DNA of 64,000 nt, from positions 496,001-560,000 of the forward strand of contig NZ_PGFH01000001.1 in assembly GCF_002797685.1 (NCBI RefSeq), written 5' to 3'. Origin of the DNA: Salinibacterium amurskyense (lineage in GTDB: Bacteria; Actinomycetota; Actinomycetes; Actinomycetales; Microbacteriaceae). The notes beneath the pieces are model-generated. The model did not search any database, was not told the DNA's origin, and saw nothing but the letters and a program-made list of their open reading frames with translations. The position numbers were made by a program, and so were the translations under genes. Positions 1 to 64,000 of the stretch are shown piece after piece; positions within the stretch are counted from its first letter, which is position 1; each line of letters begins with the position of its first letter.

Positions 1-741
1 ATAGATGCCCGCGATGATTGGCCCGAAGAAGTCGCCGAGCGCGGCGGACCTATCGGCGACGTACTCTGCATCGTTGATCGGGCGGTAGGTAATCTCTGTA
101 CCCACAGCCTCACCGATGCGCTCTGCTAATTCGTACTGGCTGAGTGTTGAGCCGCTGAGGTTAACGGTGCGTCCGTCGTGTCGGTCGGTGGTGAGCAGCG
201 CAGCGTAAGCCTCGGCCAGTTCGGGGCGTGTGGTGTACGCGCAGCGTCCGTCTCCGGCGCTGTTGACTATTTCGCCTTCTAGCGCATAGGTCGCGGCATA
301 CTCGACGTCAGGTTCGATGTAGATTCCGTTGCGGCCGATGGACCACTGCAGTCCACTGGCCTTGATCAAATCTTCGGTTTCGATGCTCACCTGCACGACA
401 GGGGAGAAGGGCGTGCCGGTTTCTGGACCTTGGATGCCCGTGAAAACGATCTTGCGCACGCCGCTCGCGACAGCCGCCTCGATGACGTTTCGGTGCTGCT
501 CGATTCGCTCGGAGGGGGCGCTGATACCGGAGACGAGAAGCACAGTATCGACGCCTCGAAGAGACTCTGTCAGTTCATCGCGGTTGTCGTAGTCGCCGGG
601 ACGTACCTCGACCCCCAAGTGTTCGGCTTTCTCTGGCGTCCGAGCGAGGGCAACGATATCGTTCGGTCCGATTTTCGCGATGAGAGCTGAGGTGACAGCA
701 GACCCGAGCTGGCCGCTCGCTGTGGTGATTGCAATGGTCAA
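1..741 (-). CDS. NmrA-like NAD(P)H-binding oxidoreductase (QorB/azoreductase type), 3' end cut by window
   Basis: The translation from a TTG start reads LTIAITTASGQLGSAVTSAL, an atypical short-chain Rossmann fold with a degenerate glycine-rich NADP loop at the N-terminus, followed by VEVRPGDYDN and a FTGIQGPETG segment typical of NmrA/NAD(P)H:quinone oxidoreductase type 2 proteins. The 247 codons present are most of the usual ~285; the C-terminus lies beyond base 1. The TTG start was chosen because GGGGAG lies five bases upstream and no in-frame ATG exists nearby. It is divergent from the Fur regulator, so a redox or electrophile-stress role is plausible but inferred. Substrate is unknown; such proteins range from quinone reductases to redox sensors. 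Confidence 0.85.
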   Translation of the reverse strand, partial: MTIAITTASGQLGSAVTSALIAKIGPNDIVALARTPEKAEHLGVEVRPGDYDNRDELTESLRGVDTVLLVSGISAPSERIEQHRNVIEAAVASGVRKIVFTGIQGPETGTPFSPVVQVSIETEDLIKASGLQWSIGRNGIYIEPDVEYAATYALEGEIVNSAGDGRCAYTTRPELAEAYAALLTTDRHDGRTVNLSGSTLSQYELAERIGEAVGTEITYRPINDAEYVADRSAALGDFFGPIIAGIY

Positions 742-869
742 GGCGACTCCCCGGTGGTGAACGCTGGGTCGTCCGACCCAGACCTAGATATTTTACCGCC
801 GGAGCACCCGCTGCGTAGCGGCAGCGCTCTCTCGCGCGATGCCGCCCAACACTCGACGCCTTCACAACA

Positions 870-896
870 AGTTGTCTTGAATTATTCAAAACAACT
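870..896. promoter_or_regulatory. 27-bp near-perfect palindrome, probable Fur/PerR-type operator
   Basis: AGTTGTcTTGAAT-T-ATTCAAaACAACT is an inverted repeat of 13-bp arms around a single central base with one mismatch. It contains a TTGAAT -35 element (877-882) 16 bp upstream of the TACCGT -10 of the regulator gene. Binding there would block that promoter, so autorepression by the adjacent Fur-family protein is the natural reading, and it resembles the FurA/CatR boxes of actinobacteria. The site also lies between the regulator and the divergent NmrA-like gene. Confidence 0.8.
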
Positions 897-898
897 GG

Positions 899-904
899 TA
901 CCGT
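899..904 (+). promoter_or_regulatory. -10 element TACCGT of the Fur-family gene (leaderless type)
   Basis: TACCGT lies seven bases before the ATG, with TTGAAT 16 bp further upstream inside the palindrome. There is no Shine-Dalgarno sequence between, so transcription probably begins at or next to the start codon. Confidence 0.6.
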
Positions 905-911
905 CGTAGGT

Positions 912-1361
912 ATGGAAACAGTGACGGATGCGGCGCTCGCCGACACTCTGCGAGAGGCCGGTCTGAAAGTGACTGAGCCCCGCGTCGCTGTACTCAGCGC
1001 CCTCACCGACATCCCTCACTCTGACGCCGACACGATCTTCGGGGCTGTGTTGCCGAGCTTGCCCGGCACCTCCCTCCAAGCCGTGTACGGAGTACTGGCG
1101 GCGCTGACGACGGCAGGCTTGCTGCGCAAGATCGAACCGGCAGGGTCATCCGCTCTCTATGAACGCCGCATTGGCGACAACCACCACCACCTCGTGTGCA
1201 CCGAATGCGGTGCCGTTCGAGACGTGGACTGTGTTGTCGGTCAGGCGCCCTGCCTCACGCCATCCGAAGCCGGTGGCTTCACCGTGCACACCGCCGAAGT
1301 GAACTTTTGGGGAGTATGCCCCGATTGCCAGAGCGCTCTCAAGCAAAAGAGCGCAGACTGA
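912..1361 (+). CDS. furA: Fur-family peroxide-responsive repressor (FurA/CatR type)
   Basis: A 149-residue protein of normal Fur length. The N-terminal winged helix (about residues 10-85) contains LKVTEPRVAVLSAL and the recognition region TSLQAVYGVLAALTTAGLL. The dimerisation/metal domain shows the His cluster NHHHLVCTECG followed by a C-terminal CPDC, giving the two CxxC pairs of the structural zinc site. FurA/CatR proteins repress the catalase gene next to them and are inactivated by peroxide or metal changes. Here the catalase gene starts 77 bp downstream on the same strand, and a palindromic operator overlaps this gene's own promoter. Whether the sensing metal is Fe or Mn cannot be read from sequence. 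Confidence 0.92.
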   Translation: METVTDAALADTLREAGLKVTEPRVAVLSALTDIPHSDADTIFGAVLPSLPGTSLQAVYGVLAALTTAGLLRKIEPAGSSALYERRIGDNHHHLVCTECGAVRDVDCVVGQAPCLTPSEAGGFTVHTAEVNFWGVCPDCQSALKQKSAD

Positions 1362-1438
1362 ACAACAGAGACAGAGCTGTCTACGCTGTCGCCCAATCTT
1401 CAATTCGCCAATAATCCCACCCACACAAAGGAGACATC

Positions 1439-2938
1439 GTGACCAAACCCACGACTACCCAGGCCGGCGCACCCATTGCGAGCGACGAACATTCGCTCAC
1501 CACGGGTCCTGATGGCGTAACCGCACTCCACGACCGTTTTCTGGTCGAGAAGCTCGCCTCGTTCAACCGTGAGCGTGTGCCGGAGCGCAACCCTCACGCC
1601 AAGGGTGGTGGAGCATTCGGAGAGTTCGTCGTCACTGAAGACGTATCACAGTTCACGAAGGCAGCCGTCTTCCAAAAGGGTGCCAAGAGCGAAACGATTC
1701 TGCGCTTCTCGTCCGTAGCCGGTGAACAGGGTTCCCCCGACACCTGGCGCGACGTTCGTGGATTCGCACTGCGCTTCTACACGACCGAGGGCAACTACGA
1801 CATCGTCGGAAACAACACCCCCGTGTTCTTCCTCCGCGACGCCATGAAGTTCCCCGACTTCATCCACTCGCAGAAGCGCATGGGCGACTCCGGCCTGCGC
1901 AACGGCGACATGCAGTGGGACTTCTGGACCCTCTCGCCCGAAAGCGCCCACCAGGTCACGTACCTCATGGGTGACCGCGGCCTCAGCAAGTCTTGGCGTC
2001 ACCTCAACGGCTACGGATCGCACACCTACCAGTGGATCAACGCTGCCGGTGAGCGCTTCTGGGTTCAGTACCACTTCCACTCCCGCCAGGGCGTAGAGCT
2101 GATGGAAGCCGCCGAAGCTGAGCGCATCGCCGGAGAAGACGCCGACTACTACCGTCGCGACCTCTTCGAAGCCATTGCCAAGGGCGACTACCCCAGCTGG
2201 GATGTCTCGGTGCAGATCATGCCCTACGACGACGCCAAGACGTACCGCTTCAACCCCTTCGACATGACCAAGGTCTGGTCGCACAAGGACTACCCGCTGA
2301 TTCCGGTTGGCCACTTCACGCTCAACCGCAACCCGGAGAGCTTCTTCGCGCAGATCGAGCAGTCAGCGTTCTCGCCGTCGAACATGGTTCCCGGCACCGA
2401 CATCAGCCCCGACAAGATGCTGATGGCGCGTGTGTTCTCCTACCCGGATGCCCAGCGCAACCGAATCGGAGCCAACTACAACCAGCTCCCCGTCAACCAG
2501 CCTCACGCCTCCGAAGCGCGCAACTACCAGCACGAAGGCGCCATGAACTACAAGATCGGCGACGCAGCTGACCGCGTCTACACGCCGAACTCGTTCGGTG
2601 GACCGGCAGCTCAGCCCGAGCTTGCTGGCGAAGGCGGTTGGGCAAGCGACGGCGAACTCATGCGCAGCGCCCAGACCCTGCACTCAGAAGACGACGACTT
2701 CGGCCAGGCCGGAACGCTCTACCGCGACGTCTTCTCCGACGAATCGAAGGCACGCTTCATCGAAACCCTCACCGGACAGGGCCGTGGCATCACGATCCCC
2801 GAAATCCTCGAGCGTTTCTACTGGTACTGGGGCAGCGTGGATGCCGAACTCGGCGCCACCCTGCGCAAGACCGTTCCCGGCAATGGCGACACCGCCAACG
2901 AGGAAGCTGACCCCGTAGGAGTCGGCCCCGCCGAGTAA
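1439..2938 (+). CDS. katA: Monofunctional haem catalase
   Basis: The 499-residue protein is a clade-3-size catalase that disproportionates hydrogen peroxide in the cytoplasm. Visible landmarks: the distal catalytic His in [17 protein letters not shown] (near residue 53), the catalytic Asn in [19 protein letters not shown], and the proximal haem-ligand Tyr in [14 protein letters not shown] (near 339). The GTG start is preceded by AAAGGAGA at ideal spacing. It sits 77 bp after the Fur-family gene in the same direction, a typical furA-katA pair that is probably co-transcribed and de-repressed by peroxide. The last 15 residues are rich in Gly and acidic residues and look disordered. Confidence 0.97.
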
Positions 2939-2978
2939 TACTGAGTTGAATCGCCTGCGCTAACGCAGAGTCGAACAC

Positions 2979-3016
2979 CGGATGCCCGGTCCCGAACGTT
3001 GGGGGCCGGGCATCCG
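2979..3016. terminator. Inverted repeat downstream of catalase, probable bidirectional terminator
   Basis: CGGATGCCCGG and CCGGGCATCCG form a perfect 11-bp stem with a 16-base loop between the convergent catalase and TSUP genes. There is no T-run, so a factor-dependent or stem-only terminator is more likely than a classical intrinsic one. Confidence 0.55.
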
Positions 3017-3017
3017 T

Positions 3018-3071
3018 GCGTTAAGGAGCGAGGCTGGCCAAGCCGCAAGCGCCCGCGCGTTAAGGAGCGAG
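3018..3071. repeat. Pair of 15-bp direct repeats at the 3' end of the TSUP gene
   Basis: GCGTTAAGGAGCGAG occurs at 3018-3032 and 3057-3071. The second copy contains the stop codon of the leftward transporter gene, so the first looks like a local duplication of the gene end. Confidence 0.7.
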
Positions 3072-3800
3072 CGCGAGAGCACCGTCGATGATCGCGACGG
3101 TTCCTCCGAGGTAGGCCACGATGATCACCGCAATGCGAGCCGCTCGATGGCTGATGTGACGAGTGAGCACTTCACCCAACGCGAGCCCGACTAGCAGTGA
3201 GCCGATGATGAGGACCCAGCTCGCGACATCCAGATCAGGGAGGACGCCGCCCGAGAAGAACGCCTTCGTGGCGAGGGATGCTGTGCCGACGATCACAAAG
3301 TAGGGCTGCAGGGTGGCCGCGAAATTCACTTGCGGCCAGCGCATCAGCACTGCATAAATGCTGAGGGCTGGGCCGCCGACGCCCGCAGCCGTATTCATGA
3401 AACCGGATGCTGCCCCTGCGACGATCGCTGCCGGGCGAGCCGGAACGATGTGTTCCGCGCGCGTGATGAGTAGCGTCGCGGTGAGGGCAACGATCACAAG
3501 CACGCCAATGCCGAGCTGCATGACAGCGCCCGGGAGGCGGGTGACGAGGAGTGAGCCCGGGATGATGGCCGCCACCGCGGGGATCGCCAGCCACGCGAGC
3601 GTGCGCCACTCAATGTGTCGCCAGACGCGGGGGATGATGAGCAGCGACGAGACGACGCCGCACAGGTTCACGACCAGCACGCCGTCGAAGGGGCCGAGCA
3701 GAATCACGATCAGCGGAGACGCGACGAGCGCAAAACCCATGCCGGTGATGCGTTGAGAGAGTGCTCCTATAACAACGGCGAGAGCGACAAGAGCGAGCAC
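3060..3800 (-). CDS. TSUP-family membrane transporter (TauE/SafE)
   Basis: A 246-residue protein with about seven or eight hydrophobic helices and the two related halves typical of the TauE/SafE (TSUP) family: the N-half has GALSQRITGMGFALVASPL and the C-half GAASGFMNTAAGVGGPALSIY. Family members move sulfite, organosulfonates or other small organic anions across the cytoplasmic membrane. The substrate cannot be assigned because the neighbours (catalase, GNAT) do not form a pathway. The GTG start is six bases from a TAGGCT -10 hexamer, indicating a leaderless mRNA. The stop codon falls in a locally duplicated sequence. Confidence 0.85.
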   Translation of the reverse strand: MLALVALAVVIGALSQRITGMGFALVASPLIVILLGPFDGVLVVNLCGVVSSLLIIPRVWRHIEWRTLAWLAIPAVAAIIPGSLLVTRLPGAVMQLGIGVLVIVALTATLLITRAEHIVPARPAAIVAGAASGFMNTAAGVGGPALSIYAVLMRWPQVNFAATLQPYFVIVGTASLATKAFFSGGVLPDLDVASWVLIIGSLLVGLALGEVLTRHISHRAARIAVIIVAYLGGTVAIIDGALALAP

Positions 3801-3806
3801 CGCCCT

Positions 3807-3812
3807 AGCCTA
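3807..3812 (-). promoter_or_regulatory. -10 element TAGGCT of the TSUP gene (leaderless type)
   Basis: On the minus strand TAGGCT is followed by six bases and the GTG start. The same hexamer with identical spacing precedes the serine hydrolase at 31830 and purD. Confidence 0.55.
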
Positions 3813-3904
3813 AGCGGATGCCGCAGGGGCGCGAGACCGTCACGAACGTTGGTGGCGTGCAGGTTTCGCCGCCGCTGCCACGCTGCCGCACGCGCTGGTG
3901 CTGG

Positions 3905-4369
3905 CTAGAGAGCCTTGGAGTAGCAGACGCTGAGCGGTTCGCCCACGTAGGCGCCGAAGTTCTCGATGCGCGTGTAGCCCTCGCGCTCGTAGAAACGCAT
4001 CGCATCAGGCTGGGCCGTTCCCGTTTCGAGAACGAGTTCGGTGGCCGACTGAGCGCGAGCCCACTCTTCGAGCCCCTTGAGCACCGCGATGGCGATGCCG
4101 GTGCCGCGCTGCGCGGGCGTGACGTACATACGCTTCACTTCAAAATTGCCATTGTCGAGCTCGCGGAGCCCGCCACAACCAGCAGGAACGCCGTCGACAT
4201 AGGCGATCAAGAAGACGACAACCGAGTCAGCATTGGGCTTGACGCCGGGTTCGCTGTCTTCGGTTCCGTACCGCGCGGTGAGCTCGGCGCGCTGCGCTGA
4301 ACGCAGCATTACCGAGTCGGCGTGCTCAAAGGGAACGCTACGGAGTTCGAGTTCGTAAGTGTCTTCCAC
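3905..4369 (-). CDS. GNAT-family N-acetyltransferase
   Basis: A 154-residue single-domain acetyltransferase. Motif A reads VKRMYVTPAQRGTGIAIAVL, giving the Q/R-x-x-G-x-G/A pyrophosphate loop for acetyl-CoA, and the C-terminal part has the usual AMRFYEREGYTRI motif B. It should transfer an acetyl group to an unknown amine. The GTG start is supported by TAGGAT six bases upstream and no Shine-Dalgarno site. It is apparently monocistronic, between the TSUP and collagen-like genes. Confidence 0.85.
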   Translation of the reverse strand: MEDTYELELRSVPFEHADSVMLRSAQRAELTARYGTEDSEPGVKPNADSVVVFLIAYVDGVPAGCGGLRELDNGNFEVKRMYVTPAQRGTGIAIAVLKGLEEWARAQSATELVLETGTAQPDAMRFYEREGYTRIENFGAYVGEPLSVCYSKAL

Positions 4370-4375
4370 GTCAGA

Positions 4376-4381
4376 ATCCTA
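4376..4381 (-). promoter_or_regulatory. -10 element TAGGAT of the GNAT gene (leaderless type)
   Basis: TAGGAT followed by six bases and the GTG start on the minus strand. Confidence 0.5.
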
Positions 4382-4423
4382 GTCTGCGTGTTGCCGAGAA
4401 CCTGCCGAGAGTGTTCCAGAACG

Positions 4424-5374
4424 CTAGAGCGGGCTGGGGAAGGTGCCCTGATGGCAGATCATCCAGGTCATGTTGTTGGGCGTGATGTCGCTCATATCGG
4501 GGAGCCCAAACGTCACGCGACCATCGCCGCCGTAGGTGGTTCCGATGAGTGAGAAGAGCGCTTCGTTGGAGGAAATATTGAGAAGGCGACCATTTGCGAC
4601 GAGGCCATTGCCGGCGTATGGCGATGCCGTCAGGGACAGAGTGCCGAGAGTGCACGAATTACCGAGACTGTCTCGTGCTCCGCCCGTACGGGTGCCAAAC
4701 TCTGCGGCAAGGAGCGAGTTGCCGGCAGGTCCTTGAGCGCCCGTTGCGCCGGTGAGGCCCTGGATGCCTTGTGCTCCGACTGCGCCGGTCTCGCCCACCG
4801 GGCCTCGCGGTCCCATAGGGCCGACTGCACCATCAGCGCCGGGTAGGCCTAGGGGGCCGGTGTCGCCCCGGTCGCCGGTGTCTCCCATGGGCCCCTGTGC
4901 TCCGTTTGCTCCGGTGAGGCCAGTAGCACCGTCCGCGCCGGTGGCGCCGTCGGCACCATCAAGTCCGTCGGCACCATCAAGTCCATTAGCGCCGTCGGCA
5001 CCGTTGAGCCCGTTAGCACCAGCCGCGCCGTCACTCCCGTTGGTGCCGTTCGTGCCATCTTGTCCATCGACGCCATCGACGCCATCGACGCCATCGACGC
5101 CGGCGGTCCCGCTTGACGCAGCTTCCGTCGTGAAGACTGCCTCAACGAAACCGGCACCGCACGAGTCGGCGGCATCAATGAGCTTGATCGCCGAAGCGGT
5201 TGTGTCAACGCAGGCCTTCTGCAGAGCATCCGCTGAACCACTCTGACTCGTGCAGCCAGCAAGCAAGAGAGCCGCTACGGCCGCTCCCGCAAACAGTCGA
5301 AAAGAACGCGAAGAAGTCAGAGGTGCTGAAGGCAAAGGGGTCCAGACGTTCGGGAGAGCGCAACGGTGCGTCAC
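4424..5374 (-). CDS. Collagen-like lipoprotein with C-terminal phage-tail-collar-like domain
   Basis: A 316-residue predicted surface lipoprotein. Residues ~20-41 form a signal peptide ending in the lipobox LLLAGC. After a short Cys-containing head (~42-92) come about 40 Gly-X-Y triplets (~92-218), first GVDG/GADG type, later with GPMG and GPRGPVG, i.e. a bacterial collagen triple helix likely forming trimers. The C-terminal ~90 residues contain LFSLIGTTYGGDGRVTFGLPD, which closely resembles the phage tail collar domain also found in microcystin-dependent proteins, and end with ICHQGTFPSPL. The start is uncertain: GTG 5374 lacks a Shine-Dalgarno site. It is divergent from the GH3 gene. Function is unknown; a trimeric surface fibre or adhesin is an inference. 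Confidence 0.85.
   Translation of the reverse strand: MTHRCALPNVWTPLPSAPLTSSRSFRLFAGAAVAALLLAGCTSQSGSADALQKACVDTTASAIKLIDAADSCGAGFVEAVFTTEAASSGTAGVDGVDGVDGVDGQDGTNGTNGSDGAAGANGLNGADGANGLDGADGLDGADGATGADGATGLTGANGAQGPMGDTGDRGDTGPLGLPGADGAVGPMGPRGPVGETGAVGAQGIQGLTGATGAQGPAGNSLLAAEFGTRTGGARDSLGNSCTLGTLSLTASPYAGNGLVANGRLLNISSNEALFSLIGTTYGGDGRVTFGLPDMSDITPNNMTWMICHQGTFPSPL
5064..5099. repeat. Four perfect tandem copies of a 9-bp coding repeat
   Basis: CCATCGACG repeats four times, encoding GVD triplets at the start of the collagen-like region. The unit is a multiple of three, so copy-number slippage would lengthen or shorten the stalk without a frameshift. Confidence 0.85.
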
Positions 5375-5506
5375 GGGTTGCTACAAACGTAACGAAGTCG
5401 ACCAAGTGGGCTACGAGTGGTCTCTGCCCCAGTGTGGGGGTGCGGCAGACGGTCTACCTGCCTGCCGTTGTGGGCCAATACAGCTACAGGGTGCAGAATT
5501 CGAATC

Positions 5507-7735
5507 ATGGAAAATGCGACCGGCGGCGTGCAGAGCGCGGGCAGAGTGTCGATGAGCGATGCAGCTCTGCCAGTCGCATGGGCAGCCTCGGTTCACGCCT
5601 TCGATGACGCAGTTCGCGCAGTTCGCGCCGGCACAGTCGATGCCGACACAGCCTCCGCGCAGCTCGTCAGCCTGCTGACCGAGAAGGAACTCTTGGGACT
5701 ACTTGACGGCGATTCTCCGCGGCGGCTCTTGCCGTTCATCCCTGCCCTCCTCGGGCGGCGACCATTCGTGGCGGGTGCGGTAGCGCGGCTCGGCATCCCC
5801 GGCATCCGGTTCAGCGACGGAGCTCGCGGTGTCGTTATCGGTGCCGCGACAGCGTTCCCCGTGACGATGGCGCGGGCGGCAACCTGGGATCCGGAGCTTG
5901 AGCAACGCGTCGGGGTAGCAATTGGTGCCGAGACGCGCGCGCGGGGTGCCAACTACTCTGCTTCGGTGTGCGTGAACTTGCTGCGGCATCCCGCCTGGGG
6001 GCGTGCGCAGGAATGTTACGGCGAAGACCCGGTTCTCGTCGGTCAGATGGGGGCCGCCCTTACCCGCGGTGTTCGAGTGCACACGATGGCATGCGTGAAG
6101 CATTTTGCTCTCAACTCAATGGAGAACGAACGCTTCGAGGTTGACGTCTCTGTCGACGACCACGCCCTGCACGAAGTGTATTTGCCGCACTTCAAAGCGG
6201 TAGTGGATGCCGGAGCCGACTCGGTCATGAGCGCCTACAACCGGGTGCGCGGCGAGTACATGGATGTTAATCGCGCCCTTCTTACCGATGTGCTGCGGGA
6301 TGAGTGGGGCTTTACCGGTTTCGTCACGAGCGACTGGGTGTTCGGCACTCACGATGCGGTGGCCAGCCTGCAAGCGGGAATGGATGTCGAGATGCCGTTG
6401 CGAATGCTGCGGGCGCGCGCCCTGCCTGCCGCACTGCGCAACGGTCAGCTCGATCGCGAGACCGTGCTGCGATCCGCCCACCGCATTTTGCGGACCAGCA
6501 TTCAGCACGCGGCAACCCGCGAACAGCAAGAGCCAGCGGCGGCTGACATTGCCTCTGCCCCGCACCGCGCTCTTGCGCTCCAAGCCGCTGCCGAGTCGAT
6601 CGTGCTGCTCAAGAACGATATGGTTGACCACGCGCCGCTGCTGCCGTTGGCTCCTGACACGCGTCGACTCGCGGTTATTGGGCGACTCGCTGACGAGGCG
6701 AACCTCGGCGATCATGGCTCCTCGCGCGTTCGGCCACCATCCACCGTCTCCCCGCTGCAGGGCTTGCGTGAAGCGTTCCCCGCGGCATTGATCACGACCG
6801 CCACAGGCAAGGACGAAGACGCCGCCGCGGCGCTCGCAGCTCAGGCCGAGATCGCCGTCGTCGTTGTCGGGCTTGACCAACACGATGAAGGCGAGTCGGT
6901 GGTCACCGGCGGAGTCGATGTGGGAATCCTCGGCCGCGCTTTCAACTCTGGCCTGTCTCGCCGTCTCTTCATCGGGCTCGCGCACCTCGCAGCACGCTTC
7001 GTTCGCGGTGGCGATCGCAGCTCGCTCGAACTTCGTCCCTCCGACGCAAGCCTCATCCGCGCCGTCAGCGCCGCCAACCCGCGCACCGTCGTGGTGCTGA
7101 TTGGCGGCAGCGCGATCGTGACCGACGCGTGGCGGGATCGCGTTCCAGCGCTTGTTCTCGCCTGGTACGGCGGCATGGAAGGTGGGCATGCGCTCGCGAG
7201 CATGCTCACGGGAGACACTGAACCCGGAGGTCGGCTGCCATTTGTCATCCCGCGCGACGCAGCGCAGCTGCCCCCGTTCGATAGCGCCGCTAAGGCGGTC
7301 GTCTATGACGACAAGTGGGGTCAGCGGCACCTCGATGGTCAGGGCATTGCTCCCGCATTCCCGTTCGGATTCGGCCTGGGCTACACGACGATGACCCACG
7401 AGCTACTCGACCACACCTTCGCCGACACTGGCGGCAGCGCTCGCGTGCTCGTGACCAATACGGGCGACCGCGACGGATCGATCGTCGTGCAGCTGTACGC
7501 GGCCGATCTGGCAGCCGAGCATCCGGTCGCTCAGCTTCTGGGCTTTCAGAAAGTGACAGTGCAGCGCGGGGCGAGCGCGACCGTGCAGATCGCGCTGGAT
7601 GCGGGGCCGACGCTGCAGCGGGATCCGATCACCCGGCAGTGGCACCCGCGATCAGGTGAATGGGCGCTGCTCGCCGCTCAGCACAGCCCGTCGAACTGGA
7701 CTGACGCGGTGCCGTTGCGCCCTACCTCTGACTAG
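5507..7735 (+). CDS. Glycoside hydrolase family 3 (beta-glucosidase type)
   Basis: A 742-residue GH3 enzyme from this start. The (beta/alpha)8 domain includes GARGVVIGAATAFP, GYGEDP-like QECYGEDPVLVGQM, the substrate motif VKHFALNSMENER and the nucleophile Asp in FVTSDWVFG (near residue 276). The alpha/beta sandwich domain (VVLIGGSAIV, WYGGMEGGHALASML) and a C-terminal fibronectin-III-like domain (VLVTNTGDRDGSIVVQLY) follow. No signal peptide, so cytoplasmic hydrolysis of imported beta-glycosides is likely. The frame is open upstream to 5417, but that extension overlaps the divergent promoter region and does not look conserved; ATG 5507 or ATG 5552 are both possible. Its 3' end overlaps the convergent glycosyltransferase by 14 bp. 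Confidence 0.9.
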   Translation: MENATGGVQSAGRVSMSDAALPVAWAASVHAFDDAVRAVRAGTVDADTASAQLVSLLTEKELLGLLDGDSPRRLLPFIPALLGRRPFVAGAVARLGIPGIRFSDGARGVVIGAATAFPVTMARAATWDPELEQRVGVAIGAETRARGANYSASVCVNLLRHPAWGRAQECYGEDPVLVGQMGAALTRGVRVHTMACVKHFALNSMENERFEVDVSVDDHALHEVYLPHFKAVVDAGADSVMSAYNRVRGEYMDVNRALLTDVLRDEWGFTGFVTSDWVFGTHDAVASLQAGMDVEMPLRMLRARALPAALRNGQLDRETVLRSAHRILRTSIQHAATREQQEPAAADIASAPHRALALQAAAESIVLLKNDMVDHAPLLPLAPDTRRLAVIGRLADEANLGDHGSSRVRPPSTVSPLQGLREAFPAALITTATGKDEDAAAALAAQAEIAVVVVGLDQHDEGESVVTGGVDVGILGRAFNSGLSRRLFIGLAHLAARFVRGGDRSSLELRPSDASLIRAVSAANPRTVVVLIGGSAIVTDAWRDRVPALVLAWYGGMEGGHALASMLTGDTEPGGRLPFVIPRDAAQLPPFDSAAKAVVYDDKWGQRHLDGQGIAPAFPFGFGLGYTTMTHELLDHTFADTGGSARVLVTNTGDRDGSIVVQLYAADLAAEHPVAQLLGFQKVTVQRGASATVQIALDAGPTLQRDPITRQWHPRSGEWALLAAQHSPSNWTDAVPLRPTSD

Positions 7736-9185
7736 CGCCGGTAGCCGCGTGCGGAAGCGGGTCGATGCGAACACGCAGCGAATCGTCGTGGCGCAGAACG
7801 GCCCGGATCAAGCGGCGGCCCTCCCAACGAAGCGACGCGAGCGTTTGATCGGGGCGGAGCACTAACTCGCCCTCGGCCGAAGCGTAACGCTTCTGCAGGT
7901 CTTTCAGCTCGTCTGCTTTCAGCAGTGCCACCGTGCTGTTATCGGTGGGGTCGGTCAGTCGAACCAGAGCGGAATCTCCGCGCAGATCGCTCGCCACCAG
8001 CCGCCTTTCGCTGGCGGCAAGAATGGCTTTTTGAGCGTCGCGGGTCACGACGATCGGGCGGCGCGGGCCGTCGAGCAGGCCGGTGAGAACGTCCGCTGCG
8101 GCATCTGGCCGGCCAGTTTTCTTCGCGGCTGCTTGCATCCGTTCGAGGCGGCCTGGCTCGCGCAAGATTTGGTCGATCTTCCAGCCCAGCGTCGTGACGT
8201 CGTTGCACCGAACGGCAGCCCCCTGTTCCATCAGGTAGTCACCGTTACGCACTTCTTGCCCCGGGATGGGGTTCACCAGCACCATGGGCAAGCCCGCTGC
8301 CATGCACTCGGAGGCGGAGAGCCCACCCGGTTTACCCACAAAGAGGTCGGCGCTTCTCAGCAGTGCGGGCATCTCGGTCGTGAACCCCACAATGTGGAAG
8401 CGATCGTCAGTGCCAACAAGTTTCTCGATGTCGGCGCGAGTCTCCTCGTTGTGTCCACACACGACGGTGGCTGTGAACGCCGAGCGCATATGCAGTGTCT
8501 GCCGCACAGCAGCGACGGCGTAGTCCCCGCCCGCTGCGCCTGCAGAAATCAGAATGTGGGGAACGTCATGGACGACGCGGTCGGATTCGGCATCCGGATA
8601 CGAACTGATCGGGATGCCGGTAGCGGCCACCCGGTCGGCGGGCAGGCCGAGCGCCATCAGTTCGACCCTGCCTTCCTCGCGCGCCACGTTAAACGAGTGG
8701 AATGCGCTGGTCAGCCAGAGGCCCTGAGGGTCGTAGTCGGTGGTGACAACCGCTGTTTTGGCGTCGATGGATCCGCGCATGAGGAGTGTGGCCATGAGCT
8801 GGGCGGGAAGAAAGTGTGTGCTGACGATTGCGGTCGGCTGGAAGCGTTTGATCGCGCGGATCACGGGAAGCGAGTTGGCTTGGGTCCACGGGTCGATCGG
8901 TCCCCTTCGCCAAAATGGTGCATCGCTGACGTCATAGGCCCAGTCGAGCAGCCACGGCAGACCCTTCGCGAGCACGAAATAGCCTTTGCCCACCACGTCA
9001 CGGTAGAGAGCGCTGCTGACCTGCAAGACGTCGAGCACTTGCACTTCAGCGATCTCGGTGCGGGTCGCGCAGGCTTGGTGCACTGCCGCAGCGGCGCTGT
9101 TATGGCCCGAGCCGACGCCGGCGGACAGGATCAGTACCCGCTCTCCTCCGGTCACGGGAGGCTGAGGGCGGCGCTTCACGGGCAT
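7722..9185 (-). CDS. MGDG-synthase-like (GT28) diacylglycerol glycosyltransferase with C-terminal extension
   Basis: A 487-residue protein. The N-terminal MGDG-synthase domain begins with VLILSAGVGSGHNSAAAAV, the GxGH motif typical of UgtP/YpfP and plant MGD enzymes, and contains STHFLPAQLM. The GT28 nucleotide-sugar domain (about 220-370) has GKPGGLSASECMAAGLPMVLVNPIPGQE. These enzymes add glucose or galactose to diacylglycerol to make membrane glycolipids at the cytoplasmic face. About 110 residues after ~375 are not recognised and are absent from the minimal family. The ATG start is six bases from a TATCAT -10 hexamer. Product (mono- or di-glycosyl, which sugar) is not predictable. Confidence 0.85.
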   Translation of the reverse strand: MPVKRRPQPPVTGGERVLILSAGVGSGHNSAAAAVHQACATRTEIAEVQVLDVLQVSSALYRDVVGKGYFVLAKGLPWLLDWAYDVSDAPFWRRGPIDPWTQANSLPVIRAIKRFQPTAIVSTHFLPAQLMATLLMRGSIDAKTAVVTTDYDPQGLWLTSAFHSFNVAREEGRVELMALGLPADRVAATGIPISSYPDAESDRVVHDVPHILISAGAAGGDYAVAAVRQTLHMRSAFTATVVCGHNEETRADIEKLVGTDDRFHIVGFTTEMPALLRSADLFVGKPGGLSASECMAAGLPMVLVNPIPGQEVRNGDYLMEQGAAVRCNDVTTLGWKIDQILREPGRLERMQAAAKKTGRPDAAADVLTGLLDGPRRPIVVTRDAQKAILAASERRLVASDLRGDSALVRLTDPTDNSTVALLKADELKDLQKRYASAEGELVLRPDQTLASLRWEGRRLIRAVLRHDDSLRVRIDPLPHAATGASQR

Positions 9186-9191
9186 GGGGGA

Positions 9192-9197
9192 ATGATA
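9192..9197 (-). promoter_or_regulatory. -10 element TATCAT of the glycosyltransferase gene (leaderless type)
   Basis: TATCAT, six bases, then ATG on the minus strand; no Shine-Dalgarno site in between. Confidence 0.5.
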
Positions 9198-9252
9198 GCC
9201 GAACCGGGTGCGGGCGGGCCGGTTGTGCGTGCGTGAATCCCGCGGTAGTTAT

Positions 9253-10635
9253 TTACACCCAATGGTGATCGTTGGTCGCCGCGCGGGCCGCTTTCGCGAA
9301 TCCCTCAAACCGTTCGCGCTCCACGACGTCATACATTTCAGCCGCAACGGATGCCTCGAGCCGGTCGATCTGCTCAGACACCGCCGCGGACTGCTCGGGG
9401 CGTTGCGCGCGGTATCCCACCTCTTGCAGCAGTTGGAACAAGCGCTCAACCACCCCGGGGTCGCTCGCGCCGTAGCGGCGCGGCTGCGTCATGGCGATAT
9501 CGAGCAGGCTCACAAAGTCGTGGGTCTTGATGATCACTCGCACCAGATCGTCGTCGTCGCTGAGCCCTGTCGATTGCACGGGCATGTCGGCGATCGAGCA
9601 GAGGGTCGCCGAAATATGGCCGAGCGTGTGCACGGCAGTCGTCGGGTCGTTCACTCCCGGTGAGAGCGCCCGTGACGCGATATCGACGAGTTGCCGAATG
9701 CCAAAACCAATATCTTGGCTAGCGGTGCGCTCGTAGGCGAGGCCGATAGCGCTCGCTAGGGGGCCGTTGATTTCGGCGCGTTCGTCGTCATCCACGTGGC
9801 GGAGGGGATCGCGTGGCCACCAGCGCGCAATGGGGGTTCCGCTGACCACATGGTGCCCGACCGGGTGCTCTTCTCGCACCACAATGTCGTGCTTGATGGC
9901 GAGCGTGAGAAGTCGCGAGCGGTCGATCGAACGAATGAACCCTGAGCGTGTTGCGAGGCTCAGCTCGAGTCGCTCGGCTGGCGGCCACTCGGGTAGGTCG
10001 ACTTCGCCGGTAGCCATAGTGGATGACACGAGCTCAATGGTCTTGCTGGTCTCGACGTACACCTGACGCATGGTGGTCTCGATGCGCAACTGCCGCGCGA
10101 GGTGTGCCAAGAAGAGCGTCAGCATGACAACGCTCGCCAAAGTCAGGAGCGAAGCTAAGGTCACTGCCAGTCGCGGCACGAGGGGGTCAATGGTGTCTGA
10201 GCCATCTTGAACGGTGCGCAGAACGGTGAGGGCGTAAGCGAAGGTGCCGACGAAGACCGCGAGGGTCCAGTGCACGGTGCGGTCTTTCAGGAAGGTGCGC
10301 AGTACGCGCGGCGATGCTTGGCTGCTCGCGAGCTGCAGTGCAACAACGGTGAGGGAGAAAGTCAACGACGTTGCCGTGATGAGGGAGCCCGAGATTGCGG
10401 AGAGCACTGAACGGGCACTCTCTGGGCCGCCCGCAAAGAGCAACCGTTCGAGAGTCACGGGCAATGATGAGTCGATTGCGCGGTCGATGAGCGGGATGAC
10501 AATTCCCAAAGCCACCGCGAGTGCGATTGAAATGGTGGGGAGGGGCCACAGTTCGGCGGCGACTCCTTCGCGCACTGTGGCAGCCCAGCGACGCAAAGAG
10601 TTTCGTCGTGCACTGTGAGTTGCTTGATCGCCCAC
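9253..10635 (-). CDS. DUF2254 membrane protein
   Basis: A 460-residue protein matching the DUF2254 family pattern: four transmembrane helices in the first ~180 residues (for example SAISGSLITATSLTFSLTVVALQLASSQ and WTLAVFVGTFAYALTVLRTV) followed by a large soluble region with PTISI... start and the conserved DIASRALSPGVNDPTTAV segment near residue 320. Function of the family is unknown. GAGAGGGACAGC precedes the GTG start as a Shine-Dalgarno region. It is divergent from the MscS gene, so a link to envelope or osmotic functions is only suggested by position. Confidence 0.85.
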   Translation of the reverse strand: MGDQATHSARRNSLRRWAATVREGVAAELWPLPTISIALAVALGIVIPLIDRAIDSSLPVTLERLLFAGGPESARSVLSAISGSLITATSLTFSLTVVALQLASSQASPRVLRTFLKDRTVHWTLAVFVGTFAYALTVLRTVQDGSDTIDPLVPRLAVTLASLLTLASVVMLTLFLAHLARQLRIETTMRQVYVETSKTIELVSSTMATGEVDLPEWPPAERLELSLATRSGFIRSIDRSRLLTLAIKHDIVVREEHPVGHHVVSGTPIARWWPRDPLRHVDDDERAEINGPLASAIGLAYERTASQDIGFGIRQLVDIASRALSPGVNDPTTAVHTLGHISATLCSIADMPVQSTGLSDDDDLVRVIIKTHDFVSLLDIAMTQPRRYGASDPGVVERLFQLLQEVGYRAQRPEQSAAVSEQIDRLEASVAAEMYDVVERERFEGFAKAARAATNDHHWV

Positions 10636-10760
10636 GCTGTCCCTCTCGTGTTGTCGCCCACGTTGATCACGTCAGTAAACCACGTCACGCCATTACGTCA
10701 GGCAATGCCCCAGCGCCTGCCTCTAGGGTGGAACAACGCGAATGAAAGGAAATCACTCGA

Positions 10761-12002
10761 GTGTTCGAATGGAAATCGTGGCTGGGCCTTGCCCTCGCTG
10801 TGGTGATTGCGCTGGTTGCTGTTGTCGTCGTGGTGGGAGTGATCTCGCTCATTGTGCGCGGAATCGCCCGATTGCGACCAGGGGTTTATGAAACGCTTGC
10901 ACCCTTGCGTCGACGCTTGAGGGTGCTGCTCGCGCTTCTCGCTATCTGGGTCGCGATCTCTATTACGCTGCCTGTTCAGGATCTCCGCGACGTCACTAAC
11001 GGTGTCTTCCGCGTCTTAGTGATTGCTGCAAGTGGCTGGGTGCTCATTGCGGTCATCAACCTGCTGCTCAATCGTGCTCTGCACCGCTACCCGATTGATG
11101 TTCCCGACAATCGTGCCGCTCGCCGCATCCGCACTCAGGTTCAACTCATTCGGCGCGTCTTGGCTGCCGTCATCGTCATCGTTACTGTTGGCGCAATTCT
11201 CTTGACCCTCCCCGGAGCACAGGCTCTGGGGGCTAGCGTGCTGGCTTCCGCCGGCCTCGTCAGCGTCGTCGCCGGTATCGCCGCCCAATCCGCTCTCGCC
11301 AACGTTTTTGCGGGAATGCAGCTCGCCTTCAGCGACGCCATCCGAGTGGATGATGTTGTGATCGCCGACGGCGAATGGGGTCGTATCGAAGAGATCACTC
11401 TCACCTACATCGTCGTGAGCATTTGGGATCAGCGCCGCCTCGTGCTGCCTTCCACCTACTTCACGACAACGCCATTCCAGAACTGGACCCGCAACGCCAC
11501 CGAGCTGCTCGGCGAGGTCAACTTCGACCTCGACTGGCGAGTCAGCATCGACCAGATGCGCACGCAACTGAAGAAGATCGTTGCGGAATCCGACCTGTGG
11601 GATGGCCGCACCGCCAACATCCAAGTCGTCGACACCACCGGTGGTTTCGTTCGGGTTCGGGTTCTTATCAGTGCCGCAGATTCGGGCGCCCAATGGGATC
11701 TCCGCACGCACGTGCGTGAAGAGATGGTCGAGTGGTTGCAGTCGAAGAACCCCGCAGCGCTGCCTCGCACCCGCGTGCTCATGGTCGAAAACGAGGCGCG
11801 TGCGCGCAGCAAGGGCTCCTCTGAACCTCAAGACCGCGGGCTCTTTAGCGGTAGTGCCGAAGCAGATGCCCGTCGCCAAGAGTTTACGGGTGCCATCCCC
11901 GTGCAAGAGAATGGTCGGGACAACATTCTTGATGTTGCCGAGTCGGATCCGGAAGACCCGCACGACCCCCTCGACAAGCGCAGTACCCACGATAAGGACT
12001 AG
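10761..12002 (+). CDS. MscS-family mechanosensitive channel
   Basis: A 413-residue protein with about four transmembrane segments; the pore helix region reads GASVLASAGLVSVVAGIAAQSALANVFAGMQLAFSDAIRVDD, the hallmark of MscS TM3 and the start of the beta domain (IADGEWGRIEEI), followed by the carboxyl-terminal alpha/beta region. It should release solutes on hypo-osmotic shock. The GTG start is preceded by GAAAGGAAA. The last ~70 residues (from about 345) are a charged, probably disordered tail. The CPBP-type gene follows after six bases, so both are likely co-transcribed. Confidence 0.92.
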   Translation: MFEWKSWLGLALAVVIALVAVVVVVGVISLIVRGIARLRPGVYETLAPLRRRLRVLLALLAIWVAISITLPVQDLRDVTNGVFRVLVIAASGWVLIAVINLLLNRALHRYPIDVPDNRAARRIRTQVQLIRRVLAAVIVIVTVGAILLTLPGAQALGASVLASAGLVSVVAGIAAQSALANVFAGMQLAFSDAIRVDDVVIADGEWGRIEEITLTYIVVSIWDQRRLVLPSTYFTTTPFQNWTRNATELLGEVNFDLDWRVSIDQMRTQLKKIVAESDLWDGRTANIQVVDTTGGFVRVRVLISAADSGAQWDLRTHVREEMVEWLQSKNPAALPRTRVLMVENEARARSKGSSEPQDRGLFSGSAEADARRQEFTGAIPVQENGRDNILDVAESDPEDPHDPLDKRSTHDKD

Positions 12003-12008
12003 TACCGC

Positions 12009-12851
12009 ATGCCCGCAGTCGACAGTGCTGTCAGCTCCTCTCCACTGAGTTCACGCAGTTGGGGGCTTGTGCCCGCAGCGCTGTTGAGCGGATCAGCGGT
12101 GCTGATGTTCTCGCTCAGGCTCACGCTTCTTGGCTACCTCGTGGTCGCTATCGCGCTCGCTGCAGCGTGGTTCACCGATCGCAACAAGCACACTGAGGGC
12201 TTGGCGAAGGACCTGTTTCTGATTGCGGTCGGAATGGTCATCGTCTCCACGGTGTCGGTCGCCGCCGACATCAGCTGGGGCAACTTCTTTCTTCTCGGGT
12301 TTGTGCTGGCGGCAGCCGTAGCTGTGCCCTACGCTCTGTCACGGTTTGTATTCAAAGACCGACTTATTCGCTTTCCGTGGCGGGGCGGATGGCCGTGGAA
12401 CCGTGTTCAGTGGGGCTACTTGTTTCTCGTGCTCTTTCTTGGCTGGCTCATTTTGCCGTTCTACTTCATCACGAGCGGGGTCTACCTCAACTGGCCCATT
12501 GTCACGACGCCCGACGAGATCGGCCGCCTCTTTGTTGGAGTGAACGCGGTCGGCACCTGGGATGAGTTGTTCTTCATCCTCACCGTATTCGTGCTCTTCC
12601 GCAGGCACTTCCCGGTATGGCAGGCCAACCTGCTGCAGATGGTGATCTTTGTGTCGTTCCTGTGGGAACTCGGCTACCAGTCGTGGGGCCCGCTGCTCAC
12701 TATCCCGTTCGCCCTCCTGCAGGGCTGGATCTTCTCCACCACAAAGTCGCTCGTCTATGTACTGAGCGTGCACCTACTCTTCGATGCTGTCGTGTTCCTC
12801 GTCATTGTGCACGCCAGAAACCCCGGAGTGATTCCGTTCTTCTTGCTCTAG
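12009..12851 (+). CDS. CPBP/CAAX-type intramembrane protease-like membrane protein
   Basis: A 280-residue protein with about eight hydrophobic helices. The segment VGTWDELFFILTVFVLFRR matches motif 1 of the CPBP (Abi/CAAX protease) family, although the usual EExxxR is reduced to DExxFI, and a later YVLSVHLLFDAVVF resembles the conserved HxxxN/D motif. CPBP proteins are intramembrane glutamic peptidases; the altered first Glu leaves catalysis uncertain. It starts six bases after the MscS stop and converges with the DUF3817 gene seven bases later. Confidence 0.65.
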   Translation: MPAVDSAVSSSPLSSRSWGLVPAALLSGSAVLMFSLRLTLLGYLVVAIALAAAWFTDRNKHTEGLAKDLFLIAVGMVIVSTVSVAADISWGNFFLLGFVLAAAVAVPYALSRFVFKDRLIRFPWRGGWPWNRVQWGYLFLVLFLGWLILPFYFITSGVYLNWPIVTTPDEIGRLFVGVNAVGTWDELFFILTVFVLFRRHFPVWQANLLQMVIFVSFLWELGYQSWGPLLTIPFALLQGWIFSTTKSLVYVLSVHLLFDAVVFLVIVHARNPGVIPFFLL

Positions 12852-12858
12852 AACGACG

Positions 12859-13323
12859 CTAGTCTTTGCCGCCGGGAGGCCCCACAGTGATCAGCACGAC
12901 ATAGAGCACGACAACGGCGACAATGATGACGCTCGCGAGCAGCACCGGGTGGTTGAGCGCCCAGCGCATCGTGCGGTCAATCCAGCCAGCATCACGCGGA
13001 TGCTCAGAAGCTTCTTTGCGCCAGTCACCGTTCAGGCGACCCGAACGTGCAAGCCACAGCTCAACCGGAATCGTGGCGTAGGGGATCACCGCGCTACCGA
13101 TAGTGAGAACGGCGGTGCCGACGCTCCAACGCTGGTTCACCGTCAACAACACGGCAGTGGCACCGTACGCGAGGAAGACGAAACCGTGGATGGCCCCACC
13201 GATCGACACCGCGACATCCAGCCCCGCCGTAGCGCGCAAGATGAGGCCGGTGATCAGGAGGGTCCAGGTGACCGCTTCAGCGAATGCCAGTACGCGAAAC
13301 AGTGACTTCGGTGTTGCAAACAT
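12859..13323 (-). CDS. DUF3817 integral membrane protein
   Basis: A 154-residue protein with FRVLAFAEAVTWTLLITGL at the N-terminus, the pattern of DUF3817 (YvaD-like) proteins, and four or five hydrophobic helices including a C-terminal anchor (VLLASVIIVAVVVLYVVLITV). It follows purQ by 18 bases on the same strand, so it may be read through from purS-purQ. Function unknown. Confidence 0.8.
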   Translation of the reverse strand: MFATPKSLFRVLAFAEAVTWTLLITGLILRATAGLDVAVSIGGAIHGFVFLAYGATAVLLTVNQRWSVGTAVLTIGSAVIPYATIPVELWLARSGRLNGDWRKEASEHPRDAGWIDRTMRWALNHPVLLASVIIVAVVVLYVVLITVGPPGGKD

Positions 13324-13341
13324 CAGGCTGAACTTTCGGAG

Positions 13342-14040
13342 TTAGGCGTTGGCCATCAACGAGCTAATCGCGCTCGTGAAGAACGTGAGACCGTCGGTGC
13401 CCGAACGCATTGCGACACGAGTATCTGGACCAAAGCCAGGCTCGGTGGCGTGCTCCGGATGCGGCATCAAGCCAACAACATTGCCGCGAGCATTCGAAAT
13501 GCCGGCAATGTCATTCGCTGAACCGTTGGGGTTGACCTCGAGGTAGCGGAACACAACCTGGCCTTCACCCTCAAGGCGATCAAGAGTGGCCTGGTCGGCA
13601 ATGTAGCCGCCCTCACCGTTCTTCAACGGGATGATGATCTCTTCGTCTTCTTTGAAGCCGTTGCTCCAAGCGGTGTCAACATTCTCGACACGCAGTTTCT
13701 GGTCGCGGCACACAAAGTCACCGTGGTCGTTGCGCACGAGACCACCGGGAAGAAGGTGCGACTCCACCAAAATCTGAAAACCGTTGCAAATGCCGAGCAC
13801 CGGCATTCCGCCGTTCGCAGCCGCGATGACCTCGCTCATGATGGGCGAGTGGGCTGCGATTGCGCCGGCACGAAGGTAGTCGCCGTAGCTGAACCCGCCC
13901 GGCAGAACAATGGCATCCACATTTTTGAGGTCGTGGTCGCCGTGCCACAGGGCTACCGGCTCGCCGCCACCCAGCTTGACCGCACGCTGAGCGTCACGGT
14001 CGTCGAGCGAACCCGGGAAGGTGATGACTCCGATGCGCAC
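13342..14040 (-). CDS. purQ: Phosphoribosylformylglycinamidine synthase subunit PurQ (glutaminase)
   Basis: A 232-residue class I glutamine amidotransferase that supplies ammonia to PurL in step four of purine synthesis. It starts [20 protein letters not shown], has the nucleophile Cys in [12 protein letters not shown] (near residue 85) and the His-Glu pair in [10 protein letters not shown] near the C-terminus. The GTG start overlaps the purS stop by one base (TAGTG), indicating translational coupling. PurL itself is not in this window. Confidence 0.97.
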
Positions 14041-14312
14041 TATGCGCCCTGAGCGTCGTCGGCGGAACGAGCCTCGCCGACATAAATCACATCTTCGATC
14101 ACCGTGTTGGCCAGAAGATCGTTGGCGATCTCCCGGGCCTCAGCCAGCAGCTCATCAGTGATCGGACCCTCAACGGTGAGCTCAAATCGCTTACCGATGC
14201 GCACCGAAGTGAACTCGTTCTTGTCGAGACGGACGAGGGCGCCGGCTACAGCCTTGCCCTGAGGATCGAGGATTTCAGCCTTGGGCATTACCTCGACGAC
14301 GATTGTTGGCAC
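14040..14312 (-). CDS. purS: Phosphoribosylformylglycinamidine synthase subunit PurS
   Basis: A 90-residue small subunit that bridges PurQ and PurL. It contains the family signature [19 protein letters not shown] and the strand pair [18 protein letters not shown] lies eight bases before the GTG start. It is the first gene of the purS-purQ(-DUF3817) operon. Confidence 0.95.
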
Positions 14313-14390
14313 CGAATCACTCCATGATTTCGCGCGGTTGGATGCCCACAGTCTAGCGGAGGGGGCAGGCCGCTCGAGCCGGGCATGAGA

Positions 14391-14432
14391 ACTCGCCGCC
14401 AGTCTCGCACTGAAGCGAAACTGACGGCGAGT
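14391..14432. terminator. Long hairpin between the VOC operon and purS
   Basis: ACTCGCCGcCAGTcTCGC and GCGAaACTGaCGGCGAGT form an 18-bp stem with three mismatches and a six-base loop, nine bases past the end of the leftward VOC gene. No clear T-run follows. It probably ends the aldolase-phosphatase-kinase-VOC operon. Confidence 0.65.
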
Positions 14433-14441
14433 GATTACCGG

Positions 14442-14996
14442 TTAGACCTTGGTTTCGTCTACCAGCGCAGGGTGGAAGAGACGCGGGCCACCACTAGCCT
14501 TTGCCGAGTCGTCGTACACCGTTCCATTCGGTGAGGAGACGATCTCCAACTGCATTCCCCACGGCGCCATGAAGTAGCACCACGTGAGTCCCAAGTTCGG
14601 GCCGTCGGTGTAGCTGGTGGGCTCACCGAGCACTTCAACATTGTTCGACTTGAGGTAGGCGATTGCCGCATCCATGTCGTCAACGTAGAAGGCCAAGTGG
14701 TGCCCGCCGATGTCGCTGTTCTTCGGTGGCACGGTCGCCTGATCGGGCGACTCGTATTCGAAGACCTCGAGGTTGCTTCCGTTGCCCAAGCGAAGGTAAC
14801 GGAACTCCTTAATTACGGAGCGTGGATGCACGCGTAGGTGCTCATCCATCCAGTCGGTGTCGTCATTGCGAAAGTCGGTGGCGGCCACGAACAGTGTGGT
14901 CGCCCCCAAGATCTCCTCAAAGAACGTGCACGCTTCGTTGATGTCGGGCACGGTGAAGCCAATGTGCTCCATACCGCGCATTCCGGGAATAGGCAT
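14442..14996 (-). CDS. Glyoxalase/VOC-fold metalloprotein of the catabolic operon
   Basis: A 184-residue vicinal-oxygen-chelate protein made of two beta-alpha-beta-beta-beta modules. All four expected metal ligands can be seen: His11 (GMEHIGFTV), Glu77 (NLEVFEYES), His99 or His100 (GGHHLAFYV) and Glu151 (MQLEIVSS), so it should be an active metalloenzyme: glyoxalase I, isomerase/epimerase, or dioxygenase type. It is last in a four-gene operon, 23 bases after the DhaK-DhaL kinase. Detoxifying methylglyoxal derived from triose phosphates, or isomerising a pathway intermediate, are two inferences consistent with context. Confidence 0.8.
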   Translation of the reverse strand: MPIPGMRGMEHIGFTVPDINEACTFFEEILGATTLFVAATDFRNDDTDWMDEHLRVHPRSVIKEFRYLRLGNGSNLEVFEYESPDQATVPPKNSDIGGHHLAFYVDDMDAAIAYLKSNNVEVLGEPTSYTDGPNLGLTWCYFMAPWGMQLEIVSSPNGTVYDDSAKASGGPRLFHPALVDETKV

Positions 14997-15019
14997 GTGA
15001 TTCTCCTCGTACTTCGTCG

Positions 15020-16747
15020 TTACTTAGCGGATGTGGGTTCGAACAGGGCGGCCATGGTGCTCACGATCATGCCGAAAGACACGGCGCCAGGGTCGGGGTA
15101 GCCGAGCGAGCGCTGAGCAAGCACACGAGCGCGACCGATCTTCGGCTCGAGCTGGGCGGTCTCGGCTGCTGCGGTCGTCGCAACCGTGGCTGCGATCGCC
15201 CACGCTTCAGCGGCAGACTTGCCGTCGGCGGCAGCCGCTTCGAAGGCATCTGCGAAGGGAACCTGCGCGCACACCATCGTCTTGTCGCCAACCTGCGCTC
15301 CACCCAAACGGAGGATCGAGTCGATGAAGGCCCGGATGGCGCGGGCCTGAGCTGCGGCGTCGACAATGTCAGTGTCGCCCAGCGCGTTGCCCGCTGCGGC
15401 CAGTGCTGCACCCCAGAGTGCTCCGGATGCTCCACCCGCGTTTTCGGACCAGCGCGAGCCGGCACCGACCAACGTGGACTGCGCGCCAGCACCTTCGGCG
15501 GCAAGCCATTCGGCGGCTTCGGCTGCAGCGCGTGATCCGCGTTCCATGCCGACTCCGTGGTCACCATCGCCGGCGATCGCGTCGAGGTCGCCGAGCTCTT
15601 CCATCTTCTCAGCGAGAAGAGTCTTGACCTGGGCGAGGCCGCGAGCGATGTGCTGAGCGGCAGCCTGAGATTCGCTGCTGCCGGGGGCTCGAACAACGAG
15701 ACCTTCTGGTTCCGTGTTGAAGACGGTGCCTTCCGGAAGTAGCGGGTCGAGAAGCGGTCCGCGCTTGTACGCGGGGGTGTCACAGGGAGCGAAGTAGTAG
15801 GGCTCGATCGTGTCGTCGAGCCAGATCAGCGTGAGGGAGACCCCACCCATGTCCAGCGACGTCATGAACTCGCCGACTTCGCCATCCACGATCTCGATTC
15901 CCGCAGCGTTGAGGTGCTTCGTCACCGAGGTGTACGTGACGAACAGCTCTTCGTACTTTGCCGAGCCGAGCCCATTGAGCAGAACAGCGACTCGCTTGCC
16001 GGGGTTCTCGGGCACATCTTCAAGGAGTCGTTCAACGAGAAGCTGAGCAACCTCGTCGGCGGTGCCCAGGTCAGTTTCGTAGATACCGGGTTCACCGTGA
16101 ACGCCGAGCCCGACGCCGATCGTGCCGTCGGCAACCTCAAAGAGCGGGTGACTAGCACCCGGAAGCGTGCATCCCGAGAAGGCAACGCCAAAGGTGCGCA
16201 CGCGCTCGTTGGCACGGTTGAACACTTCGAGAACCTCATCGATGGAGAGGCCAGCCTCAGCCGCGGCGGATGCCATTTTGAAGACCGGGAGGCCGCCAGT
16301 GATGCCGCGGCGCTTGTGGCGTTCGGTGATCGGAGCCGAAGCCACGTCATCCGTGACAACCGCTTCGCGAGCGTCGATACCGTCGGCGCGAAGCTGCTCG
16401 GCAGCCTGCCCGAAGTGCAGAACGTCGCCCGCGTAGTTGAGGAACGCGATGATGACTCCGGAGCCTTGATCTACCGCTTTGGCCACGCTGTACGCCTGTG
16501 ACCCCGAGGGGGAGGAGAAGATGTTGCCGGTCACGGCGCCATCCACGAGTCCTGATCCCACCCACCCCATGAAGCCGGGGTAGTGGCCAGTGCCGCCGCC
16601 GGTGACGATGGCCACCTTGCCCGGTTTCGACTGGGTTGAACGCACGACGCCGCCGAATACTTCACGGACATAGCGCGAGTTGGCCTGGATGAATCCCTGC
16701 ACTAACTCTTTGGGAAAGTCGGCCGGGTCATTTACGAGACTGGTCAT
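15020..16747 (-). CDS. DhaK-DhaL fused ATP-dependent dihydroxyacetone/erythrulose-type kinase
   Basis: A 575-residue fusion of a DhaK substrate domain (~1-335) and a DhaL nucleotide domain (~355-575: AIAGDGDHGVGMERGSRAA, and VGAGSRWSENAGGASGALWG). The covalent substrate His is in VGLGVHGEPGI. The first glycine loop reads GGGTGHYPGFMGWVG where dihydroxyacetone kinases usually have GGGSGHEPAHAG, a difference in the substrate pocket that suggests a larger ketose such as erythrulose. Phosphorylation of a short keto sugar from ATP is expected. It lies between the phosphatase and VOC genes of the same operon; TPI-like and RpiB-like isomerases are encoded 12 kb away in the same island. Confidence 0.88.
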   Translation of the reverse strand: MTSLVNDPADFPKELVQGFIQANSRYVREVFGGVVRSTQSKPGKVAIVTGGGTGHYPGFMGWVGSGLVDGAVTGNIFSSPSGSQAYSVAKAVDQGSGVIIAFLNYAGDVLHFGQAAEQLRADGIDAREAVVTDDVASAPITERHKRRGITGGLPVFKMASAAAEAGLSIDEVLEVFNRANERVRTFGVAFSGCTLPGASHPLFEVADGTIGVGLGVHGEPGIYETDLGTADEVAQLLVERLLEDVPENPGKRVAVLLNGLGSAKYEELFVTYTSVTKHLNAAGIEIVDGEVGEFMTSLDMGGVSLTLIWLDDTIEPYYFAPCDTPAYKRGPLLDPLLPEGTVFNTEPEGLVVRAPGSSESQAAAQHIARGLAQVKTLLAEKMEELGDLDAIAGDGDHGVGMERGSRAAAEAAEWLAAEGAGAQSTLVGAGSRWSENAGGASGALWGAALAAAGNALGDTDIVDAAAQARAIRAFIDSILRLGGAQVGDKTMVCAQVPFADAFEAAAADGKSAAEAWAIAATVATTAAAETAQLEPKIGRARVLAQRSLGYPDPGAVSFGMIVSTMAALFEPTSAK

Positions 16748-16779
16748 GGAAAAACCTCCTGCTGGTGTGACGTCGTTGT

Positions 16780-17568
16780 CTAAGCTCCGCGATGAAGGAG
16801 CGGTTGTTCGAGTACTTTCTGGATATCGGTGAGACGGACTTCTGCGTGTGGTGCGATTTCAAGTGGGTCTGAGGCGACCTGAAGCGAAACTCCGGTAGCG
16901 GTGGAGCCGAGGCAATCAACGACAAGCGAAGCTCCCTCGAAGTTCTCGTCGTGGGTGAGAGTGCTTGTCGTGACGATCGTGCGTAGGCCCGCCGCATGCG
17001 CCGCCCGCATCCCGTTTTCGCTGTCCTCCACGACAACCGCAGCGTTGGCGTCGATGCCAAGCTGGTCGAGCGCGAGGAGGTAGATGTCGGGGGCGGGCTT
17101 TTTGTTCTTCACGGCATCGCCGGCAAAGATGCGGAACGCTGCCGCTTGCTGCGGCCCCACGGAGTGCTCAAGAACAGCACGCACCGAGGCTTCGGCTGAG
17201 GTGGATGCCATGGCTAGCGCCCAGCCAGCAGCGTGCGCTTCGGCGATGATTCGCGCGATTCCCGGGCGGGCCGGCATGAGGCCATCGGCTACCAAGCGCG
17301 TGTAAATCTCTGTCTTGGTGCGGTGCCAGAGGGCGACCGTCTCTGCGCGATCTTCTTCGGCAACACCGAGCTGATCGGCGACGGGGTCGGAGAAAAGGCT
17401 CGCGAGGCGTTCTTTGCCGCCGCCAATTCTGACCTTCTGCGCGTAGTCCTCAAGACTCCACTGAACGGGGACTCCAAGCTGCGCGAACATCTCGTTGAAT
17501 GCGCGCAGGTGGCCATCAACTTCGGTGTCGGCCAGCACTCCGTCGCAGTCAAAAATGAGGGCAGGCAT
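16780..17568 (-). CDS. HAD-superfamily CbbY-like sugar-phosphate phosphatase
   Basis: A 262-residue HAD hydrolase with motif I LIFDCDGVLADTEVDGH, a helical cap (~15-90), motif II MASTSAE, motif III Lys in NKKPAPDIYL and motif IV VVEDSENGMRAAH. The order and the FDCDGVLADTE signature match the CbbY/Gph/beta-phosphoglucomutase group, which in CbbY removes phosphate from inhibitory ketose bisphosphates. It lies four bases after the aldolase and 32 before the kinase, so repair or recycling of phosphorylated ketoses in this pathway is plausible. Confidence 0.88.
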   Translation of the reverse strand: MPALIFDCDGVLADTEVDGHLRAFNEMFAQLGVPVQWSLEDYAQKVRIGGGKERLASLFSDPVADQLGVAEEDRAETVALWHRTKTEIYTRLVADGLMPARPGIARIIAEAHAAGWALAMASTSAEASVRAVLEHSVGPQQAAAFRIFAGDAVKNKKPAPDIYLLALDQLGIDANAAVVVEDSENGMRAAHAAGLRTIVTTSTLTHDENFEGASLVVDCLGSTATGVSLQVASDPLEIAPHAEVRLTDIQKVLEQPLLHRGA

Positions 17569-17572
17569 GGGG

Positions 17573-18433
17573 TTACCAGGCCTTTCCGGCAGAGCCGAAC
17601 TGGGTCGTCAGGTCGAGCACCATGTCAACGACATCGGCTGACGTGCTGGTGAACAACGACGGCGGATCCCACTTGTTCGCGGCGGCTGCCGTCTCGAGAA
17701 ACGCGAGACTCGACTTCATATAGGTCTCTTTGAGGGCGGTCGAGATGTTCACCTTGGCGCACCCGCGAGCGATCAGTTCAGTGAACTGCTCGGGGGAGAG
17801 GCCGCTACCGCCGTGGAGGGCGATGGGGATCGGGTGTCGGGTGACGATTTCGGTCACTCGGTTGAAGTCGATCACGGGCTCGGAAAGGTACGTGCCGTGG
17901 GCGTTGCCGATCGAGGGCGCGAACACGTCGACCCCGGTGGCTTCGATGAAGTCCAGCGAAGCTTGCAACGGATGCTGAGACGAGATCTCGTCGGAACCGT
18001 GCCCGTCTTCGACGCCGGTGATGGCTTCAATCTCACCTTCGACACTGGCGCCGTAGATGCGGGCTTCGCGAACAACCTCGATGGTTTGCCGCTGGTTTTC
18101 GGCAACCGGCATGGCCGAAGCGTCGAAGTGAACGGAGTTCCATCCAAGCTTCAAGCAGGTGGTGAGAAGCTCGCGGTCGGGGCAGTGGTCAAGGTGAAGA
18201 GAAACCGGAACGCTGATTCCCGCGGTCATCGACTTCCACATGCTGGCGAGAATCTCAGGGCCGATGCTGCGCACCGTCTTGACCGATGTTTGCACGATGA
18301 GCGGTGAGGATGCTTGAACTGCACCCGCGAGAACGCTTTCCATCGTCAGGTCGTTGAAGACGTTGATTGCGGGAACCCCGAAGCGCTCCTCGAAGGCTCG
18401 ATCCACAATTTCTGAAACTGGTACAACGCTCAC
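17573..18433 (-). CDS. Class II (zinc) ketose-phosphate aldolase
   Basis: A 286-residue FbaA/GatY/KbaY-type aldolase. Zinc and catalytic residues are visible: SLHLDHCPD, SVEGEIEAITG, SIGNAHGTY, ALHGGSGLS and the phosphate loop KVNISTALK. The sequence EGEIEAITGVEDG differs from the EGELG common to glycolytic enzymes, and together with the operon context suggests a dedicated catabolic aldolase releasing dihydroxyacetone phosphate from a keto sugar phosphate. GTG start with AAGGGAG six bases upstream. First gene of the leftward operon; the shared CCCT-N9-TAGGGGAA element lies 67 bp upstream. Confidence 0.88.
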   Translation of the reverse strand: MSVVPVSEIVDRAFEERFGVPAINVFNDLTMESVLAGAVQASSPLIVQTSVKTVRSIGPEILASMWKSMTAGISVPVSLHLDHCPDRELLTTCLKLGWNSVHFDASAMPVAENQRQTIEVVREARIYGASVEGEIEAITGVEDGHGSDEISSQHPLQASLDFIEATGVDVFAPSIGNAHGTYLSEPVIDFNRVTEIVTRHPIPIALHGGSGLSPEQFTELIARGCAKVNISTALKETYMKSSLAFLETAAAANKWDPPSLFTSTSADVVDMVLDLTTQFGSAGKAW

Positions 18434-18499
18434 TGCAACTCCCTTGTTTTAGCTGGCTTCACGCTATTCCCGCCGGAGGTGCTGAGGATATGAGGATTC

Positions 18500-18521
18500 T
18501 CCCTCCCTCCCGGTAGGGGAA
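18500..18521. promoter_or_regulatory. Candidate operator A of the catabolic regulon
   Basis: CCCT, nine bases, TAGGGGAA lies between the aldolase start and the end of the regulator gene. The same arrangement recurs upstream of E1 (20484-20506) and of the sugar-binding protein (24248-24269). The arms ATTC...GAAT make it partly palindromic. It is the probable target of the LuxR-type regulator encoded alongside. Confidence 0.6.
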
Positions 18522-18551
18522 TCTCCTATGCGTCAGCGAGCGAGGGCGTGA

Positions 18552-20390
18552 TCAGCGCGTGGGATCGATGCTGACGAGCATTGTGCGGTTGCGAGAGCCT
18601 GTCTTTCTGAGCAGGGAGCCAACATGCTTCTCGACTGTTTTGGCCGAGATGCCGAGCGACGTTGCGATCTGTTTGTCGGCCATACCGAGGGCCACCATCT
18701 CGCGCACCTCACGCTCGCGCGCGGTGAGGTGTTCGGCGTTGACGTCGCTCTCGAACGTCTCCGTTAGATGATCGAACATGTCGCTTTCCATGAGCGTCTG
18801 CCCCTGGCTGGCAGCAACCAGAATGCGGATGATCGTGTCGGCGCTCGACTTGCTGTTGATGTAGCCACGCGCGCCGGCAGCCTTCGCTGCCCGAATCTGT
18901 TCGACGGTGGGGTTGTCGGTGAGAACCACAATCGCGATCTCTGGGGCGAGTGCGCGAATGGCCGCTAGTGAACCAGTTTTGTCACTGTGAACCAGCTCGA
19001 GATCGACCAGCAGAACATCGGGGCGGAACAGCTCGTAGGCATCCAGAAGCTGCGGCGTTGAGTTCACTACGGCAGCCACCTGGATCGCGGGCTCGTTCGT
19101 GTTGATCACCCTCACCAGCCCGGCATTGATGAGCGTTTGATCGTTGGCGATCACGATCTTCCATTGCGGCCGATCGAGACGGTCGGGCAGGGTGCTGCGA
19201 TCGGGGATGACCGCGTGCACCTTGGTTCCCCAGCCCACGATCGGCTCGAGCGTGAGTTCGCCCGACAGGTGGAGGGCGCGGGAGGTCATGCCGTGCAGAC
19301 CCAGGCAGCCGGAGGGTAGGGATGAGTGATCTCCGTGTGCTTCGGCGAGATCGAAACCACGCCCGTTGTCTTCGATGAGAACCTCAGTGCGGCCCTCGCT
19401 GTAGACCAAGCCAACGCGCACGCTTGACGCGCGAGCGTGCGAGACAACGTTGCTTAGCGCTTCTTGTGCAATCTTGAACAGCTGATGCGCCACCTCGGGG
19501 CCGGTATCGCGTTCGGTGCCGATCACGGTCAGTTGGGTTTGAGCGGCGGTCATCGATTCGACCCAGCCCAACTCGGCCTGCAGGGCAGACTGCAGACTGC
19601 GGCCTTCGAGGGACGCCGGCCCGAGCCCCTGCGCGGTGCGGCGCGTCTCGGCCAGGGTGTCGTGCGCGAGGGTGCGCACGGCGTGGATGTGCGGAGTCGC
19701 GGGGCTGTCGACTTCGAGGCAGGAGCTCACATCGTCGAGTCGCTGCAAGAGTTCGCCGAGCGAGCGCCCGATCGTTTCGTGCACTTCGCGCACCGCACGT
19801 TCGCGTTCAGCTGCGATGGCACTTTCGCGCTCCCGCTCCGAGGCTTTGGCGTGAAGTTCGGCATTCGCTAGAGCAATGGCGGCGTGGTTAGCAAAGACCT
19901 CGGCGAGCTTGGCATCCTCGTCCGTGAAGACACGGGCACGGTCGGCAGCGAAGATGACACAAGTGCCCACGATTTTCTGTTCCCAGAAGATCGGGACGCC
20001 GATGACGGCACAATCCCAGCGGGGATCGTCGGTTGAAATGTGGCTCGATCCGACGGTGGAGTAGGTCGCAAACATGACGGTTTGGCGAGCGCGAACGACG
20101 CGGCCGGTCACGCCCTCGGTGAGCGAGAAGGTTTCCCCCTCCTGGCAGCCGACACCGAAATCCACCTTCTTCGTGTACGTGCCTCTGGCCTCGTCGACGA
20201 GAGAAATCGATCCGGATTCGCATCCAAGAAGCGAGGTCGCGTGCCCCAGAATTCGCTCGAGAAGCGGGCCCAATTCGAACCGGCCGGCGAGGTCGCGCGC
20301 CAGCGTTGAAACCGTAGACATGGGGGTGTCTGGGGGTGTCGCGCTCTGGTGTTCGAGAACAGTAGAGGGAATTCCGGGTTCACTTCGCAT
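18552..20390 (-). CDS. Single-chain GAF / histidine kinase / receiver / LuxR regulator
   Basis: A 612-residue fusion of what is normally two proteins. Domains in order: GAF (~28-178), a coiled-coil linker with HisKA_3 (His204 in AVREVHETIG), HATPase (N-box ALSNVVSHA near 314, DNGRGFD at ~341), receiver (~410-525, phospho-acceptor Asp463 in LLVDLEL, Lys514) and a NarL/LuxR helix-turn-helix (~553-605, LTAREREVREMVALGMADKQIA). The receiver's usual N-terminal acid pair is Asn-Asp. AAGGAGG precedes the ATG. No membrane segment, so it senses a cytoplasmic ligand, perhaps through GAF. It lies between the two arms of the catabolic island and is the obvious local regulator. Confidence 0.9.
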   Translation of the reverse strand: MRSEPGIPSTVLEHQSATPPDTPMSTVSTLARDLAGRFELGPLLERILGHATSLLGCESGSISLVDEARGTYTKKVDFGVGCQEGETFSLTEGVTGRVVRARQTVMFATYSTVGSSHISTDDPRWDCAVIGVPIFWEQKIVGTCVIFAADRARVFTDEDAKLAEVFANHAAIALANAELHAKASERERESAIAAERERAVREVHETIGRSLGELLQRLDDVSSCLEVDSPATPHIHAVRTLAHDTLAETRRTAQGLGPASLEGRSLQSALQAELGWVESMTAAQTQLTVIGTERDTGPEVAHQLFKIAQEALSNVVSHARASSVRVGLVYSEGRTEVLIEDNGRGFDLAEAHGDHSSLPSGCLGLHGMTSRALHLSGELTLEPIVGWGTKVHAVIPDRSTLPDRLDRPQWKIVIANDQTLINAGLVRVINTNEPAIQVAAVVNSTPQLLDAYELFRPDVLLVDLELVHSDKTGSLAAIRALAPEIAIVVLTDNPTVEQIRAAKAAGARGYINSKSSADTIIRILVAASQGQTLMESDMFDHLTETFESDVNAEHLTAREREVREMVALGMADKQIATSLGISAKTVEKHVGSLLRKTGSRNRTMLVSIDPTR

Positions 20391-20474
20391 AACGAGCAGT
20401 CCTCCTTGACTGCACCAAATACTAGGTCATTTGCATATATGTGCGCATACCTGATGGATCCTTAGCTGCATCAC

Positions 20475-20506
20475 GTAGGGTCATCCCTACCCGCGGCCTA
20501 GGGGAA
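20475..20506. promoter_or_regulatory. Candidate operator B of the catabolic regulon (regulator/E1 intergenic)
   Basis: A perfect GTAGGG-N4-CCCTAC inverted repeat (20475-20490) runs into CCCT-N10-TAGGGGAA (20485-20506). It lies between the divergent regulator and E1 genes and matches the composite site at 24240-24269 upstream of the transporter operon. Confidence 0.65.
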
Positions 20507-20625
20507 GTCCTTATTTTGAGCCTCGATATTGGTGGGTAGCGTTGCAGCACAGACACTCTGACTCAGCGTCGAGAACTCACAGTTGAGTTCTCGATTGCCA
20601 CAGGACGAAACCGAACGAGGGATCG

Positions 20626-22830
20626 ATGCCTAGCTCCAAAAACCTATTGCCAGCCTCACCGTGGGTCGAATTCAAAGCCACCCGCAAGGACTGGGATGAA
20701 GCCAACCCGGCACTACTGGGAAACATGATTGCGCAAGCGCATCTGATCCGCGCCTTCGAAGAAACCGTGCTCGACCTGGCCGGGCAAAAGCTCGTTAACG
20801 GCCCGGCTCACTCCAGCATCGGCCAAGAGGGTGGCGCCGTCGGCTCGATCATCCCACTGCAGCAAGCAGACCAGATCAACGGTTCGCACCGTGGGCATCA
20901 CCAATTTCTTGCGAAGGCGTTCGGTTACGTAGCCCCCGACGGGCTCGACCCGCAGGCTGAGATCTCCGGCGACGTGCAAACAGTCTTGGAACGCGCGCTC
21001 GCCGAAATCTGTGGTCTCGCCTCGGGCTACTGCGGTGGTCGCGGTGGTTCGATGCACCTCCAGTGGAAGGAAGCGGGCGCACTCGGCACCAACGCCATCG
21101 TAGGTGGCGCTGTTCCCTTCGCCGCCGGATTCGCCTGGGCCGGTAAGCACTCCGGTACGGATGCTGTTTCCGTCACCTACTTCGGCGACGGTGCCATGAA
21201 CATTGGCTCCGTTCTCGAAACCCTCAACCTTGCCTCGGCGTGGGATCTCCCGGTCTGCTTCTTCGTGGAGAACAACCAGTACGCAGTGTCGACCACGGTA
21301 GAAGAATCAACCGGCGAACCCCGTCTTTCGGCTCGCGCCCTGGGCTTCAACATCCCCAGCTGGCAGGTCGACGGTATGGACCCATTGGCCGTTCACCTCG
21401 CTATGGAGCAAGCCGTGGCTCACATGCGAGCCGGCGGTGGCCCGACGATGATCGAAGCTAATGTGTACCGGTACTTCCACCAGAACGGTCCCATCGCGGG
21501 CAGCGCCTTCGGGTACCGCGAGAAGAGCGAAGAGCAGGAATGGCGCGAACGCGACCCGCTCAAGATGCTCGAAGCCAACCTCATCCGTCGCAAGATCATG
21601 ACCGAGGATGAGATCAGCCAGTTGCGCGCTCGCGCCAAGAAAGCGATGAACGTTGCTTCTTCTGCGCTGCTTGAGCCGAACCCGGCCGGTGGCGGAACGC
21701 AGCGCATCCGCCCCGAACTGTGGCCCGACGAGAGCACGATTGACGACGGTATTCGTAGCGACCTTTCTGAACTCGCGTCGAGCGACTACAAAGAAGCTGC
21801 CGACTTCGAAGGCAAGACCGAATCGCGCAAATTCGTCGATGTCATTGCCGACGTGATGGCACGACGCATGGACCAGAACCCCGCGATCGTGGTGTTGGGT
21901 GAAGACGTTCACAAGCTCAACGGTGGCCCCCGCGGTGCCACTCGCGGGCTCAAAGAACTCCACCCCGATCGAGTGCTCGGCACGCCGATTAGCGAGGCAG
22001 CGTTCACCGGATTCGCCGGAGGATTGGCCCTCGACGGCCGCTACGTTCCTGTCGTTGAACTCATGTACGCCGACTTCCTCTGGGTGGCGGCCGACCAGCT
22101 GTTCAACCAGATCGGAAAAGCGCGCCACATGTTCGGCGGTAAGCACGACATGAACCTCGTCATGCGCATCAAGGTAGGCACTCGAACCGGCTACGGATCA
22201 CAGCACTCCATGGATCCGGCGGGCGCGATGGCATCGTCGGTGGGCTGGCGAATTGCCGCACCATCCACCCCTATCGATTACATCGGGATGATGAACACGG
22301 CCCTGGCCTGCAACGACCCGGTAGCGATGCTCGAACACGACGCCGACCTCTACAAGACCTTCGGCGATACCCCGGTCGATGACATGGACTTCCGTATTCC
22401 GATCGGCTCGGCAGCGATCCGCCGCGAGGGCGCCGAAGTCACCGTGTTGACGTACCTCTCGATGGTTCAAGAGTCTTTGGATGCCGCCGAAAAGTCCGGC
22501 GTTGACGCTGAAGTTGTCGACCTGCGCTGGCTCGACCCCGCGAGCATCGATTGGGCGACGATCGGCGAGAGCATCAAGAAAACCAACCGCGTCATGATCG
22601 TGGAACAGGGTTCGCGAGGCACATCATACGGGGCTTGGCTCAGCGACGAGATTCAGCGCCGGTTCTTTGACTGGCTGGATGCTCCGATCGAGCGAGTTAC
22701 TGGCTCAGAATCGTCACCCAGCATCAGTCGCATTCTCGAAGCCGCAGCGCTCGCCAACGTCGATGATGTTGCCTCGAGCATGCGTGCGATCGTTGGCCTT
22801 CCGAACGGTGATGCAGAGGGGTCGCTCTAA
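20626..22830 (+). CDS. Fused E1 alpha-beta thiamine-diphosphate dehydrogenase (acetoin/2-oxoacid type)
   Basis: A 734-residue fusion of E1 alpha (~1-385) and E1 beta (~400-730). The alpha part has the thiamine diphosphate motif FGDGAMNIG...FFVENN and CGGRGGSMHL; the beta part has VVLGEDVHKLNGGPRGATRGL, TPISEAAFTGFAGGLAL and RTGYGSQHS. Such E1s decarboxylate 2-oxo acids or, in acetoin dehydrogenases, cleave an alpha-hydroxyketone and pass the acyl group to a lipoyl E2. The mid-region LEPNPAGGGTQRIRPELWP is a linker. GAACGAGGGATCG precedes the ATG. Stop overlaps E2 start. The housekeeping actinobacterial enzyme is AceE, so this is a dedicated complex; substrate is not predictable from sequence. 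Confidence 0.88.
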   Translation: MPSSKNLLPASPWVEFKATRKDWDEANPALLGNMIAQAHLIRAFEETVLDLAGQKLVNGPAHSSIGQEGGAVGSIIPLQQADQINGSHRGHHQFLAKAFGYVAPDGLDPQAEISGDVQTVLERALAEICGLASGYCGGRGGSMHLQWKEAGALGTNAIVGGAVPFAAGFAWAGKHSGTDAVSVTYFGDGAMNIGSVLETLNLASAWDLPVCFFVENNQYAVSTTVEESTGEPRLSARALGFNIPSWQVDGMDPLAVHLAMEQAVAHMRAGGGPTMIEANVYRYFHQNGPIAGSAFGYREKSEEQEWRERDPLKMLEANLIRRKIMTEDEISQLRARAKKAMNVASSALLEPNPAGGGTQRIRPELWPDESTIDDGIRSDLSELASSDYKEAADFEGKTESRKFVDVIADVMARRMDQNPAIVVLGEDVHKLNGGPRGATRGLKELHPDRVLGTPISEAAFTGFAGGLALDGRYVPVVELMYADFLWVAADQLFNQIGKARHMFGGKHDMNLVMRIKVGTRTGYGSQHSMDPAGAMASSVGWRIAAPSTPIDYIGMMNTALACNDPVAMLEHDADLYKTFGDTPVDDMDFRIPIGSAAIRREGAEVTVLTYLSMVQESLDAAEKSGVDAEVVDLRWLDPASIDWATIGESIKKTNRVMIVEQGSRGTSYGAWLSDEIQRRFFDWLDAPIERVTGSESSPSISRILEAAALANVDDVASSMRAIVGLPNGDAEGSL

Positions 22831-24158
22831 TGGCAAGCATCTTTAGAATGCCGGGCATCTCGGCTGACGCTGAGGAGGCGACCCTTCTCGAATGGAGCAT
22901 CGTCGCCGGTGCCACCGTCAAGCAAGGCGATGTATTGGCAACGGTCGAAACTGAAAAAGCGAACGTCGACATCGAGGCAGACTCCGATGGCGTCGTCATG
23001 CAGCTCATGGCCGAAGCGGGCGACTCTGTCACGATCGGTGCGCCCATCGCGATTCTTCTCGACCAGGGCGAAGACGGCAGTGATCCGGCAGCGATCTTGA
23101 GCGGGCTGGGGCTCGCCCCTGCCGTTGCTGCAGCTGCGGAACCGGCTGCGCCCGCTGGGGCTGTCGACGCTGCCCCCGCGGGAGCACCAGCATCCACGCC
23201 TGCACCAGCATCGAGCGGCGCTACCGAGGATGCGGTGGCTCACGGCACCCGCCTCTTCGCCTCGCCACTAGCTCGGCGCCTCGCGCTCGAGAACGGCGTT
23301 GAGCTCTCGGCTCTCTCGGGTAGTGGGCCCGGAGGCCGCATCGTGCGTGCCGACGTTGAACGACTCATCGCGGACGGCCCGGCTACGGCATCCGCTGCTC
23401 CGGTGCCAGCCGCAGTTCAGGCCGCGCCACCGGCTGCGGCAGCACCGGCAGCGACCAAGCCGCCCCAACCGGCAGCGGCTGGCGATGTCGAGGTGCCGCA
23501 CACGGCAATGCGGCGGGCAATCGCCTCGGCGCTCAGCGCAAGCAAGCAAACCGTGCCGCATTTCTACCTCACGTCTACCTTGCGCGTAGATGCCCTGCTC
23601 GACCTGCGCGAGCGCATCAATACGAGCTCACCGGTGCGGGTTTCGATCAACGACTTCTTCGTGAAGGCCACGGCATTGACGCTGCGTGCCGTGCCTGAGA
23701 TGAACGTCAACTGGACCCCCACTGCAGTTCGCCATCTGGGCTCAGTGGATGTCGCGGTAGCGATCCAGGGTGAGCGAGGGCTGTTCACACCCCTCATTCG
23801 TGACGCAGATGCCAAGTCGCTCACCGAGATCTCTACGAGTGTTCGAGACCTGGCCCAGCGTGCCAACGACGGAACCCTCAAACAGCACGAACTCGTCGGC
23901 GGATCCTTCGCCGTATCGAATCTCGGCAAGTACGGCGTCGAGAGCTTCTCAGCGATTCTCAACCCGCCGCAGGTGGGCATCGTTGCGGTCGCCGGGGTAG
24001 TGAGAGCCCCCATCGTCGAGGGTGATGAGATCGTCATCGGCAACACCGTCACCGTGACCGTTTCGGTCGATCACCGACCCGTGGATGGCGTGCTGGCGGC
24101 TCAATGGCTGGCTCGCTTCAAGGAGTACATCGAGAACCCTCTTTCGATGCTGGTCTAA
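22830..24158 (+). CDS. Dihydrolipoamide acyltransferase E2 of the island's dehydrogenase complex
   Basis: A 442-residue E2. One lipoyl domain (~1-80) with the modified Lys43 in VETEKANVDIEADSDG, an Ala/Pro-rich linker, a peripheral subunit-binding domain (~137-172: LFASPLARRLALENG...GPGGRIVRADVERL), a second Ala/Pro linker and the catalytic domain with the active site SVDHRPVDG (His415, Asp419). It transfers the acyl unit made by E1 to coenzyme A. Its ATG overlaps the E1 stop by one base (TAATG). No E3 gene follows, so the complex must use a lipoamide dehydrogenase encoded elsewhere. Confidence 0.92.
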   Translation: MASIFRMPGISADAEEATLLEWSIVAGATVKQGDVLATVETEKANVDIEADSDGVVMQLMAEAGDSVTIGAPIAILLDQGEDGSDPAAILSGLGLAPAVAAAAEPAAPAGAVDAAPAGAPASTPAPASSGATEDAVAHGTRLFASPLARRLALENGVELSALSGSGPGGRIVRADVERLIADGPATASAAPVPAAVQAAPPAAAAPAATKPPQPAAAGDVEVPHTAMRRAIASALSASKQTVPHFYLTSTLRVDALLDLRERINTSSPVRVSINDFFVKATALTLRAVPEMNVNWTPTAVRHLGSVDVAVAIQGERGLFTPLIRDADAKSLTEISTSVRDLAQRANDGTLKQHELVGGSFAVSNLGKYGVESFSAILNPPQVGIVAVAGVVRAPIVEGDEIVIGNTVTVTVSVDHRPVDGVLAAQWLARFKEYIENPLSMLV

Positions 24159-24172
24159 GCACTCACACACTC

Positions 24173-24217
24173 AGCACCCCGAGCTCGGCGAGACATCGTC
24201 GCGCTCGGGGTGCTTCT
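24173..24217 (+). terminator. Hairpin terminator after E2
   Basis: AGCACCCCGAG and CTCGGGGTGCT form a perfect 11-bp stem with a 20-base loop, followed by TCTGTG. It separates the E1-E2 unit from the transporter operon, which has its own promoter region. Confidence 0.7.
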
Positions 24218-24228
24218 GTGCGCCTACC

Positions 24229-24269
24229 CGTAGCGCTACGTAGGGGGTTCCCTACCGGCCAATAGGGAA
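24229..24269. promoter_or_regulatory. Candidate operator C of the catabolic regulon (transporter operon)
   Basis: Three nested inverted repeats: CGTAGCGCTACG (24229-24240), GTAGGG-N4-CCCTAC (24240-24255) and TTCCCTA-N8-TAGGGAA (24248-24269). The last two reproduce the composite element in front of E1. The sugar-binding protein gene starts about 85 bp downstream. Confidence 0.65.
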
Positions 24270-24354
24270 AGCCCCAATATTCCCCGTTCGCCCACTCTCA
24301 TAGCTTGGAAACAACCAGCAGTCGGTTCAGCAATTCGTTCAAAGGAGAACACGC

Positions 24355-25410
24355 ATGAAGCTCGCACGCAGCAGGTTTATCGGAGCCAGCGTTACCGCGC
24401 TCGCCGTTTCAGCACTTGTCGCCGGATGTGGCACCGTCGACGCAGGCGGCGGAAGCGCCGGCGGCGAAGACGGAGACAAGTTCCGCATCGTCACCGTGTC
24501 GAAGGTGGAAGGAATCACTTGGTTCCAACGCATGAGTGAAGGCGTTGACATGTTCAACGACGCTTACGGCGATGAAGTTGAGGCATACCAGACGGGCCCC
24601 GCCGAGGGAGACCCGGCGCTTCAGGTTCAGATCGTTGAAGACCTCATCGCTCAGAACGTTGATGCCATCATCGTCGTTCCGAATGACCCCATCGGTATCG
24701 GTCCCGTACTCGAGCGGGCCCGCGAAGCCGGAATCGTAGTCGGTGTCACTGAAGCAACTCAGCTCGTCGGTACGGAATCCATCGACTTCGACATCGAGTC
24801 GTTCGACAACGCCGACTTCGGCGTCGGCTTTGCCAAGGGCCTCGCCGAGGCAATGGGTGGCGAGGGAGAGTACGTCACGAGCGTCGGAAACCTCACGAGT
24901 GAGTCGCACTTGCTCTGGCTCGAAGCAGCAAACAACTACATCGCAGAGAACCACCCCGACATGGTGTTGGTTGAGCCGACACCGTACGAGAACAACAACG
25001 ATGACCAGCAGGGTCGCGAACTCGCCGACGAACTGCTGAGCACCTACCCGAACCTCAAGGGTTACCTCACCACCACACCGTCAGGTGGATCGGGAATGGC
25101 TTCGGCTCTTCGCGATAAGGGACGTACAGACGTTGCCAACGTCTCCCTCACCTTGCCTTCGGTTGCCGGTCCTGACCTCGAAGACGGCTACATGGACTTC
25201 GGCCAGGGCTGGGACCCGGCCGGCTGGGGTTGGGCACTCAACTCGGTAGCACTCTCGATCCTCAAGGGCGAGACCGTTGCCACAGGCGATGACCTCGCAT
25301 GGGAACTCGGTGGCTACGAGTCGATCGTCGTTGACGGTCAGCTCATCTTGGGCAATGACATCCAGCCCTACATCCCGGGTCAGTTCTCCGACGGAAACTA
25401 CCCCTTCTAG
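24355..25410 (+). CDS. Sugar ABC transporter substrate-binding lipoprotein (RbsB/AlsB class)
   Basis: A 351-residue periplasmic-binding-protein-type receptor. The signal peptide ends at the lipobox ALVAGC (Cys near residue 23), followed by a Gly-rich tether. The core has the ribose-binding-protein pattern FRIVTVSKVEGITWFQRMSEG at the first strand, EDLIAQNVDAIIVVPNDP and a CUT2-type domain order. AAAGGAGAA precedes the ATG. It heads the operon SBP-ATPase-permease-permease-RpiB-TPI and is followed by a stable hairpin. The ligand is unknown; a short ketose or polyol fits the enzymes encoded with it. Confidence 0.92.
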   Translation: MKLARSRFIGASVTALAVSALVAGCGTVDAGGGSAGGEDGDKFRIVTVSKVEGITWFQRMSEGVDMFNDAYGDEVEAYQTGPAEGDPALQVQIVEDLIAQNVDAIIVVPNDPIGIGPVLERAREAGIVVGVTEATQLVGTESIDFDIESFDNADFGVGFAKGLAEAMGGEGEYVTSVGNLTSESHLLWLEAANNYIAENHPDMVLVEPTPYENNNDDQQGRELADELLSTYPNLKGYLTTTPSGGSGMASALRDKGRTDVANVSLTLPSVAGPDLEDGYMDFGQGWDPAGWGWALNSVALSILKGETVATGDDLAWELGGYESIVVDGQLILGNDIQPYIPGQFSDGNYPF

Positions 25411-25424
25411 GTCTACGGACTAGC

Positions 25425-25456
25425 GGTTGGGGGAAGCGATCACGCTTCCCCCAACC
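25425..25456 (+). promoter_or_regulatory. Perfect 14-bp hairpin between binding protein and ATPase genes
   Basis: GGTTGGGGGAAGCG and CGCTTCCCCCAACC flank a four-base loop (ATCA). There is no U-run. Hairpins at this place in ABC operons commonly stabilise the upstream message or partly terminate, so the binding protein is made in excess of the membrane components. Confidence 0.75.
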
Positions 25457-25498
25457 TCACCGAACCGTGGCACGACCGTAAGTAAACGGAGACCTTCA

Positions 25499-27085
25499 AT
25501 GACTGAATCACCCATTCTCTCCGCGCGAGGCTTAGCGAAGTCTTTTGGGGGAGTTCAAGCCCTCCATGGCATTGACTTCGAAGTCGGTGTGGGAGAGATC
25601 CGCTGCTTGGCAGGCGAGAACGGCTCCGGCAAGTCCACGTTCGTCAAGATCATCTCGGGCGTCAACACCGCCGACCACGGCACGATTACTATCGCCGGCG
25701 AAGAGATGACCAGCATGAATCCGCGCGAAGCTAGCGCCGCCGGCATTCAGGTTATCTACCAAGACCTTTCACTTTTCGGCCACCTCTCGGTCGCCGAAAA
25801 CATCGCGATTAATCGCATGATGCACGACGGCTCACGCTTCGTGAACCGCACCACCATGCGCGAGATCGCCCAGCAGCAGCTCACTCGAGTCGGTGTCGAT
25901 CTCCCGCTCGATGCGCCGGTCTCCTCGCTCTCTGTAGCGAATAAACAGATTGTGGCAATTTGCCGGGCCCTGTCGATGGATGCCCGCATTCTGTTCATGG
26001 ATGAGCCAACCACCGCGCTCACCGGCCGCGAAGTGCAGCGACTGCTCTCGATCATCATTGACCTGAAAGATCGCGGCCTTTCGACCGTCTTCATCAGCCA
26101 CAAACTCGATGAAGTGTTTGAAGTCGCCGACAGCATCACCATCTTCCGGGATGGCGCCAAGGTCGGTGATTTTGCGGCCAGCGACCTGGATGAGCTGAGC
26201 TTGAGCCGCCACATGACCGGTCGCGATGTGACCTACAACCGCTACGTTCGCGAACAGACCGATGACGCCCCCATTCTTGAAGTTGCGGGGCTCAGCCGCA
26301 AAGGCAACTACGAGAACGTTGACTTCAGCATTCGTCCCGGCGATATCGTGGGGCTCACTGGTCTCCTCGGTTCGGGTCGCACCGAACTCGCTCTTTCACT
26401 GTTTGGGTTGAACAAGCCAGACTCCGGCACCATTGCGATGCGCGGCAAGCAGGTCGACGTTTCGGCGCCCTGGGTTGCTATGAAGCACGGCATCGCGCTG
26501 CTGCCCGAAGACCGCTTGAGTCAGGGGCTGTTCCCGGCCCAGTCGGTGGCGGTCAACGCTTCAGCAACCATGCTCGATCGCATCGTCAACAAAATTGGAA
26601 TGCTTAGCAGGCCACTCGAAAAGGCCCTTGCTGACACGATCGTGCGCGAGCTGCAGGTTAACAATCGCGATACGTCAACTCCGGTCATCCATCTCTCCGG
26701 TGGAAACCAGCAAAAGGTTGCCATTGGTAAGTGGATCAAACGTAACCCCTCGATTTTCATTCTGGATAGCCCGACCGTAGGTATCGACATCGGGTCGAAA
26801 TCGGAGATCTACGAACAGATTCACCGACTGGCCGAAAGTGGCATGGGCGTGCTGTTCATCTCTGACGAGCCAGAAGAGATCGTGGCCAACTGCAACCGTG
26901 TTGTCGTGATGCACGCCGGTGCAGTTGACGCGCGATTTACCGAAGACGATGTTGCGGCTGCCGGTTTCAAAGAGCAGCTGATTCATGCGATTAGTGCACC
27001 GCGCCATGGCGGTGATGTCGTCATTGCTGACGCCACCGCCATCGACGCCGAATCCCAGAGCAAGGGGCTCAACAATGATGCGTAA
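25499..27085 (+). CDS. Sugar ABC transporter ATP-binding protein (RbsA/MglA class, two ABC domains)
   Basis: A 528-residue tandem ATPase. First ABC: Walker A GENGSGKSTFVK, switch region, Walker B ARILFMDEPTTAL. Second ABC: degenerate Walker A LLGSGRTELAL as usual in this class, signature HLSGGNQQKVAIGKW and SPTVGIDIGSKSEIY. ATG 25499 was chosen because ACGGAG lies ten bases upstream; an open extension to 25427 would include the hairpin and is rejected. Powers the two permeases downstream. Confidence 0.95.
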   Translation: MTESPILSARGLAKSFGGVQALHGIDFEVGVGEIRCLAGENGSGKSTFVKIISGVNTADHGTITIAGEEMTSMNPREASAAGIQVIYQDLSLFGHLSVAENIAINRMMHDGSRFVNRTTMREIAQQQLTRVGVDLPLDAPVSSLSVANKQIVAICRALSMDARILFMDEPTTALTGREVQRLLSIIIDLKDRGLSTVFISHKLDEVFEVADSITIFRDGAKVGDFAASDLDELSLSRHMTGRDVTYNRYVREQTDDAPILEVAGLSRKGNYENVDFSIRPGDIVGLTGLLGSGRTELALSLFGLNKPDSGTIAMRGKQVDVSAPWVAMKHGIALLPEDRLSQGLFPAQSVAVNASATMLDRIVNKIGMLSRPLEKALADTIVRELQVNNRDTSTPVIHLSGGNQQKVAIGKWIKRNPSIFILDSPTVGIDIGSKSEIYEQIHRLAESGMGVLFISDEPEEIVANCNRVVVMHAGAVDARFTEDDVAAAGFKEQLIHAISAPRHGGDVVIADATAIDAESQSKGLNNDA

Positions 27086-28103
27086 CGTGACCACCCGGGT
27101 TCTCAACCGGAAGATGACCCCGATGGAGAAGTTCCTCCTCGCGATCATGGCGATCTACATTGTGATTGTCGCTTCGCAGAGCCCCAAGTTCTTCTCGCTC
27201 GAGACCGCCTTCGACCTGGCGCGTAACGGTTCCGGTGCCATGATTTTGGCCTTGGGGTGCCTCATCGTTCTGATTTCAGGCGGGCTGGATGTCTCGTTCA
27301 CCGCCATCGCGATCGTGGGTGGATATTCCTCCGTACTACTGTCGCGGGCACTCGGCGTCGATAACCTCTTGTTCATCGTTGCTGGCGCGGTAATCATCGG
27401 AGCCCTTTTGGGGTCGATCAACGCGGTGATCATCCACTTCTTCCAGTTATCGACGCTGATAGCGACGCTCGGTACTGCCAGCGTCTTTCACGGCGCGATG
27501 GTCATCCTGCTCGGCTCGAAGACCTTCACGCGCGCGGATGTGCCCCAGTCGATGCTCGACTTCGGAGCGTTCTCGATCTTCACCATCAAGGAGGAGAACT
27601 CGCAGTACGGTCTCACGATCTTCTTCCCGATCGTGATCGCGGTGGGAGTGCTCACCTGGTTCTTGCTCTACCGCACGATGATCGGTCGCTCGGTCTTCGC
27701 CGTGGGTAGCGACCCGGAGTCGGCATCCCGCATCGGTATCAACATTCTGCGTACGCGACTTTTCGTCTACATGTACGTGGGTGCGCTATCCGGGCTCATG
27801 GGCATCATTTACTTCAGCGGGTTGGCCTACATCAACCCGGCGGCGTTGGTCGGTACTGAACTCGGCGTTATTGCCGCCGTCGTTATCGGTGGGGCCAAAC
27901 TCACCGGTGGTGAGGGCACCATCCTTGGCACCGTTCTGGGAGTCGTGCTGTGGCAGCTCTTCCAAAACACGCTCGTGCACCTCGGATTGAGCTCGTCGTT
28001 CAACGACCTGTTCTTCGGGGCAGTGCTCGTCTTCATGCTCGGTTTCATCTACCTCAGACAGCGCCAAGCCAACAAGCGCGCGCTCGTCTTCACCTCGAAC
28101 TAG
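27075..28103 (+). CDS. Sugar ABC transporter permease 1 (RbsC/BPD_transp_2 class)
   Basis: A 342-residue polytopic protein with eight to ten helices. The family hallmark near the middle/end reads GIIYFSGLAYINPAALVGTELGVIAAVVIGGAKLTGGEGTILGTVLGV. The start ATG 27075 (or 27078) overlaps the ATPase gene by 11 bases and has AAGGGG at good spacing; the longer open frame from 26985 lies wholly inside the ATPase gene and is rejected. Confidence 0.93.
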   Translation: MMRNVTTRVLNRKMTPMEKFLLAIMAIYIVIVASQSPKFFSLETAFDLARNGSGAMILALGCLIVLISGGLDVSFTAIAIVGGYSSVLLSRALGVDNLLFIVAGAVIIGALLGSINAVIIHFFQLSTLIATLGTASVFHGAMVILLGSKTFTRADVPQSMLDFGAFSIFTIKEENSQYGLTIFFPIVIAVGVLTWFLLYRTMIGRSVFAVGSDPESASRIGINILRTRLFVYMYVGALSGLMGIIYFSGLAYINPAALVGTELGVIAAVVIGGAKLTGGEGTILGTVLGVVLWQLFQNTLVHLGLSSSFNDLFFGAVLVFMLGFIYLRQRQANKRALVFTSN

Positions 28104-28115
28104 GGAGCGGCTCTC

Positions 28116-29162
28116 ATGAACAAGGTATTCAAGTTCCTCGGTCGAGACCGAGACCTGTCGATTCTGGGGTTCGTCACCACCGCGGTCATCGTGGTGCTCT
28201 ATCTGATGCTCGGATCACGGCTGTTCTCGATCGGTGGCCTGCAGTCGATGTCGATCCAGGTCAGCGAATTCGGCTTTCTCGCCTTGGCGATGGGGCTGGC
28301 CATGCTGGTTGCGGGAATCGACCTCTCGGTTGTTGCCGCAGCGGGCCTCTCCGGCGTAATGGCAGCGCTCACGATGAGCGGGGAGTTCATTCCGATCACG
28401 CCAGAGAACGAGACCCAAATAATCATTCTGGGTGTGGTTGTTGCTCTCACCACGGGTTTGCTCACCGGGCTGCTCAACGGCTTCATCATCGCCAAGCTGT
28501 CGGTTCCCCCGATTCTGGCGACGCTCGGAACCATGATTCTCTACACCGGAATCGGCACCGCCATTACCTCGGGCTCCAGCATTTCGCTCAAGGTCCCTAG
28601 CTTCGCGAAACTCGCGACCTCCACGGTGGGCCCACTGCCGATGGTGTTCGTGATGCTCCTGGCAACCTTCATCATCGTGAGCCTGATCCTCACGCGAACC
28701 CGCTTCGGGCGCAAGGTCTACCTCTTCGGCGAGAACGAAGTGGCCGTGCGCTTCTCGGGCATCAAATCGGAACGCGTGATCTTGATGACGTATGCCATCA
28801 TCGGCATCCTCGTGGGGCTCGCCGCCATCGTGATCATCGCCCGTGCCAACTCGATGCGCGTCGGCTTCGGGGAGTCCTATCTTTTGCAGGCCATTCTCGT
28901 GGTGGTACTTGCAGGCTTCAACCCGCTGGGAGGAAAGGGTCGAGTGCTCAACCTCGGCATCGCTCTCGTGCTCTTGCAGGTCATCTCTACATCGATGACG
29001 GCCTTTGCCTTCTCGCCGTACGCCAAGAACATCGTGTGGGGCGGCATCCTGATCGCCGTCATGGGAATGAACCACTACCTGCGAGCGGGAGCTCCACGTG
29101 CACGACGTCAAGAGCCGCCAAGTGAAACCGTCGCGATCGCGTTAGAACAATCGCGGCGCTAG
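28116..29162 (+). CDS. Sugar ABC transporter permease 2 (RbsC/BPD_transp_2 class)
   Basis: A 348-residue permease of the same family, with [29 protein letters not shown] and [28 protein letters not shown]. It starts 12 bases after permease 1; the two probably form a heterodimeric channel, as in AI-2/rhamnose-type importers. AGGGAGCGG precedes the ATG. Confidence 0.93.
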
Positions 29163-29176
29163 ACAGGGAGAAGAGA

Positions 29177-29656
29177 ATGCAAGGTTTGAGAATTGTGATT
29201 GGCTGCGACGAAGCAGGCTATGACTACAAAGAACAATTGCGGGCCGACCTTCTGGCCAATCCCGCAGTGGCCACCGTTACCGATGTGGGCGTGAGCGAGG
29301 GGCAGGTCGCGGCCTACCCCAGCATTGCGGTCGCTGCCGGAGAACTTGTGGCCTCGGGAGAAGCCGACCGTGCCCTGCTCGTGTGCGGCACGGGCCTAGG
29401 GATGGCGATTGCCGCCAATAAGGTTGCCGGAATTCGGGCCGTGACAGCGCACGACAGCTACTCCGTAGAGCGCGCCGTGCTCAGCAACAATGCCCAGGTG
29501 CTCACGCTGGGCCAGCGGGTAGTTGGCCTTGAGCTTGCCCGCCGCCTAGCGCGCGAGTGGCTCGGGTACACCTTCGACGTATCCAGCGCTTCGGCGGAGA
29601 AGGTCAAAGTGATCAACGACTACGAATCGAGAGAGCGGGCGCAGAGCCATGGATGA
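29177..29656 (+). CDS. RpiB/LacAB-family sugar-phosphate isomerase (possible D-erythrulose-4-phosphate isomerase)
   Basis: A 159-residue RpiB-type isomerase with the sugar-phosphate loop [21 protein letters not shown] and the N-terminal [16 protein letters not shown] (family: GSDHAGFELK). The usual HAG is EAG, so the first catalytic/phosphate His is changed. Typical RpiB acts on ribulose 5-phosphate; paralogues encoded with TPI-like partners (EryI, DerI) act on erythrulose 4-phosphate to make erythrose 4-phosphate. GACAGGGAGAAG precedes the ATG. Overlaps the TPI-like gene by eight bases. Confidence 0.85.
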
Positions 29657-30425
29657 CCAGCACTCAGTGATCGTGGGAGTCGGGCTCAAGATGTATATGA
29701 GTCACAAAGACACCATGGAGTGGATCAACCTCGTTCGCGGAATCGCTAAAAGTCATCCGGCGGTCACCGCCGGGGTCGTCGAGCTTTTTGTCCTACCGTC
29801 GTTCACCGCCGTTATCCCGTCGGTCTTTGCTCTGCGGGATGCCCGAGTGGCCGTCGGTGCCCAAGACCTTTTTTGGGAAGACCGCGGAGCTTTCACTGGT
29901 GAAGTGAGTGGACGCGATCTGGCCGAGATCGGCTGCACCTTCGTTGAGGTCGGGCATGCCGAGCGGCGTCGAGTGCTGGGGGAGAGTGAAAGCATCGTGA
30001 GTCAAAAGATGCTCGCCGCCTTTCGCAACTCGCTCACGCCCGTGCTCTGCATTGGCGAGCCCGAGCGGGTATCGGCAGTCGATGCCGCCGCTGAGTGCTC
30101 TCGGCAACTGTGGTCAGCGCTCGAGGCGAGCAAGGCGCAGGGCAAAGCCACCAAGCTCATCGTTGCTTATGAGCCTCAGTGGGCGATCGGTGCTCCCGAG
30201 CCCGCCTCTGCGGAATTCATCCGCGAAGTTGTCGGTATTCTCCGCATCGAAATCGACAGCGATCCCGTATTACGCGGCACCCGCGTCATTTACGGCGGCA
30301 GCGCCGGCCCGAAGCAGCTTGAAGCGCTGAGCGGCGCAGTCGACGGTCTCTTTCTGGGGCGCAGTGCCCACGACGCTGGTGCGTTGAAACACGTACTCGA
30401 TGAGGCGTGGCACCTGATCGGCTAA
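29649..30425 (+). CDS. Triosephosphate-isomerase-like enzyme (possible erythrulose-1-phosphate isomerase)
   Basis: A 258-residue TIM-barrel protein of TPI length. Catalytic Lys is in [10 protein letters not shown], the electrophile His in EVGHAERRR, the catalytic Glu in [10 protein letters not shown] and the phosphate loop in [10 protein letters not shown] and GLFLGRSA. The N-terminal GNWKMN of glycolytic TPI is changed to GLKMY, losing the conserved Asn, and GHSERR is GHAERR, so a different substrate is likely. TPI-like EryH/LerI isomerases of erythritol and threitol pathways convert L-erythrulose 1-phosphate and are paired with RpiB-like enzymes, exactly as here. Assignment by analogy. Confidence 0.85.
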
Positions 30426-30457
30426 TACTTGGGGCGACGCTGCGCCAGACTGTACTC

Positions 30458-31711
30458 ATGGACATCGACCGCGCAGTGCAATCCCGCATCGTCCGCACTC
30501 TCGTCGCGGGCCAAGTGCTCGCCGGGTTGGGTCTCGGTGCGACAGTGGCGGTGGGCGCGATTCTGGCTGCCGATCTGGGCGGCGAGACGCTTTCGGGCGC
30601 GGCTGCGACATCCAGCACCCTGGGTGCAGCTCTTGTGTCGATTCCGCTTGCTCGACTTGCCGCTCGCTGGGGCCGTCGACCCGCGCTGGCGCTGGGAGCT
30701 GGCGTTGCCGCAGGTGGCTCGCTCATCACCGTGGTCGCGGTGGGCGTCGCATTCTTCCCGCTGCTCATTCTTGGATTCGCGATGCTCGGAGTCGGCACCG
30801 CCGTGGGCTTGCAGGCGCGCTTTGCAGCGACGGATGTAGCTGCTCCCCAGCACCGCGGTCGTGACCTCTCTCTCGTGGTCTGGTCGACCACGATCGGCGC
30901 GGTGGCCGGCCCGAACCTTGTCGGCCCGGGTGAGGCCATTGCTCAGTGGCTGTCGCTGCCCACCAATACGGGTTCCTTCGTGTTCGCGATCGTGGCCCAG
31001 CTCGCCGCGATGATGCTGTACCTCGTGGCGTTGCGCCCCGATCCGCTCACTCTCGCTCGCAATCGCCCGGTCGACGCCGCGGTGGCAGCGGATGCCGGAA
31101 TCGTGCGCGGCAAGGGCCCGTTGGTCTTCGCCGTTGCTGCTATCGCGATTAGCCACGCGGTGATGGTCTCGATCATGGCAATGACGCCCGTGCACTTGAG
31201 TCACCACGGAGCGAGTCTCACGATCATCGGCTTCACGATCAGCCTGCACATCGCCGGCATGTACGCACTCTCGCCGGTGTTCGGCTGGGCGAGTGACCGG
31301 TTCGGTCGCATCCCGACGATTCTGATTGGGCAGGGATTCTTTGCGGCATCCGTGGTTGTCGTCGCTCTGGGCGAGCTCAGTAATACGGCTGTCACCGTGG
31401 GGCTCGTTTTGCTGGGTCTCGGTTGGAGCGCATCGACCGTTGCAGGGTCGGCGCTCGTTGCTGATCTGGCCACTGGTAAAACGAAGTTGCGCATTCAGGG
31501 TCGAAGCGACACCATCATGAGCCTCGCGGGTGCGCTCGGTGGCGGTTTTGCCGGGCCGATCTTGGCGATGGTCGGGTACGCCGGGCTCGCGTGGGGCGCC
31601 GGGGTTCTCGTGCTCATCATCGTCGTGGCCGCGCTCGTCGTGTGGCGAAGCGCCTCTGTGGCTGCCGCCGAAGAGCTGCTGCTGGCGGAGAGTGCTGACG
31701 CGGCGTCGTAA
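30458..31711 (+). CDS. Major facilitator superfamily transporter
   Basis: A 417-residue MFS protein with twelve hydrophobic helices; the loop 2-3 motif is LARLAARWGRRPALALG and the equivalent in the second half SPVFGWASDRFGRIPTIL. It begins 32 bases after the TPI-like gene on the same strand, without a clear Shine-Dalgarno site, so it may be the last gene of the island or independent. Efflux or uptake cannot be distinguished. Confidence 0.88.
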   Translation: MDIDRAVQSRIVRTLVAGQVLAGLGLGATVAVGAILAADLGGETLSGAAATSSTLGAALVSIPLARLAARWGRRPALALGAGVAAGGSLITVVAVGVAFFPLLILGFAMLGVGTAVGLQARFAATDVAAPQHRGRDLSLVVWSTTIGAVAGPNLVGPGEAIAQWLSLPTNTGSFVFAIVAQLAAMMLYLVALRPDPLTLARNRPVDAAVAADAGIVRGKGPLVFAVAAIAISHAVMVSIMAMTPVHLSHHGASLTIIGFTISLHIAGMYALSPVFGWASDRFGRIPTILIGQGFFAASVVVVALGELSNTAVTVGLVLLGLGWSASTVAGSALVADLATGKTKLRIQGRSDTIMSLAGALGGGFAGPILAMVGYAGLAWGAGVLVLIIVVAALVVWRSASVAAAEELLLAESADAAS

Positions 31712-31817
31712 CCGGATGACTGCAGCTCGCTACTTCACGGGTGAGCGCCGGGAGCGCACTCAGCAATCATCGAGGCCACCCACAGCATCCGCTGCCCAAT
31801 TGACGAGCGACAGTAGG

Positions 31818-31823
31818 TAGGCT
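31818..31823 (+). promoter_or_regulatory. -10 element TAGGCT of the serine hydrolase gene (leaderless type)
   Basis: TAGGCT, six bases, then ATG. Confidence 0.5.
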
Positions 31824-31829
31824 CGCACT

Positions 31830-32840
31830 ATGGACACCACGGGACTCGACGAATTTCTTGAGCAGAACGACTTCTCTGGCACGGTCCTGATTAAGCGGGG
31901 CAACGCCACTATTTACGAGGCTGTCGCCGGCAAGGCCAGCCAGCGTTGGGATGTGCCGAACACGGCAGAGACCCGCTTCGATTCCAGCTCCATCACCAAG
32001 CTCTTCACGAGTGTGGCGGCACTGCAGCAAGTGTCGAAGAATGATCTCGACCTTGAGACATCCATTCATCACTATGTCGACCTCGCCGATACCGAGATCG
32101 ACCCCGCCGTCACGCTGTTGCACGTGCTCACGCACACGAGCGGCATTGCGGATGACGTGGATGAAGAAGAGGGCGAAAGCTACGCCGACCTGTGGGCAGA
32201 GTTCCCCACCTACACAATTCTTGAGCCCGCCGACCAGCTCCCCACCTTTGTTAACAAGGAGCCACTGGCCGAGCCCGGCGTCGAGTGCGTTTACACAAAC
32301 GCGGGGTATGTGCTCGCCGGTTTGGCACTTGAGAAGGTCACCAAGACCGACTACCGCCAGTACATTTTCGACGAGGTGTTCACGCCAGCAGGCATGATCG
32401 ATTCGGGTTTCTATGACCGTCGGGATGCCGCACCGCGTGTTGCCGAGGGCTGGGACTACATCGACGGCCGTTGGGTTTCCAACATCTACAGTGCCCCGCC
32501 CATTGGTCTGCCCGACGGCGGAGCGCACGTTACCGCTGCCGACCTCGTGCGTTTCATCCAGGCCGTGCGCAACGGTGAGCTTCTCGACACCGAGTTCACG
32601 GAAGAGTTTCTCACCCCGCAGGTTCAGTACGACGACGAGACCTGGTACGGCTTCGGCCTTGAGTTCGACATGAACGAAGACGGAAGCGTGCGCAGCTACT
32701 TCGCCGACGGTGTGAGCCCCGGCGCCTCCGGAATCGTTCGCCACTACCTCGAGAACGGTCTCGACGTTGTGGTGCTCTCGAACTCCGAAGAGGGCGCCTG
32801 GCCGGTCATCCGCGAGATCGACGAACGCCTCGGCGGGTAA
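31830..32840 (+). CDS. Serine hydrolase of the beta-lactamase / AmpC-like (class C) family
   Basis: A 336-residue penicillin-binding-protein-like hydrolase without signal peptide. The nucleophile motif SxxK is in FDSSSITKLFT (near residue 55), the YxN motif in CVYTNAGYVLAG, and a HVLTHTSGIADDV segment and the third-motif region LPDGGAHVT are present. Such proteins include esterases, peptidases and D-aminopeptidases; cytoplasmic location argues against a true beta-lactamase. Downstream it converges with the VOC gene; CTAGCGCGCGCTAG (32881-32894) is a perfect palindrome in that gap. Confidence 0.85.
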   Translation: MDTTGLDEFLEQNDFSGTVLIKRGNATIYEAVAGKASQRWDVPNTAETRFDSSSITKLFTSVAALQQVSKNDLDLETSIHHYVDLADTEIDPAVTLLHVLTHTSGIADDVDEEEGESYADLWAEFPTYTILEPADQLPTFVNKEPLAEPGVECVYTNAGYVLAGLALEKVTKTDYRQYIFDEVFTPAGMIDSGFYDRRDAAPRVAEGWDYIDGRWVSNIYSAPPIGLPDGGAHVTAADLVRFIQAVRNGELLDTEFTEEFLTPQVQYDDETWYGFGLEFDMNEDGSVRSYFADGVSPGASGIVRHYLENGLDVVVLSNSEEGAWPVIREIDERLGG

Positions 32841-32900
32841 CGTGGCGGTTCGCTACCTAGCTCGCTAGTTTTTCCGGCGGCTAGCGCGCGCTAGTGCACG

Positions 32901-33761
32901 CTACGGCGCGGTGCTCACGCGAATCTGGTTGGCCCACGGGTCATCGAAGCTGAGCGTCTGGCCGTCGTGACGCAGCGGGATGCCGTGGTGCGTCATCCGT
33001 TCACCGAGCGCTCCGAGGTCGTCGGCGCTCGGCACCGCAATGTCGATTTGGGCGAGCCCGAGTGCTGGCAGGCGCGGACCAGCGCCGCTCGAGTTCCACG
33101 TGTTCATGGCCATGTGGTGGTGGTAGCCGCCGGCGCTCACGAACACGGCGCTGCCGGGAATCTCGGTGGTCGCTTCGAAGCCGAGCTGGTTCACATAGAA
33201 CTCGCGCGCGGTGGCGACGTCTCCAACTTGCAGGTGCACATGGCCGACGCGGGCGCCACCGATCACGGGCTGCTCCACAGCGGCCTCGGTGAGGTGCTCT
33301 TGCAAGAAGCCGTTGGGGTCGAGAAACAGGGTGCCCATTTCGATCGCCCCGTGGGTCCAGCTCCACTGGGTGCGGTCGCGATCCCAGTACAGTTCGACGC
33401 CATTGCCCTCGGGGTCGGTGAAGTAGAAGGCCTTGCTGACAAGGTGGTCGGCGCTGCCGGTGAACGTCTTCGGGTAGCGGGTGGCAACCGAATAGACGGA
33501 TGCCGCCAGCGCTTCTTCCGTGTCGAACAGGATGGCCGTGTGGAACAGCCCGGCATCGCGAGGGCTCGCGTGCTTGAGCGCGGGTGAATGCTTGAGGATC
33601 ACGACGGGCGTGGTGCCGCGACCGAGAACGACCGTGTCAGAAGACTCGCTGAGCACCGTGAGGGCCACGGCATCCCGGTAGTACGCGGTGAGCGCGTCGA
33701 GGTTTGCAACGCTGAGCGTGACAGCGCCCATGGCGGTGTCGGCGGCAAGGAGGTCGGTCAT
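32901..33761 (-). CDS. Two-domain VOC protein (extradiol dioxygenase/CatE-like)
   Basis: A 286-residue protein with tandem glyoxalase-fold domains, as in Bacillus CatE (catechol 2,3-dioxygenase). First module MGAVTLSVANLDALTAYYRD, second HVHLQVGDVATAREFYVNQLG with a His-rich GGYHHHMAMNTW. The metal ligands His (GHVHL), His (HHHMAMN) and a C-terminal acidic position near FDDPWANQIRV can be located. Function beyond ring-cleavage dioxygenase family is not certain. ATG start; its promoter region includes the 13-bp tandem repeat. Confidence 0.8.
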   Translation of the reverse strand: MTDLLAADTAMGAVTLSVANLDALTAYYRDAVALTVLSESSDTVVLGRGTTPVVILKHSPALKHASPRDAGLFHTAILFDTEEALAASVYSVATRYPKTFTGSADHLVSKAFYFTDPEGNGVELYWDRDRTQWSWTHGAIEMGTLFLDPNGFLQEHLTEAAVEQPVIGGARVGHVHLQVGDVATAREFYVNQLGFEATTEIPGSAVFVSAGGYHHHMAMNTWNSSGAGPRLPALGLAQIDIAVPSADDLGALGERMTHHGIPLRHDGQTLSFDDPWANQIRVSTAP

Positions 33762-33818
33762 GATGCCTACAACCTTGCCGCCACCAGCGGTATTCCGAAA
33801 GCCCCTTCGAGCGGAACA

Positions 33819-33857
33819 GTCGAACGGGACTGTCGAACGGGACTGTCGAACGGGGTG
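33819..33857. repeat. Three tandem copies of a 13-bp repeat
   Basis: GTCGAACGGGACT occurs twice exactly and a third time with the last three bases changed. It sits 16 bases past the stop of the leftward aminotransferase gene and 57 bases before the VOC start. Confidence 0.8.
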
Positions 33858-33873
33858 CGGAGAGCGCGCGAAT

Positions 33874-35076
33874 CTAAGCGGCGGCGCTGACGCCTTTGAG
33901 CTCCGCGAATTCGCGCAGGCCAGCGGCCAGGCGCGAGACGCCTTCCTGGAAGACTTCGTCGCGGCCGTTCGAGCCGTACATCACACGGATGTAGCCTTCG
34001 CCGGCCGACCCGAACCAGTTGCCGGGCGAGACTCCGAGCTGCTGGGTTTCGACGAGGTGCTTGACCACTTCGAGCGAGGTGCCGAGCTCGGAGATGTTTA
34101 CCCAGTGGTAGAAACCACCGGCGGGCATGGACGCGCCAACACCGGGGATGCCCTGGAGTGCATCGTAGATGTCATGGCGACGCTTGTTGTAGATCGTGAA
34201 CCACTCGTCGGTGTAGGCGGGGTTCTCGTAGGCCGCAGCAACACCGTACTGAGCGAAGGTGTTGGTAGGGCCCACGTAGTTGAAGGTCGCAATCTTGAGC
34301 ATCGGCATGATCTCGGCCGGAGCAACGAGGTAGCCCACACGGAAGCCGGTGAGGCCGAGGTCTTTCGAGGTTCCGAAAACGGTGAGGGTGCGCTCACGCA
34401 TGCCCGGCAGAGTGGCGAAGTTCACGTACTCTGCGCCGTCGTAAATCTGGCGCTCGAAGTCTTGGTCGACGATCACGCCGAGGTCGAACTCTTCAGCAAG
34501 AGCGGCAAGCTCCAGCAGGTTTTCGCGCGTGTAGACGGTGCCGGTGGGGTTGTTGGGGTTGGTGATCACGATGGCGCGCGTGCGCTCCGTGATGCGCGAG
34601 CGGAATTCATCCATCCGCAGAGCGAATCCGTCTTCTTCGTAGGTCGGAACCTCAACGCAGACCGCGCCCATCTGGTGAACATCGTTGATGTTCTCGGCGA
34701 ACCCGGGGTTCGTCACGAGAACTTCATCGCCCTGGCCGGGGCGGATGCAAATGCGAATCGAGAGAAAGAGGGTGAAGGCCGAGCTGGGGCCCACCATCAG
34801 TTCGGTTTCGGGGTCGATCTCCATGCCGTTGAAGTCGCGTAGCTTGTTCACGAGCGCGGTCTTCAGGCGAGGTTCGGCGTAGCCGTTGTCGAGCGAGTAG
34901 TGAGTCTTGCCCTCGTCGAGCGCCTGCTTGGTGGCGTCGATGACGTGGTCGGGGAGGCACTTGTCTGGCGCGAACGGGTCGGCGCCCATCATCATGATCC
35001 GACGCTCAGGATCGAGCCCTGCGTAGAGGGAAAAGTCGGGGGCGGCGAGGTCTCGCCACGAATCATCGATGCGCAA
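33874..35076 (-). CDS. Class I/II pyridoxal-phosphate aminotransferase
   Basis: A 400-residue fold-type I enzyme. The cofactor Lys is in FGTSKDLGLTGFRVGY, with the NPNNPTGTVYT motif, VIVDQDFERQIY and the substrate Arg in EGYIRVMYGSNG. It probably transaminates an amino acid liberated by the peptidases of the same operon, or makes a 2-oxo acid for catabolism; amino acid specificity is not predictable. It follows the Lrp gene by 23 bases. Confidence 0.9.
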   Translation of the reverse strand: MRIDDSWRDLAAPDFSLYAGLDPERRIMMMGADPFAPDKCLPDHVIDATKQALDEGKTHYSLDNGYAEPRLKTALVNKLRDFNGMEIDPETELMVGPSSAFTLFLSIRICIRPGQGDEVLVTNPGFAENINDVHQMGAVCVEVPTYEEDGFALRMDEFRSRITERTRAIVITNPNNPTGTVYTRENLLELAALAEEFDLGVIVDQDFERQIYDGAEYVNFATLPGMRERTLTVFGTSKDLGLTGFRVGYLVAPAEIMPMLKIATFNYVGPTNTFAQYGVAAAYENPAYTDEWFTIYNKRRHDIYDALQGIPGVGASMPAGGFYHWVNISELGTSLEVVKHLVETQQLGVSPGNWFGSAGEGYIRVMYGSNGRDEVFQEGVSRLAAGLREFAELKGVSAAA

Positions 35077-35099
35077 GGGGCTACTTTCTGTTGGGGTGG

Positions 35100-35639
35100 T
35101 TAGGCGTCTATGTCGAGGATGTGGGTGAGCGGTGATGTGTCATCGACGCGGCCCAGACTGATCATGGCTTCCACGCGCTGGAGGCCGGCGACGGCTCCGA
35201 GTTTCTCCAGCAGGAGCGTCTGCAGCTCGGCGTGATCCTTCAGCCGGAAGCGCGCCATCATGTCGTAGGTGCCGCTCAGAATCAGAATCTCGGTGAGCGA
35301 GGGAATCGCCTGCAGAGCCTCGATGACGGTCAGCATTTTGGCATCCGAAGTGATCTTGATGGGGATCACAACGAGCATGGGGCGACCCATGGCCGACCAG
35401 TCCATCTCGATGCTGCGGCGGCGAATGACACCCGTGCGTTCGAGGCGCGCAACGCGCTCGCCCACGCTGGGCGCCGACATCCCGACGAGTGCACCGAGGC
35501 TGCGCAGAGAGACGCTGGCATCTTCGTGCAAGTGGCGAATCAGTTGAAGGTCGACCGGGTCGAGCTCCACCTTGGGGGTACTCGGCTCGAGCAGATCAAT
35601 GATCTTGGACGCTTCGGTGGCCGCTACCGGATCAGTCAT
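35100..35639 (-). CDS. Lrp/AsnC-family transcriptional regulator
   Basis: A 179-residue regulator. Helix-turn-helix about residues 25-75 (LDPVDLQLIRHLHEDASVSL, GMSAPSVGERVARLERTGVI) and an effector-binding RAM domain (IEALQAIPSLTEILILSGTYDMMARF). The ATG 35639 lies inside the end of the M20 gene (8-base overlap); an upstream TTG at 35663 is less likely because it has no ribosome site. Amino-acid-responsive control of the peptidase/aminotransferase operon and the divergent binding protein is the natural inference. Confidence 0.9.
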   Translation of the reverse strand: MTDPVAATEASKIIDLLEPSTPKVELDPVDLQLIRHLHEDASVSLRSLGALVGMSAPSVGERVARLERTGVIRRRSIEMDWSAMGRPMLVVIPIKITSDAKMLTVIEALQAIPSLTEILILSGTYDMMARFRLKDHAELQTLLLEKLGAVAGLQRVEAMISLGRVDDTSPLTHILDIDA

Positions 35640-36981
35640 TGTCCGCGAACCCGTTGGCCTCAAGGTTGTTGAGCAGGTCGAGAGTGAACTGGATGTGGGT
35701 GAGGTAGTCCTCGAGGTAGCCGTGTTCGTTGTAGCCGTGCATGTTTCCCTCCGGGCGCAATGTTCCGGTGGGCGAAATCAGGGGAGCCCCAAGATGCTCA
35801 AGGAAGAATGCTCCGGGACCGGAACCAGTCATCACATCGTAGATGACGGGTTCTGCCTCGAAAGCTTTCGTTGCAGCTTCGAGAACGGAGACCGCGAACG
35901 GAGTGTCTACCGGCGAGAACGCTGGCTGCATGGTGCGGATGAGGTCGACCTGAATGTCGGGAGCGGTATCAGCGAGGAACGTCTTCACGGTCTCGAAGCA
36001 GGCGTGCGGGTCCATGCCGGGAACGAGCCCGAAGCGAACCTTCGCGGTGCCCTTTGCCGGAACGCTGTGACTGACGCTGGGGTCGATGTCGAAGCCCGAG
36101 AGGCTCATCGACGGGGTGAAGATGAAGCGTTCCTTCAGCTCCGCCTCGGGTAGATCCTTGAGGGGGCTGATGCCGGGCACGCTGATGGCGTCGCCGGGAA
36201 GCGAAAGCTCTTGCGTGCGAGCCTTCGCCGCGGCATCCGGGCGCAATGCAGAATCCGTGAAACCGGGAACGGCGATGAGGCCGTCCTCGGTGACGAGAGA
36301 CGTGATCGCTCGCATCAACTCGAGCGGTGCGGAACGCAGAATCTGCGAGTACGAGGGGTGCTGATTGGAGGCCAGGATGTTCAGGTTCAGGCTGATCTCC
36401 ATGCCGCCACGGCATCCGAAGCCGACTGCGGGGCGACCATCGTCTTCACGAAGGTAGCTTTCCCACAGCACGGCGTCGGCGCTGAGGCGTTCGGCATTCT
36501 CGGCCAATACTGTTTCGAGGCCGGGGCTGCCAATCTCTTCACAGGGGTCGGCGAGGTAGATCATGCTGTATGGCAAGCCGTTCGGGTGATCCTCAATGAA
36601 CAGTTCGAGCGCGCGCAGGCGGCTCGTGACATCGGCCTTGTCGTCACAGGCACCGCGGGCCCACATGGCGCCGTCGCGGATTTCTGAGTCGAAGGGGCCC
36701 GAGATCCACTGGTCGAGGTCGCCGACAGGCTGCACGTCGTAGTGGTTGTAGAGCATGAGCGTTTTGTCGCTCGCTCCGGGGAAGTAGGCGACGACGACCG
36801 GCCCGTATTCGGGAATTTCGATGCGCTCGACGCGCTCGCTGAGCCGGCGAAGCTTCTGCTCCAGCCAGTCAGCGGCAGCTTCGATTGCAACACGATCGCT
36901 CGCCACGGAGGGGAAGCGACAGAATTCCTGCCATTCGCGAATGCTCTGCTCGCGAGCGGCATCAATACGGGGGTCGCGCAC
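35632..36981 (-). CDS. M20-family metallopeptidase (dipeptidase type)
   Basis: A 449-residue di-zinc peptidase. Metal and catalytic residues: MLYNHYDVQPVG (first His and Asp), ARGACDDKADV (bridging Asp), LADPCEEIGSPG (general-base Glu pair) and a C-terminal MTGSGPGAFFLEHLGAP with the last His. A dimerisation domain is inserted in the middle (~200-330). It should hydrolyse dipeptides or N-acyl amino acids in the cytoplasm. Two bases separate it from the M24 gene upstream. Confidence 0.9.
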   Translation of the reverse strand: MRDPRIDAAREQSIREWQEFCRFPSVASDRVAIEAAADWLEQKLRRLSERVERIEIPEYGPVVVAYFPGASDKTLMLYNHYDVQPVGDLDQWISGPFDSEIRDGAMWARGACDDKADVTSRLRALELFIEDHPNGLPYSMIYLADPCEEIGSPGLETVLAENAERLSADAVLWESYLREDDGRPAVGFGCRGGMEISLNLNILASNQHPSYSQILRSAPLELMRAITSLVTEDGLIAVPGFTDSALRPDAAAKARTQELSLPGDAISVPGISPLKDLPEAELKERFIFTPSMSLSGFDIDPSVSHSVPAKGTAKVRFGLVPGMDPHACFETVKTFLADTAPDIQVDLIRTMQPAFSPVDTPFAVSVLEAATKAFEAEPVIYDVMTGSGPGAFFLEHLGAPLISPTGTLRPEGNMHGYNEHGYLEDYLTHIQFTLDLLNNLEANGFADND

Positions 36982-36983
36982 GA

Positions 36984-38144
36984 TTAGACTCCTCGGGAAA
37001 TCGCGACGGGGGTGAGCTCGTACGGGTAGTCCGTGATGAGCTCTGCACCGTCTTCGGTGACGAGAACGATGTCTTCGAGGCGTACACCGCCGAAGCCCTG
37101 GCGGTAGCAGCCTGGCTCGATGGCGATCACGTCACCGGCAACCAGCACGGCGTCGTTCTGGCCGAGACCGGGAGCTTCGTGAACTTCGAGGCCGATTCCG
37201 TGGCCGAGGCTGTGGAAGTAGCCCTCGTTGAGAACCTCGCCCGGCTTCTTGGTGAGCTGCGTGGGGTACCCAGCGTTGCTGATCGGCTCGCACGAGATGC
37301 GGTGCAGTTCGGCAACGGGAAGACCGGGGCGGATGGCCGCGAGCGTGTTGTCGAATGCTTCCTTCACGATGCGCCAGTACGTCTCGAGCTCTTCGTTGAT
37401 CTCGCCCTTGACGAAGGTGCGCGTCATGTCTGAGTTTCCACCGGACTCGGTGTCGCGGGGGCAGATGTCGACCGTGACGGGCTCGCCCTCGAAGATCTGG
37501 CCCGAGCCAGCGTGGTGGCCGATGCAGGTCTGCTCGCCGTGGGCCACGATGAGGCCGGCGTCTTCGCAGCCGTTGCGCAAGAAGGCGGCGCGGATGCCCG
37601 TCTTCAGGTCTTCACACGTGAGGGGCTTGCCGTCGATGAGTAGTCCGCCATCGGCGCCGACCGTTGCGGCTTCCATTTGGGTGGCGACGTGGGCGACGCC
37701 TGCTTCGGCAGCGATCTGAGCGCGGCGCATGCCAGCGAGTTCGGCGGGCGATTTTACGCGGCGACGCATCTCGAAGAGGTCGTTGTCGACGTTGAGCTCG
37801 ATGCCAGCGGCACGGAGGTGGTCGGCAACGCCGAGCGGGAAGGTGGAGGGAACGCTCGCGCTCTTTACTCCGGTACGGACGCATGCCTCAACCAAGCAGT
37901 TGAGTTCGGCGAGGTCGGGGCCCTGTCCGGAGGCGCGGAAGTCATCGAAGCCGAGCTCTTCAAGGGGGAAGACAGTCATGTTGTCGACATCGCGCATCCG
38001 GGCTGCTTCAAGCGACTTGATCGCGGTGTACCGCTTACCGTCTACCTCGATGTAGAGGAACGGGTCGTGCACCTCGTGGGTGATTACGTGTCGCATATCT
38101 GCGGACATCGTGCTCGAAAACATGAGGATTGGCGCGCTCGTCAT
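36984..38144 (-). CDS. M24-family metallopeptidase (Xaa-Pro aminopeptidase/prolidase type)
   Basis: A 386-residue creatinase-fold protein. N-terminal domain ~1-155, then the pita-bread catalytic domain with metal ligands in VTVDICPRDTESGGNSDMTRTF (two Asp), SLGHGIGLEVHEAPG (His), AIEPGCYRQG and GGVRLEDIVLV (Glu residues). ATG 38144 was chosen over the longer frame because GTAGAG lies just upstream. First gene of the M24-M20-Lrp-aminotransferase operon. Alternative: M24 hydrolases also open cyclic substrates such as ectoine next to AsnC regulators, so peptide cleavage is not the only possibility. Confidence 0.85.
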   Translation of the reverse strand: MTSAPILMFSSTMSADMRHVITHEVHDPFLYIEVDGKRYTAIKSLEAARMRDVDNMTVFPLEELGFDDFRASGQGPDLAELNCLVEACVRTGVKSASVPSTFPLGVADHLRAAGIELNVDNDLFEMRRRVKSPAELAGMRRAQIAAEAGVAHVATQMEAATVGADGGLLIDGKPLTCEDLKTGIRAAFLRNGCEDAGLIVAHGEQTCIGHHAGSGQIFEGEPVTVDICPRDTESGGNSDMTRTFVKGEINEELETYWRIVKEAFDNTLAAIRPGLPVAELHRISCEPISNAGYPTQLTKKPGEVLNEGYFHSLGHGIGLEVHEAPGLGQNDAVLVAGDVIAIEPGCYRQGFGGVRLEDIVLVTEDGAELITDYPYELTPVAISRGV

Positions 38145-38307
38145 CGTCTCTACTTCTTTCTCTGCTCGGTGCGGCTCGATGCCGTCATGGCGAAACCCTA
38201 CGGCATCCACCTGCAAGCAATGATAGGTCATGTGTCGATTTTGTAAATTGTTTGTAAGGCAGCTAGTGCTTAGAACCTAACAACGGGGTAACATTGTGGC
38301 ACTTTAC

Positions 38308-38336
38308 TTGGGGTTGCAGAATTTGCGCCCTAATGT
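38308..38336 (+). promoter_or_regulatory. Putative promoter of the orphan binding-protein gene
   Basis: TTGGGG (38308-38313), 17-bp spacer, TAATGT (38331-38336). The 250-bp divergent region also holds two TTGTAA words (38244 onward) that could be regulator half-sites. Confidence 0.4.
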
Positions 38337-38398
38337 AAATCCAACGCCCGGGGCAGCTCACCGATTGCACCGTAGGCGCTCATTGCACAGGAGGAAGC

Positions 38399-40012
38399 AT
38401 GAAGACAGCACGTTTCGGGGTAGGCGCAGTAGCGCTCGTCTCTGTTGTCTCGCTCACTCTCGCTGGCTGCGCAAGCAGTGACAACGGCGGAGAATCGGGC
38501 GACATCAACAAGGTCATCACGACAAACGGAAGCGAGCCCCTGGGCCCGCTCATCACCACGGGAACCACCGAAGTGGGTGGCGGCAAGATTCTGACCTCCA
38601 TCTACGCGGGTCTGGTTACCTACGCGGCTGACGGAAGCATCCAGAACGACGTCGCTGACTCGATCGAGTCAGAAGACGGCCAGAACTGGACTGTCACGCT
38701 CAAGGATGGTTGGACCTTCACGAACGGTGAAGCTGTGACGTCGCAGTCGTTCATCGACGCGTGGACTTACGGCGCCACGTACAGCAACGCGCAGGCATCC
38801 TCCTACTTCTTCGACAACATCGAAGGCTTCAACTACGAAGAAGACGCAGAACTCACCGGCCTCACCGCCGTTGACGACCTGACGTTCGAAGTAGCTCTCA
38901 CCTCGCCCGAAGCTGACTGGCCCCTGCGCCTCGGCTACACGGCGTTCATGCCGCTGCCGACCGTCGCTTTCGAGGACATGGAAGCCTACGGCGAGAACCC
39001 CATCGGTAACGGTCCGTACATGATGGACGGCGAAGACGCGTGGCAGCACGACGTTCAGATCGACCTCGTGACGAACCCTGACTATGACGGTGTTCGCACC
39101 CCCGCCAACGGTGGAGTGACCTTCAAGTTCTACACGTCGCAGGATGCTGCTTACGCAGACGTTCTGGGTGGAAACCTTGACATCCTCGACGCTGTTCCCG
39201 ACAGTGCGTTCAGCATCTTCGAGGACGAGTTCGGCGACCGCGCCATCAACCAGCCCGCAGCCATCTTCCAGGGCTTCAACATCCCCTTCTACCTTGAGCA
39301 CTTCAGCGGGGAAGAGGGAGAGCTGCGTCGCGCCGCCATCTCGATGTCGATCGACCGTGACGAGATCACCGACGTGATCTTCCAGGGAACTCGCACGCCG
39401 GCCACCGACTTCACGTCGCCCGTCGTCGACGGCTACTCGAGCTCGCTCGAGGGTTCCGAAGTACTCGCCTACAACCCCGAAGAAGCTCAGAAGCTGTGGG
39501 CCGAAGCTGACGCCATCGCACCGTACGGTGACACCGTGTTCGACATCGCGTACAACGCCGATGGCGGACACCAGGCATGGGCCGAAGCTGTAGCTAACAG
39601 CATCAAGAACACGCTCGGCATCGAAGCAATCGGCAAGTCGTACCCCGACTTCAAGTCCTCACTCGAGGACCGTGTTGCTGGCACGCTGACCGGTGGAACG
39701 CGCGCCGGATGGCAGGCCGACTACCCGTCGCTGTACAACTTCCTTGCACCCCTGTACCAGACCGGTGCCGGCTCGAACTTCGAGGGCTACAAGAGTGCAG
39801 AATTCGACTCGATCCTGAAGGAGGGTGCAGCCGCTGAGTCCGTCGACGAGGCAACCGCGCTCTACCAGCAGGCTCAGGAAGTTCTGCTCAAGGACCTGCC
39901 CAGCATCCCGCTGTGGTACTCCAACGCCACTGGCGTCTCGGCTGACACAGTCGAGAATGTTGAGTTCGGTTGGGATTCAGTTCCGCTGTACTTCCAGGTC
40001 ACCAAGGGCTAA
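38399..40012 (+). CDS. Oligopeptide ABC transporter substrate-binding lipoprotein (OppA/DppA class), orphan
   Basis: A 537-residue family 5 solute-binding protein. The signal peptide ends at SLTLAGC (Cys near 24). The family signature region is present (GGKILTSIYAGLVTYAADGSIQNDVAD), with the typical KDGWTFTNGEAVTSQSFIDAW and a C-terminal PLWYSNATGV. AGGAGG lies at ideal distance before the ATG, so expression may be high. No permease or ATPase genes accompany it: a terminator follows at once. It must use permeases encoded elsewhere. Divergence from the peptidase operon suggests peptide scavenging. Confidence 0.93.
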   Translation: MKTARFGVGAVALVSVVSLTLAGCASSDNGGESGDINKVITTNGSEPLGPLITTGTTEVGGGKILTSIYAGLVTYAADGSIQNDVADSIESEDGQNWTVTLKDGWTFTNGEAVTSQSFIDAWTYGATYSNAQASSYFFDNIEGFNYEEDAELTGLTAVDDLTFEVALTSPEADWPLRLGYTAFMPLPTVAFEDMEAYGENPIGNGPYMMDGEDAWQHDVQIDLVTNPDYDGVRTPANGGVTFKFYTSQDAAYADVLGGNLDILDAVPDSAFSIFEDEFGDRAINQPAAIFQGFNIPFYLEHFSGEEGELRRAAISMSIDRDEITDVIFQGTRTPATDFTSPVVDGYSSSLEGSEVLAYNPEEAQKLWAEADAIAPYGDTVFDIAYNADGGHQAWAEAVANSIKNTLGIEAIGKSYPDFKSSLEDRVAGTLTGGTRAGWQADYPSLYNFLAPLYQTGAGSNFEGYKSAEFDSILKEGAAAESVDEATALYQQAQEVLLKDLPSIPLWYSNATGVSADTVENVEFGWDSVPLYFQVTKG

Positions 40013-40042
40013 TAACTCTCACGTGAACTAGTACCAGGGATC

Positions 40043-40074
40043 AAGCCCGGGTCGACTTCGGTCGGCCCGGGCTT
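40043..40074 (+). terminator. Strong intrinsic terminator with UUCG tetraloop
   Basis: AAGCCCGGGtCGAC, TTCG, GTCGgCCCGGGCTT is a 14-bp stem (one T/G wobble) capped by a UUCG loop and followed by TTTTCTCT. It ends the binding-protein transcript 30 bases after its stop. Confidence 0.92.
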
Positions 40075-40166
40075 TTCTCTGTCCGAGCGAAATAGATCTC
40101 TGCCCGAGAGGAGCAGATTGTCTGGGAGTGTGCTGTCGGCCTTGACCTAGAGTGCGCTCCAACTCT

Positions 40167-40172
40167 TAGAGT
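40167..40172 (+). promoter_or_regulatory. -10 element TAGAGT of the SDR gene (leaderless type)
   Basis: TAGAGT, seven bases, then ATG 40180. Confidence 0.45.
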
Positions 40173-40179
40173 CGCAAGC

Positions 40180-41163
40180 ATGATCTCCTCCGCAGAAATG
40201 ACATCCCGCCAACAGCCCCTCGAATCAAGCTTCGGCTACCGCAGCACGGCATCCGAAGTAATTGCCGGCTTCCACCTCGCAGGCAAGACCGCTGTCGTCA
40301 CCGGTGGCTACTCGGGGCTCGGCTTTGAAACCGTAAAGGCGCTCGCTGAAGCGGAGATGACCGTTATTGTTCCGGCCCGCCGCCCCGATAAGGCAGCCGA
40401 GGTGCTCGCCGGTGTTACTGGCGTTCAGATCGAAACGATGGACCTCGGCGACCTCGACTCTGTCGCCGCCTTCACCGCCGGGATGCGCGATGCTGGCACC
40501 CCCGTTGACCTCATGATCAACGCCGCCGCCGTCATGGCAACGCCCGAACTGCGCACGGCCCAAGGGTGGGACCTGCAGTTCGGCACCAACCTGCTCGGCC
40601 ACTTCGCGCTCGTCGCCGGCCTCGAGCCGCTGTTGCAGGATGGCGCGCGAATCGTTTCGTACTCGTCCGTTGGCCACTGGCGTTCACCCGTGAACTTCGA
40701 TGACATCAACTTCGACTTGACCGACTACGAGCCGTGGGTTGCCTACGGCCAGTCGAAGACAGCGGATGCCCTTTTCGCTGTTGCTCTGGATGCTCGCCTG
40801 GCCGGCCGTGGCATCCACGCGTTCTCGGTGCACCCCGGTGGCATCATGACTGATCTGCAGCGCAACATGCCCCGCGAAGAACTGCTTGCTCGTCAGTGGA
40901 TCGACGAAGACGGCAACCCGAACCCGCTGTTCAAGACACCAGCCGAAGGCGCATCGACGGGGCTGTGGGCGGCAACCGCTCCTGAACTCGCCGACCGTGG
41001 TGGCGCGTACTGCGAAGACTGCTCCATCAAGGGCGTTGTGGCAGATGACCACACTGACATGATGACCGGCGGCGCTAAGGCGTGGGCGATCGACCCCGAA
41101 GCCGCCGAAAAGCTCTGGGCTGTTGCGGTCGAGGCGACCGGCTTGGATCCGTTCACTAGCTAG
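40180..41163 (+). CDS. Short-chain dehydrogenase/reductase
   Basis: A 327-residue classical SDR of the retinol-dehydrogenase/WWOX-like length. The NADP loop is TAVVTGGYSGLGFETVKAL, with INAAAVM, catalytic Ser in VSYSSVGHW and YxxxK in VAYGQSKTADALF. A C-terminal Cys pair (GAYCEDCS) is noticeable. An alternative start is ATG 40198. Substrate unknown. Monocistronic, converging on the flavin oxidoreductase. Confidence 0.9.
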   Translation: MISSAEMTSRQQPLESSFGYRSTASEVIAGFHLAGKTAVVTGGYSGLGFETVKALAEAEMTVIVPARRPDKAAEVLAGVTGVQIETMDLGDLDSVAAFTAGMRDAGTPVDLMINAAAVMATPELRTAQGWDLQFGTNLLGHFALVAGLEPLLQDGARIVSYSSVGHWRSPVNFDDINFDLTDYEPWVAYGQSKTADALFAVALDARLAGRGIHAFSVHPGGIMTDLQRNMPREELLARQWIDEDGNPNPLFKTPAEGASTGLWAATAPELADRGGAYCEDCSIKGVVADDHTDMMTGGAKAWAIDPEAAEKLWAVAVEATGLDPFTS

Positions 41164-41197
41164 GCCAGTGGGGCGAGCCGGCCGCCGTCGCGTCGCG

Positions 41198-42274
41198 CTA
41201 GCTCGGCTCGAAAGTCGGGTAGTCCGTGTAGCCCTCGGGGCCGGCACCGTAGAAGGTGGCGGCGTCGGGGGTGTTCAGCGGCAGGTTTTCTTGCCAGCGA
41301 TAGACCAGGTCGGGGTTGGCGAGGGCCGGGCGGCCGACGACAACACCCTCGGCGTGACCGTCGCGCACGAGCTCGAGTGCTTCGTCGCGAGTCGTCATCT
41401 GCTGGAAGCCGCTGTTAAGCAGCACCGGTCCGCCAAAGCGGGCGCGCAGCTCTTGCACGAAGGTACCGGTGGGGTCGGCGTTGAGCACGCTGAGGTACGC
41501 AAGCCCTAGTGGGGCAAGGCCGTCGACCAGCGCGCCGTAGGTCGCGAGGGCATCCGCATCGTCTGTTTCTAGGGCGTCTTGGATGTTGTGTTGTGGTGAA
41601 ATGCGCAGGCCAACGCGGCCAGCACCGATCGTCTCGGCGACCGCGGTAGCGACTTCGATTACGAAGCGAGCGCGGTTTTCGGGGGAGCCGCCGTACTGGC
41701 CCTCGCGCTGGTTGGAGGCGGGGGAGAGAAACTCGTGCAGCAAGTAGCCGTTGGCGGAATGAAGCTCGACGCCGTCGAAGCCCGCCTCGACGGCGTTGCG
41801 AGAGGCCGTCACGAACTCCTCAATCACGCCGGTGAGCTCGTCATCGGTGAGCGCATGCGGAACCGGGTAGGGCTGCTTGCCGTCGTAGGTGCGAGTTTCG
41901 CCGTCGATCGCGATCGCGCTCGGGCCGACCACGGGGTATCCGCCGTTGGTGGCTTCGTGGGTTACTCGCCCGGCGTGCATCACTTGCGCGACGATCTGGC
42001 CGCCCGCCGCGTGCACTGCGTCGGTGACGTGCTGCCATCCCGCGAGCTGCTCGGGCTCGACCAGTCCGGGCTGGCCAGGGAAGCCCTGCCCGGCGTGGCT
42101 CGGGTAGGTGCCCTCGGACACGATCAGGCCGATCGAGGCGCGCTGGGCATAGTGCTCGACGACCATCGGGCCGGGAACGCCGGTCTTCCCTGAGCGGGTG
42201 CGAGTGAGCGGCGCCATCACCAAGCGGTTGGTCAGGTTCAGCTCGCCGAGGGTCGTGGGGGAAAACAAGTTCAC
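41198..42274 (-). CDS. Old-yellow-enzyme family NADH:flavin oxidoreductase (NemA-like)
   Basis: A 358-residue FMN barrel. NRLVMAPLTRTRSG at the N-terminus, VMHAGRVTH and the substrate His/Asn region VELHSANGYLLHEFLSPASNQR with YGGSPENRARF are family hallmarks. Reduces activated alkenes, nitro compounds or enones with NAD(P)H. GTG 42274 was chosen because AGAAAGAGA lies just upstream; the frame is open to 42322, but that extension is not typical of the family. Confidence 0.92.
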   Translation of the reverse strand: MNLFSPTTLGELNLTNRLVMAPLTRTRSGKTGVPGPMVVEHYAQRASIGLIVSEGTYPSHAGQGFPGQPGLVEPEQLAGWQHVTDAVHAAGGQIVAQVMHAGRVTHEATNGGYPVVGPSAIAIDGETRTYDGKQPYPVPHALTDDELTGVIEEFVTASRNAVEAGFDGVELHSANGYLLHEFLSPASNQREGQYGGSPENRARFVIEVATAVAETIGAGRVGLRISPQHNIQDALETDDADALATYGALVDGLAPLGLAYLSVLNADPTGTFVQELRARFGGPVLLNSGFQQMTTRDEALELVRDGHAEGVVVGRPALANPDLVYRWQENLPLNTPDAATFYGAGPEGYTDYPTFEPS

Positions 42275-42325
42275 AGCGGATCTCTTTCTGTCGGTCGTAT
42301 CAACGTCAACACCGACCGGCACCCA

Positions 42326-42841
42326 CTATTCCTCCCTGTGAAGATGCTCCGATTCGCGGCTCGGGCTGAGCGTCTTGCGCATTTGCTGCGTGGTGACGGA
42401 GTAGCCCGAAGAGTCGTACAGCGAGACTGCGGGCGTATTGTGCCCGAACACGTTTAGCTCGAGAGCGGGCACCCCAGCATCCACGACAGCAGCTTCGACT
42501 GCGGCGAGAAGTGCGCGACCGAAGCCCATGCCTCGGCGCTCTTCTGCCACTTGGATGTCGAACAAAAACGCCAAGTCGGGTGACCCTTGCGGGTGGTCGA
42601 GACTGACCCACGCGTGCCCGACCGTTGCCCCGTCGGCATCCGTTCCCTGCAGGAACAGCATGCGCGGAGTGTTCATGCCCTGCGGCAGGCGTGAGGTGTT
42701 GTCGGCGATAGCCCGCTCGACCGAACCTTCGAGCGGCCAGCGCCCGATCGCGACTTGCTCCGCGGCGAACTCTGCGGTTGTTGCGTGCTCCCACGCGTCA
42801 AACTCGCTCGCGGTCATGGGGCGGACGTTCACTGTGCTCAT
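42326..42841 (-). CDS. GNAT-family N-acetyltransferase
   Basis: A 171-residue acetyltransferase starting STVNVRPMTASEF. The acetyl-CoA loop is in LFDIQVAEERRGMGFGRALL and motif B in LNVFGHNTPAVSLYDSSGY. The ATG at 42841 is the natural family start; the frame remains open upstream to 43000 but that part is not protein-like. No Shine-Dalgarno site is evident. Substrate unknown. Confidence 0.85.
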   Translation of the reverse strand: MSTVNVRPMTASEFDAWEHATTAEFAAEQVAIGRWPLEGSVERAIADNTSRLPQGMNTPRMLFLQGTDADGATVGHAWVSLDHPQGSPDLAFLFDIQVAEERRGMGFGRALLAAVEAAVVDAGVPALELNVFGHNTPAVSLYDSSGYSVTTQQMRKTLSPSRESEHLHREE

Positions 42842-42875
42842 GGAGCAATGATCGCAGAGCAGTGATGGCTGAGGC

Positions 42876-42992
42876 CTAAGGTAGGCGGCTCCAATCGGTG
42901 GGAACTCGGCGGCTGCCTCCTTGGGGCAGTTCGCGGATGGTGCCCACGATGGCGAGGGCTGAGACGGTGACGATAATGATTGCGATGAACAT
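42876..42992 (-). CDS. Small (38-residue) single-pass membrane protein
   Basis: MFIAIIIVTVSALAIVGT forms one transmembrane helix, followed by a short charged tail RELPQGGSRRVPTDWSRLP. The tail resembles small conserved actinobacterial membrane proteins with a GTIR...R(I/V)PT pattern. TAGCGT lies seven bases upstream of the ATG, giving a leaderless promoter. Function unknown. It lies between a GNAT gene and the divergent DJ-1/AraC regulator. Confidence 0.65.
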   Translation of the reverse strand: MFIAIIIVTVSALAIVGTIRELPQGGSRRVPTDWSRLP

Positions 42993-42999
42993 GGCACCA

Positions 43000-43005
43000 A
43001 CGCTA
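43000..43005 (-). promoter_or_regulatory. -10 element TAGCGT of the small membrane protein gene
   Basis: TAGCGT, seven bases, then ATG 42992 on the minus strand. Confidence 0.45.
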
Positions 43006-43020
43006 CGATCGTATAAATAG

Positions 43021-43064
43021 TGCCAACAGTGGCAGCTATGCCATCTATCGAACGAATGCTGCCA
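43021..43064. promoter_or_regulatory. Repeated TGCCA/TGGCA half-sites upstream of the DJ-1/AraC regulator
   Basis: TGCCA-acag-TGGCA-gcta-TGCCA (43021-43043) followed by a further TGCCA at 43060. Two overlapping 14-bp inverted repeats with four-base spacers form a likely operator between the regulator gene and the 38-residue gene. Confidence 0.5.
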
Positions 43065-43104
43065 ATTTTGTGAGTGGCGTATTCGACGAAGAGTTGAGGT
43101 TCCC

Positions 43105-44076
43105 ATGGAGCGCGTCGCAGTCATCGTGCAGGACGGATTCACGCCATTCGAGTTCGGGCTCGCCTGCGAAGCCTTCGGACTCGATCGCACGGATGACGGC
43201 ATCCAGTCATTCGATTTTCGGGTGCTCACTGCAGACCCGGGCGCGATCCGCAGCAGTATCGGCTACACGATGAACGTCGACAACGACCTGTCGTTCGCCG
43301 ATGAGGCAGACGTGATTGTGCTCACCCCGATTCCTCGTGCCATGTGGGGAACCGTGGATGCCCGAGTCTCCGCGGTGCTCGAGCGGGCGGCCACGCGCGG
43401 AGCTTGGGTGCTGGCCATCTGCAGCGGCTCGTTCACTTTGGCGGCATCCGGATTGCTGGATGGACGCCGTGCAACAACGCACTGGATGTACGCGCAGACC
43501 TTCGCCGAGATGTATCCCCAGATCGACGTCGACCCCGACGTTCTCTATGTGCAGGATGACCGCATCATCACGAGTGCGGGAACGGCGGCGGGTATCGACG
43601 CGTGCCTGCACCTCTTTCGGCAAGAACTCGGGGCAGAAATCACGAATCGCATCGCGCGCCGCATGGTGATCGCGCCGCAGCGTGACGGCGGCCAAGCGCA
43701 GTTCATCAACAAGCCCTTGCCGGTCGTGAAATCCGAATCGTTTGCCGCGGTGACCGATTGGATGCTGCAGAACCTTCGCGAGGAGTTGCCGGTCGAGGAG
43801 CTTGCTCACCGCGCGCAAATGTCATCGCGCACCTTCGCCCGACGCTTCAAAACGGATCTCGGCACCACCCCCGCCGCCTGGCTCGGGAGGCAACGACTGC
43901 TGCACGCGCAACGACTTCTTGAGGAGACCGAGCTGGGGCTCGAGCAAGTGGCGTGGGAGAGCGGCTTCGGTTCCGCTGCTGTTCTTCGCCAGAACTTTGC
44001 GCGGAAACTTGGCCTCACGCCCAGCGCCTACCGCAGTCGTTTCAGCTGCGGCACGCACGAGCCCGTCTCGGCCTAG
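43105..44076 (+). CDS. GlxA/FtrA-type transcriptional regulator (DJ-1/PfpI + AraC HTH)
   Basis: A 323-residue regulator. N-terminal DJ-1/PfpI-like domain (~1-185) with the conserved Cys at the nucleophile elbow, WVLAICSGSFTLAASGLL, probably a ligand site. C-terminal AraC/XylS domain (~215-315) with two helix-turn-helix motifs: VEELAHRAQMSSRTFARRFK and LEQVAWESGFGSAAVLRQNF. Such regulators control catabolism of amines, betaines or stress genes. Likely autoregulated through the upstream half-sites. Confidence 0.9.
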   Translation: MERVAVIVQDGFTPFEFGLACEAFGLDRTDDGIQSFDFRVLTADPGAIRSSIGYTMNVDNDLSFADEADVIVLTPIPRAMWGTVDARVSAVLERAATRGAWVLAICSGSFTLAASGLLDGRRATTHWMYAQTFAEMYPQIDVDPDVLYVQDDRIITSAGTAAGIDACLHLFRQELGAEITNRIARRMVIAPQRDGGQAQFINKPLPVVKSESFAAVTDWMLQNLREELPVEELAHRAQMSSRTFARRFKTDLGTTPAAWLGRQRLLHAQRLLEETELGLEQVAWESGFGSAAVLRQNFARKLGLTPSAYRSRFSCGTHEPVSA

Positions 44077-44096
44077 CGGATGGGTGTCGCTGTGCG

Positions 44097-44672
44097 TCAG
44101 GCGGGCATGAAGGTCACGAACGGCCGCGCGGCGACAACGTAGCTGACCCACAGCGCCACGATGAGAGCCGCGCTTGTGATCGCTCGCAATCGGGAGACGG
44201 GCCGCGAGCGAGGTGTGGCTATCGTGAGCACGACGATGGACAGGACGGGAAGGTGGAGCGACATCCCGTGAACAAACGCGATCCACTCACTAATGCCGCA
44301 CGCTTCGCGGAACGACTGTACTGACTCGTCCCACGAGGCTGCACCGAAGAGCTGGAGTAGAGCAACCACGATGAGAAGAATCGCGACGATCGCCGCCGAC
44401 GCCAAGCCCAGTAGCTCGGGACGAGTCGTCGGGATTGAATGCCGCAGCCAGAACCACGCGACGATTGCGGCGGCGGCGAGCATCGGTGAGGCCGCGGCAG
44501 CAAGGTCGAACTCTGACGCTTCGCGGCCACAATCGTTCCAGCGGTCAAGGGCGGGGAGGATCGCGATGCTCGACCCGATGCTCAATGCGGCACACGCGAG
44601 AAGGGCAACCCAGATCACCGCGATTCTGCGCAGTGGGGTCAGGTGGGGGCGGGAGTCCGTGTGGTTGGTCAC
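44097..44672 (-). CDS. Integral membrane protein of unknown function
   Basis: A 191-residue protein with five or six hydrophobic helices (for example IAVIWVALLACAALSIGSSIAIL and IVAILLIVVALLQLFG) and two Cys in loops (WNDCGREAS, FREACGISEW). I do not recognise a family. Its GTG start overlaps the stop of the lipoprotein gene (GTGA), so both are co-translated. Confidence 0.65.
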   Translation of the reverse strand: MTNHTDSRPHLTPLRRIAVIWVALLACAALSIGSSIAILPALDRWNDCGREASEFDLAAAASPMLAAAAIVAWFWLRHSIPTTRPELLGLASAAIVAILLIVVALLQLFGAASWDESVQSFREACGISEWIAFVHGMSLHLPVLSIVVLTIATPRSRPVSRLRAITSAALIVALWVSYVVAARPFVTFMPA

Positions 44673-45085
44673 GGCTTAGTGTCGGCGTCGTCGGTCGAAT
44701 ACTCCGGCTTCACGGGGTACTGCACGAAGCACACGTAGTGCGCCACTTCACGCTCCTCGATGGAGAACTCCGAAGCTGAGGTCTCGTTGAGGCAGCCGCG
44801 CAACTCTTCAGAGCCGCCGAGCGCCGGAGCAGTGCTCCAGTCAATGAACTCTGCTTCGGGCCTTGCGACGTCCGGAAACTGTCGTTCGACCGTGTTCCAC
44901 AGCTCATCGGCCTTCTCCTGCAGTTGCTCCTGCTGCCAGGCTAAGTCGTCTGTCGGAGTGCTGGATGGCACATCGCCGGCGGGGGCGGCATCTGGTGCAG
45001 TGGTGCTGCACGCAGAAAGCCCGAGTAGGGCCATGCCCAAAGCCACAATCGCGACGAATACGCGAGAATGCCGAGCCTTATCCAT
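44669..45085 (-). CDS. Predicted lipoprotein of unknown function
   Basis: A 138-residue protein with signal peptide VFVAIVALGMALLGLSAC (lipidated Cys near residue 26), a Thr/Pro-rich tether and a soluble domain with two Cys (LRGCLNET, HYVCFVQYP). ATG 45085 is six bases after TACATT, a leaderless pattern. Operon with the membrane protein that follows. No known family recognised. Confidence 0.7.
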   Translation of the reverse strand: MDKARHSRVFVAIVALGMALLGLSACSTTAPDAAPAGDVPSSTPTDDLAWQQEQLQEKADELWNTVERQFPDVARPEAEFIDWSTAPALGGSEELRGCLNETSASEFSIEEREVAHYVCFVQYPVKPEYSTDDADTKP

Positions 45086-45091
45086 AAATCG

Positions 45092-45097
45092 AATGTA
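45092..45097 (-). promoter_or_regulatory. -10 element TACATT of the lipoprotein gene (leaderless type)
   Basis: TACATT, six bases, then ATG on the minus strand. Confidence 0.45.
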
Positions 45098-45131
45098 GCT
45101 CAACTTGATGGGCTTGTCGCTCAGTTATCGC

Positions 45132-45497
45132 CTAATTGCCGTTGTGGCGGGATGCCCAAATTGCGCGCAGCACGCGGGTAGCCTCTTCGAGGTCGATCCC
45201 CGAGCGAATGCTTGTGTCGGCGAGAGCGCGAGCAGCTTCTGCAACGGGTTTCGGTGTTGCGGATGCGGTGGTGCTGACCCGGGTTCCCCCGCCGGTGTGA
45301 GTGCGCAGGTGTCCCTCAGATTCCAACACTTTGTAGGCTCTGGCGACGGTGCCGGGGGAGACGCCCAAATCCTTCGCGAGTTGTCGTACAGAGGGGATGC
45401 GTTCGCCAGCCGCGAGGCTCCCTGCTGCGATCAGCCCCCGGATCTGATCCCGGATTTGATCAGCGGCGGGGGCGGATCCGGCTAGCGAGATCATCAT
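45132..45497 (-). CDS. GntR-family regulator, YtrA subfamily
   Basis: A 121-residue short GntR protein: winged helix in residues ~10-78 (ADQIRDQIRGLIAAGSLAAG, RIPSVRQLAKDLGVSPGTVA, AYKVLESEGHL) and only a ~40-residue helical tail for dimerisation, which is the YtrA arrangement. YtrA proteins usually repress their own operon of membrane proteins. Its start overlaps the stop of the upstream membrane-protein gene (ATGA), and two AATGTA-N12-TACATT palindromes lie before that operon. Confidence 0.9.
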   Translation of the reverse strand: MMISLAGSAPAADQIRDQIRGLIAAGSLAAGERIPSVRQLAKDLGVSPGTVARAYKVLESEGHLRTHTGGGTRVSTTASATPKPVAEAARALADTSIRSGIDLEEATRVLRAIWASRHNGN

Positions 45498-46423
45498 GAT
45501 CGAACTGACGGTGCGCTAGCGCGCCGCGGCAGGATTGCGGGGAGAAGGATGCCGAACCACAGGGCGAACCCCAGTGACATGGCGACGAGGCCCAAGAATG
45601 TTAGCGCCGGTTGCATCGCCTCGAACGGAGTTCCCCACGAAGCCCAGCCGGTGCTACCCACGGTTTCTCCGCCCCGCAACGTTGCGGTGGACGCAAGAGA
45701 GTTAAAGATCATGCCCAAGTGGAGCAAGAGTCCGCCGGATGTGAGGCCGAGCACGTTGCGGGTTCTGAGTTGCCGCATCCACACATCGCTGGAGTGGTCG
45801 GCGCTGATCGGCGGGCGGGCGATGAGCCACAGAGCGGTCAGCGTCACAACGATGAGTGCTGCGAGCAGTGCTAAGGCGGGCAATGAGTAGTACCAGCCAT
45901 AAATGGTGGTTCCGAAGGTCGATCCGTTCGCGCCCTCAACGGTGAAGCTGCGCCAGAGGCCCTCAGAGTCAGGTTCGGAAGCGAGCCCGGCTAGAACAGT
46001 AACCGTGACTATTGCGCCGATGATGCTGGCGGTGCCACCGAACCACCACCGGTGGCCAAAGCTGAAAAGCGTGCGATGAGTGAGGGTTGCTTGCCCGCGT
46101 GCGAAGCGAGCGTGGACGGGCACAATCAGGACGGCGATCGCAGCGATGCCTAGTGCTAGCGACCATGAGATACGTCTCTCGAACACCCAGTACCAAATCT
46201 GTTCGACCAGCAGGGGCCGCGGGCCGAAAAACTCTACACTTGTCGCCAGCAAGTAGATCATTGGTGTCAACGCCAAACACGCGGCCACAAGCGTGGCGGT
46301 GGCGGTGGTACCTCTCGGCAGACGGTCGTTGCGGCCGCGAGCAATCCACCAGACCACCGCGATCGCAAGGCCAATGATCGCGGTGCGCAAACCGAACCAG
46401 AGGACGAAGGTGAGAGTGGACAT
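45494..46423 (-). CDS. Polytopic membrane protein co-transcribed with the GntR regulator
   Basis: A 309-residue protein with about eight predicted helices, including FGLRTAIIGLAIAVVWWIA and TFLGLVAMSLGFALWFGILLPAIL. I do not recognise a family. First gene of the operon; the regulator follows with a four-base overlap. Substrate or role is unknown; envelope stress or transport are typical for YtrA-regulated membrane proteins. Confidence 0.75.
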   Translation of the reverse strand: MSTLTFVLWFGLRTAIIGLAIAVVWWIARGRNDRLPRGTTATATLVAACLALTPMIYLLATSVEFFGPRPLLVEQIWYWVFERRISWSLALGIAAIAVLIVPVHARFARGQATLTHRTLFSFGHRWWFGGTASIIGAIVTVTVLAGLASEPDSEGLWRSFTVEGANGSTFGTTIYGWYYSLPALALLAALIVVTLTALWLIARPPISADHSSDVWMRQLRTRNVLGLTSGGLLLHLGMIFNSLASTATLRGGETVGSTGWASWGTPFEAMQPALTFLGLVAMSLGFALWFGILLPAILPRRASAPSVRS

Positions 46424-46441
46424 TGCGCTCCTCCGGCTGTT

Positions 46442-46490
46442 AATGTACTAGCGTATAAGTACATTGAATGTAGCAGACAATCGATACATT
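46442..46490. promoter_or_regulatory. Two tandem 24-bp palindromic operators (GntR/YtrA type)
   Basis: AATGTA-N12-TACATT occurs at 46442-46465 and again at 46467-46490. In the first copy the arms extend to AATGTACT-N8-AGTACATT. The centres are 25 bp apart. They lie 20-70 bp upstream of the leftward membrane-protein/GntR operon start. Confidence 0.8.
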
Positions 46491-46812
46491 GAGCTAGGGG
46501 CCTCCGCTGCATCGGGCTCTCGGCGGTCGAGCAGCGCGAGCAACCCGGTTGCGGGGTTGGTGGCGCGGAACTGATCCGCCAGATTCACTGATTACATAGT
46601 GTCAGTTTCGTTTGCCGCCCTGACGGCGTACGGCCAACCTGGCAATTCTTACGTGTTTGACTCATTTGAGGTCGTGCCGCCGTCCACACAGCAGCCGCGT
46701 CTAGGGTTGGTTGTGACTCCTGTTTCGGCGGTTCTGGAAGAGGATGTTCAAAGTCCAGCCCGGCGTCTAGACCCCCGGTCTCTCGTCTTACTTAGGAAGA
46801 AGCGATTCGCCT
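46491..46812. other. Intergenic stretch without a supportable gene
   Basis: About 320 bases between the GntR operon operators and the molybdoenzyme gene. An open frame at 46599-46925 has no protein-like character and overlaps the next gene out of frame. Small inverted repeats are present: CAACCC-N6-GGGTTG near 46541 and ACTGA-N10-TCAGT near 46588. No clear promoter was identified. Confidence 0.5.
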
Positions 46813-48465
46813 GTGACCTCCGCGACGAAGACTGCCCCGTCCGCCGAACTGAGCGTGAAGCGCATCCGCACCTGGTCGGCACTTCTGGGCGTGCTCAGTG
46901 CCGCCATCGTGCTCGCCGTCGCTGAGTTCTTCGCCGTGTTCATCTCGCCCGCCAGCAGCCCCGTGCTTGCTGTCGGCTCCCTCGTCATTGACCTCGCGCC
47001 GTCATGGTTGAAAGATCTCACGATCGCGCTGTTCGGAACCAACGACAAGATCGTGCTGCTGCTGTGCGTCGGGCTACTCGTGCTGGTTCTCGCTGTGGCC
47101 ATAGGTCTCGTTGAGTACGCGCGGCCCAGTTGGGGTGTCATCCTGCTCGTGTTTGTCGGCGTGATCGCCACGATCGCCGTCACGACCCGCGCCCAAGCGA
47201 CCGCAAGCTGGCCGATGCCCACCGTTCTCGGCGTTGTCGCCGGCGTGCTGGTGTTGCGGATCACGATGATTCGGTTGCGCCGCTGGGTGAACTCTGCCCC
47301 GGTTGCTCCGGCCACGACGCCCGCCGGAACCGCAGCGGCGGCGCGTGCCGCTAGCGCTCAACGGTCATCTGCCACTCCCAACCGGGTGCCGGCCGCGTCG
47401 CGCCGCGACTTTCTTCGCATCGTGGGTGTGGCATCCGTTGGGGCGGTTCTCGTGGGAGTCGGTGCTCGCGTCGTCAATGCCAGTGCTTCCGTTGTGGATG
47501 CGGTGCGTACCGCCCTCAAACTGCCTGCGCCGGCCATTGCCGCTCCTGCAATTCCGGCCAGCGCGAGTCTCGATGTGCCCGGCATCTCGACGCTCATCAC
47601 CCCGAACTCAAACTTCTACCGCATCGATACCGCCCTCGTTGTTCCTAACGTCGACGCGGATGAGTGGCGACTGCGCATCACGGGAATGGTCGAAAACGAG
47701 ATCGAGATTTCGTTCGCCGAACTGCTCGAGCTACCCCTGGTCGAGACCGCCGCGACGCTCTCGTGCGTCTCGAACGTGGTGGGCGGCGATCTCGTAGGCA
47801 ACGCGATGTGGCTGGGGTACCCCATCCGGGATCTGCTCGCGAAGGCAAAGCCGCTGGCGGGTGCCGATATGGTGCTCTCCCGCAGTATCGACGGGTTCAC
47901 GGCAAGCACGCCGCTCGAGGCGCTGCAAGACGACAACCGCGAAAGCATTCTTGCGGTTGGCATGAACGGCGAACCCTTGCCCCAACAGCACGGTTTTCCG
48001 GTGCGGATGGTCGTGCCTGGGTTGTATGGCTATGTCTCGGCCACGAAGTGGGTTGTCGAAATGCAGGTGACTCGTTTCGCCGACGCCACCGCGTATTGGA
48101 CCGAGCGCGGCTGGTCGGCGATCGGACCAGTCAAGACTCAGTCCCGCATTGATGTGCCGTCAAGGGGCTCTTCCGTGCAGGCGGGAACTGTCGCAGTAGC
48201 GGGCGTCGCGTGGGCTCCGAACACAGGGATCACCGGCGTCGAGGTGCGCATCGATGGCGGCTCTTGGGCCGCAGCCGAGCTGGCCACCGCGATCTCGGCC
48301 GACACGTGGGTGCAGTGGGTTTACCCGTGGGAAGCCACGAGCGGCGAACACTCCATCGAAGTTCGGGCAACGGATGCCGGCGGCACCACTCAGTCGGGCG
48401 TGCCGATTCCGGTCGTGCCCGATGGCGCCGAGGGCTGGCACGGCATCACTGTGCAGGTCTCCTAG
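46813..48465 (+). CDS. Membrane-anchored sulfite-oxidase-family molybdopterin oxidoreductase
   Basis: A 550-residue protein. Four N-terminal transmembrane helices (~20-44, 80-103, 107-124, 135-153), then a twin-arginine-like SRRDFLRIVG at 196-205 followed by a fifth helix, then an exported sulfite-oxidase molybdenum domain (~250-430) with the Mo-ligand Cys318 in TLSCVSNVVGGDLVGNAMW and a C-terminal dimerisation domain (~440-550: VAGVAWAPNTGITGVEVRIDGG). With four preceding helices the RR motif faces the cytoplasm, as Tat export needs. Electron acceptor and substrate (sulfite, or damaged methionine as in MsrP) are not predictable. GTG start. Confidence 0.9.
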   Translation: MTSATKTAPSAELSVKRIRTWSALLGVLSAAIVLAVAEFFAVFISPASSPVLAVGSLVIDLAPSWLKDLTIALFGTNDKIVLLLCVGLLVLVLAVAIGLVEYARPSWGVILLVFVGVIATIAVTTRAQATASWPMPTVLGVVAGVLVLRITMIRLRRWVNSAPVAPATTPAGTAAAARAASAQRSSATPNRVPAASRRDFLRIVGVASVGAVLVGVGARVVNASASVVDAVRTALKLPAPAIAAPAIPASASLDVPGISTLITPNSNFYRIDTALVVPNVDADEWRLRITGMVENEIEISFAELLELPLVETAATLSCVSNVVGGDLVGNAMWLGYPIRDLLAKAKPLAGADMVLSRSIDGFTASTPLEALQDDNRESILAVGMNGEPLPQQHGFPVRMVVPGLYGYVSATKWVVEMQVTRFADATAYWTERGWSAIGPVKTQSRIDVPSRGSSVQAGTVAVAGVAWAPNTGITGVEVRIDGGSWAAAELATAISADTWVQWVYPWEATSGEHSIEVRATDAGGTTQSGVPIPVVPDGAEGWHGITVQVS

Positions 48466-48490
48466 CTGCTGCTGAATCCCATGACCCGTG

Positions 48491-48497
48491 TAATGAT
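48491..48497 (+). promoter_or_regulatory. -10 element TAATGAT of the DUF4166 gene (leaderless type)
   Basis: TAATGAT ends six bases before GTG 48504. Confidence 0.4.
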
Positions 48498-48503
48498 GAG
48501 CGG

Positions 48504-49118
48504 GTGGTCGAACCCCAGCCGTCAGGCGGCGCAGTAGTGAGTGAGTCGGTCTACCGCCGTGTGCTCGGTGCCGAGCTCGACACGCTCGCTCCCGAACTTC
48601 GCCCCTACTTCGACGGCGGTCAGCGCGTTGGCGTCGGCAGCGGAGTCTTCGACGTAGCGGGATCGCCGCTGCGCATCCTGAAACCGGTGCTGGCTTTTAT
48701 GGCGTGGCAGCGCATCCTCTTCCCGGAGTACGCGCGCAACGTACCCTTCGATGTCATCAACACCCCCACCACGGATGGTGCGCTCGGCGCCGTGCGCACC
48801 TTCCACTTCGCCGGCCGCGACCGCGTCTTGCAGGATGAGATGCGCGTCGTCGACGGTCACCTGCACGACTTCTTGGGGCGACGCGGTGGCTTCGAGGTGC
48901 GCATGAGTCTCACCGTTGTTCATGGCCGCATGCAACTGCGCTCCGATCGCCAATGGCTGCATCTGGCAGGACTGCGGGTCCGAATCCCCGCTTTCGCCAC
49001 GGTCACGGTCGACGAATCGTGGGCTGACGGACGCCAGCAGGTGGATGTTCGGCTCCGCACTCCGCTGCTGGGCGACTGGTTCCGCTACGCCGGGCACTTC
49101 ACCTACGACTACAACTAG
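48504..49118 (+). CDS. DUF4166 protein
   Basis: A 204-residue protein matching the DUF4166 pattern: SVYRRVLGAELDTLAPELR near the start, GVFDVAGSPLRILKP, ARNVPFDVINTPTTDGALG, and a WADGRQQVDVRLRTPLLGDWF C-terminus. In other bacteria the domain is fused to or neighbours epimerases and saccharopine-dehydrogenase-like proteins. Start could be GTG 48537 instead; 48504 was chosen for the TAATGAT upstream. Follows the molybdoenzyme by 38 bases. Function unknown. Confidence 0.75.
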   Translation: MVEPQPSGGAVVSESVYRRVLGAELDTLAPELRPYFDGGQRVGVGSGVFDVAGSPLRILKPVLAFMAWQRILFPEYARNVPFDVINTPTTDGALGAVRTFHFAGRDRVLQDEMRVVDGHLHDFLGRRGGFEVRMSLTVVHGRMQLRSDRQWLHLAGLRVRIPAFATVTVDESWADGRQQVDVRLRTPLLGDWFRYAGHFTYDYN

Positions 49119-49175
49119 CTCTGCCGCAGGGTTCCCTCGCCAGGCCCGTTTACAACGGCGCACTTCAGGCGCAGT

Positions 49176-49511
49176 ATGGGACGCATGAACGCACAACGCG
49201 AGTTGCTCCGTATCGAAATCGAAGACGTCGAAATTTCGAAACTGGCGAGATTGCTTACCTCGTACACAACAGGAGTGTTCAACCAAACGCTGCGCTTTGT
49301 TGCCAAGGTGGGCGGTGACACTCGCTATGAAAGCGGAACCTTCTCGTCGAATCACATGTTCGATCCGATGAACCCGGATGAAGCGTACGCGCCGCGCATG
49401 GTCGAGAATCTCGCAAAGCTCCGCGAAGAGATCGAAGCGGATGGCTGGGTCGTGACCGAACAGGGAGCCCAGTCGTGGGCGCTCACTTTCGCTCGGCCCG
49501 AAAGCACTTAG
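49176..49511 (+). CDS. Hypothetical 111-residue protein
   Basis: A mixed alpha/beta protein beginning RELLRIEIEDVEISKLARLL; no Cys, no membrane segment, no motif I recognise. Codon use and amino-acid content look normal for a real gene. ATG 49185 is an alternative start. It converges with the disrupted abi gene 27 bases downstream. Confidence 0.6.
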   Translation: MGRMNAQRELLRIEIEDVEISKLARLLTSYTTGVFNQTLRFVAKVGGDTRYESGTFSSNHMFDPMNPDEAYAPRMVENLAKLREEIEADGWVVTEQGAQSWALTFARPEST

Positions 49512-49538
49512 CTGAAGCCGCGTTGTGGCCGGCGTAGC

Positions 49539-50434
49539 TTATTTCCAGAGGTGGAAAGTTCGCCAGTCTTCGGTCGTACCGAGAGCACCAAAGTTGAGTC
49601 CGGTGTCGGGCGGGAATGAGGATACGGCAGCGGGAAGCAACCTCTGATTGTGCCCTTGAGTTTGTGAGCCAAGGTGCTGGATAAGGGACAGCATCCCAAA
49701 GGTGCTCTGCTTCGATACGGCGATCTCGTCGAGAGCAACGTTTTCACCACGTCTCGTGAGCTTCGGCGATACGGCGTAGTGGCGATTGAAAAAACGGGAG
49801 TGGTGAGCGCAAACGTTTCTTACGGTGTTGAGGGGCGAAGCCAGGAAAGGAGCTGAGCCGCGCTGAGCTCGAAGTGCCCGGCCACGGCTTCGCGTTCGCG
49901 AATGGGCATAAAACTGTAGAGGTACGAAAGTCCGCCCCAGTCGAGAACATCAACGGCAACCCACACGGGAATCACATTCTCGCGATTGTCGCGATGGTGG
50001 ATCACAAAGTCTTCGCGTGAGTCTTCTACTTTTCTTGCCAGCTTTGCGGACCACAAGCGGTACTCATGCATCTTCGAGATCGATAGCAGCTCGGGCTTCA
50101 CGTGGATGAGCGGATCCACCGCTCCCAACGAGTATCCGATGAGGGCTCTCAGATGGGTTTCAACTGTCTGTACTGAGGCGAAAGTAGCGGCTCGAAGGCG
50201 ATTGTCGAACGACCAAAGAGCATGGATGCTCTCGAAGGCGGTGCCTTCGCGGAAGCGTTCAGTCCGATCGCCCTCTGTGGTCTTGAGCCTGAACGTATGC
50301 GAGTAGCCGCTTAGCGTGTAGTAGCCAGCCCTTTGGAGCAGCGCCAGAGCGGCAGCATCATCGTCAACCGACATCCCGCGACGTTTCAGCACCGCCAACT
50401 GCTCGGCGTACGTCTTGTGCGGCTTTGGTTCCAC
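49539..50434 (-). pseudogene. Abi_2 (AbiD/AbiF-like) HEPN gene disrupted by a one-base frameshift
   Basis: The first frame runs from GTG 50434 to the stop at 49820 (204 residues) and has Abi_2 features: KPHKTYAEQLAVLKRRGM, LQRAGYYTLSGYSHTFR, LWSFDNRLRA and VETHLRALIGYSLG. It ends SAAQLLSWLRPSTP. Shifting one base at the CCCC run (minus strand of 49832-49835) restores homologous sequence: LNTVRNVCAHHSRFFNRHYA and onward to TEDWRTFHLWK, stop at 49539. The joined product would be 298 residues, the normal AbiD/AbiF length. The HEPN Rx4-6H motif RNVCAH lies wholly after the shift, so the frame-0 product lacks it. Real mutation, slippage or sequencing error are all possible. Confidence 0.88.
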
Positions 50435-50462
50435 GGGCTAAAACCTGTCTGGGCAAAGTAAA

Positions 50463-50498
50463 GACCGGCCCTGGACCCCCAGAGGGGCGGAACCGGTC
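50463..50498. other. Structured leader upstream of the abi gene, possible ncRNA
   Basis: GACCGG...CCGGTC (arms 50463-50468 and 50493-50498) encloses CCCC/GGGG pairing, giving a long imperfect hairpin about 30 bases before the abi start. The 180-bp region to the next gene has no open frame. AbiF-type HEPN toxins have been reported with an adjacent structured ncRNA, so this could be that RNA, or a terminator of the opposite strand. Confidence 0.4.
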
Positions 50499-50613
50499 GT
50501 GTTGTTACTAATTTAGCAGATCCCGCCGAGACCATCAGAGTTGTCCACATAGTTGAACTGGACATTGGGGGAAATGTCCATGCGCTGACGCGAGTGCGAT
50601 CGAGAGGCGTTTG

Positions 50614-51306
50614 TTAGATCCACCCCTGCTGCCACGCCTTATCGGCGGCATCGTGCCGCGAGCGAGCGTCGAGCTTCGTCATCGCGGAGGACAGGTAGTT
50701 GCGCACGGTTCCGGGCGCGAGGTGCAGAGCGTCAGCGATTTCTTGCACGCTCATCGTGGAGCGGCTGAACCGCAGCGCGTCGAGCTCGCGGTCGGTGAGA
50801 GGGCAGCGGTCGGCGGTGAGAGCCGTCGCCGCAATTTCGGGATCAATGTAGCGTTTGCCGGCCACGACATCCCGAATCACAGCGGCCAAGTCTTCGGCGG
50901 GCGTCGACTTGGGCACGAAGCCTGAAACGCGGGCGGCAAGGGCCCGGCGCAGCACGCCGGGTCGAGCGTGGCGGGTCACGATAACGACCTTCGTCGCGAC
51001 GGTCGAGAGGATGCGCGTGGCCGCCTCGATGCCATCGGCCTGCGGCATTTCGAGGTCGAGTAGGCAGACATCCGGTTGAAGCGCGAGCGCTTGCTCTGCC
51101 GCAGCAACACCGTTGTCGACGCTCGCGACGACCTCAATGTCGGCTTCCAAGTTGAGCAGCGCACTCAGCGCACCGCGAATGAGATGCTCATCGTCAGCAA
51201 TGAGCAGGCGGATGACGCGGGGCGCTTCGCTGGCCGCACTCGCGCCCGCTGCGCCCACGCCACTCGCACTCGCCGCACTGGCCCCGCTCACGCCAGTCCC
51301 GCTCAC
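50614..51306 (-). CDS. NarL/DesR-type response regulator
   Basis: A 230-residue regulator. Residues 1-28 are an Ala/Ser/Gly-only low-complexity stretch; the receiver (~32-150) has LLIADDEHLIRGAL, the phospho-acceptor in VCLLDLEMPQADG and VPKSTPAEDL; the LuxR HTH (~165-225) has LTDRELDALRFSRSTMSVQEIADAL. The GTG start overlaps the kinase stop (GTGA), so kinase and regulator are translationally coupled. The low-complexity leader seems real because no in-frame start follows it before the receiver. Confidence 0.9.
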   Translation of the reverse strand: MSGTGVSGASAASASGVGAAGASAASEAPRVIRLLIADDEHLIRGALSALLNLEADIEVVASVDNGVAAAEQALALQPDVCLLDLEMPQADGIEAATRILSTVATKVVIVTRHARPGVLRRALAARVSGFVPKSTPAEDLAAVIRDVVAGKRYIDPEIAATALTADRCPLTDRELDALRFSRSTMSVQEIADALHLAPGTVRNYLSSAMTKLDARSRHDAADKAWQQGWI

Positions 51307-52535
51307 GTTGTCACCCGCGACCGCGCCGGAATCCGCACGCTCAACTCAAAGCGATCTCCGTTGTCATCAACCTCAGTGGCGAGCTCACCCCCGAGGGCAG
51401 CGACTCGGCTGTGGAGCCCGACAAGCCCGCTACCGGGAGTCTCTCCCGCCGAGGCCGAGCTTCGCAGCTCGTTATTGCTGATCACGAGAGTGCTTTCGGT
51501 GTCGCTGCTAGTGAGCTGAATCGACACGTGGCTGGCTTCGCTGTGGCGCAAGATGTTCGTGGTCGCTTCGCGCACGGCGAGCCCCAAGGCGCGCCGCACG
51601 TCGGCATCGTCCGGCATCCGGCCAATCACCAGATCGCACTGGGCGCCTGCGGCCGCGAGCACTTCGCGCGCATTCTCGAGCTCGTTGTCCAGCTCGACTT
51701 CGCGATAGCCGGCCACGAGGGAGCGGGTCTCTTCGAGGGCTTGTTTGGCGATCATCCGAGTTTCGTGAATATGTTCGCGGGCTGCTTCGGGATCGATGGC
51801 CAGCATCCGCTCGGCCAGCTCAGATTTGAGGGCGATCACTTGCAGGTGGTGCCCCTGAATATCGTGCAGGTCAGAGGCGAAACGCAGTCGTTCCTCGGTG
51901 ACAGCGAGTTCGGCGGCGCTCGAACGAAGGCGGTCGAGGGTGACGACGATGTCCCACCACCACAAACCAGTGAGCACCATCACCGGCAAGAGCAGGCCGT
52001 AGAAGAGCACGAGCCAGAAATCGCCAGTCACCCCGGCACTGACGGGGTTGCCGAAAACGGTGGTCGAGAGCACGGGATGGGCAATCGAGAGGGCAAGCCC
52101 ACCGCCCAACACACTCCAGAGGTGGCGTCGCGGCAGGAGCGGTGCGATAACGCAGACGGCCATCCACAGGGGAAGCGCCGCCAAGAATCCGATCTCGGGC
52201 CTGAACAGACCGAGCACCCACACGGTGATGGCGGGCGCGAGAAGAGCTACGAGCCACACGCTGCTCGGGATGCCGCGCCCGCGCTCCGTGCGAAGAAACC
52301 AGCATCCGCGAACCTGGGCTGCAGCCGCTGCCACCGCCAGCGCAATGAGGGCCGCGTCGATCGGGGAGCGTGAGGCGGCGAATGCCACGAGCATGTTGAG
52401 GATCACGATTGCGTTCAGCACGATGTAGAAGAACACGATCGAGCCGAGCGTGTAATTCCAGGTGACGCGTACTCCGCGAACACCGCGGGCATGTTCGCCG
52501 TCGCGGGGCATCACGGGCGTAGTGGTTTCGAGCAT
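51303..52535 (-). CDS. DesK/NarX-type sensor histidine kinase
   Basis: A 410-residue kinase. Four to six transmembrane helices (~25-190), then HisKA_3 with the phospho-accepting His in FASDLHDIQGHHLQVIALK, and a HATPase domain (VREATTNILRHSEASHVSI, GSGLVGLHSRVAALGG). ATG 52535 was selected with CTGGGGG upstream; the open frame to 52658 runs through the promoter region. Pairs with the downstream regulator. Divergent from the small multidrug export-like gene, a possible target. Confidence 0.9.
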   Translation of the reverse strand: MLETTTPVMPRDGEHARGVRGVRVTWNYTLGSIVFFYIVLNAIVILNMLVAFAASRSPIDAALIALAVAAAAAQVRGCWFLRTERGRGIPSSVWLVALLAPAITVWVLGLFRPEIGFLAALPLWMAVCVIAPLLPRRHLWSVLGGGLALSIAHPVLSTTVFGNPVSAGVTGDFWLVLFYGLLLPVMVLTGLWWWDIVVTLDRLRSSAAELAVTEERLRFASDLHDIQGHHLQVIALKSELAERMLAIDPEAAREHIHETRMIAKQALEETRSLVAGYREVELDNELENAREVLAAAGAQCDLVIGRMPDDADVRRALGLAVREATTNILRHSEASHVSIQLTSSDTESTLVISNNELRSSASAGETPGSGLVGLHSRVAALGGELATEVDDNGDRFELSVRIPARSRVTT

Positions 52536-52553
52536 GGCCCCCAGCGTAGAGCA

Positions 52554-52567
52554 GTGACATTTGTCAC
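52554..52567. promoter_or_regulatory. Perfect palindrome GTGACA-TT-TGTCAC in the kinase promoter
   Basis: GTGACATTTGTCAC lies 19 bases upstream of the kinase start. It is a likely operator for the two-component system or another dimeric regulator. Confidence 0.55.
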
Positions 52568-52713
52568 GGTCGCAGGTGCGAAAGTGCACCGGATGCCGTG
52601 ACGCCGCGGCACTGCCCAGCGCGGTCGGCCGCGGCGAGGATTGATTCATCGCCGGCACTCCCGGCCACCGTCAAGTCCGACGATTCACGTCATCCCTTCA
52701 CGAAAGGCACACC

Positions 52714-53187
52714 ATGTACGACACCCTCAGCTCCTTCACCGCTGGACTCCCCGAACTGCTGCAGTGGGTAGGCGTGATTCTGATCGCCGCGATTCCGTAT
52801 GTGGAATCGTATGGCGGCTCGGTGATCGGAATCGTCACCGGCATTAATCCGGTGGTCGCGATCATCGCCGCGATCATCGGCAACGTGATCTCGATGCTGA
52901 TCTTCGTGTTCGTAGCGCACCGGGTTCGTGCCAAGGTGGCAGCGGGCCGCGAGCCCAAGCCTGAGACGCCCCGTCGCCAGAAGCTGCGCGAACGCTTCGA
53001 TCGCTATGGAGTCGCGGGAGTCAGCCTGCTCGGCCAAACCCTCCTGCCCAGCCAGATCACTTCGGCCGCAATGGTGTCTTTCGGCGCTTCGCGCAATGCC
53101 GTCATTGTCTGGCAGATCATCTCGATCATCATCTGGGGCGTGCTGTTCGGTGTGCTCGCCACCTTCGGGGTCACTGCTCTGCGCTAA
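52714..53187 (+). CDS. Small multidrug export protein family (Sm_multidrug_ex) membrane protein
   Basis: A 157-residue protein with four helices: LQWVGVILIAAIPYVESYGG is the family signature at the N-terminus, followed by AIIAAIIGNVISMLIFVFVAH and LLGQTLLPSQITSAAMVSFG. Despite the family name the transported compound is unknown; DedA-like features suggest a lipid or ion role. CACGAAAGG precedes the ATG. Divergent from the two-component system. Confidence 0.85.
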   Translation: MYDTLSSFTAGLPELLQWVGVILIAAIPYVESYGGSVIGIVTGINPVVAIIAAIIGNVISMLIFVFVAHRVRAKVAAGREPKPETPRRQKLRERFDRYGVAGVSLLGQTLLPSQITSAAMVSFGASRNAVIVWQIISIIIWGVLFGVLATFGVTALR

Positions 53188-53220
53188 GTCGGATGCTCGG
53201 TAGGGCCGGGTGTCTTCCCG

Positions 53221-53255
53221 CCGAAGTTGCGCACTACGTCAGTGCGTAGCTTCGG
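53221..53255. terminator. Bidirectional hairpin terminator
   Basis: CCGAAG-ttg-CGCACT-acgtc-AGTGCG-tag-CTTCGG: two perfect 6-bp stems separated by a symmetrical three-base internal loop. It lies between convergent genes. Confidence 0.75.
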
Positions 53256-53287
53256 TAGCGGCGGCAGGTCACTGGCCGCACGGACTG

Positions 53288-53782
53288 TCAGCGCACCATC
53301 CGCGCGTCAATGAGTTGGGGAGTCGCGGGGTCGATGTCTTCGGTGCCGTCGAACTCGAAGCCATTGCGGCGGTAGAAGGCCACAGCCCGGGGATTGTCCT
53401 TGGCGACCCACAGCGCGGCAGGCGAGTCGCCCAGGGTCGCGTCGAGCAATGCCTGACCGATGCCGGTGCCATGGTGCGCTGCCACAACATAAATCGCTTC
53501 GACTTGGGCTTGCGCAGCCACGGTAGTTTCTTTGACGGCGGACTCTCGCCCAACCGAAGCAAACCCAACGATTGTGCCGGCGAGGTCAGCCACTTGGATG
53601 CACCGCTCCGCTCGCGGATGGCTAAGGATGTGATTCCACATCTTCTGACGTCCGGCCAGATAATCGGCCGTGAAGAAGCCATCGGGGACGAGGTGGGAAT
53701 AGGTCTCCCGCCAGCTCGCGACATGCAATTGAGCGAGAGCGTCGGCATCGGCCGGCACCGGGTCGCGAAGAATTGTCGTCAT
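53288..53782 (-). CDS. GNAT-family N-acetyltransferase
   Basis: A 164-residue protein starting TTILRDPVPADADALAQLH. The N-terminal HVASWRETYSHLVPDGFF and the acetyl-CoA loop VEAIYVVAAHHGTGIGQALL match the GNAT subgroup that acts on aminoglycoside-like or diamine substrates, but the substrate is unknown. ATG 53782 fits the family; the upstream open extension to 53926 covers the divergent PadR promoter. Confidence 0.88.
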   Translation of the reverse strand: MTTILRDPVPADADALAQLHVASWRETYSHLVPDGFFTADYLAGRQKMWNHILSHPRAERCIQVADLAGTIVGFASVGRESAVKETTVAAQAQVEAIYVVAAHHGTGIGQALLDATLGDSPAALWVAKDNPRAVAFYRRNGFEFDGTEDIDPATPQLIDARMVR

Positions 53783-53843
53783 GTGATTATCGTGGCAGTC
53801 CTCCCGGCTTGAGGGAAGACCTGATCGTTCCTCTTGTTTAACT

Positions 53844-53856
53844 CTTGTGAGACAAG
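53844..53856. promoter_or_regulatory. Palindrome CTTGT-GAG-ACAAG over the padR promoter
   Basis: A perfect 5-bp inverted repeat with a three-base centre, ending one base before the TATCGT -10 (53858-53863). PadR regulators bind short palindromes of this form in their own promoters. Confidence 0.55.
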
Positions 53857-53857
53857 G

Positions 53858-53863
53858 TATCGT
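53858..53863 (+). promoter_or_regulatory. -10 element TATCGT of the padR gene (leaderless type)
   Basis: TATCGT, seven bases, then ATG 53871. Confidence 0.45.
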
Positions 53864-53870
53864 CGACGGC

Positions 53871-54233
53871 ATGGTCGAAAGCGCAGCAAGTACCCAACTC
53901 CGCCGCGGAGTTGTTGGCCCGTGCATCCTCGCGCTGCTCTCGACCGGCCCGCGCTTCGGACTACAAATCGTTCGCGAACTGAACGACGTCGGTCAGTTGC
54001 TCACGAGCCAGGGCACCGTGTACCCGCTGCTGAGTCGCCTACAGGAAGCGGGTCAAGTCAGCAGCCACTGGGAAGTGAGCGATACCGAGCGACCGCGACG
54101 CTATTACAGCCTCACGGATGTCGGCCGTCGCGACCTTGAACTCTTCCGTGAAGATTGGCGCCAGTTCTCCGGCTCCGTTGGAACACTTTTGCAGACCATC
54201 CCTTCCTCATCTAGTGAGAGTGAGCAGTCATGA
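53871..54233 (+). CDS. PadR-family transcriptional repressor
   Basis: A 120-residue winged-helix regulator: LRRGVVGPCILALLSTGPRFGLQIVREL at the first helices, then GTVYPLLSRLQEAGQVSSHW and the wing RPRRYYSLTDVGRR. ATG 53871 was preferred over GTG 53847, which overlaps the operator and promoter. The stop overlaps the next gene's start (ATGA), so the two proteins are made together, as for other PadR/HAAS pairs. Confidence 0.9.
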   Translation: MVESAASTQLRRGVVGPCILALLSTGPRFGLQIVRELNDVGQLLTSQGTVYPLLSRLQEAGQVSSHWEVSDTERPRRYYSLTDVGRRDLELFREDWRQFSGSVGTLLQTIPSSSSESEQS

Positions 54234-55072
54234 GTACCGCTGCCGAGCATCCGACCGTCACCGCCTATCTTCGCGAGTTCGATGCGGCGTCTGGCTCACT
54301 CACTGCAACTCGTCGTGAGGAGCTCCGCGAAGAAATCGCGAGCCACTTGCGCGAGGCGATCCCTCCCCTGTCATCGCAGGCCGACGCGACTGCGGTCATC
54401 GCGGCCTTCGGCTCGCCAGCCGAGATTGTGGGGCAGGAAGGCACCCTAGATCAGAGCGCCTCTTCGGTCGCCCCTGCCGATGAGTCACGCCGAGGGCTGC
54501 GCATAGCCCTCGGCGCAATCGTGATTGCGGCTGCAGCGATCTCTGCGGTGTTCTTCTTGTGGCCAGGCAACCCTGCGAATACTGGTGCCGGGTCTGGCAC
54601 CACGCAACCGGATGCTGCCCCTTCCTCGGTCGTGAACGAAGTCCCCGAGGGGCCCGCCCGAGTGGCCGAAGGCACCGCGTATTTCGAGTATCTCGCCGCG
54701 ATCGAAACGATGCCTGAGCCGCTGCCCAGCGGGGCGGCCTATCCCACCGGAGTGCCTGAGGGGTTGGACCTCGGAGCCACGGATGACGGAATACAGCAGT
54801 CTGGTGCGGGAGCCACCGTCGCGCACTTCACCTGGCTGTGCGCGTGGGAAGCCGAGTATCTAACCGCAGCTGACGACGAGGACGCCGAACGCCAAGTCGC
54901 CGCTGAGGCGATGCTCACCCAGTGGCCAAGCTACGGCTTCGTCTCCGACCCCGATGGCGGGTGGGCGGCGAATGTTCTTGAGCCACTGAGTTTCGGCGAC
55001 ACCGCAGGTCTGCAGAAAGACTTTCCGCAGACCTGCGCTCAAGCCGGCATCCTCAACGTCACGGCCCCGTAG
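54230..55072 (+). CDS. HAAS-domain membrane protein paired with PadR
   Basis: A 280-residue protein. The N-terminal ~70 residues (TAYLREFDAASGSLTATRREELREEIASHL, AVIAAFGSPAEIVGQE) are a HAAS signalling domain; one transmembrane helix follows (RIALGAIVIAAAAISAVFFLW, ~88-108); the outer ~170 residues are acidic and contain two Cys and no known fold. The HAAS domain is thought to act as a partner of the PadR repressor. The extracellular part may sense or bind something; unknown. Confidence 0.8.
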   Translation: MSTAAEHPTVTAYLREFDAASGSLTATRREELREEIASHLREAIPPLSSQADATAVIAAFGSPAEIVGQEGTLDQSASSVAPADESRRGLRIALGAIVIAAAAISAVFFLWPGNPANTGAGSGTTQPDAAPSSVVNEVPEGPARVAEGTAYFEYLAAIETMPEPLPSGAAYPTGVPEGLDLGATDDGIQQSGAGATVAHFTWLCAWEAEYLTAADDEDAERQVAAEAMLTQWPSYGFVSDPDGGWAANVLEPLSFGDTAGLQKDFPQTCAQAGILNVTAP

Positions 55073-55117
55073 GAGCCCGGCGAGCAGGAGCTTCGAGCGT
55101 TGGGGATAGGTCAGCAA

Positions 55118-55123
55118 TACACT
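55118..55123 (+). promoter_or_regulatory. -10 element TACACT of the GNAT gene (leaderless type)
   Basis: TACACT, six bases, then ATG 55130. Confidence 0.5.
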
Positions 55124-55129
55124 GGGCAA

Positions 55130-55615
55130 ATGCCGACTCGCTTGCTCACCGCATCTGATCGGCCCCTTCTCAGGCAGGCAACGTTGGCCAACATGAACTG
55201 GTGCGGGCCTCGTTTCACTTTCGACGATCTCGATCAGTCCAAGGAACTCGCCCACTACTATTCCGATTTCCCTCGTGGCGATGACTTCGGGATGCTAGAC
55301 GAAGCCGCCGGAGACGTCCGCGCAGTAGCGTGGCTGGTCTTCTTTCCGGCAGAGCACCCCGGCTACGGATTCGTTGATGACACGATTCCTGAACTGAGCA
55401 TCACAACGTTCGACGGATTTCGCGGTCAAGGGATCGGTGAACATTTGCTGCGGGAAGTAATCGCGGCGGCGGCCGAGCGAGGGATGCCCGGCATCAGTCT
55501 GAGCGTCGAGGACGGAAACCGTGCCCGTTCGCTGTACTCGCGGCTCGGCTTTCAGCCGGTGGGTCGCTCCGGAGACTCCGACACCATGTTGTTGCGGCTC
55601 TCGACTACGCGGTAA
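55130..55615 (+). CDS. GNAT-family N-acetyltransferase
   Basis: A 161-residue acetyltransferase. Acetyl-CoA loop in ELSITTFDGFRGQGIGEHLL and motif B in LSVEDGNRARSLYSRLGFQPV. The promoter hexamer six bases upstream favours ATG 55130 over the GTG/ATG further 5'. Its 3' end overlaps the convergent purC by 11 bases. Confidence 0.88.
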   Translation: MPTRLLTASDRPLLRQATLANMNWCGPRFTFDDLDQSKELAHYYSDFPRGDDFGMLDEAAGDVRAVAWLVFFPAEHPGYGFVDDTIPELSITTFDGFRGQGIGEHLLREVIAAAAERGMPGISLSVEDGNRARSLYSRLGFQPVGRSGDSDTMLLRLSTTR

Positions 55616-56504
55616 GCCGCTGAATCAACTCGCGATAGCGCGCCGCAGTCTGCTCCACGATGTCGGCGGGAAGTTCGGGCGGAACACCCTGCTTGTCCCA
55701 GTTCGCCGAAAGCCAGTTGCGCACGATCTGCTTGTCGAAGCTTGCCAGGCGACCAGGGCCGCCGGCGGCATAAAGTTCAGCATCCCAGTAGCGGCTCGAG
55801 TCGCTCGTCAGCACCTCGTCGGCCAGCACAAGAGCACCGGTCTCCGGGTCGGCGCCGAATTCGAACTTGGTATCAGCGAGGATCACGCCACGGGTCTCCG
55901 CGATGGCGGAGGCTCGGGCGAAGATGTCGAGCGAAGCATCCCGAAGCGCAGTCGCAACCTCGGCACCGACGAGTTCGACGGTGCGCTCAAAGCTGATGTT
56001 CTCGTCGTGCTCACCCATCGGGGCTTTCCACGCCGGAGTGTAGATCGGTTCGGGCAGGCGGTCGCCATCGCTCAAACCAGCTGGCAGCGCAATGCCGCAC
56101 ACGCTCTGCGACTCCTGATACTCCAGCCAACCACTGCCCGATAGGTAGCCGCGAACGACACACTCCACCGGATACATCTCCAGGCGCTTCACGATCATCG
56201 AGCGGTCAGCAAGCTCAGCAGGCGCATCAACGTCAGCGGCATCCGCCAAATGATTCGGCATGTCAGCCAGCTGCGCGAACCACCATTTGCTCAGTTGCGT
56301 CAGCAGCGCGCCCTTGCTCGGGATGCCTGGCTCCAGCACGTGGTCAAACGCACTGACCCGATCACTGGCAACCATGAGCACAAGCTGTGGCTCGTCGGCG
56401 CGCACATACAGGTCACGGACCTTGCCGGAATACGTCAGCGTCCACGCGCTCGCAGCATCGTTCACGCCAGCATCTGCTCCAGCATCGTTCACGGCGTTAC
56501 TCAC
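55605..56504 (-). CDS. purC: SAICAR synthetase PurC
   Basis: A 299-residue ATP-dependent ligase joining CAIR and aspartate in purine synthesis. YSGKVRDLYV at the nucleotide-binding strand, SAFDHVLEPGIPSKGALLTQ, ECVVRGYLSGSGWLEYQ and ILADTKFEFGAD are family motifs. The first ~20 residues (Asn/Ala/Asp-rich) precede the conserved part. The GTG start overlaps the purD stop (GTGA), giving a tight purD-purC operon. Confidence 0.96.
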   Translation of the reverse strand: MSNAVNDAGADAGVNDAASAWTLTYSGKVRDLYVRADEPQLVLMVASDRVSAFDHVLEPGIPSKGALLTQLSKWWFAQLADMPNHLADAADVDAPAELADRSMIVKRLEMYPVECVVRGYLSGSGWLEYQESQSVCGIALPAGLSDGDRLPEPIYTPAWKAPMGEHDENISFERTVELVGAEVATALRDASLDIFARASAIAETRGVILADTKFEFGADPETGALVLADEVLTSDSSRYWDAELYAAGGPGRLASFDKQIVRNWLSANWDKQGVPPELPADIVEQTAARYRELIQRLTA

Positions 56505-57751
56505 TGGGCGACGCGAAGAGCGATATCGGTGCGGTAGTGCCCGCCCTCGAGGGTGATGTGGCCGAGCGCTTCGTAGGCACGCTCGCGGGCGACCGCGAAG
56601 GTTGCGCCGGTCGCGACAACGCTCAGCACGCGTCCGCCGGTGGCGACAAACTCGTCACCCTTTCTGGCGGTGGCGGCGTGGGCGATGGTGATTCCGGGAA
56701 CGGCGAGTGCCGCATCCAACCCTGTAATCGGACGACCGATCTTGGGGTTCTCGGGGTAGCCCTCGCTGGCGAGCACAACGGTGACGGCCACGTCGTCGGT
56801 GAACACGGGAGTCGCGTGGTCGGGCAGGCCGCCGGTCGCCGCTGCGTAGAGCAGCGAGCTCAATGGCGTAACGAGGCGGGGGAGTACAACCTGCGTCTCG
56901 GGGTCACCGAAACGAGCGTTGAACTCGATAACGCGGATGCCGTCCTTCGTGACAATGAGGCCACAGTAGAGCAGACCAATAAACGGCGTTTGCTCATCGG
57001 CGAGCTGGCGGATCGTGGGGATCGCGATCGTGTCGATGACTTCTTGAACGAAGTTCTCGGGGAGCCAGTTGAGCGGCGAGTAGGCACCCATTCCGCCGGT
57101 GTTGGGGCCATTGTCGCCGTCGTAGGCGAGCTTGTAGTCCTGGGCGGGCGAAAGCGGAACAACGTTGTGGCCGTCGCTGAGCAAGAAGAGGGAGACCTCT
57201 TCGCCGGCGAGGTACTCCTCGATGAGAACGCTGCCCTGGCCGAGCCAGAACGTTGCGTGGTCAACGGCGGCGTTGCGGTCGCCCGTCACGAGAACGCCCT
57301 TGCCGGCAGCGAGGCCATCAGCCTTCACTACGTAGGGGGCGCCGAACTCGTCGAGAGCCTCGATGGCTTCGTCTAGGGAACCGGCCCGGTGGGCGCGACC
57401 GGTGGGAACGTTGGCGGCATCCATGATGCGCTTGGCGAAAGTCTTGCTGCCTTCAAGAGCAGCGGCAGCCTTGCCCGGGCCGAACACGGCGATGCCGCGG
57501 CGACGCAGATCGTCGGCGACACCGGCCACGAGAGGAGCCTCGGGCCCGATAACAACCAACTCAATGTTGTTGTCGAGGGCGTACTCGGTGACAACGTCAC
57601 CACGCGTGGGATCGAGCGCCACCGTCTCAACCACCGAAGCGATACCGGCATTGCCGGGCGCAGCGGTGATTTCGTGCGCCTCTTCCTCGCTGAGGAGAGA
57701 CGTAACGATGGCGTGCTCGCGGGCACCGGAACCTAGAACAAGAATTCGCAC
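56501..57751 (-). CDS. purD: Phosphoribosylamine-glycine ligase PurD
   Basis: A 416-residue ATP-grasp enzyme making GAR. VLVLGSGAREHAIV at the N-terminus, the grasp region KADGLAAGKGVLVTGDRN, LIEEYLAGEEVSLFLLSDG, and GPNTGGMGAYSP are all present; the final strand has EFNARFGDPETQVVLPR. TAGGCT six bases before the GTG start gives a leaderless promoter. First gene of the purD-purC operon. Confidence 0.97.
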   Translation of the reverse strand: MRILVLGSGAREHAIVTSLLSEEEAHEITAAPGNAGIASVVETVALDPTRGDVVTEYALDNNIELVVIGPEAPLVAGVADDLRRRGIAVFGPGKAAAALEGSKTFAKRIMDAANVPTGRAHRAGSLDEAIEALDEFGAPYVVKADGLAAGKGVLVTGDRNAAVDHATFWLGQGSVLIEEYLAGEEVSLFLLSDGHNVVPLSPAQDYKLAYDGDNGPNTGGMGAYSPLNWLPENFVQEVIDTIAIPTIRQLADEQTPFIGLLYCGLIVTKDGIRVIEFNARFGDPETQVVLPRLVTPLSSLLYAAATGGLPDHATPVFTDDVAVTVVLASEGYPENPKIGRPITGLDAALAVPGITIAHAATARKGDEFVATGGRVLSVVATGATFAVARERAYEALGHITLEGGHYRTDIALRVAQ

Positions 57752-57757
57752 AACGAC

Positions 57758-57763
57758 AGCCTA
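57758..57763 (-). promoter_or_regulatory. -10 element TAGGCT of purD (leaderless type)
   Basis: TAGGCT, six bases, then the GTG start on the minus strand. Confidence 0.5.
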
Positions 57764-57786
57764 ACCAAGCCCACAGCCTCAGTTGT

Positions 57787-57816
57787 TAGCGTTCAGCCCA
57801 ACTTGCTAGCGTTCAG
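57787..57816 (+). repeat. Direct repeat TAGCGTTCAG, spaced 20 bp
   Basis: Copies at 57787-57796 and 57807-57816. The second contains the TAGCGT -10 of the sterol-carrier-like gene, six bases before its ATG; the first would place a second -10 two helical turns upstream. Confidence 0.6.
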
Positions 57817-57818
57817 GC

Positions 57819-58190
57819 ATGGCAAAGCTGAAAATAGCCCCCATTGCAGGCGAGGCAAGCATCCGATTGGTGCGCGACGGTCGGGCAGACCGCGACGCTA
57901 TCGCGACTGCTGTGCGCTACCTCCTGCAGGTGCTCGCCAACACCGCGGAGGGCAACTCAGTTGAAGTTCGAGTGCCACCGCACGGCGCCGTTCAAGCTAT
58001 CGAAGGCCCTAACCACACGCGCGGCACCCCGCCCAATGTTGTTGAGATGGATGCCGAGACCTGGATTGCCCTCGCCACGGGAACACGCGAGTGGGCCGAG
58101 GCCCTCGACTCCGGCGACATCAGCGCCTCGGGGTCGCGTGCCGACCTCAGCGAATACCTCCCAGTTGTGTGGGAGAGAATAGCTCCGTGA
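57819..58190 (+). CDS. Sterol-carrier-family small protein
   Basis: A 123-residue protein with RYLLQVLANTAEGNSVEVRVPPHGAVQAIEG and GTPPNVVEMDAETWIALATG, the sequence pattern of actinobacterial sterol-carrier (SCP2-like) family proteins often found beside purine genes. Such folds bind hydrophobic ligands; the physiological ligand is unknown. Leaderless TAGCGT promoter. Its stop overlaps the next start (GTGA). Confidence 0.8.
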   Translation: MAKLKIAPIAGEASIRLVRDGRADRDAIATAVRYLLQVLANTAEGNSVEVRVPPHGAVQAIEGPNHTRGTPPNVVEMDAETWIALATGTREWAEALDSGDISASGSRADLSEYLPVVWERIAP

Positions 58191-58549
58191 GTATTACGCC
58201 AGAACACGAGCCCGCGGCATCCGCCCCGCAGCAGCCTGCGATGAAGACCACGGTCGAATCGACGGGCGTGAGCATTCGCCGTGCGCCCAAGTACGGCGCG
58301 TTCATGATTGTCGGTGGCGGGCTTGGTGCCATCGCCACGTTTATTCTCACGATGTCGTTCCCCGTTGATCCGTCAGTCGGATTCGGTGCCCTCTTCGGCT
58401 ACTTCAGCCTCTTTGGTATTCCTGCCGGTGTTGCCGTCGGTGCTCTCGTTGCGCTGATCGCCGACCGTTCATCGCGTCGTCGTGCCAAGACCGGCACGGC
58501 CGAGCACGAGATCTCAGAACCAGAAGCGTACGAGGGCACCCTCGAATAA
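58187..58549 (+). CDS. Small two-helix membrane protein
   Basis: A 120-residue protein. Residues ~1-35 are disordered; two helices follow (AFMIVGGGLGAIATFILTMSF and YFSLFGIPAGVAVGALVALIA) and a basic-then-acidic tail (SSRRRAKTGTAEHEISEPE). Conserved-looking in actinobacteria next to purF; function unknown. Translationally coupled to the sterol-carrier-like gene. Confidence 0.75.
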   Translation: MSITPEHEPAASAPQQPAMKTTVESTGVSIRRAPKYGAFMIVGGGLGAIATFILTMSFPVDPSVGFGALFGYFSLFGIPAGVAVGALVALIADRSSRRRAKTGTAEHEISEPEAYEGTLE

Positions 58550-58550
58550 C

Positions 58551-58626
58551 GAGCGCTAGCCCAGATCTCGAGCGCTAACACCGCGGTCGACCGCACGCGG
58601 CGACGTGAACGAAACTGCGAGCGCTA
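58551..58626. repeat. Three copies of GAGCGCTA around the purF stop
   Basis: GAGCGCTA occurs at 58551, 58570 and 58619; the last includes the purF stop codon. The word contains the palindrome AGCGCT. Confidence 0.6.
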
Positions 58627-60081
58627 GCTCAGCTGCGTCTTCTCGAGCCAGTCGAGGTAGTCGGGTGTGATGTTGCCCGAAACGTATTCGCCCGTGAAGC
58701 AGCTCATTTCGAGCGAGCTCACGTTCGAGCCTTCGGTGATGGCAGCCTGCATGTCTTCGACCTCTTGGTAGATGAGGGCGTCGGCGCCGAGCTCCATGGC
58801 GATTTCGGGGATCTTGCGACCGTGACCGATGAGTTCCGCCCGAGTCGGCATATTGATTCCGTAGACGTGGGGAAAGCGCACAGGCGGTGCCGCTGAGGTG
58901 AAGGTGACCTTGTTGGCGCCAGCTTCGCGCGCCATCTGCACGATCTCTTTCGAGGTTGTTCCGCGCACGATCGAGTCATCGACGATCAGGATGTTCTTGC
59001 CCTTGAACTCGGTACCCATCGCGTTCAGCTTCTGCTTCACGCTCTTCTTGCGCTCGGCCTGGCCGGGCATGATGAAGGTGCGGCCCACGTAGCGGTTCTT
59101 GTAGAAACCTTCGCGGTATTCAACGCCGAGCTTTTGGGCGACCTGCATGGCGGCGGGGCGTGACGAATCGGGAATCGGCATGACCACGTCGATGTCACCC
59201 ATCGGCGTGTACTTGGAGATGGTGTCGGCGAGCTTGTCACCCAATCGCAGGCGAGCTTCGTAAACGGAGATGCCGTTCATGATCGAGTCCGGGCGAGCCA
59301 AGTACACGTATTCGAACGAACACGGAATGAGCACCGGTGCTTTGGCGCACTGCTTGGAGAACATTTCACCATCGGGCGTAATGAAGATCGCTTCGCCGGG
59401 CTCAACATCCCGCACCAGTTCGTAGCCGGCGCTTTCGAGCACGAGAGATTCGGATGCCACGATCCACTCGTTGCCGACCAAGCCAGTCTGGCGGCGCCCC
59501 AATACGAGCGGGCGGATGCCGTAGGGGTCGCGGAACGCGAGCAGACCGTGCCCGGCGATCAGCGCGATCGCGGCGTAGGAGCCCTCAACGCGGTCGTGCA
59601 CGCGCGAGATGGCGGTGAAAACCTGCTCGGGGTCGAGGTCGAGACCCGACACCTGCTCTTGAAGTTCATTGGCCAGCACGTTGACGAGCAGTTCGGTGTC
59701 GCTCGTAGTGTTGAGATGGCGGCGGTCGATGCGGAACAGCTCGTCAGTGAGCTGCTGCGTGTTCGTGAGGTTGCCGTTGTGAACAAGGATGATGCCGTAG
59801 GGCGCGTTCACATAGAACGGCTGCGCTTCGTTCTCGTTGAAGGCGTTGCCCTTGGTGGCGTAACGCACGTGGCCGAGGCCCGAGGTGCCGACGAGGTTGC
59901 GCATGTCGCGAGTGCGGTACGCCTCGCGAACTTGGCCGTTGGCCTTCTGCAAGTGCAGGGTGCTGCCATCAGAAGTGGCGATACCCGTGGAGTCTTGACC
60001 GCGGTGCTGCAGAAGCAGCAGGGCGTCATAAACCTGCTGGTTGACGGGCTGAGAAGAGACGATACCGACAATGCCGCACAT
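58624..60081 (-). CDS. purF: Amidophosphoribosyltransferase PurF
   Basis: A 485-residue enzyme that starts purine synthesis. After Met removal the nucleophile Cys is N-terminal (MCGIVGIVSS, no propeptide), followed by LLLQHRGQDSTGIAT. The phosphoribosyl domain has the PRPP loop ILIVDDSIVRGTTSKEIV. Near the C-terminus CFTGEYVSGNI supplies a conserved Cys. AGGGAG lies about twelve bases before the ATG. Divergent from purM across 116 bp. Confidence 0.97.
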   Translation of the reverse strand: MCGIVGIVSSQPVNQQVYDALLLLQHRGQDSTGIATSDGSTLHLQKANGQVREAYRTRDMRNLVGTSGLGHVRYATKGNAFNENEAQPFYVNAPYGIILVHNGNLTNTQQLTDELFRIDRRHLNTTSDTELLVNVLANELQEQVSGLDLDPEQVFTAISRVHDRVEGSYAAIALIAGHGLLAFRDPYGIRPLVLGRRQTGLVGNEWIVASESLVLESAGYELVRDVEPGEAIFITPDGEMFSKQCAKAPVLIPCSFEYVYLARPDSIMNGISVYEARLRLGDKLADTISKYTPMGDIDVVMPIPDSSRPAAMQVAQKLGVEYREGFYKNRYVGRTFIMPGQAERKKSVKQKLNAMGTEFKGKNILIVDDSIVRGTTSKEIVQMAREAGANKVTFTSAAPPVRFPHVYGINMPTRAELIGHGRKIPEIAMELGADALIYQEVEDMQAAITEGSNVSSLEMSCFTGEYVSGNITPDYLDWLEKTQLS

Positions 60082-60185
60082 GCTTTCGCGTGGCTCCCTG
60101 AGGTCGTAGAGCGCGTACCCGGTGTGAGTACGGTCTAGCTTCTCACATTCGGCGCTGTGGCTGCGTGCCTATTGGTGCTGCGCGG

Positions 60186-60191
60186 TACGCT
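60186..60191 (+). promoter_or_regulatory. -10 element TACGCT of purM
   Basis: TACGCT, six bases (GGAGCC), then GTG 60198. GGAG in the gap means a leadered start cannot be excluded. Confidence 0.45.
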
Positions 60192-60197
60192 GGAGCC

Positions 60198-61304
60198 GTG
60201 ACCGAGAACTCTTCCTCCAGTTATGCCGCAGCCGGTGTTGACACCGCCGCTGGTGACCGTGCCGTCGAACTCATGAAAGCGGCCGTCAGCGCCACTCATG
60301 GGCCCAACGTGGTCGGAGGGTTCGGCGGCTTCGCTGGCCTCTATGACGCCTCGTTCTTCAAGGACTACAAGCACCCGCTCATGGCGACATCGACGGATGG
60401 CGTTGGCACGAAGGTTGCGATCGCTCAGGCGCTCGACAAGCACGACACCATCGGTCAAGACCTCGTCGGCATGGTTGTTGACGACATCATCGTCGTGGGC
60501 GCCAAGCCCCTCTTTATGACCGACTACATCGCGTGCGGCAAGGTCGTTCCCTCACGTATCGCCGACATCGTTGCCGGTATTGCTCGTGGATGCTCGGCTA
60601 CCGGCACTGCGCTGGTCGGCGGCGAAACGGCAGAACACCCCGGTCTTCTCGGCCCCGACGACTACGACGTTGCTGGTGCAGCAACCGGCGTGGTTGAAGC
60701 CGGATCTCAGCTAGGCCCGCACCTCGTGGCCGATGGCGATGTTGTAATCGCGATGGAGTCCTCGGGCATCCACTCAAACGGTTTCTCGCTCGTTCGCCAC
60801 ATTCTGGCCAACAACAAGGTTGGTTACAGCGACCATCTCAACGAACTCGGCGGAGTCGTCGGCGAAGTGCTCCTCGAGCCGACCCGCCTCTACACAATGC
60901 CGCTGCTCAACCTGCTCGACGCTCAGCCCGGGGCAGTGCACTCGCTCAGTCACGTCACCGGTGGTGGCATCGCCGCCAACCTCGCGCGCGTGCTGCCCGT
61001 TGGCTCGTGGGTCGAAGTTGAGCGCTCGACGTGGTCGCCGCCCGCCGTATTCCGTGTGCTCTCGGACATGGCTGGTTCCAGCCTCGAAAGTGCCGAAGGA
61101 ACCTGGAACCTTGGCATCGGCATGATCGCGATTGTGGCGGCGGATGCTGCCGACGCGACCATCGCCGCCCTCACTGCCGATGGCATCCCCTCGTGGGAAG
61201 TTGGTCGTGTTTCGATGGCCGCCCACGATCTTTCTGGCTTCGAACAGGGTGCCAAGGGTGTGAATGGTGGTGCCGTGCGCTTGAATGGGCGCTATGGCAA
61301 CTAA
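60198..61304 (+). CDS. purM: Phosphoribosylformylglycinamidine cyclo-ligase PurM
   Basis: A 368-residue AIR synthetase. YAAAGVDTAAGDRAVELMK at the N-terminus, ATSTDGVGTKVAIAQAL, DIIVVGAKPLFMTDYIACGK and VTGGGIAANLARVLP are family motifs. GTG 60198 is preferred to the ATG 60165 further upstream, which lies in the divergent promoter. It overlaps the aminotransferase start by 11 bases. Confidence 0.97.
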   Translation: MTENSSSSYAAAGVDTAAGDRAVELMKAAVSATHGPNVVGGFGGFAGLYDASFFKDYKHPLMATSTDGVGTKVAIAQALDKHDTIGQDLVGMVVDDIIVVGAKPLFMTDYIACGKVVPSRIADIVAGIARGCSATGTALVGGETAEHPGLLGPDDYDVAGAATGVVEAGSQLGPHLVADGDVVIAMESSGIHSNGFSLVRHILANNKVGYSDHLNELGGVVGEVLLEPTRLYTMPLLNLLDAQPGAVHSLSHVTGGGIAANLARVLPVGSWVEVERSTWSPPAVFRVLSDMAGSSLESAEGTWNLGIGMIAIVAADAADATIAALTADGIPSWEVGRVSMAAHDLSGFEQGAKGVNGGAVRLNGRYGN

Positions 61305-62655
61305 GCAGCCCGACAACTCGGTTGACGTCGACAACGACGTGCAATCAGCAGAACCCGAAGACGTGTCCACCGTGGTGGACGAGAACCAGGACGACAGTGC
61401 GGCTAGCGACGTAGACGTCGACGCGGAAGCTGCCGAAGCTGATGCCGACGCAACGCAGCGCCCCGAACCCCTTCTCGCGCGCGACGGGTCACCCGCCGCC
61501 GCGCTCTGGAGCCTCAACTCGCGCTGGCGCCACATCAATCACGGCTCCTACGGTGCCGTTCCGGTCTTCGCCCAGCTGCGCCGCCTCGCCTACTTGCAAG
61601 AAGCCGAAGGTGCGCCGCAGCGCTGGTTCGGTGCTGCGCCCGAACGCGTTGCGCAGGCTCGTGCTGACCTTGCCGATTTCATCGGAGTGGATGCCGACCG
61701 CTTCGCTTTCGTGCCGAACGCTAGCGCTGGCATGACGGCATCCATTCGCGCGTTGCAGCTCAAGCCCGGCGACGAGGTTGTCATCACCGACCACGCGTAC
61801 GGTGCCGTCGCCTTCTCAGCCAAGCGTGAAGCCCGCCAGCGCGGAGCCAAAGTGCGTACCGTGCCGATCGAGTTGGATGCTTCTCCGCAGCAGATCGTAA
61901 CCGTGCTCGGCAAGGCGCTCGCCAAGAAGCCTGCCGGCCTCATCATCGACGCGTCGAGCTCGTCAACGGCGCGCGAGTTTCCCATTGCCGAACTCGCCAC
62001 GCTTGCTGCCAAGCATGGCGTGCCCCTGCTCGTGGATGCAGCGCACGCGCCTGGCGTGCAGCACCGGCCTGCAGAGGGCGTCGCAGCATCCGCCTGGGTT
62101 GGAAACCTGCACAAGTTCGCGTGCGGTTTTCGCGGAACAGCCGTGCTTGTGGCCGAGAAGAAGTTCGCGAAAGAGCTGTACCCGGTGATCGACTCGTGGG
62201 GAATGGACGAGCCCTTCCCCGCGCGCTTCGACCAGCAGGGCACGATGGACTACACGCCCTATCTCGCCACAGTGGACGCCATCACAGGTCTTGAAGATCG
62301 CATCGGCTGGGATGCCATCCGCAGCTATATCGAGTCGCTGCTCGACTACTCCACCGATGTTGTCGCGGATGCTCTCGACGCTGCCTCAGGCGAAGAGTCG
62401 CGGGTGGATGTCGCAGCTCCCGCCCCCGGAATGCGCCTTCTGCGCTTGCCCGGCACTCTCGCGGCAACGGGCCCGGAGGCTCAAGCTCTGCGCCAGCGCA
62501 TCACCGACGAGCTCGGTTTCGAAACGCAGATCACCAACTGGCGCGACGCCGGCTACCTGCGTCTTGCCGCTCACGCCTACAACACCGCTGAGGACTACGA
62601 GCGATTTGCTGAGGATGCCGTGCCGACGCTCGTGGGCTGGAGCCGCGAAAGCTAG
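61294..62655 (+). CDS. Class V aminotransferase (isopenicillin-N-epimerase-like) with acidic N-terminal tail
   Basis: A 453-residue fold-type I enzyme. Residues 1-60 are a disordered tail in which about a third of the positions are Asp or Glu; the enzyme begins near 70 with LWSLNSRWRHINHGSYGAVP. The PLP Lys is in VGNLHKFACGFRGTAVL, with VDAAHAPGVQ and the Asp in ASSSSTAREF region. Isopenicillin-N-epimerase-like proteins act on amino acids by racemisation or transamination; activity unknown. Starts inside the purM 3' end. Confidence 0.85.
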   Translation: MATKQPDNSVDVDNDVQSAEPEDVSTVVDENQDDSAASDVDVDAEAAEADADATQRPEPLLARDGSPAAALWSLNSRWRHINHGSYGAVPVFAQLRRLAYLQEAEGAPQRWFGAAPERVAQARADLADFIGVDADRFAFVPNASAGMTASIRALQLKPGDEVVITDHAYGAVAFSAKREARQRGAKVRTVPIELDASPQQIVTVLGKALAKKPAGLIIDASSSSTAREFPIAELATLAAKHGVPLLVDAAHAPGVQHRPAEGVAASAWVGNLHKFACGFRGTAVLVAEKKFAKELYPVIDSWGMDEPFPARFDQQGTMDYTPYLATVDAITGLEDRIGWDAIRSYIESLLDYSTDVVADALDAASGEESRVDVAAPAPGMRLLRLPGTLAATGPEAQALRQRITDELGFETQITNWRDAGYLRLAAHAYNTAEDYERFAEDAVPTLVGWSRES

Positions 62656-62662
62656 TCGCCGA

Positions 62663-62770
62663 GGCGGCCAGCTACTCCAAGCAGGCCAGCTACTCCAAGC
62701 AGGCCAGCTGCTCCAAGCAGGCCAGCTACTCCAAGCAGGCCAGCTGCTCCAAGCCGGCCAGATCCTCTAG
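62663..62770. repeat. Six 18-bp tandem repeats after the aminotransferase stop
   Basis: GCAGGCCAGCTACTCCAA repeats five to six times (last copy degenerate) beginning seven bases after the stop codon; two alternative versions differ at one base (TAC or TGC). It is not translated in any supported gene. The unit is a multiple of three and lacks spacer sequence, so it is not CRISPR. Confidence 0.9.
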
Positions 62771-62791
62771 CGAGAAGTCGTGCTTAACGAG

Positions 62792-62835
62792 AAAGGCGAG
62801 CATCCGGCCCCGAGGGGCTAGATGCTCGCCTTTTT
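62792..62835 (+). terminator. Intrinsic terminator
   Basis: GGCGAGCATC and GATGCTCGCC form a perfect 10-bp stem with an inner GCCCC/GGGGC pair, followed by TTTTT. A preceding AAA makes it usable from the opposite strand as well, between aminotransferase and DUF3073. Confidence 0.9.
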
Positions 62836-62863
62836 CATAAAACGTTGCGGTGAAGATGGCTTA

Positions 62864-63094
62864 TTAGGCGCTACGAGTTTCTTCGTCGTCTTCATCGTCT
62901 TCGATGTCGTACTTGTCGCTGTACGAGTCACCAGCGGAGTACTCCGGCCACTTCTCACTGTCTTCGGAAACCGGGACAGTGCTTTCTGAACCGCTCAATT
63001 CTCGAGCGAGCGCGCCATAGTTGGTGTCTGGGCTGAAGTACTTCAAATCCCGAGCAACCTTGGTGTGCTTTGCCTTTTGACGGCCGCGTCCCAT
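62864..63094 (-). CDS. DUF3073 protein
   Basis: A 76-residue protein starting MGRGRQKAKHTKVARDLKYF, the invariant start of actinobacterial DUF3073, with an acidic C-terminus (DIEDDEDDEETRSA). The start is supported by GAGGGGG upstream; the longer frame to 63256 is not family-like. Basic head and acidic tail suggest nucleic-acid or ribosome association, unproven. Confidence 0.95.
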   Translation of the reverse strand: MGRGRQKAKHTKVARDLKYFSPDTNYGALARELSGSESTVPVSEDSEKWPEYSAGDSYSDKYDIEDDEDDEETRSA

Positions 63095-63237
63095 GCGAGA
63101 CCCCCTCATACGTCTGTCCCGGTGCACTGACGGTGGCCAGCGAACGAGCGAACAGGGATGGATGAAAACTAACCTGAAGTTTAGCACGCGAGACAGAAAG
63201 GTCTTGGTTGGCGATGCACAGGTGGGGTTAGGGCGGG

Positions 63238-63243
63238 TAACGT
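63238..63243 (+). promoter_or_regulatory. -10 element TAACGT of the FAD oxidoreductase gene (leaderless type)
   Basis: TAACGT, six bases, then GTG 63250. Confidence 0.5.
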
Positions 63244-63249
63244 TAGCGC

Positions 63250-64000
63250 GTGACATCCACTACCGAAACCGACACCTCCGTTGTCGTTATTGGTGCTGGC
63301 CAAGCAGGCCTCTCTGTTGCCTACTATCTGCGGCGACTCGGTCTCGACCCCGGTAACGACTTTGTGCTCCTCGATCGCGGCCCCGGAACGGGCGGCGCCT
63401 GGCAGCATCGGTGGGAAGCGTTGCGCATCGGATCGGCGCACCGCATCAACGATCTGCCGGGTCTCGACGAGCTCGGGCTGAGTTTCGAAACCGCCGACCG
63501 TCATATGCCGGCCAAGAAAGTCGTGGCCGACTACTACCGTGCCTACGAAGATCACTATGACTTCCAAGTTGTTCGCAACGCGGATGTCGTGGCCGTCGAT
63601 AATTTCGGCGAGCATTTGAATGTGACCTTCTCGCTCGATGGTGAAGAGATGAAAACCGTCAGCACAATGCTGGTGATCAATGCCACAGGCACCTGGGGTG
63701 CACCGTTCATTCCCTGGTACCCGGGCCTCAAATCGTTCGAGGGCCGCCACCTGCACACGAGTGAGTACCGCAGTGCCCGCGAATTCACCGACCAGAGCGT
63801 TGTTGTTGTGGGCGGCGGAACCTCCGCCATCGGCTTCTTGCTCGAACTCGAAAACCTTGCCTCGAACCTCACGTGGGTCAGCCGCCGGCCGATCGACTTT
63901 CTTGAAGACGGCCCCCTCAACCTCGAAGCGCGCAAAGAAGCGGTGCTCATCCAAGACGAAGCGGCGCGTGCCGGGCGAGTGCTGCCCAGCATCGTCAGCG
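63250..64000 (+). CDS. FAD/NAD(P)-dependent oxidoreductase (CzcO/flavin monooxygenase-like), 3' end cut by window
   Basis: The 250 codons present read VVVIGAGQAGLSVAYYLRRLG (FAD Rossmann motif GxGxxG), FVLLDRGPGTGGAWQHRW, and a second dinucleotide motif VVVVGGGTSAIGFLLEL (NADP). This is the layout of the CzcO/YUCCA-like flavin monooxygenase group and related disulfide-type reductases. GTG 63250 was chosen with TAACGT six bases upstream. Divergent from DUF3073. Partner and substrate unknown because the C-terminus and downstream genes are outside the window. Confidence 0.88.
   Translation, partial: MTSTTETDTSVVVIGAGQAGLSVAYYLRRLGLDPGNDFVLLDRGPGTGGAWQHRWEALRIGSAHRINDLPGLDELGLSFETADRHMPAKKVVADYYRAYEDHYDFQVVRNADVVAVDNFGEHLNVTFSLDGEEMKTVSTMLVINATGTWGAPFIPWYPGLKSFEGRHLHTSEYRSAREFTDQSVVVVGGGTSAIGFLLELENLASNLTWVSRRPIDFLEDGPLNLEARKEAVLIQDEAARAGRVLPSIVS

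Follow-up and report, generated by a model that had tools for sequence, protein, structure and literature searches.

A conserved gene cluster in Salinibacterium amurskyense that may link a lipoyl E1/E2 complex to the catabolism of four-carbon sugars

A gene cluster of Salinibacterium amurskyense was found to encode a thiamine-dependent E1/E2 complex beside genes of sugar phosphate metabolism, and this conserved cluster probably serves the catabolism of a small four-carbon sugar. As judged from sequence comparisons, the E1/E2 complex is intact and inherited together with a class II aldolase (ALD) and a CbbY-family phosphatase, and its E1 falls in a clade of its own that is linked to sugar genes and carries two extra basic residues, a point absent from an earlier note on this DNA. 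Related to the acetoin and pyruvate dehydrogenase complexes, it seems to have been re-tuned to split a sugar phosphate.

Gene content and conservation of the cluster

The window analyzed was a 64,000-nucleotide stretch (contig NZ_PGFH01000001.1, positions 496,001 to 560,000). Family assignment of its open reading frames revealed two divergent gene runs that make up the cluster at 14442..31711. The minus-strand run includes a VOC-fold protein, a fused DhaK-DhaL kinase, the CbbY-family HAD phosphatase, ALD, and a regulator (REG), and the plus-strand run includes the fused E1, E2, a CUT2 importer, an RpiB-type and a TIM-type isomerase, and an MFS transporter. Every gene listed in the earlier note was recovered in its place and family, and the proposal that they form one catabolic island is borne out by the linkage of the E1 clade described below and by recurrence in two Cryobacterium genomes (loci L055 and L056), where the synteny of the island was kept. 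The MFS transporter (30407..31711, plus strand; PF07690), which overlaps the TIM-type gene, had been counted as a member of the island; the gene is present in the window, but it is absent from the Cryobacterium layout, with no match within 10 kb downstream of E1 in either locus, and the conserved part of the island thus stops at about 30425. Additionally, a phosphofructokinase (PFK) gene is an extra in the clusters of relatives (6 of 20 loci) and is missing from the cluster in the window.

As had been noted, neither a lipoamide dehydrogenase (E3) nor a polyol (tetritol) dehydrogenase was found among the genes of 14442..31711, where E1 is the sole dehydrogenase. An E3 is encoded elsewhere in the genome (C1:1520117; 453.9 bits against a curated cut-off of 408.8), and SDR-type dehydrogenases adjoin a separate, second DhaKL/RpiB/TIM set of the same genome (locus L163). 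The single regulator was confirmed by domain matches to be one chain of GAF, histidine kinase, receiver, and LuxR domains (18552..20390, minus strand), with an identity of 64-65% in Cryobacterium and of 40-48% in those stand-alone ALD-CbbY-DhaLK loci that have one. The VOC-fold protein (14442..14996, minus strand; 184 amino acids; Glyoxalase PF13669/PF00903) weakly resembles methylmalonyl-CoA epimerase (27 bits) and shares an identity of 86% in both Cryobacterium loci and of 45-58% in VOC-type loci.

Importer, kinase, and isomerases

All four importer genes are on the plus strand. These included a CUT2 periplasmic binding lipoprotein (24355..25410; PF13407; nearest solved proteins 5bra, 3d02, and 9i1m), an ATPase identified by family match (25427..27085), whose start is more likely an in-frame ATG at 25499, and two permeases of PF02653 (26985..28103, with a start probably near 27075, and 28116..29162). 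The nearest solved protein, 5bra, carries ribose as its named substrate, a name that is annotation only.

The fused DhaK-DhaL protein (15020..16747, minus strand; 575 amino acids) contains the HGEPG motif and scored 700.6 bits against the cut-off of 492 for NF011049, and it is a probable erythrulose/dihydroxyacetone kinase. The RpiB-type gene (29177..29656, plus strand) is a candidate D-erythrulose-4-phosphate isomerase: it passed the cut-off of the ribose-5-phosphate isomerase model TIGR02133 (185.8 bits against 168.2) and remained below that of the D-erythrulose-4-phosphate isomerase model NF051858 (143.7 bits against 240). Similarly, the TIM-type gene (29649..30425, plus strand; PF00121) is a candidate L-erythrulose-1-phosphate isomerase, although its product is nearer to the ordinary triose-phosphate isomerase 9quu (142.7 bits) than to the L-erythrulose-1-phosphate isomerase 11ef (118.1 bits). 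The earlier suggestion that the three genes form a tetrulose phosphate set is supported by the Erwinia locus L142, where a DhaKL 55% identical to that of the window is grouped with TIM, RpiB, and another isomerase.

A sugar-linked clade of E1 proteins

The E1 (20626..22830, plus strand; 734 amino acids) is a thiamine diphosphate enzyme with alpha and beta parts fused in a single chain, composed of PF00676 and the transketolase pyrimidine and C-terminal domains (PF02779 and PF02780). The E2 acyltransferase (22830..24158, plus strand) has lipoyl, E3-binding, and catalytic domains, with the motifs ETEKA (lipoyl) and DHRPVDG. An ordinary pyruvate dehydrogenase is disfavoured, as neither protein passed a curated cut-off: E1 scored 247.3 bits against 393.85 for TIGR03182 and 214.1 against 321 for NF006667, and E2 scored 402 against 445 for TIGR01349. 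No acetoin model was among the 11 NCBIfam models matching E1, and E2 scored 63.1 bits against the acetoin E2 cut-off of 307.

A neighbourhood survey of E1, which the earlier note had proposed as a check, covered 81 loci with this E1, of which 20 were in the clade of the window and 61 outside, and it placed the E1/E2 complex with the sugar set. Both ALD and CbbY were present in 18 of the 20 clade loci, the two misses being contig ends, whereas they occurred in none of the 61 others, 55 of which had a VOC gene. In the E1 tree, the ALD/CbbY-linked proteins formed a single clade (21 of 21 rows, SH-aLRT 98). Position 55 was Lys in all 19 clade E1s and Gly in 57 of 58 others, while position 436 was Arg in all 19 and Asn in 57 of 58, respectively. 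Lys or Arg at position 55 together with R436 was present too in L061 and L019. The latter, an E1 fragment, was assigned to the clade by its residues before its neighbours were known; ALD, CbbY, and TIM genes were subsequently identified on the contig that carries it. M509 was invariant in the clade, yet 6 of 10 plasmid E1s from outside the clade had it too. Human PDH E1-alpha likewise has a Lys close to position 55. When E1 was aligned by hhalign with a linked split transketolase (E 2.5e-7), R436 fell opposite a Ser within a Ser-Ser stretch, and changes of S385 and R358 are reported to shift the substrate range of the E. coli transketolase (PMC7661550). The examined E1 relatives outside the clade neighbour aldehyde and short-chain dehydrogenases, a setting that would suit hydroxyketone cleavage.

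Transketolase genes, previously unnoticed, were found within three related clusters (L068, L141, and L159). A replacement of E1/E2 by transketolase, as first read from L141, was weakened by L068, in which E1 and E2 coexist with a split transketolase resembling the L141 one (67%/59%), and by the genome of L061, where a full transketolase gene lies next to the ALD cluster (L159). A Shinella cluster, which carries a lipoyl synthase of its own, combined a distant split E1 and E2/E3 with ALD, HAD, and an erythritol-like kinase/dehydrogenase set.

Aldolase and CbbY-like phosphatase

ALD (17573..18433, minus strand) is a class II DHAP-type aldolase (PF01116, 239.8 bits) that remained below the cut-off of every one of the 20 NCBIfam models listed for it, with no curated fructose-bisphosphate (FBP) or tagatose-bisphosphate aldolase model passed; the best curated scores were 206.9 bits for TIGR01859 (cut-off 343.05) and 188.1 for TIGR00167 (cut-off 215.6). 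The DPRK stretch present in the FBP aldolase 7ncc was missing from ALD in an alignment, so that its aldehyde substrate could be unphosphorylated.

The predicted HAD phosphatase (16780..17568, minus strand) is CbbY-like by a wide margin: its best relatives among solved proteins were the CbbY structures 4uav (194.5 bits) and 4uar (152.1 bits), and the next, non-CbbY protein scored 54.2 bits. The GGKER and KKP motifs were common to this HAD, 26 homologues, and the 4uav row of the alignment. CbbY is known as a xylulose-1,5-bisphosphatase, for which 13 signature residues were reported from the complex with xylulose-1,5-bisphosphate, a compound whose enzymatic synthesis uses DHAP together with glycolaldehyde phosphate (PMC10212915). 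The specific CbbY likeness therefore points to a xylulose-1,5-bisphosphate step, which had been overlooked. ALD-CbbY-DhaLK units were also found at 12 loci with no E1 nearby, which argues that ALD and CbbY are not dependent on E1.

Proposed route and alternatives

The leading, though tentatively held, reading of the island is the use of erythrulose, or of a compound yielding it, with E1/E2, ALD, and CbbY all taking part. The tetrulose would be taken up by the CUT2 importer and phosphorylated by DhaKL, and the two isomerases would interconvert erythrulose-1-phosphate, erythrulose-4-phosphate, and erythrose-4-phosphate. E1 would attack the ketone of tetrulose-4-phosphate, retain the C2 ketol bound to thiamine diphosphate, and release glycolaldehyde phosphate, after which the ketol would be oxidised to glycolyl-CoA by E2 and the E3 of the genome. 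ALD would condense glycolaldehyde phosphate with DHAP to xylulose-1,5-bisphosphate, from which CbbY would remove the C1 phosphate, and transketolase could combine the resulting xylulose-5-phosphate with erythrose-4-phosphate. In effect, the route would pair an oxidative transketolase with a salvage of the remaining aldehyde that is driven by the phosphatase. That the complex acts in this way on a tetrulose phosphate, coupled to ALD and CbbY as a new actinobacterial entry of C4 sugars into central metabolism, is rather doubtful.

Support comes from the linkage of ALD and CbbY to a single E1 clade with its own basic residues, the alignment of R436 with a transketolase Ser, the outcome for L019, the CbbY identity of the HAD together with the reported formation of its substrate, and the transketolase-bearing and Shinella clusters. 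Against it count the TIM and RpiB scores, the missing DPRK stretch, M509 outside the clade, the Lys near position 55 of human PDH E1-alpha, and the E1-free units. The cluster has no recognised gene for the further use of glycolyl-CoA, and no glcD over the cut-off was found in the genome (best 97.5 against 567.9 bits), leaving glycolyl-CoA with no evident outlet, which also counts against the route. The PFK of relatives is unexplained by it and would oppose the phosphatase.

A strong rival, although rather unlikely in itself, is a route of the Propionibacterium type, in which the kinase would form L-erythrulose-1-phosphate and ALD would split it into DHAP and formaldehyde (EC 4.1.2.2), with E1/E2 and CbbY as a side branch or in formaldehyde/C2 recovery. 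We know of no sequence-defined, dedicated member of EC 4.1.2.2. The failure of ALD to pass FBP or tagatose-bisphosphate cut-offs favours this route, as do 13 type-B loci, which all had ALD, HAD, and GntR, and mostly an AraM-like dehydrogenase (11) and a glycerol-kinase-like FGGY protein (10), with TIM in four. One of them is the Propionicicella locus L068, whose aldolase matched 13 genomes, including that of the window, in a class-wide sample of 394 (top identity 48%). According to PMC10733421, cleavage of erythrulose-1-phosphate had been put forward to explain how P. pentosaceum and S. meliloti use erythritol. The Propionibacterium erythritol route is described as known biochemically, could not be reconstructed from genomes, and has unassigned genes in P. 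freudenreichii (PMC4437456); the gene sets found here are concrete candidates for it. However, such a route accounts neither for E1/E2 nor for the fact that ALD and CbbY are constantly paired, and a phosphatase beside a cleaving aldolase would be odd.

ALD and HAD might instead be a sedoheptulose-bisphosphate pair, condensing erythrose-4-phosphate, the expected end of the DhaKL, TIM, and RpiB steps, with DHAP and dephosphorylating the product to sedoheptulose-7-phosphate, so that E1/E2 or the transketolases of L068, L141, and L159 would act on the resulting ketose phosphates. This is unlikely, as the HAD is CbbY-like, which to our knowledge is not an SBPase family; here too, PFK would work against the phosphatase.

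Less likely still, E1 could cleave a 1-deoxyketose or its phosphate (e.g., deoxyxylulose-5-phosphate) in an acetoin-like manner into acetyl-CoA, which requires no extra gene, and a triose (phosphate) taken by the kinase and TIM. DRL enzymes belong to the deoxyxylulose/methylerythritol step, and a DRL-family (PF21135) oxidoreductase abuts the split E1/E2/E3 of Sinorhizobium L135; however, the L135 E1 is only a distant relative (about 35%), the window cluster has no DRL gene, and RpiB, ALD, and CbbY would be unexplained. Finally, a chance position of an independent acetoin-like module beside a sugar operon, as the 61 non-sugar loci with the complex might suggest, is highly improbable and was rejected in view of the single clade of 21 linked E1s, its specific residues, the Cryobacterium synteny, and a prediction that came true in L158.

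Comparison with known systems

No description of a tetrulose set combined with E1/E2 and ALD/CbbY was found in the literature searched, in agreement with the earlier note, and nothing in the literature on deoxyxylulose or the methylotroph DHA cycle was taken to describe this cluster. The acetoin dehydrogenase complex shares a thiamine E1, a lipoyl E2 with an E3-binding domain, and the use of E3, and we take the E1 beta motif FNQ..K.R.MFGGK to resemble AcoB. In contrast, the window has a fused E1 alpha/beta, no E3 in the cluster, sugar phosphate neighbours, and K55/R436. We know of no sugar phosphate among the substrates of 2-oxo-acid/acyloin dehydrogenase complexes, and the oxidative transketolase reading, if true, would extend these complexes to sugar phosphates. 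It would also give CbbY a role outside Rubisco repair: the HAD is close in sequence to Arabidopsis and Rhodobacter CbbY, but its gene neighbours encode an aldolase and a ketose kinase, and no Calvin-cycle gene was recognised in the cluster.

The tetritol pathways of Mycolicibacterium smegmatis presumably use a DhaK-type kinase and TIM- and RpiB-type isomerases, and the window is predicted to encode the same set. These pathways (LerK/DerK, LerI, and DerI/EryI) likewise lead through a ketose kinase and isomerases to erythrose-4-phosphate, as outlined in PMC12780249 and PMC10733421; unlike them, the window lacks a tetritol dehydrogenase and adds ALD, CbbY, E1/E2, and VOC. The erythrulose monophosphate (EuMP) design shares a DHAP aldolase, erythrulose phosphate isomerases, and pentose phosphate steps with the cluster, but it is a synthetic formaldehyde assimilation, and E1/E2 is absent from the parts of its description cited here (PMC10733421). 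Whether genes of this kind are found together in natural genomes is a question raised by its authors (PMC10733421), and the gene sets identified here are concrete candidates for such a co-occurrence of erythrulose phosphate aldolases and isomerases.

Gene organization and distribution of the cluster

The earlier note had described 14442..31711 as one catabolic island joining a tetrulose-type kinase and isomerase set to an E1/E2 complex; all the listed genes were present as described, and the island is real and includes E1/E2. On the minus strand lie the VOC-fold protein, the DhaK-DhaL kinase, a HAD phosphatase (CbbY-like by sequence), the class II aldolase, and the GAF/LuxR regulator, with gaps of 23, 32, 4, and 118 bases. 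On the plus strand lie the fused thiamine diphosphate E1 (20626..22830), the lipoyl acyltransferase E2 (22830..24158), the importer, the RpiB and TIM isomerases, and the MFS protein. By ORF coordinates, the pairs E1/E2, RpiB/TIM, and TIM/MFS overlap, and 196 bases separate E2 from the binding protein. A consensus scan returned 13 terminator-like sites, no excess over the mean of 13.8 in shuffles, and one promoter-like site, fewer than the 3.2 in shuffles. Beside the cluster, 31830-32840 (+) encodes a serine hydrolase of the beta-lactamase/S12 peptidase family; codon composition supports this frame over an overlapping minus-strand ORF (31767-32744), which had no match in the family search.

In an even sample of the phylum, E1 was matched at 1e-100 in 8 of 296 genomes, and an identity above 40% was reached only in the window's own genome, G108 (72%), and G172 (64%). 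One contig of G108, a genome listed under the same phylum as the window's, is identical to the Nitriliruptoraceae record L061, which makes the window's genome actinobacterial. A scan of a named genome collection with E1 gave 106 relatives, from which 80 loci (61-77% identity) were retained. Two Cryobacterium genomes were syntenic with the window cluster from VOC through the isomerases, with the TIM/RpiB order swapped and an extra phosphofructokinase between the regulator and E1. In the Nitriliruptoraceae genome, one contig encodes a transketolase, the regulator, aldolase, HAD, DhaK-DhaL, VOC (88%), a phosphofructokinase, and a binding protein, and a second contig carries E1-E2.

Two kinds of E1 locus

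Gene presence was called by self-chosen bit-score cut-offs in 81 loci (the 80 plus L158, the window itself excluded). Among the 20 loci of the window's E1 clade, the aldolase, CbbY-type HAD, and E2 each occurred in 18, GntR in 13, an AraM-like dehydrogenase in 11, DhaK-DhaL and a glycerol-kinase-like FGGY protein in 10 each, phosphofructokinase and TIM in six each, and RpiB and VOC in two each. In the two loci lacking aldolase and HAD, L060 and L061, the sequence ahead of E1 extends for only 1094 and 71 bases, respectively; an E2 match was missing from L060 and L058. By comparison, the 61 loci outside the clade included no aldolase, HAD, or DhaK-DhaL and four FGGY genes. The fused E1 and E2 module is widespread and mostly adjoined by VOC (VOC and E2 in 55 of these 61 each, L070-L134; also L006-L015), and the VOC-type loci inspected carry aldehyde dehydrogenase, SDR, AroE-like or HIBADH-like enzymes, and diverse importers. 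Six outside loci lacked VOC: L071, L093, and L113 despite more than 3.5 kb of upstream sequence, L119 with a weaker hit, and L126 and L130 with just 235 and 88 bases upstream.

In a quick maximum-likelihood tree of 96 E1 rows, with the signature columns kept in, the 21 aldolase-linked E1s (the window and 20 others) formed one clade (SH-aLRT 98; window's subclade 100), and a 70-row VOC group had a support of only 56. The outgroup rows, namely L016 (fused) and four split E1s, are long branches.

Residues specific to the sugar-linked E1

Residues were compared between 19 aldolase-linked and 58 other E1s grouped by neighbourhood (L060 being placed by its DhaK-DhaL), with L061 and L113 set aside and two of the 80 loci having no usable frame. 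All 19 linked E1s had K55, N58, R436, and M509, versus G, H, and N in 57 of 58 others at the first three positions and V in all 58 at the last; D572 of the linked E1s is an insertion. The L061 E1 has the complete signature, and that of L019 has R55, H58, and R436. Ten plasmid fused E1s carry G (nine) or T (one) at 55 and N (nine) or S (one) at 436, and in the four split E1s these positions read G, G, A, G and F, F, F, Y, respectively. Since neither group has them, the sugar-linked branch probably acquired its basic residues at 55 and 436. M509 is not peculiar to this clade, as six of the ten plasmid E1s share it. K55 is seven residues ahead of His62, the presumed counterpart of a histidine in the active site of PDH E1-alpha. 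In an alignment with a split transketolase, R436 falls on a Ser, so both residues may sit near the thiamine site.

L019, a 5-kb E1 fragment whose ORFs were listed but unidentified, was assigned to the sugar clade by its signature residues; its contig, L158, afterwards gave AraM-like, FGGY, TIM, aldolase, HAD, GntR, E2, E1, DhaK, and DhaL genes, although a DhaK hit on the contig and E2 and DhaK-DhaL matches in the fragment predated the assignment. Among acyloin/2-oxo-acid dehydrogenases, the sugar-linked E1s constitute a new variant.

The aldolase-phosphatase unit and a proposed route

The aldolase and HAD were adjacent wherever the window's proteins matched both. Of 345 genomes in the class sample, 11 had the aldolase, the window's own among them, and identity in the 10 others was 64-73%; all 10 regions (14.8-20 kb) contained aldolase, HAD, DhaL, and DhaK, and no E1 was seen within them. 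A regulator homologue was adjacent in nine and about 7 kb off in L166. Querying with the aldolase of the Propionicicella locus L068 added L187 and L188, with the same four genes and no regulator match. With 12 such loci having no E1 nearby, the aldolase, CbbY, and dihydroxyacetone kinase form an independent unit; on the tree, E1/E2 became attached to it a single time. These stand-alone actinobacterial units (L166-L175, L187, L188; regulator adjacent in 9 of 12) perhaps salvage glycolaldehyde or dihydroxyacetone.

CbbY dephosphorylates xylulose-1,5-bisphosphate, and in the laboratory this compound is made by enzymes that couple DHAP with glycolaldehyde phosphate in an aldol addition (PMC10212915). 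The tie of phosphatase to aldolase suggests that the aldolase runs in the joining direction, pulled by phosphate loss. From family chemistry, E1 would split erythrulose-4-phosphate and release glycolaldehyde phosphate, which the aldolase would join to DHAP as xylulose-1,5-bisphosphate before CbbY removes a phosphate. A tetrulose phosphate with xylulose-5-phosphate salvage is our best reading of the substrate, held tentatively. Next in rank is an erythrulose-1-phosphate formaldehyde-lyase; according to PMC10733421, cleavage of erythrulose-1-phosphate has been proposed in both P. pentosaceum and S. meliloti.

Known tetritol pathways and related clusters

The tetritol routes of alphaproteobacteria and M. 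smegmatis end in erythrose-4-phosphate (PMC12780249), and the erythritol genes of P. freudenreichii were not located by the study's authors (PMC4437456). The main text of the latter contains neither dihydrolipoamide nor pyruvate dehydrogenase, and the consulted parts of PMC12780249, PMC10733421, and PMC4437456 make no mention of an E1/E2 complex in tetrulose use. Elsewhere in the window's genome, L163 (G000:C1:1844001-1864000) holds DhaK-DhaL, RpiB, TIM, GntR, SDRs, an AP-endonuclease-type isomerase, and CUT2 parts. As the genome already has this more standard tetrulose-type set, the window's set is a second and different one. A further locus, L165 (G000:C1:770001-790000), carries RpiB-like and FGGY genes together with a CUT2 importer whose binding protein is 41% identical to that of the window.

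In 13 type-B loci, the aldolase, HAD, GntR-UTRA, and E1/E2 occur together, accompanied by an AraM-like dehydrogenase (11), FGGY kinases of the c7 (10) or c25 (five) type, phosphofructokinase (four), or TIM (four). L068 combines FGGY, TIM, aldolase, HAD, E1, and E2 with a split transketolase and a RuBisCO-like gene. In the Shinella locus L140, a distantly related split E1/E2/E3 is found alongside two TIM genes, FGGY kinases, a GlpD-like dehydrogenase, transaldolase, lipA, and the aldolase (37%) and HAD (49%). The Cryobacterium plasmid L141 encodes aldolase, HAD, DhaL, DhaK, a glycerol facilitator, TIM, RpiB, and a split transketolase, and no E1/E2 was seen in the stretch examined. We read all of these clusters as polyol or short-ketose settings. 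The lipoyl synthase gene of the Shinella cluster (L140:148-1116) looks as if it supplied lipoate to the E1/E2/E3 complex.

E1/E2/E3 sets were also observed in Sinorhizobium and Priestia (L135, L136, L138). From L135:4627-5952 onward, Sinorhizobium has an oxidoreductase of the DRL family (PF21135) directly next to split E1, E2, and E3 genes and a class II aldolase gene, and in Priestia a SAF-domain protein and an FGGY kinase accompany E1/E2/E3 beside a sorbitol-type PTS. These settings suggest a catabolic route for methylerythritol or deoxyxylulose.
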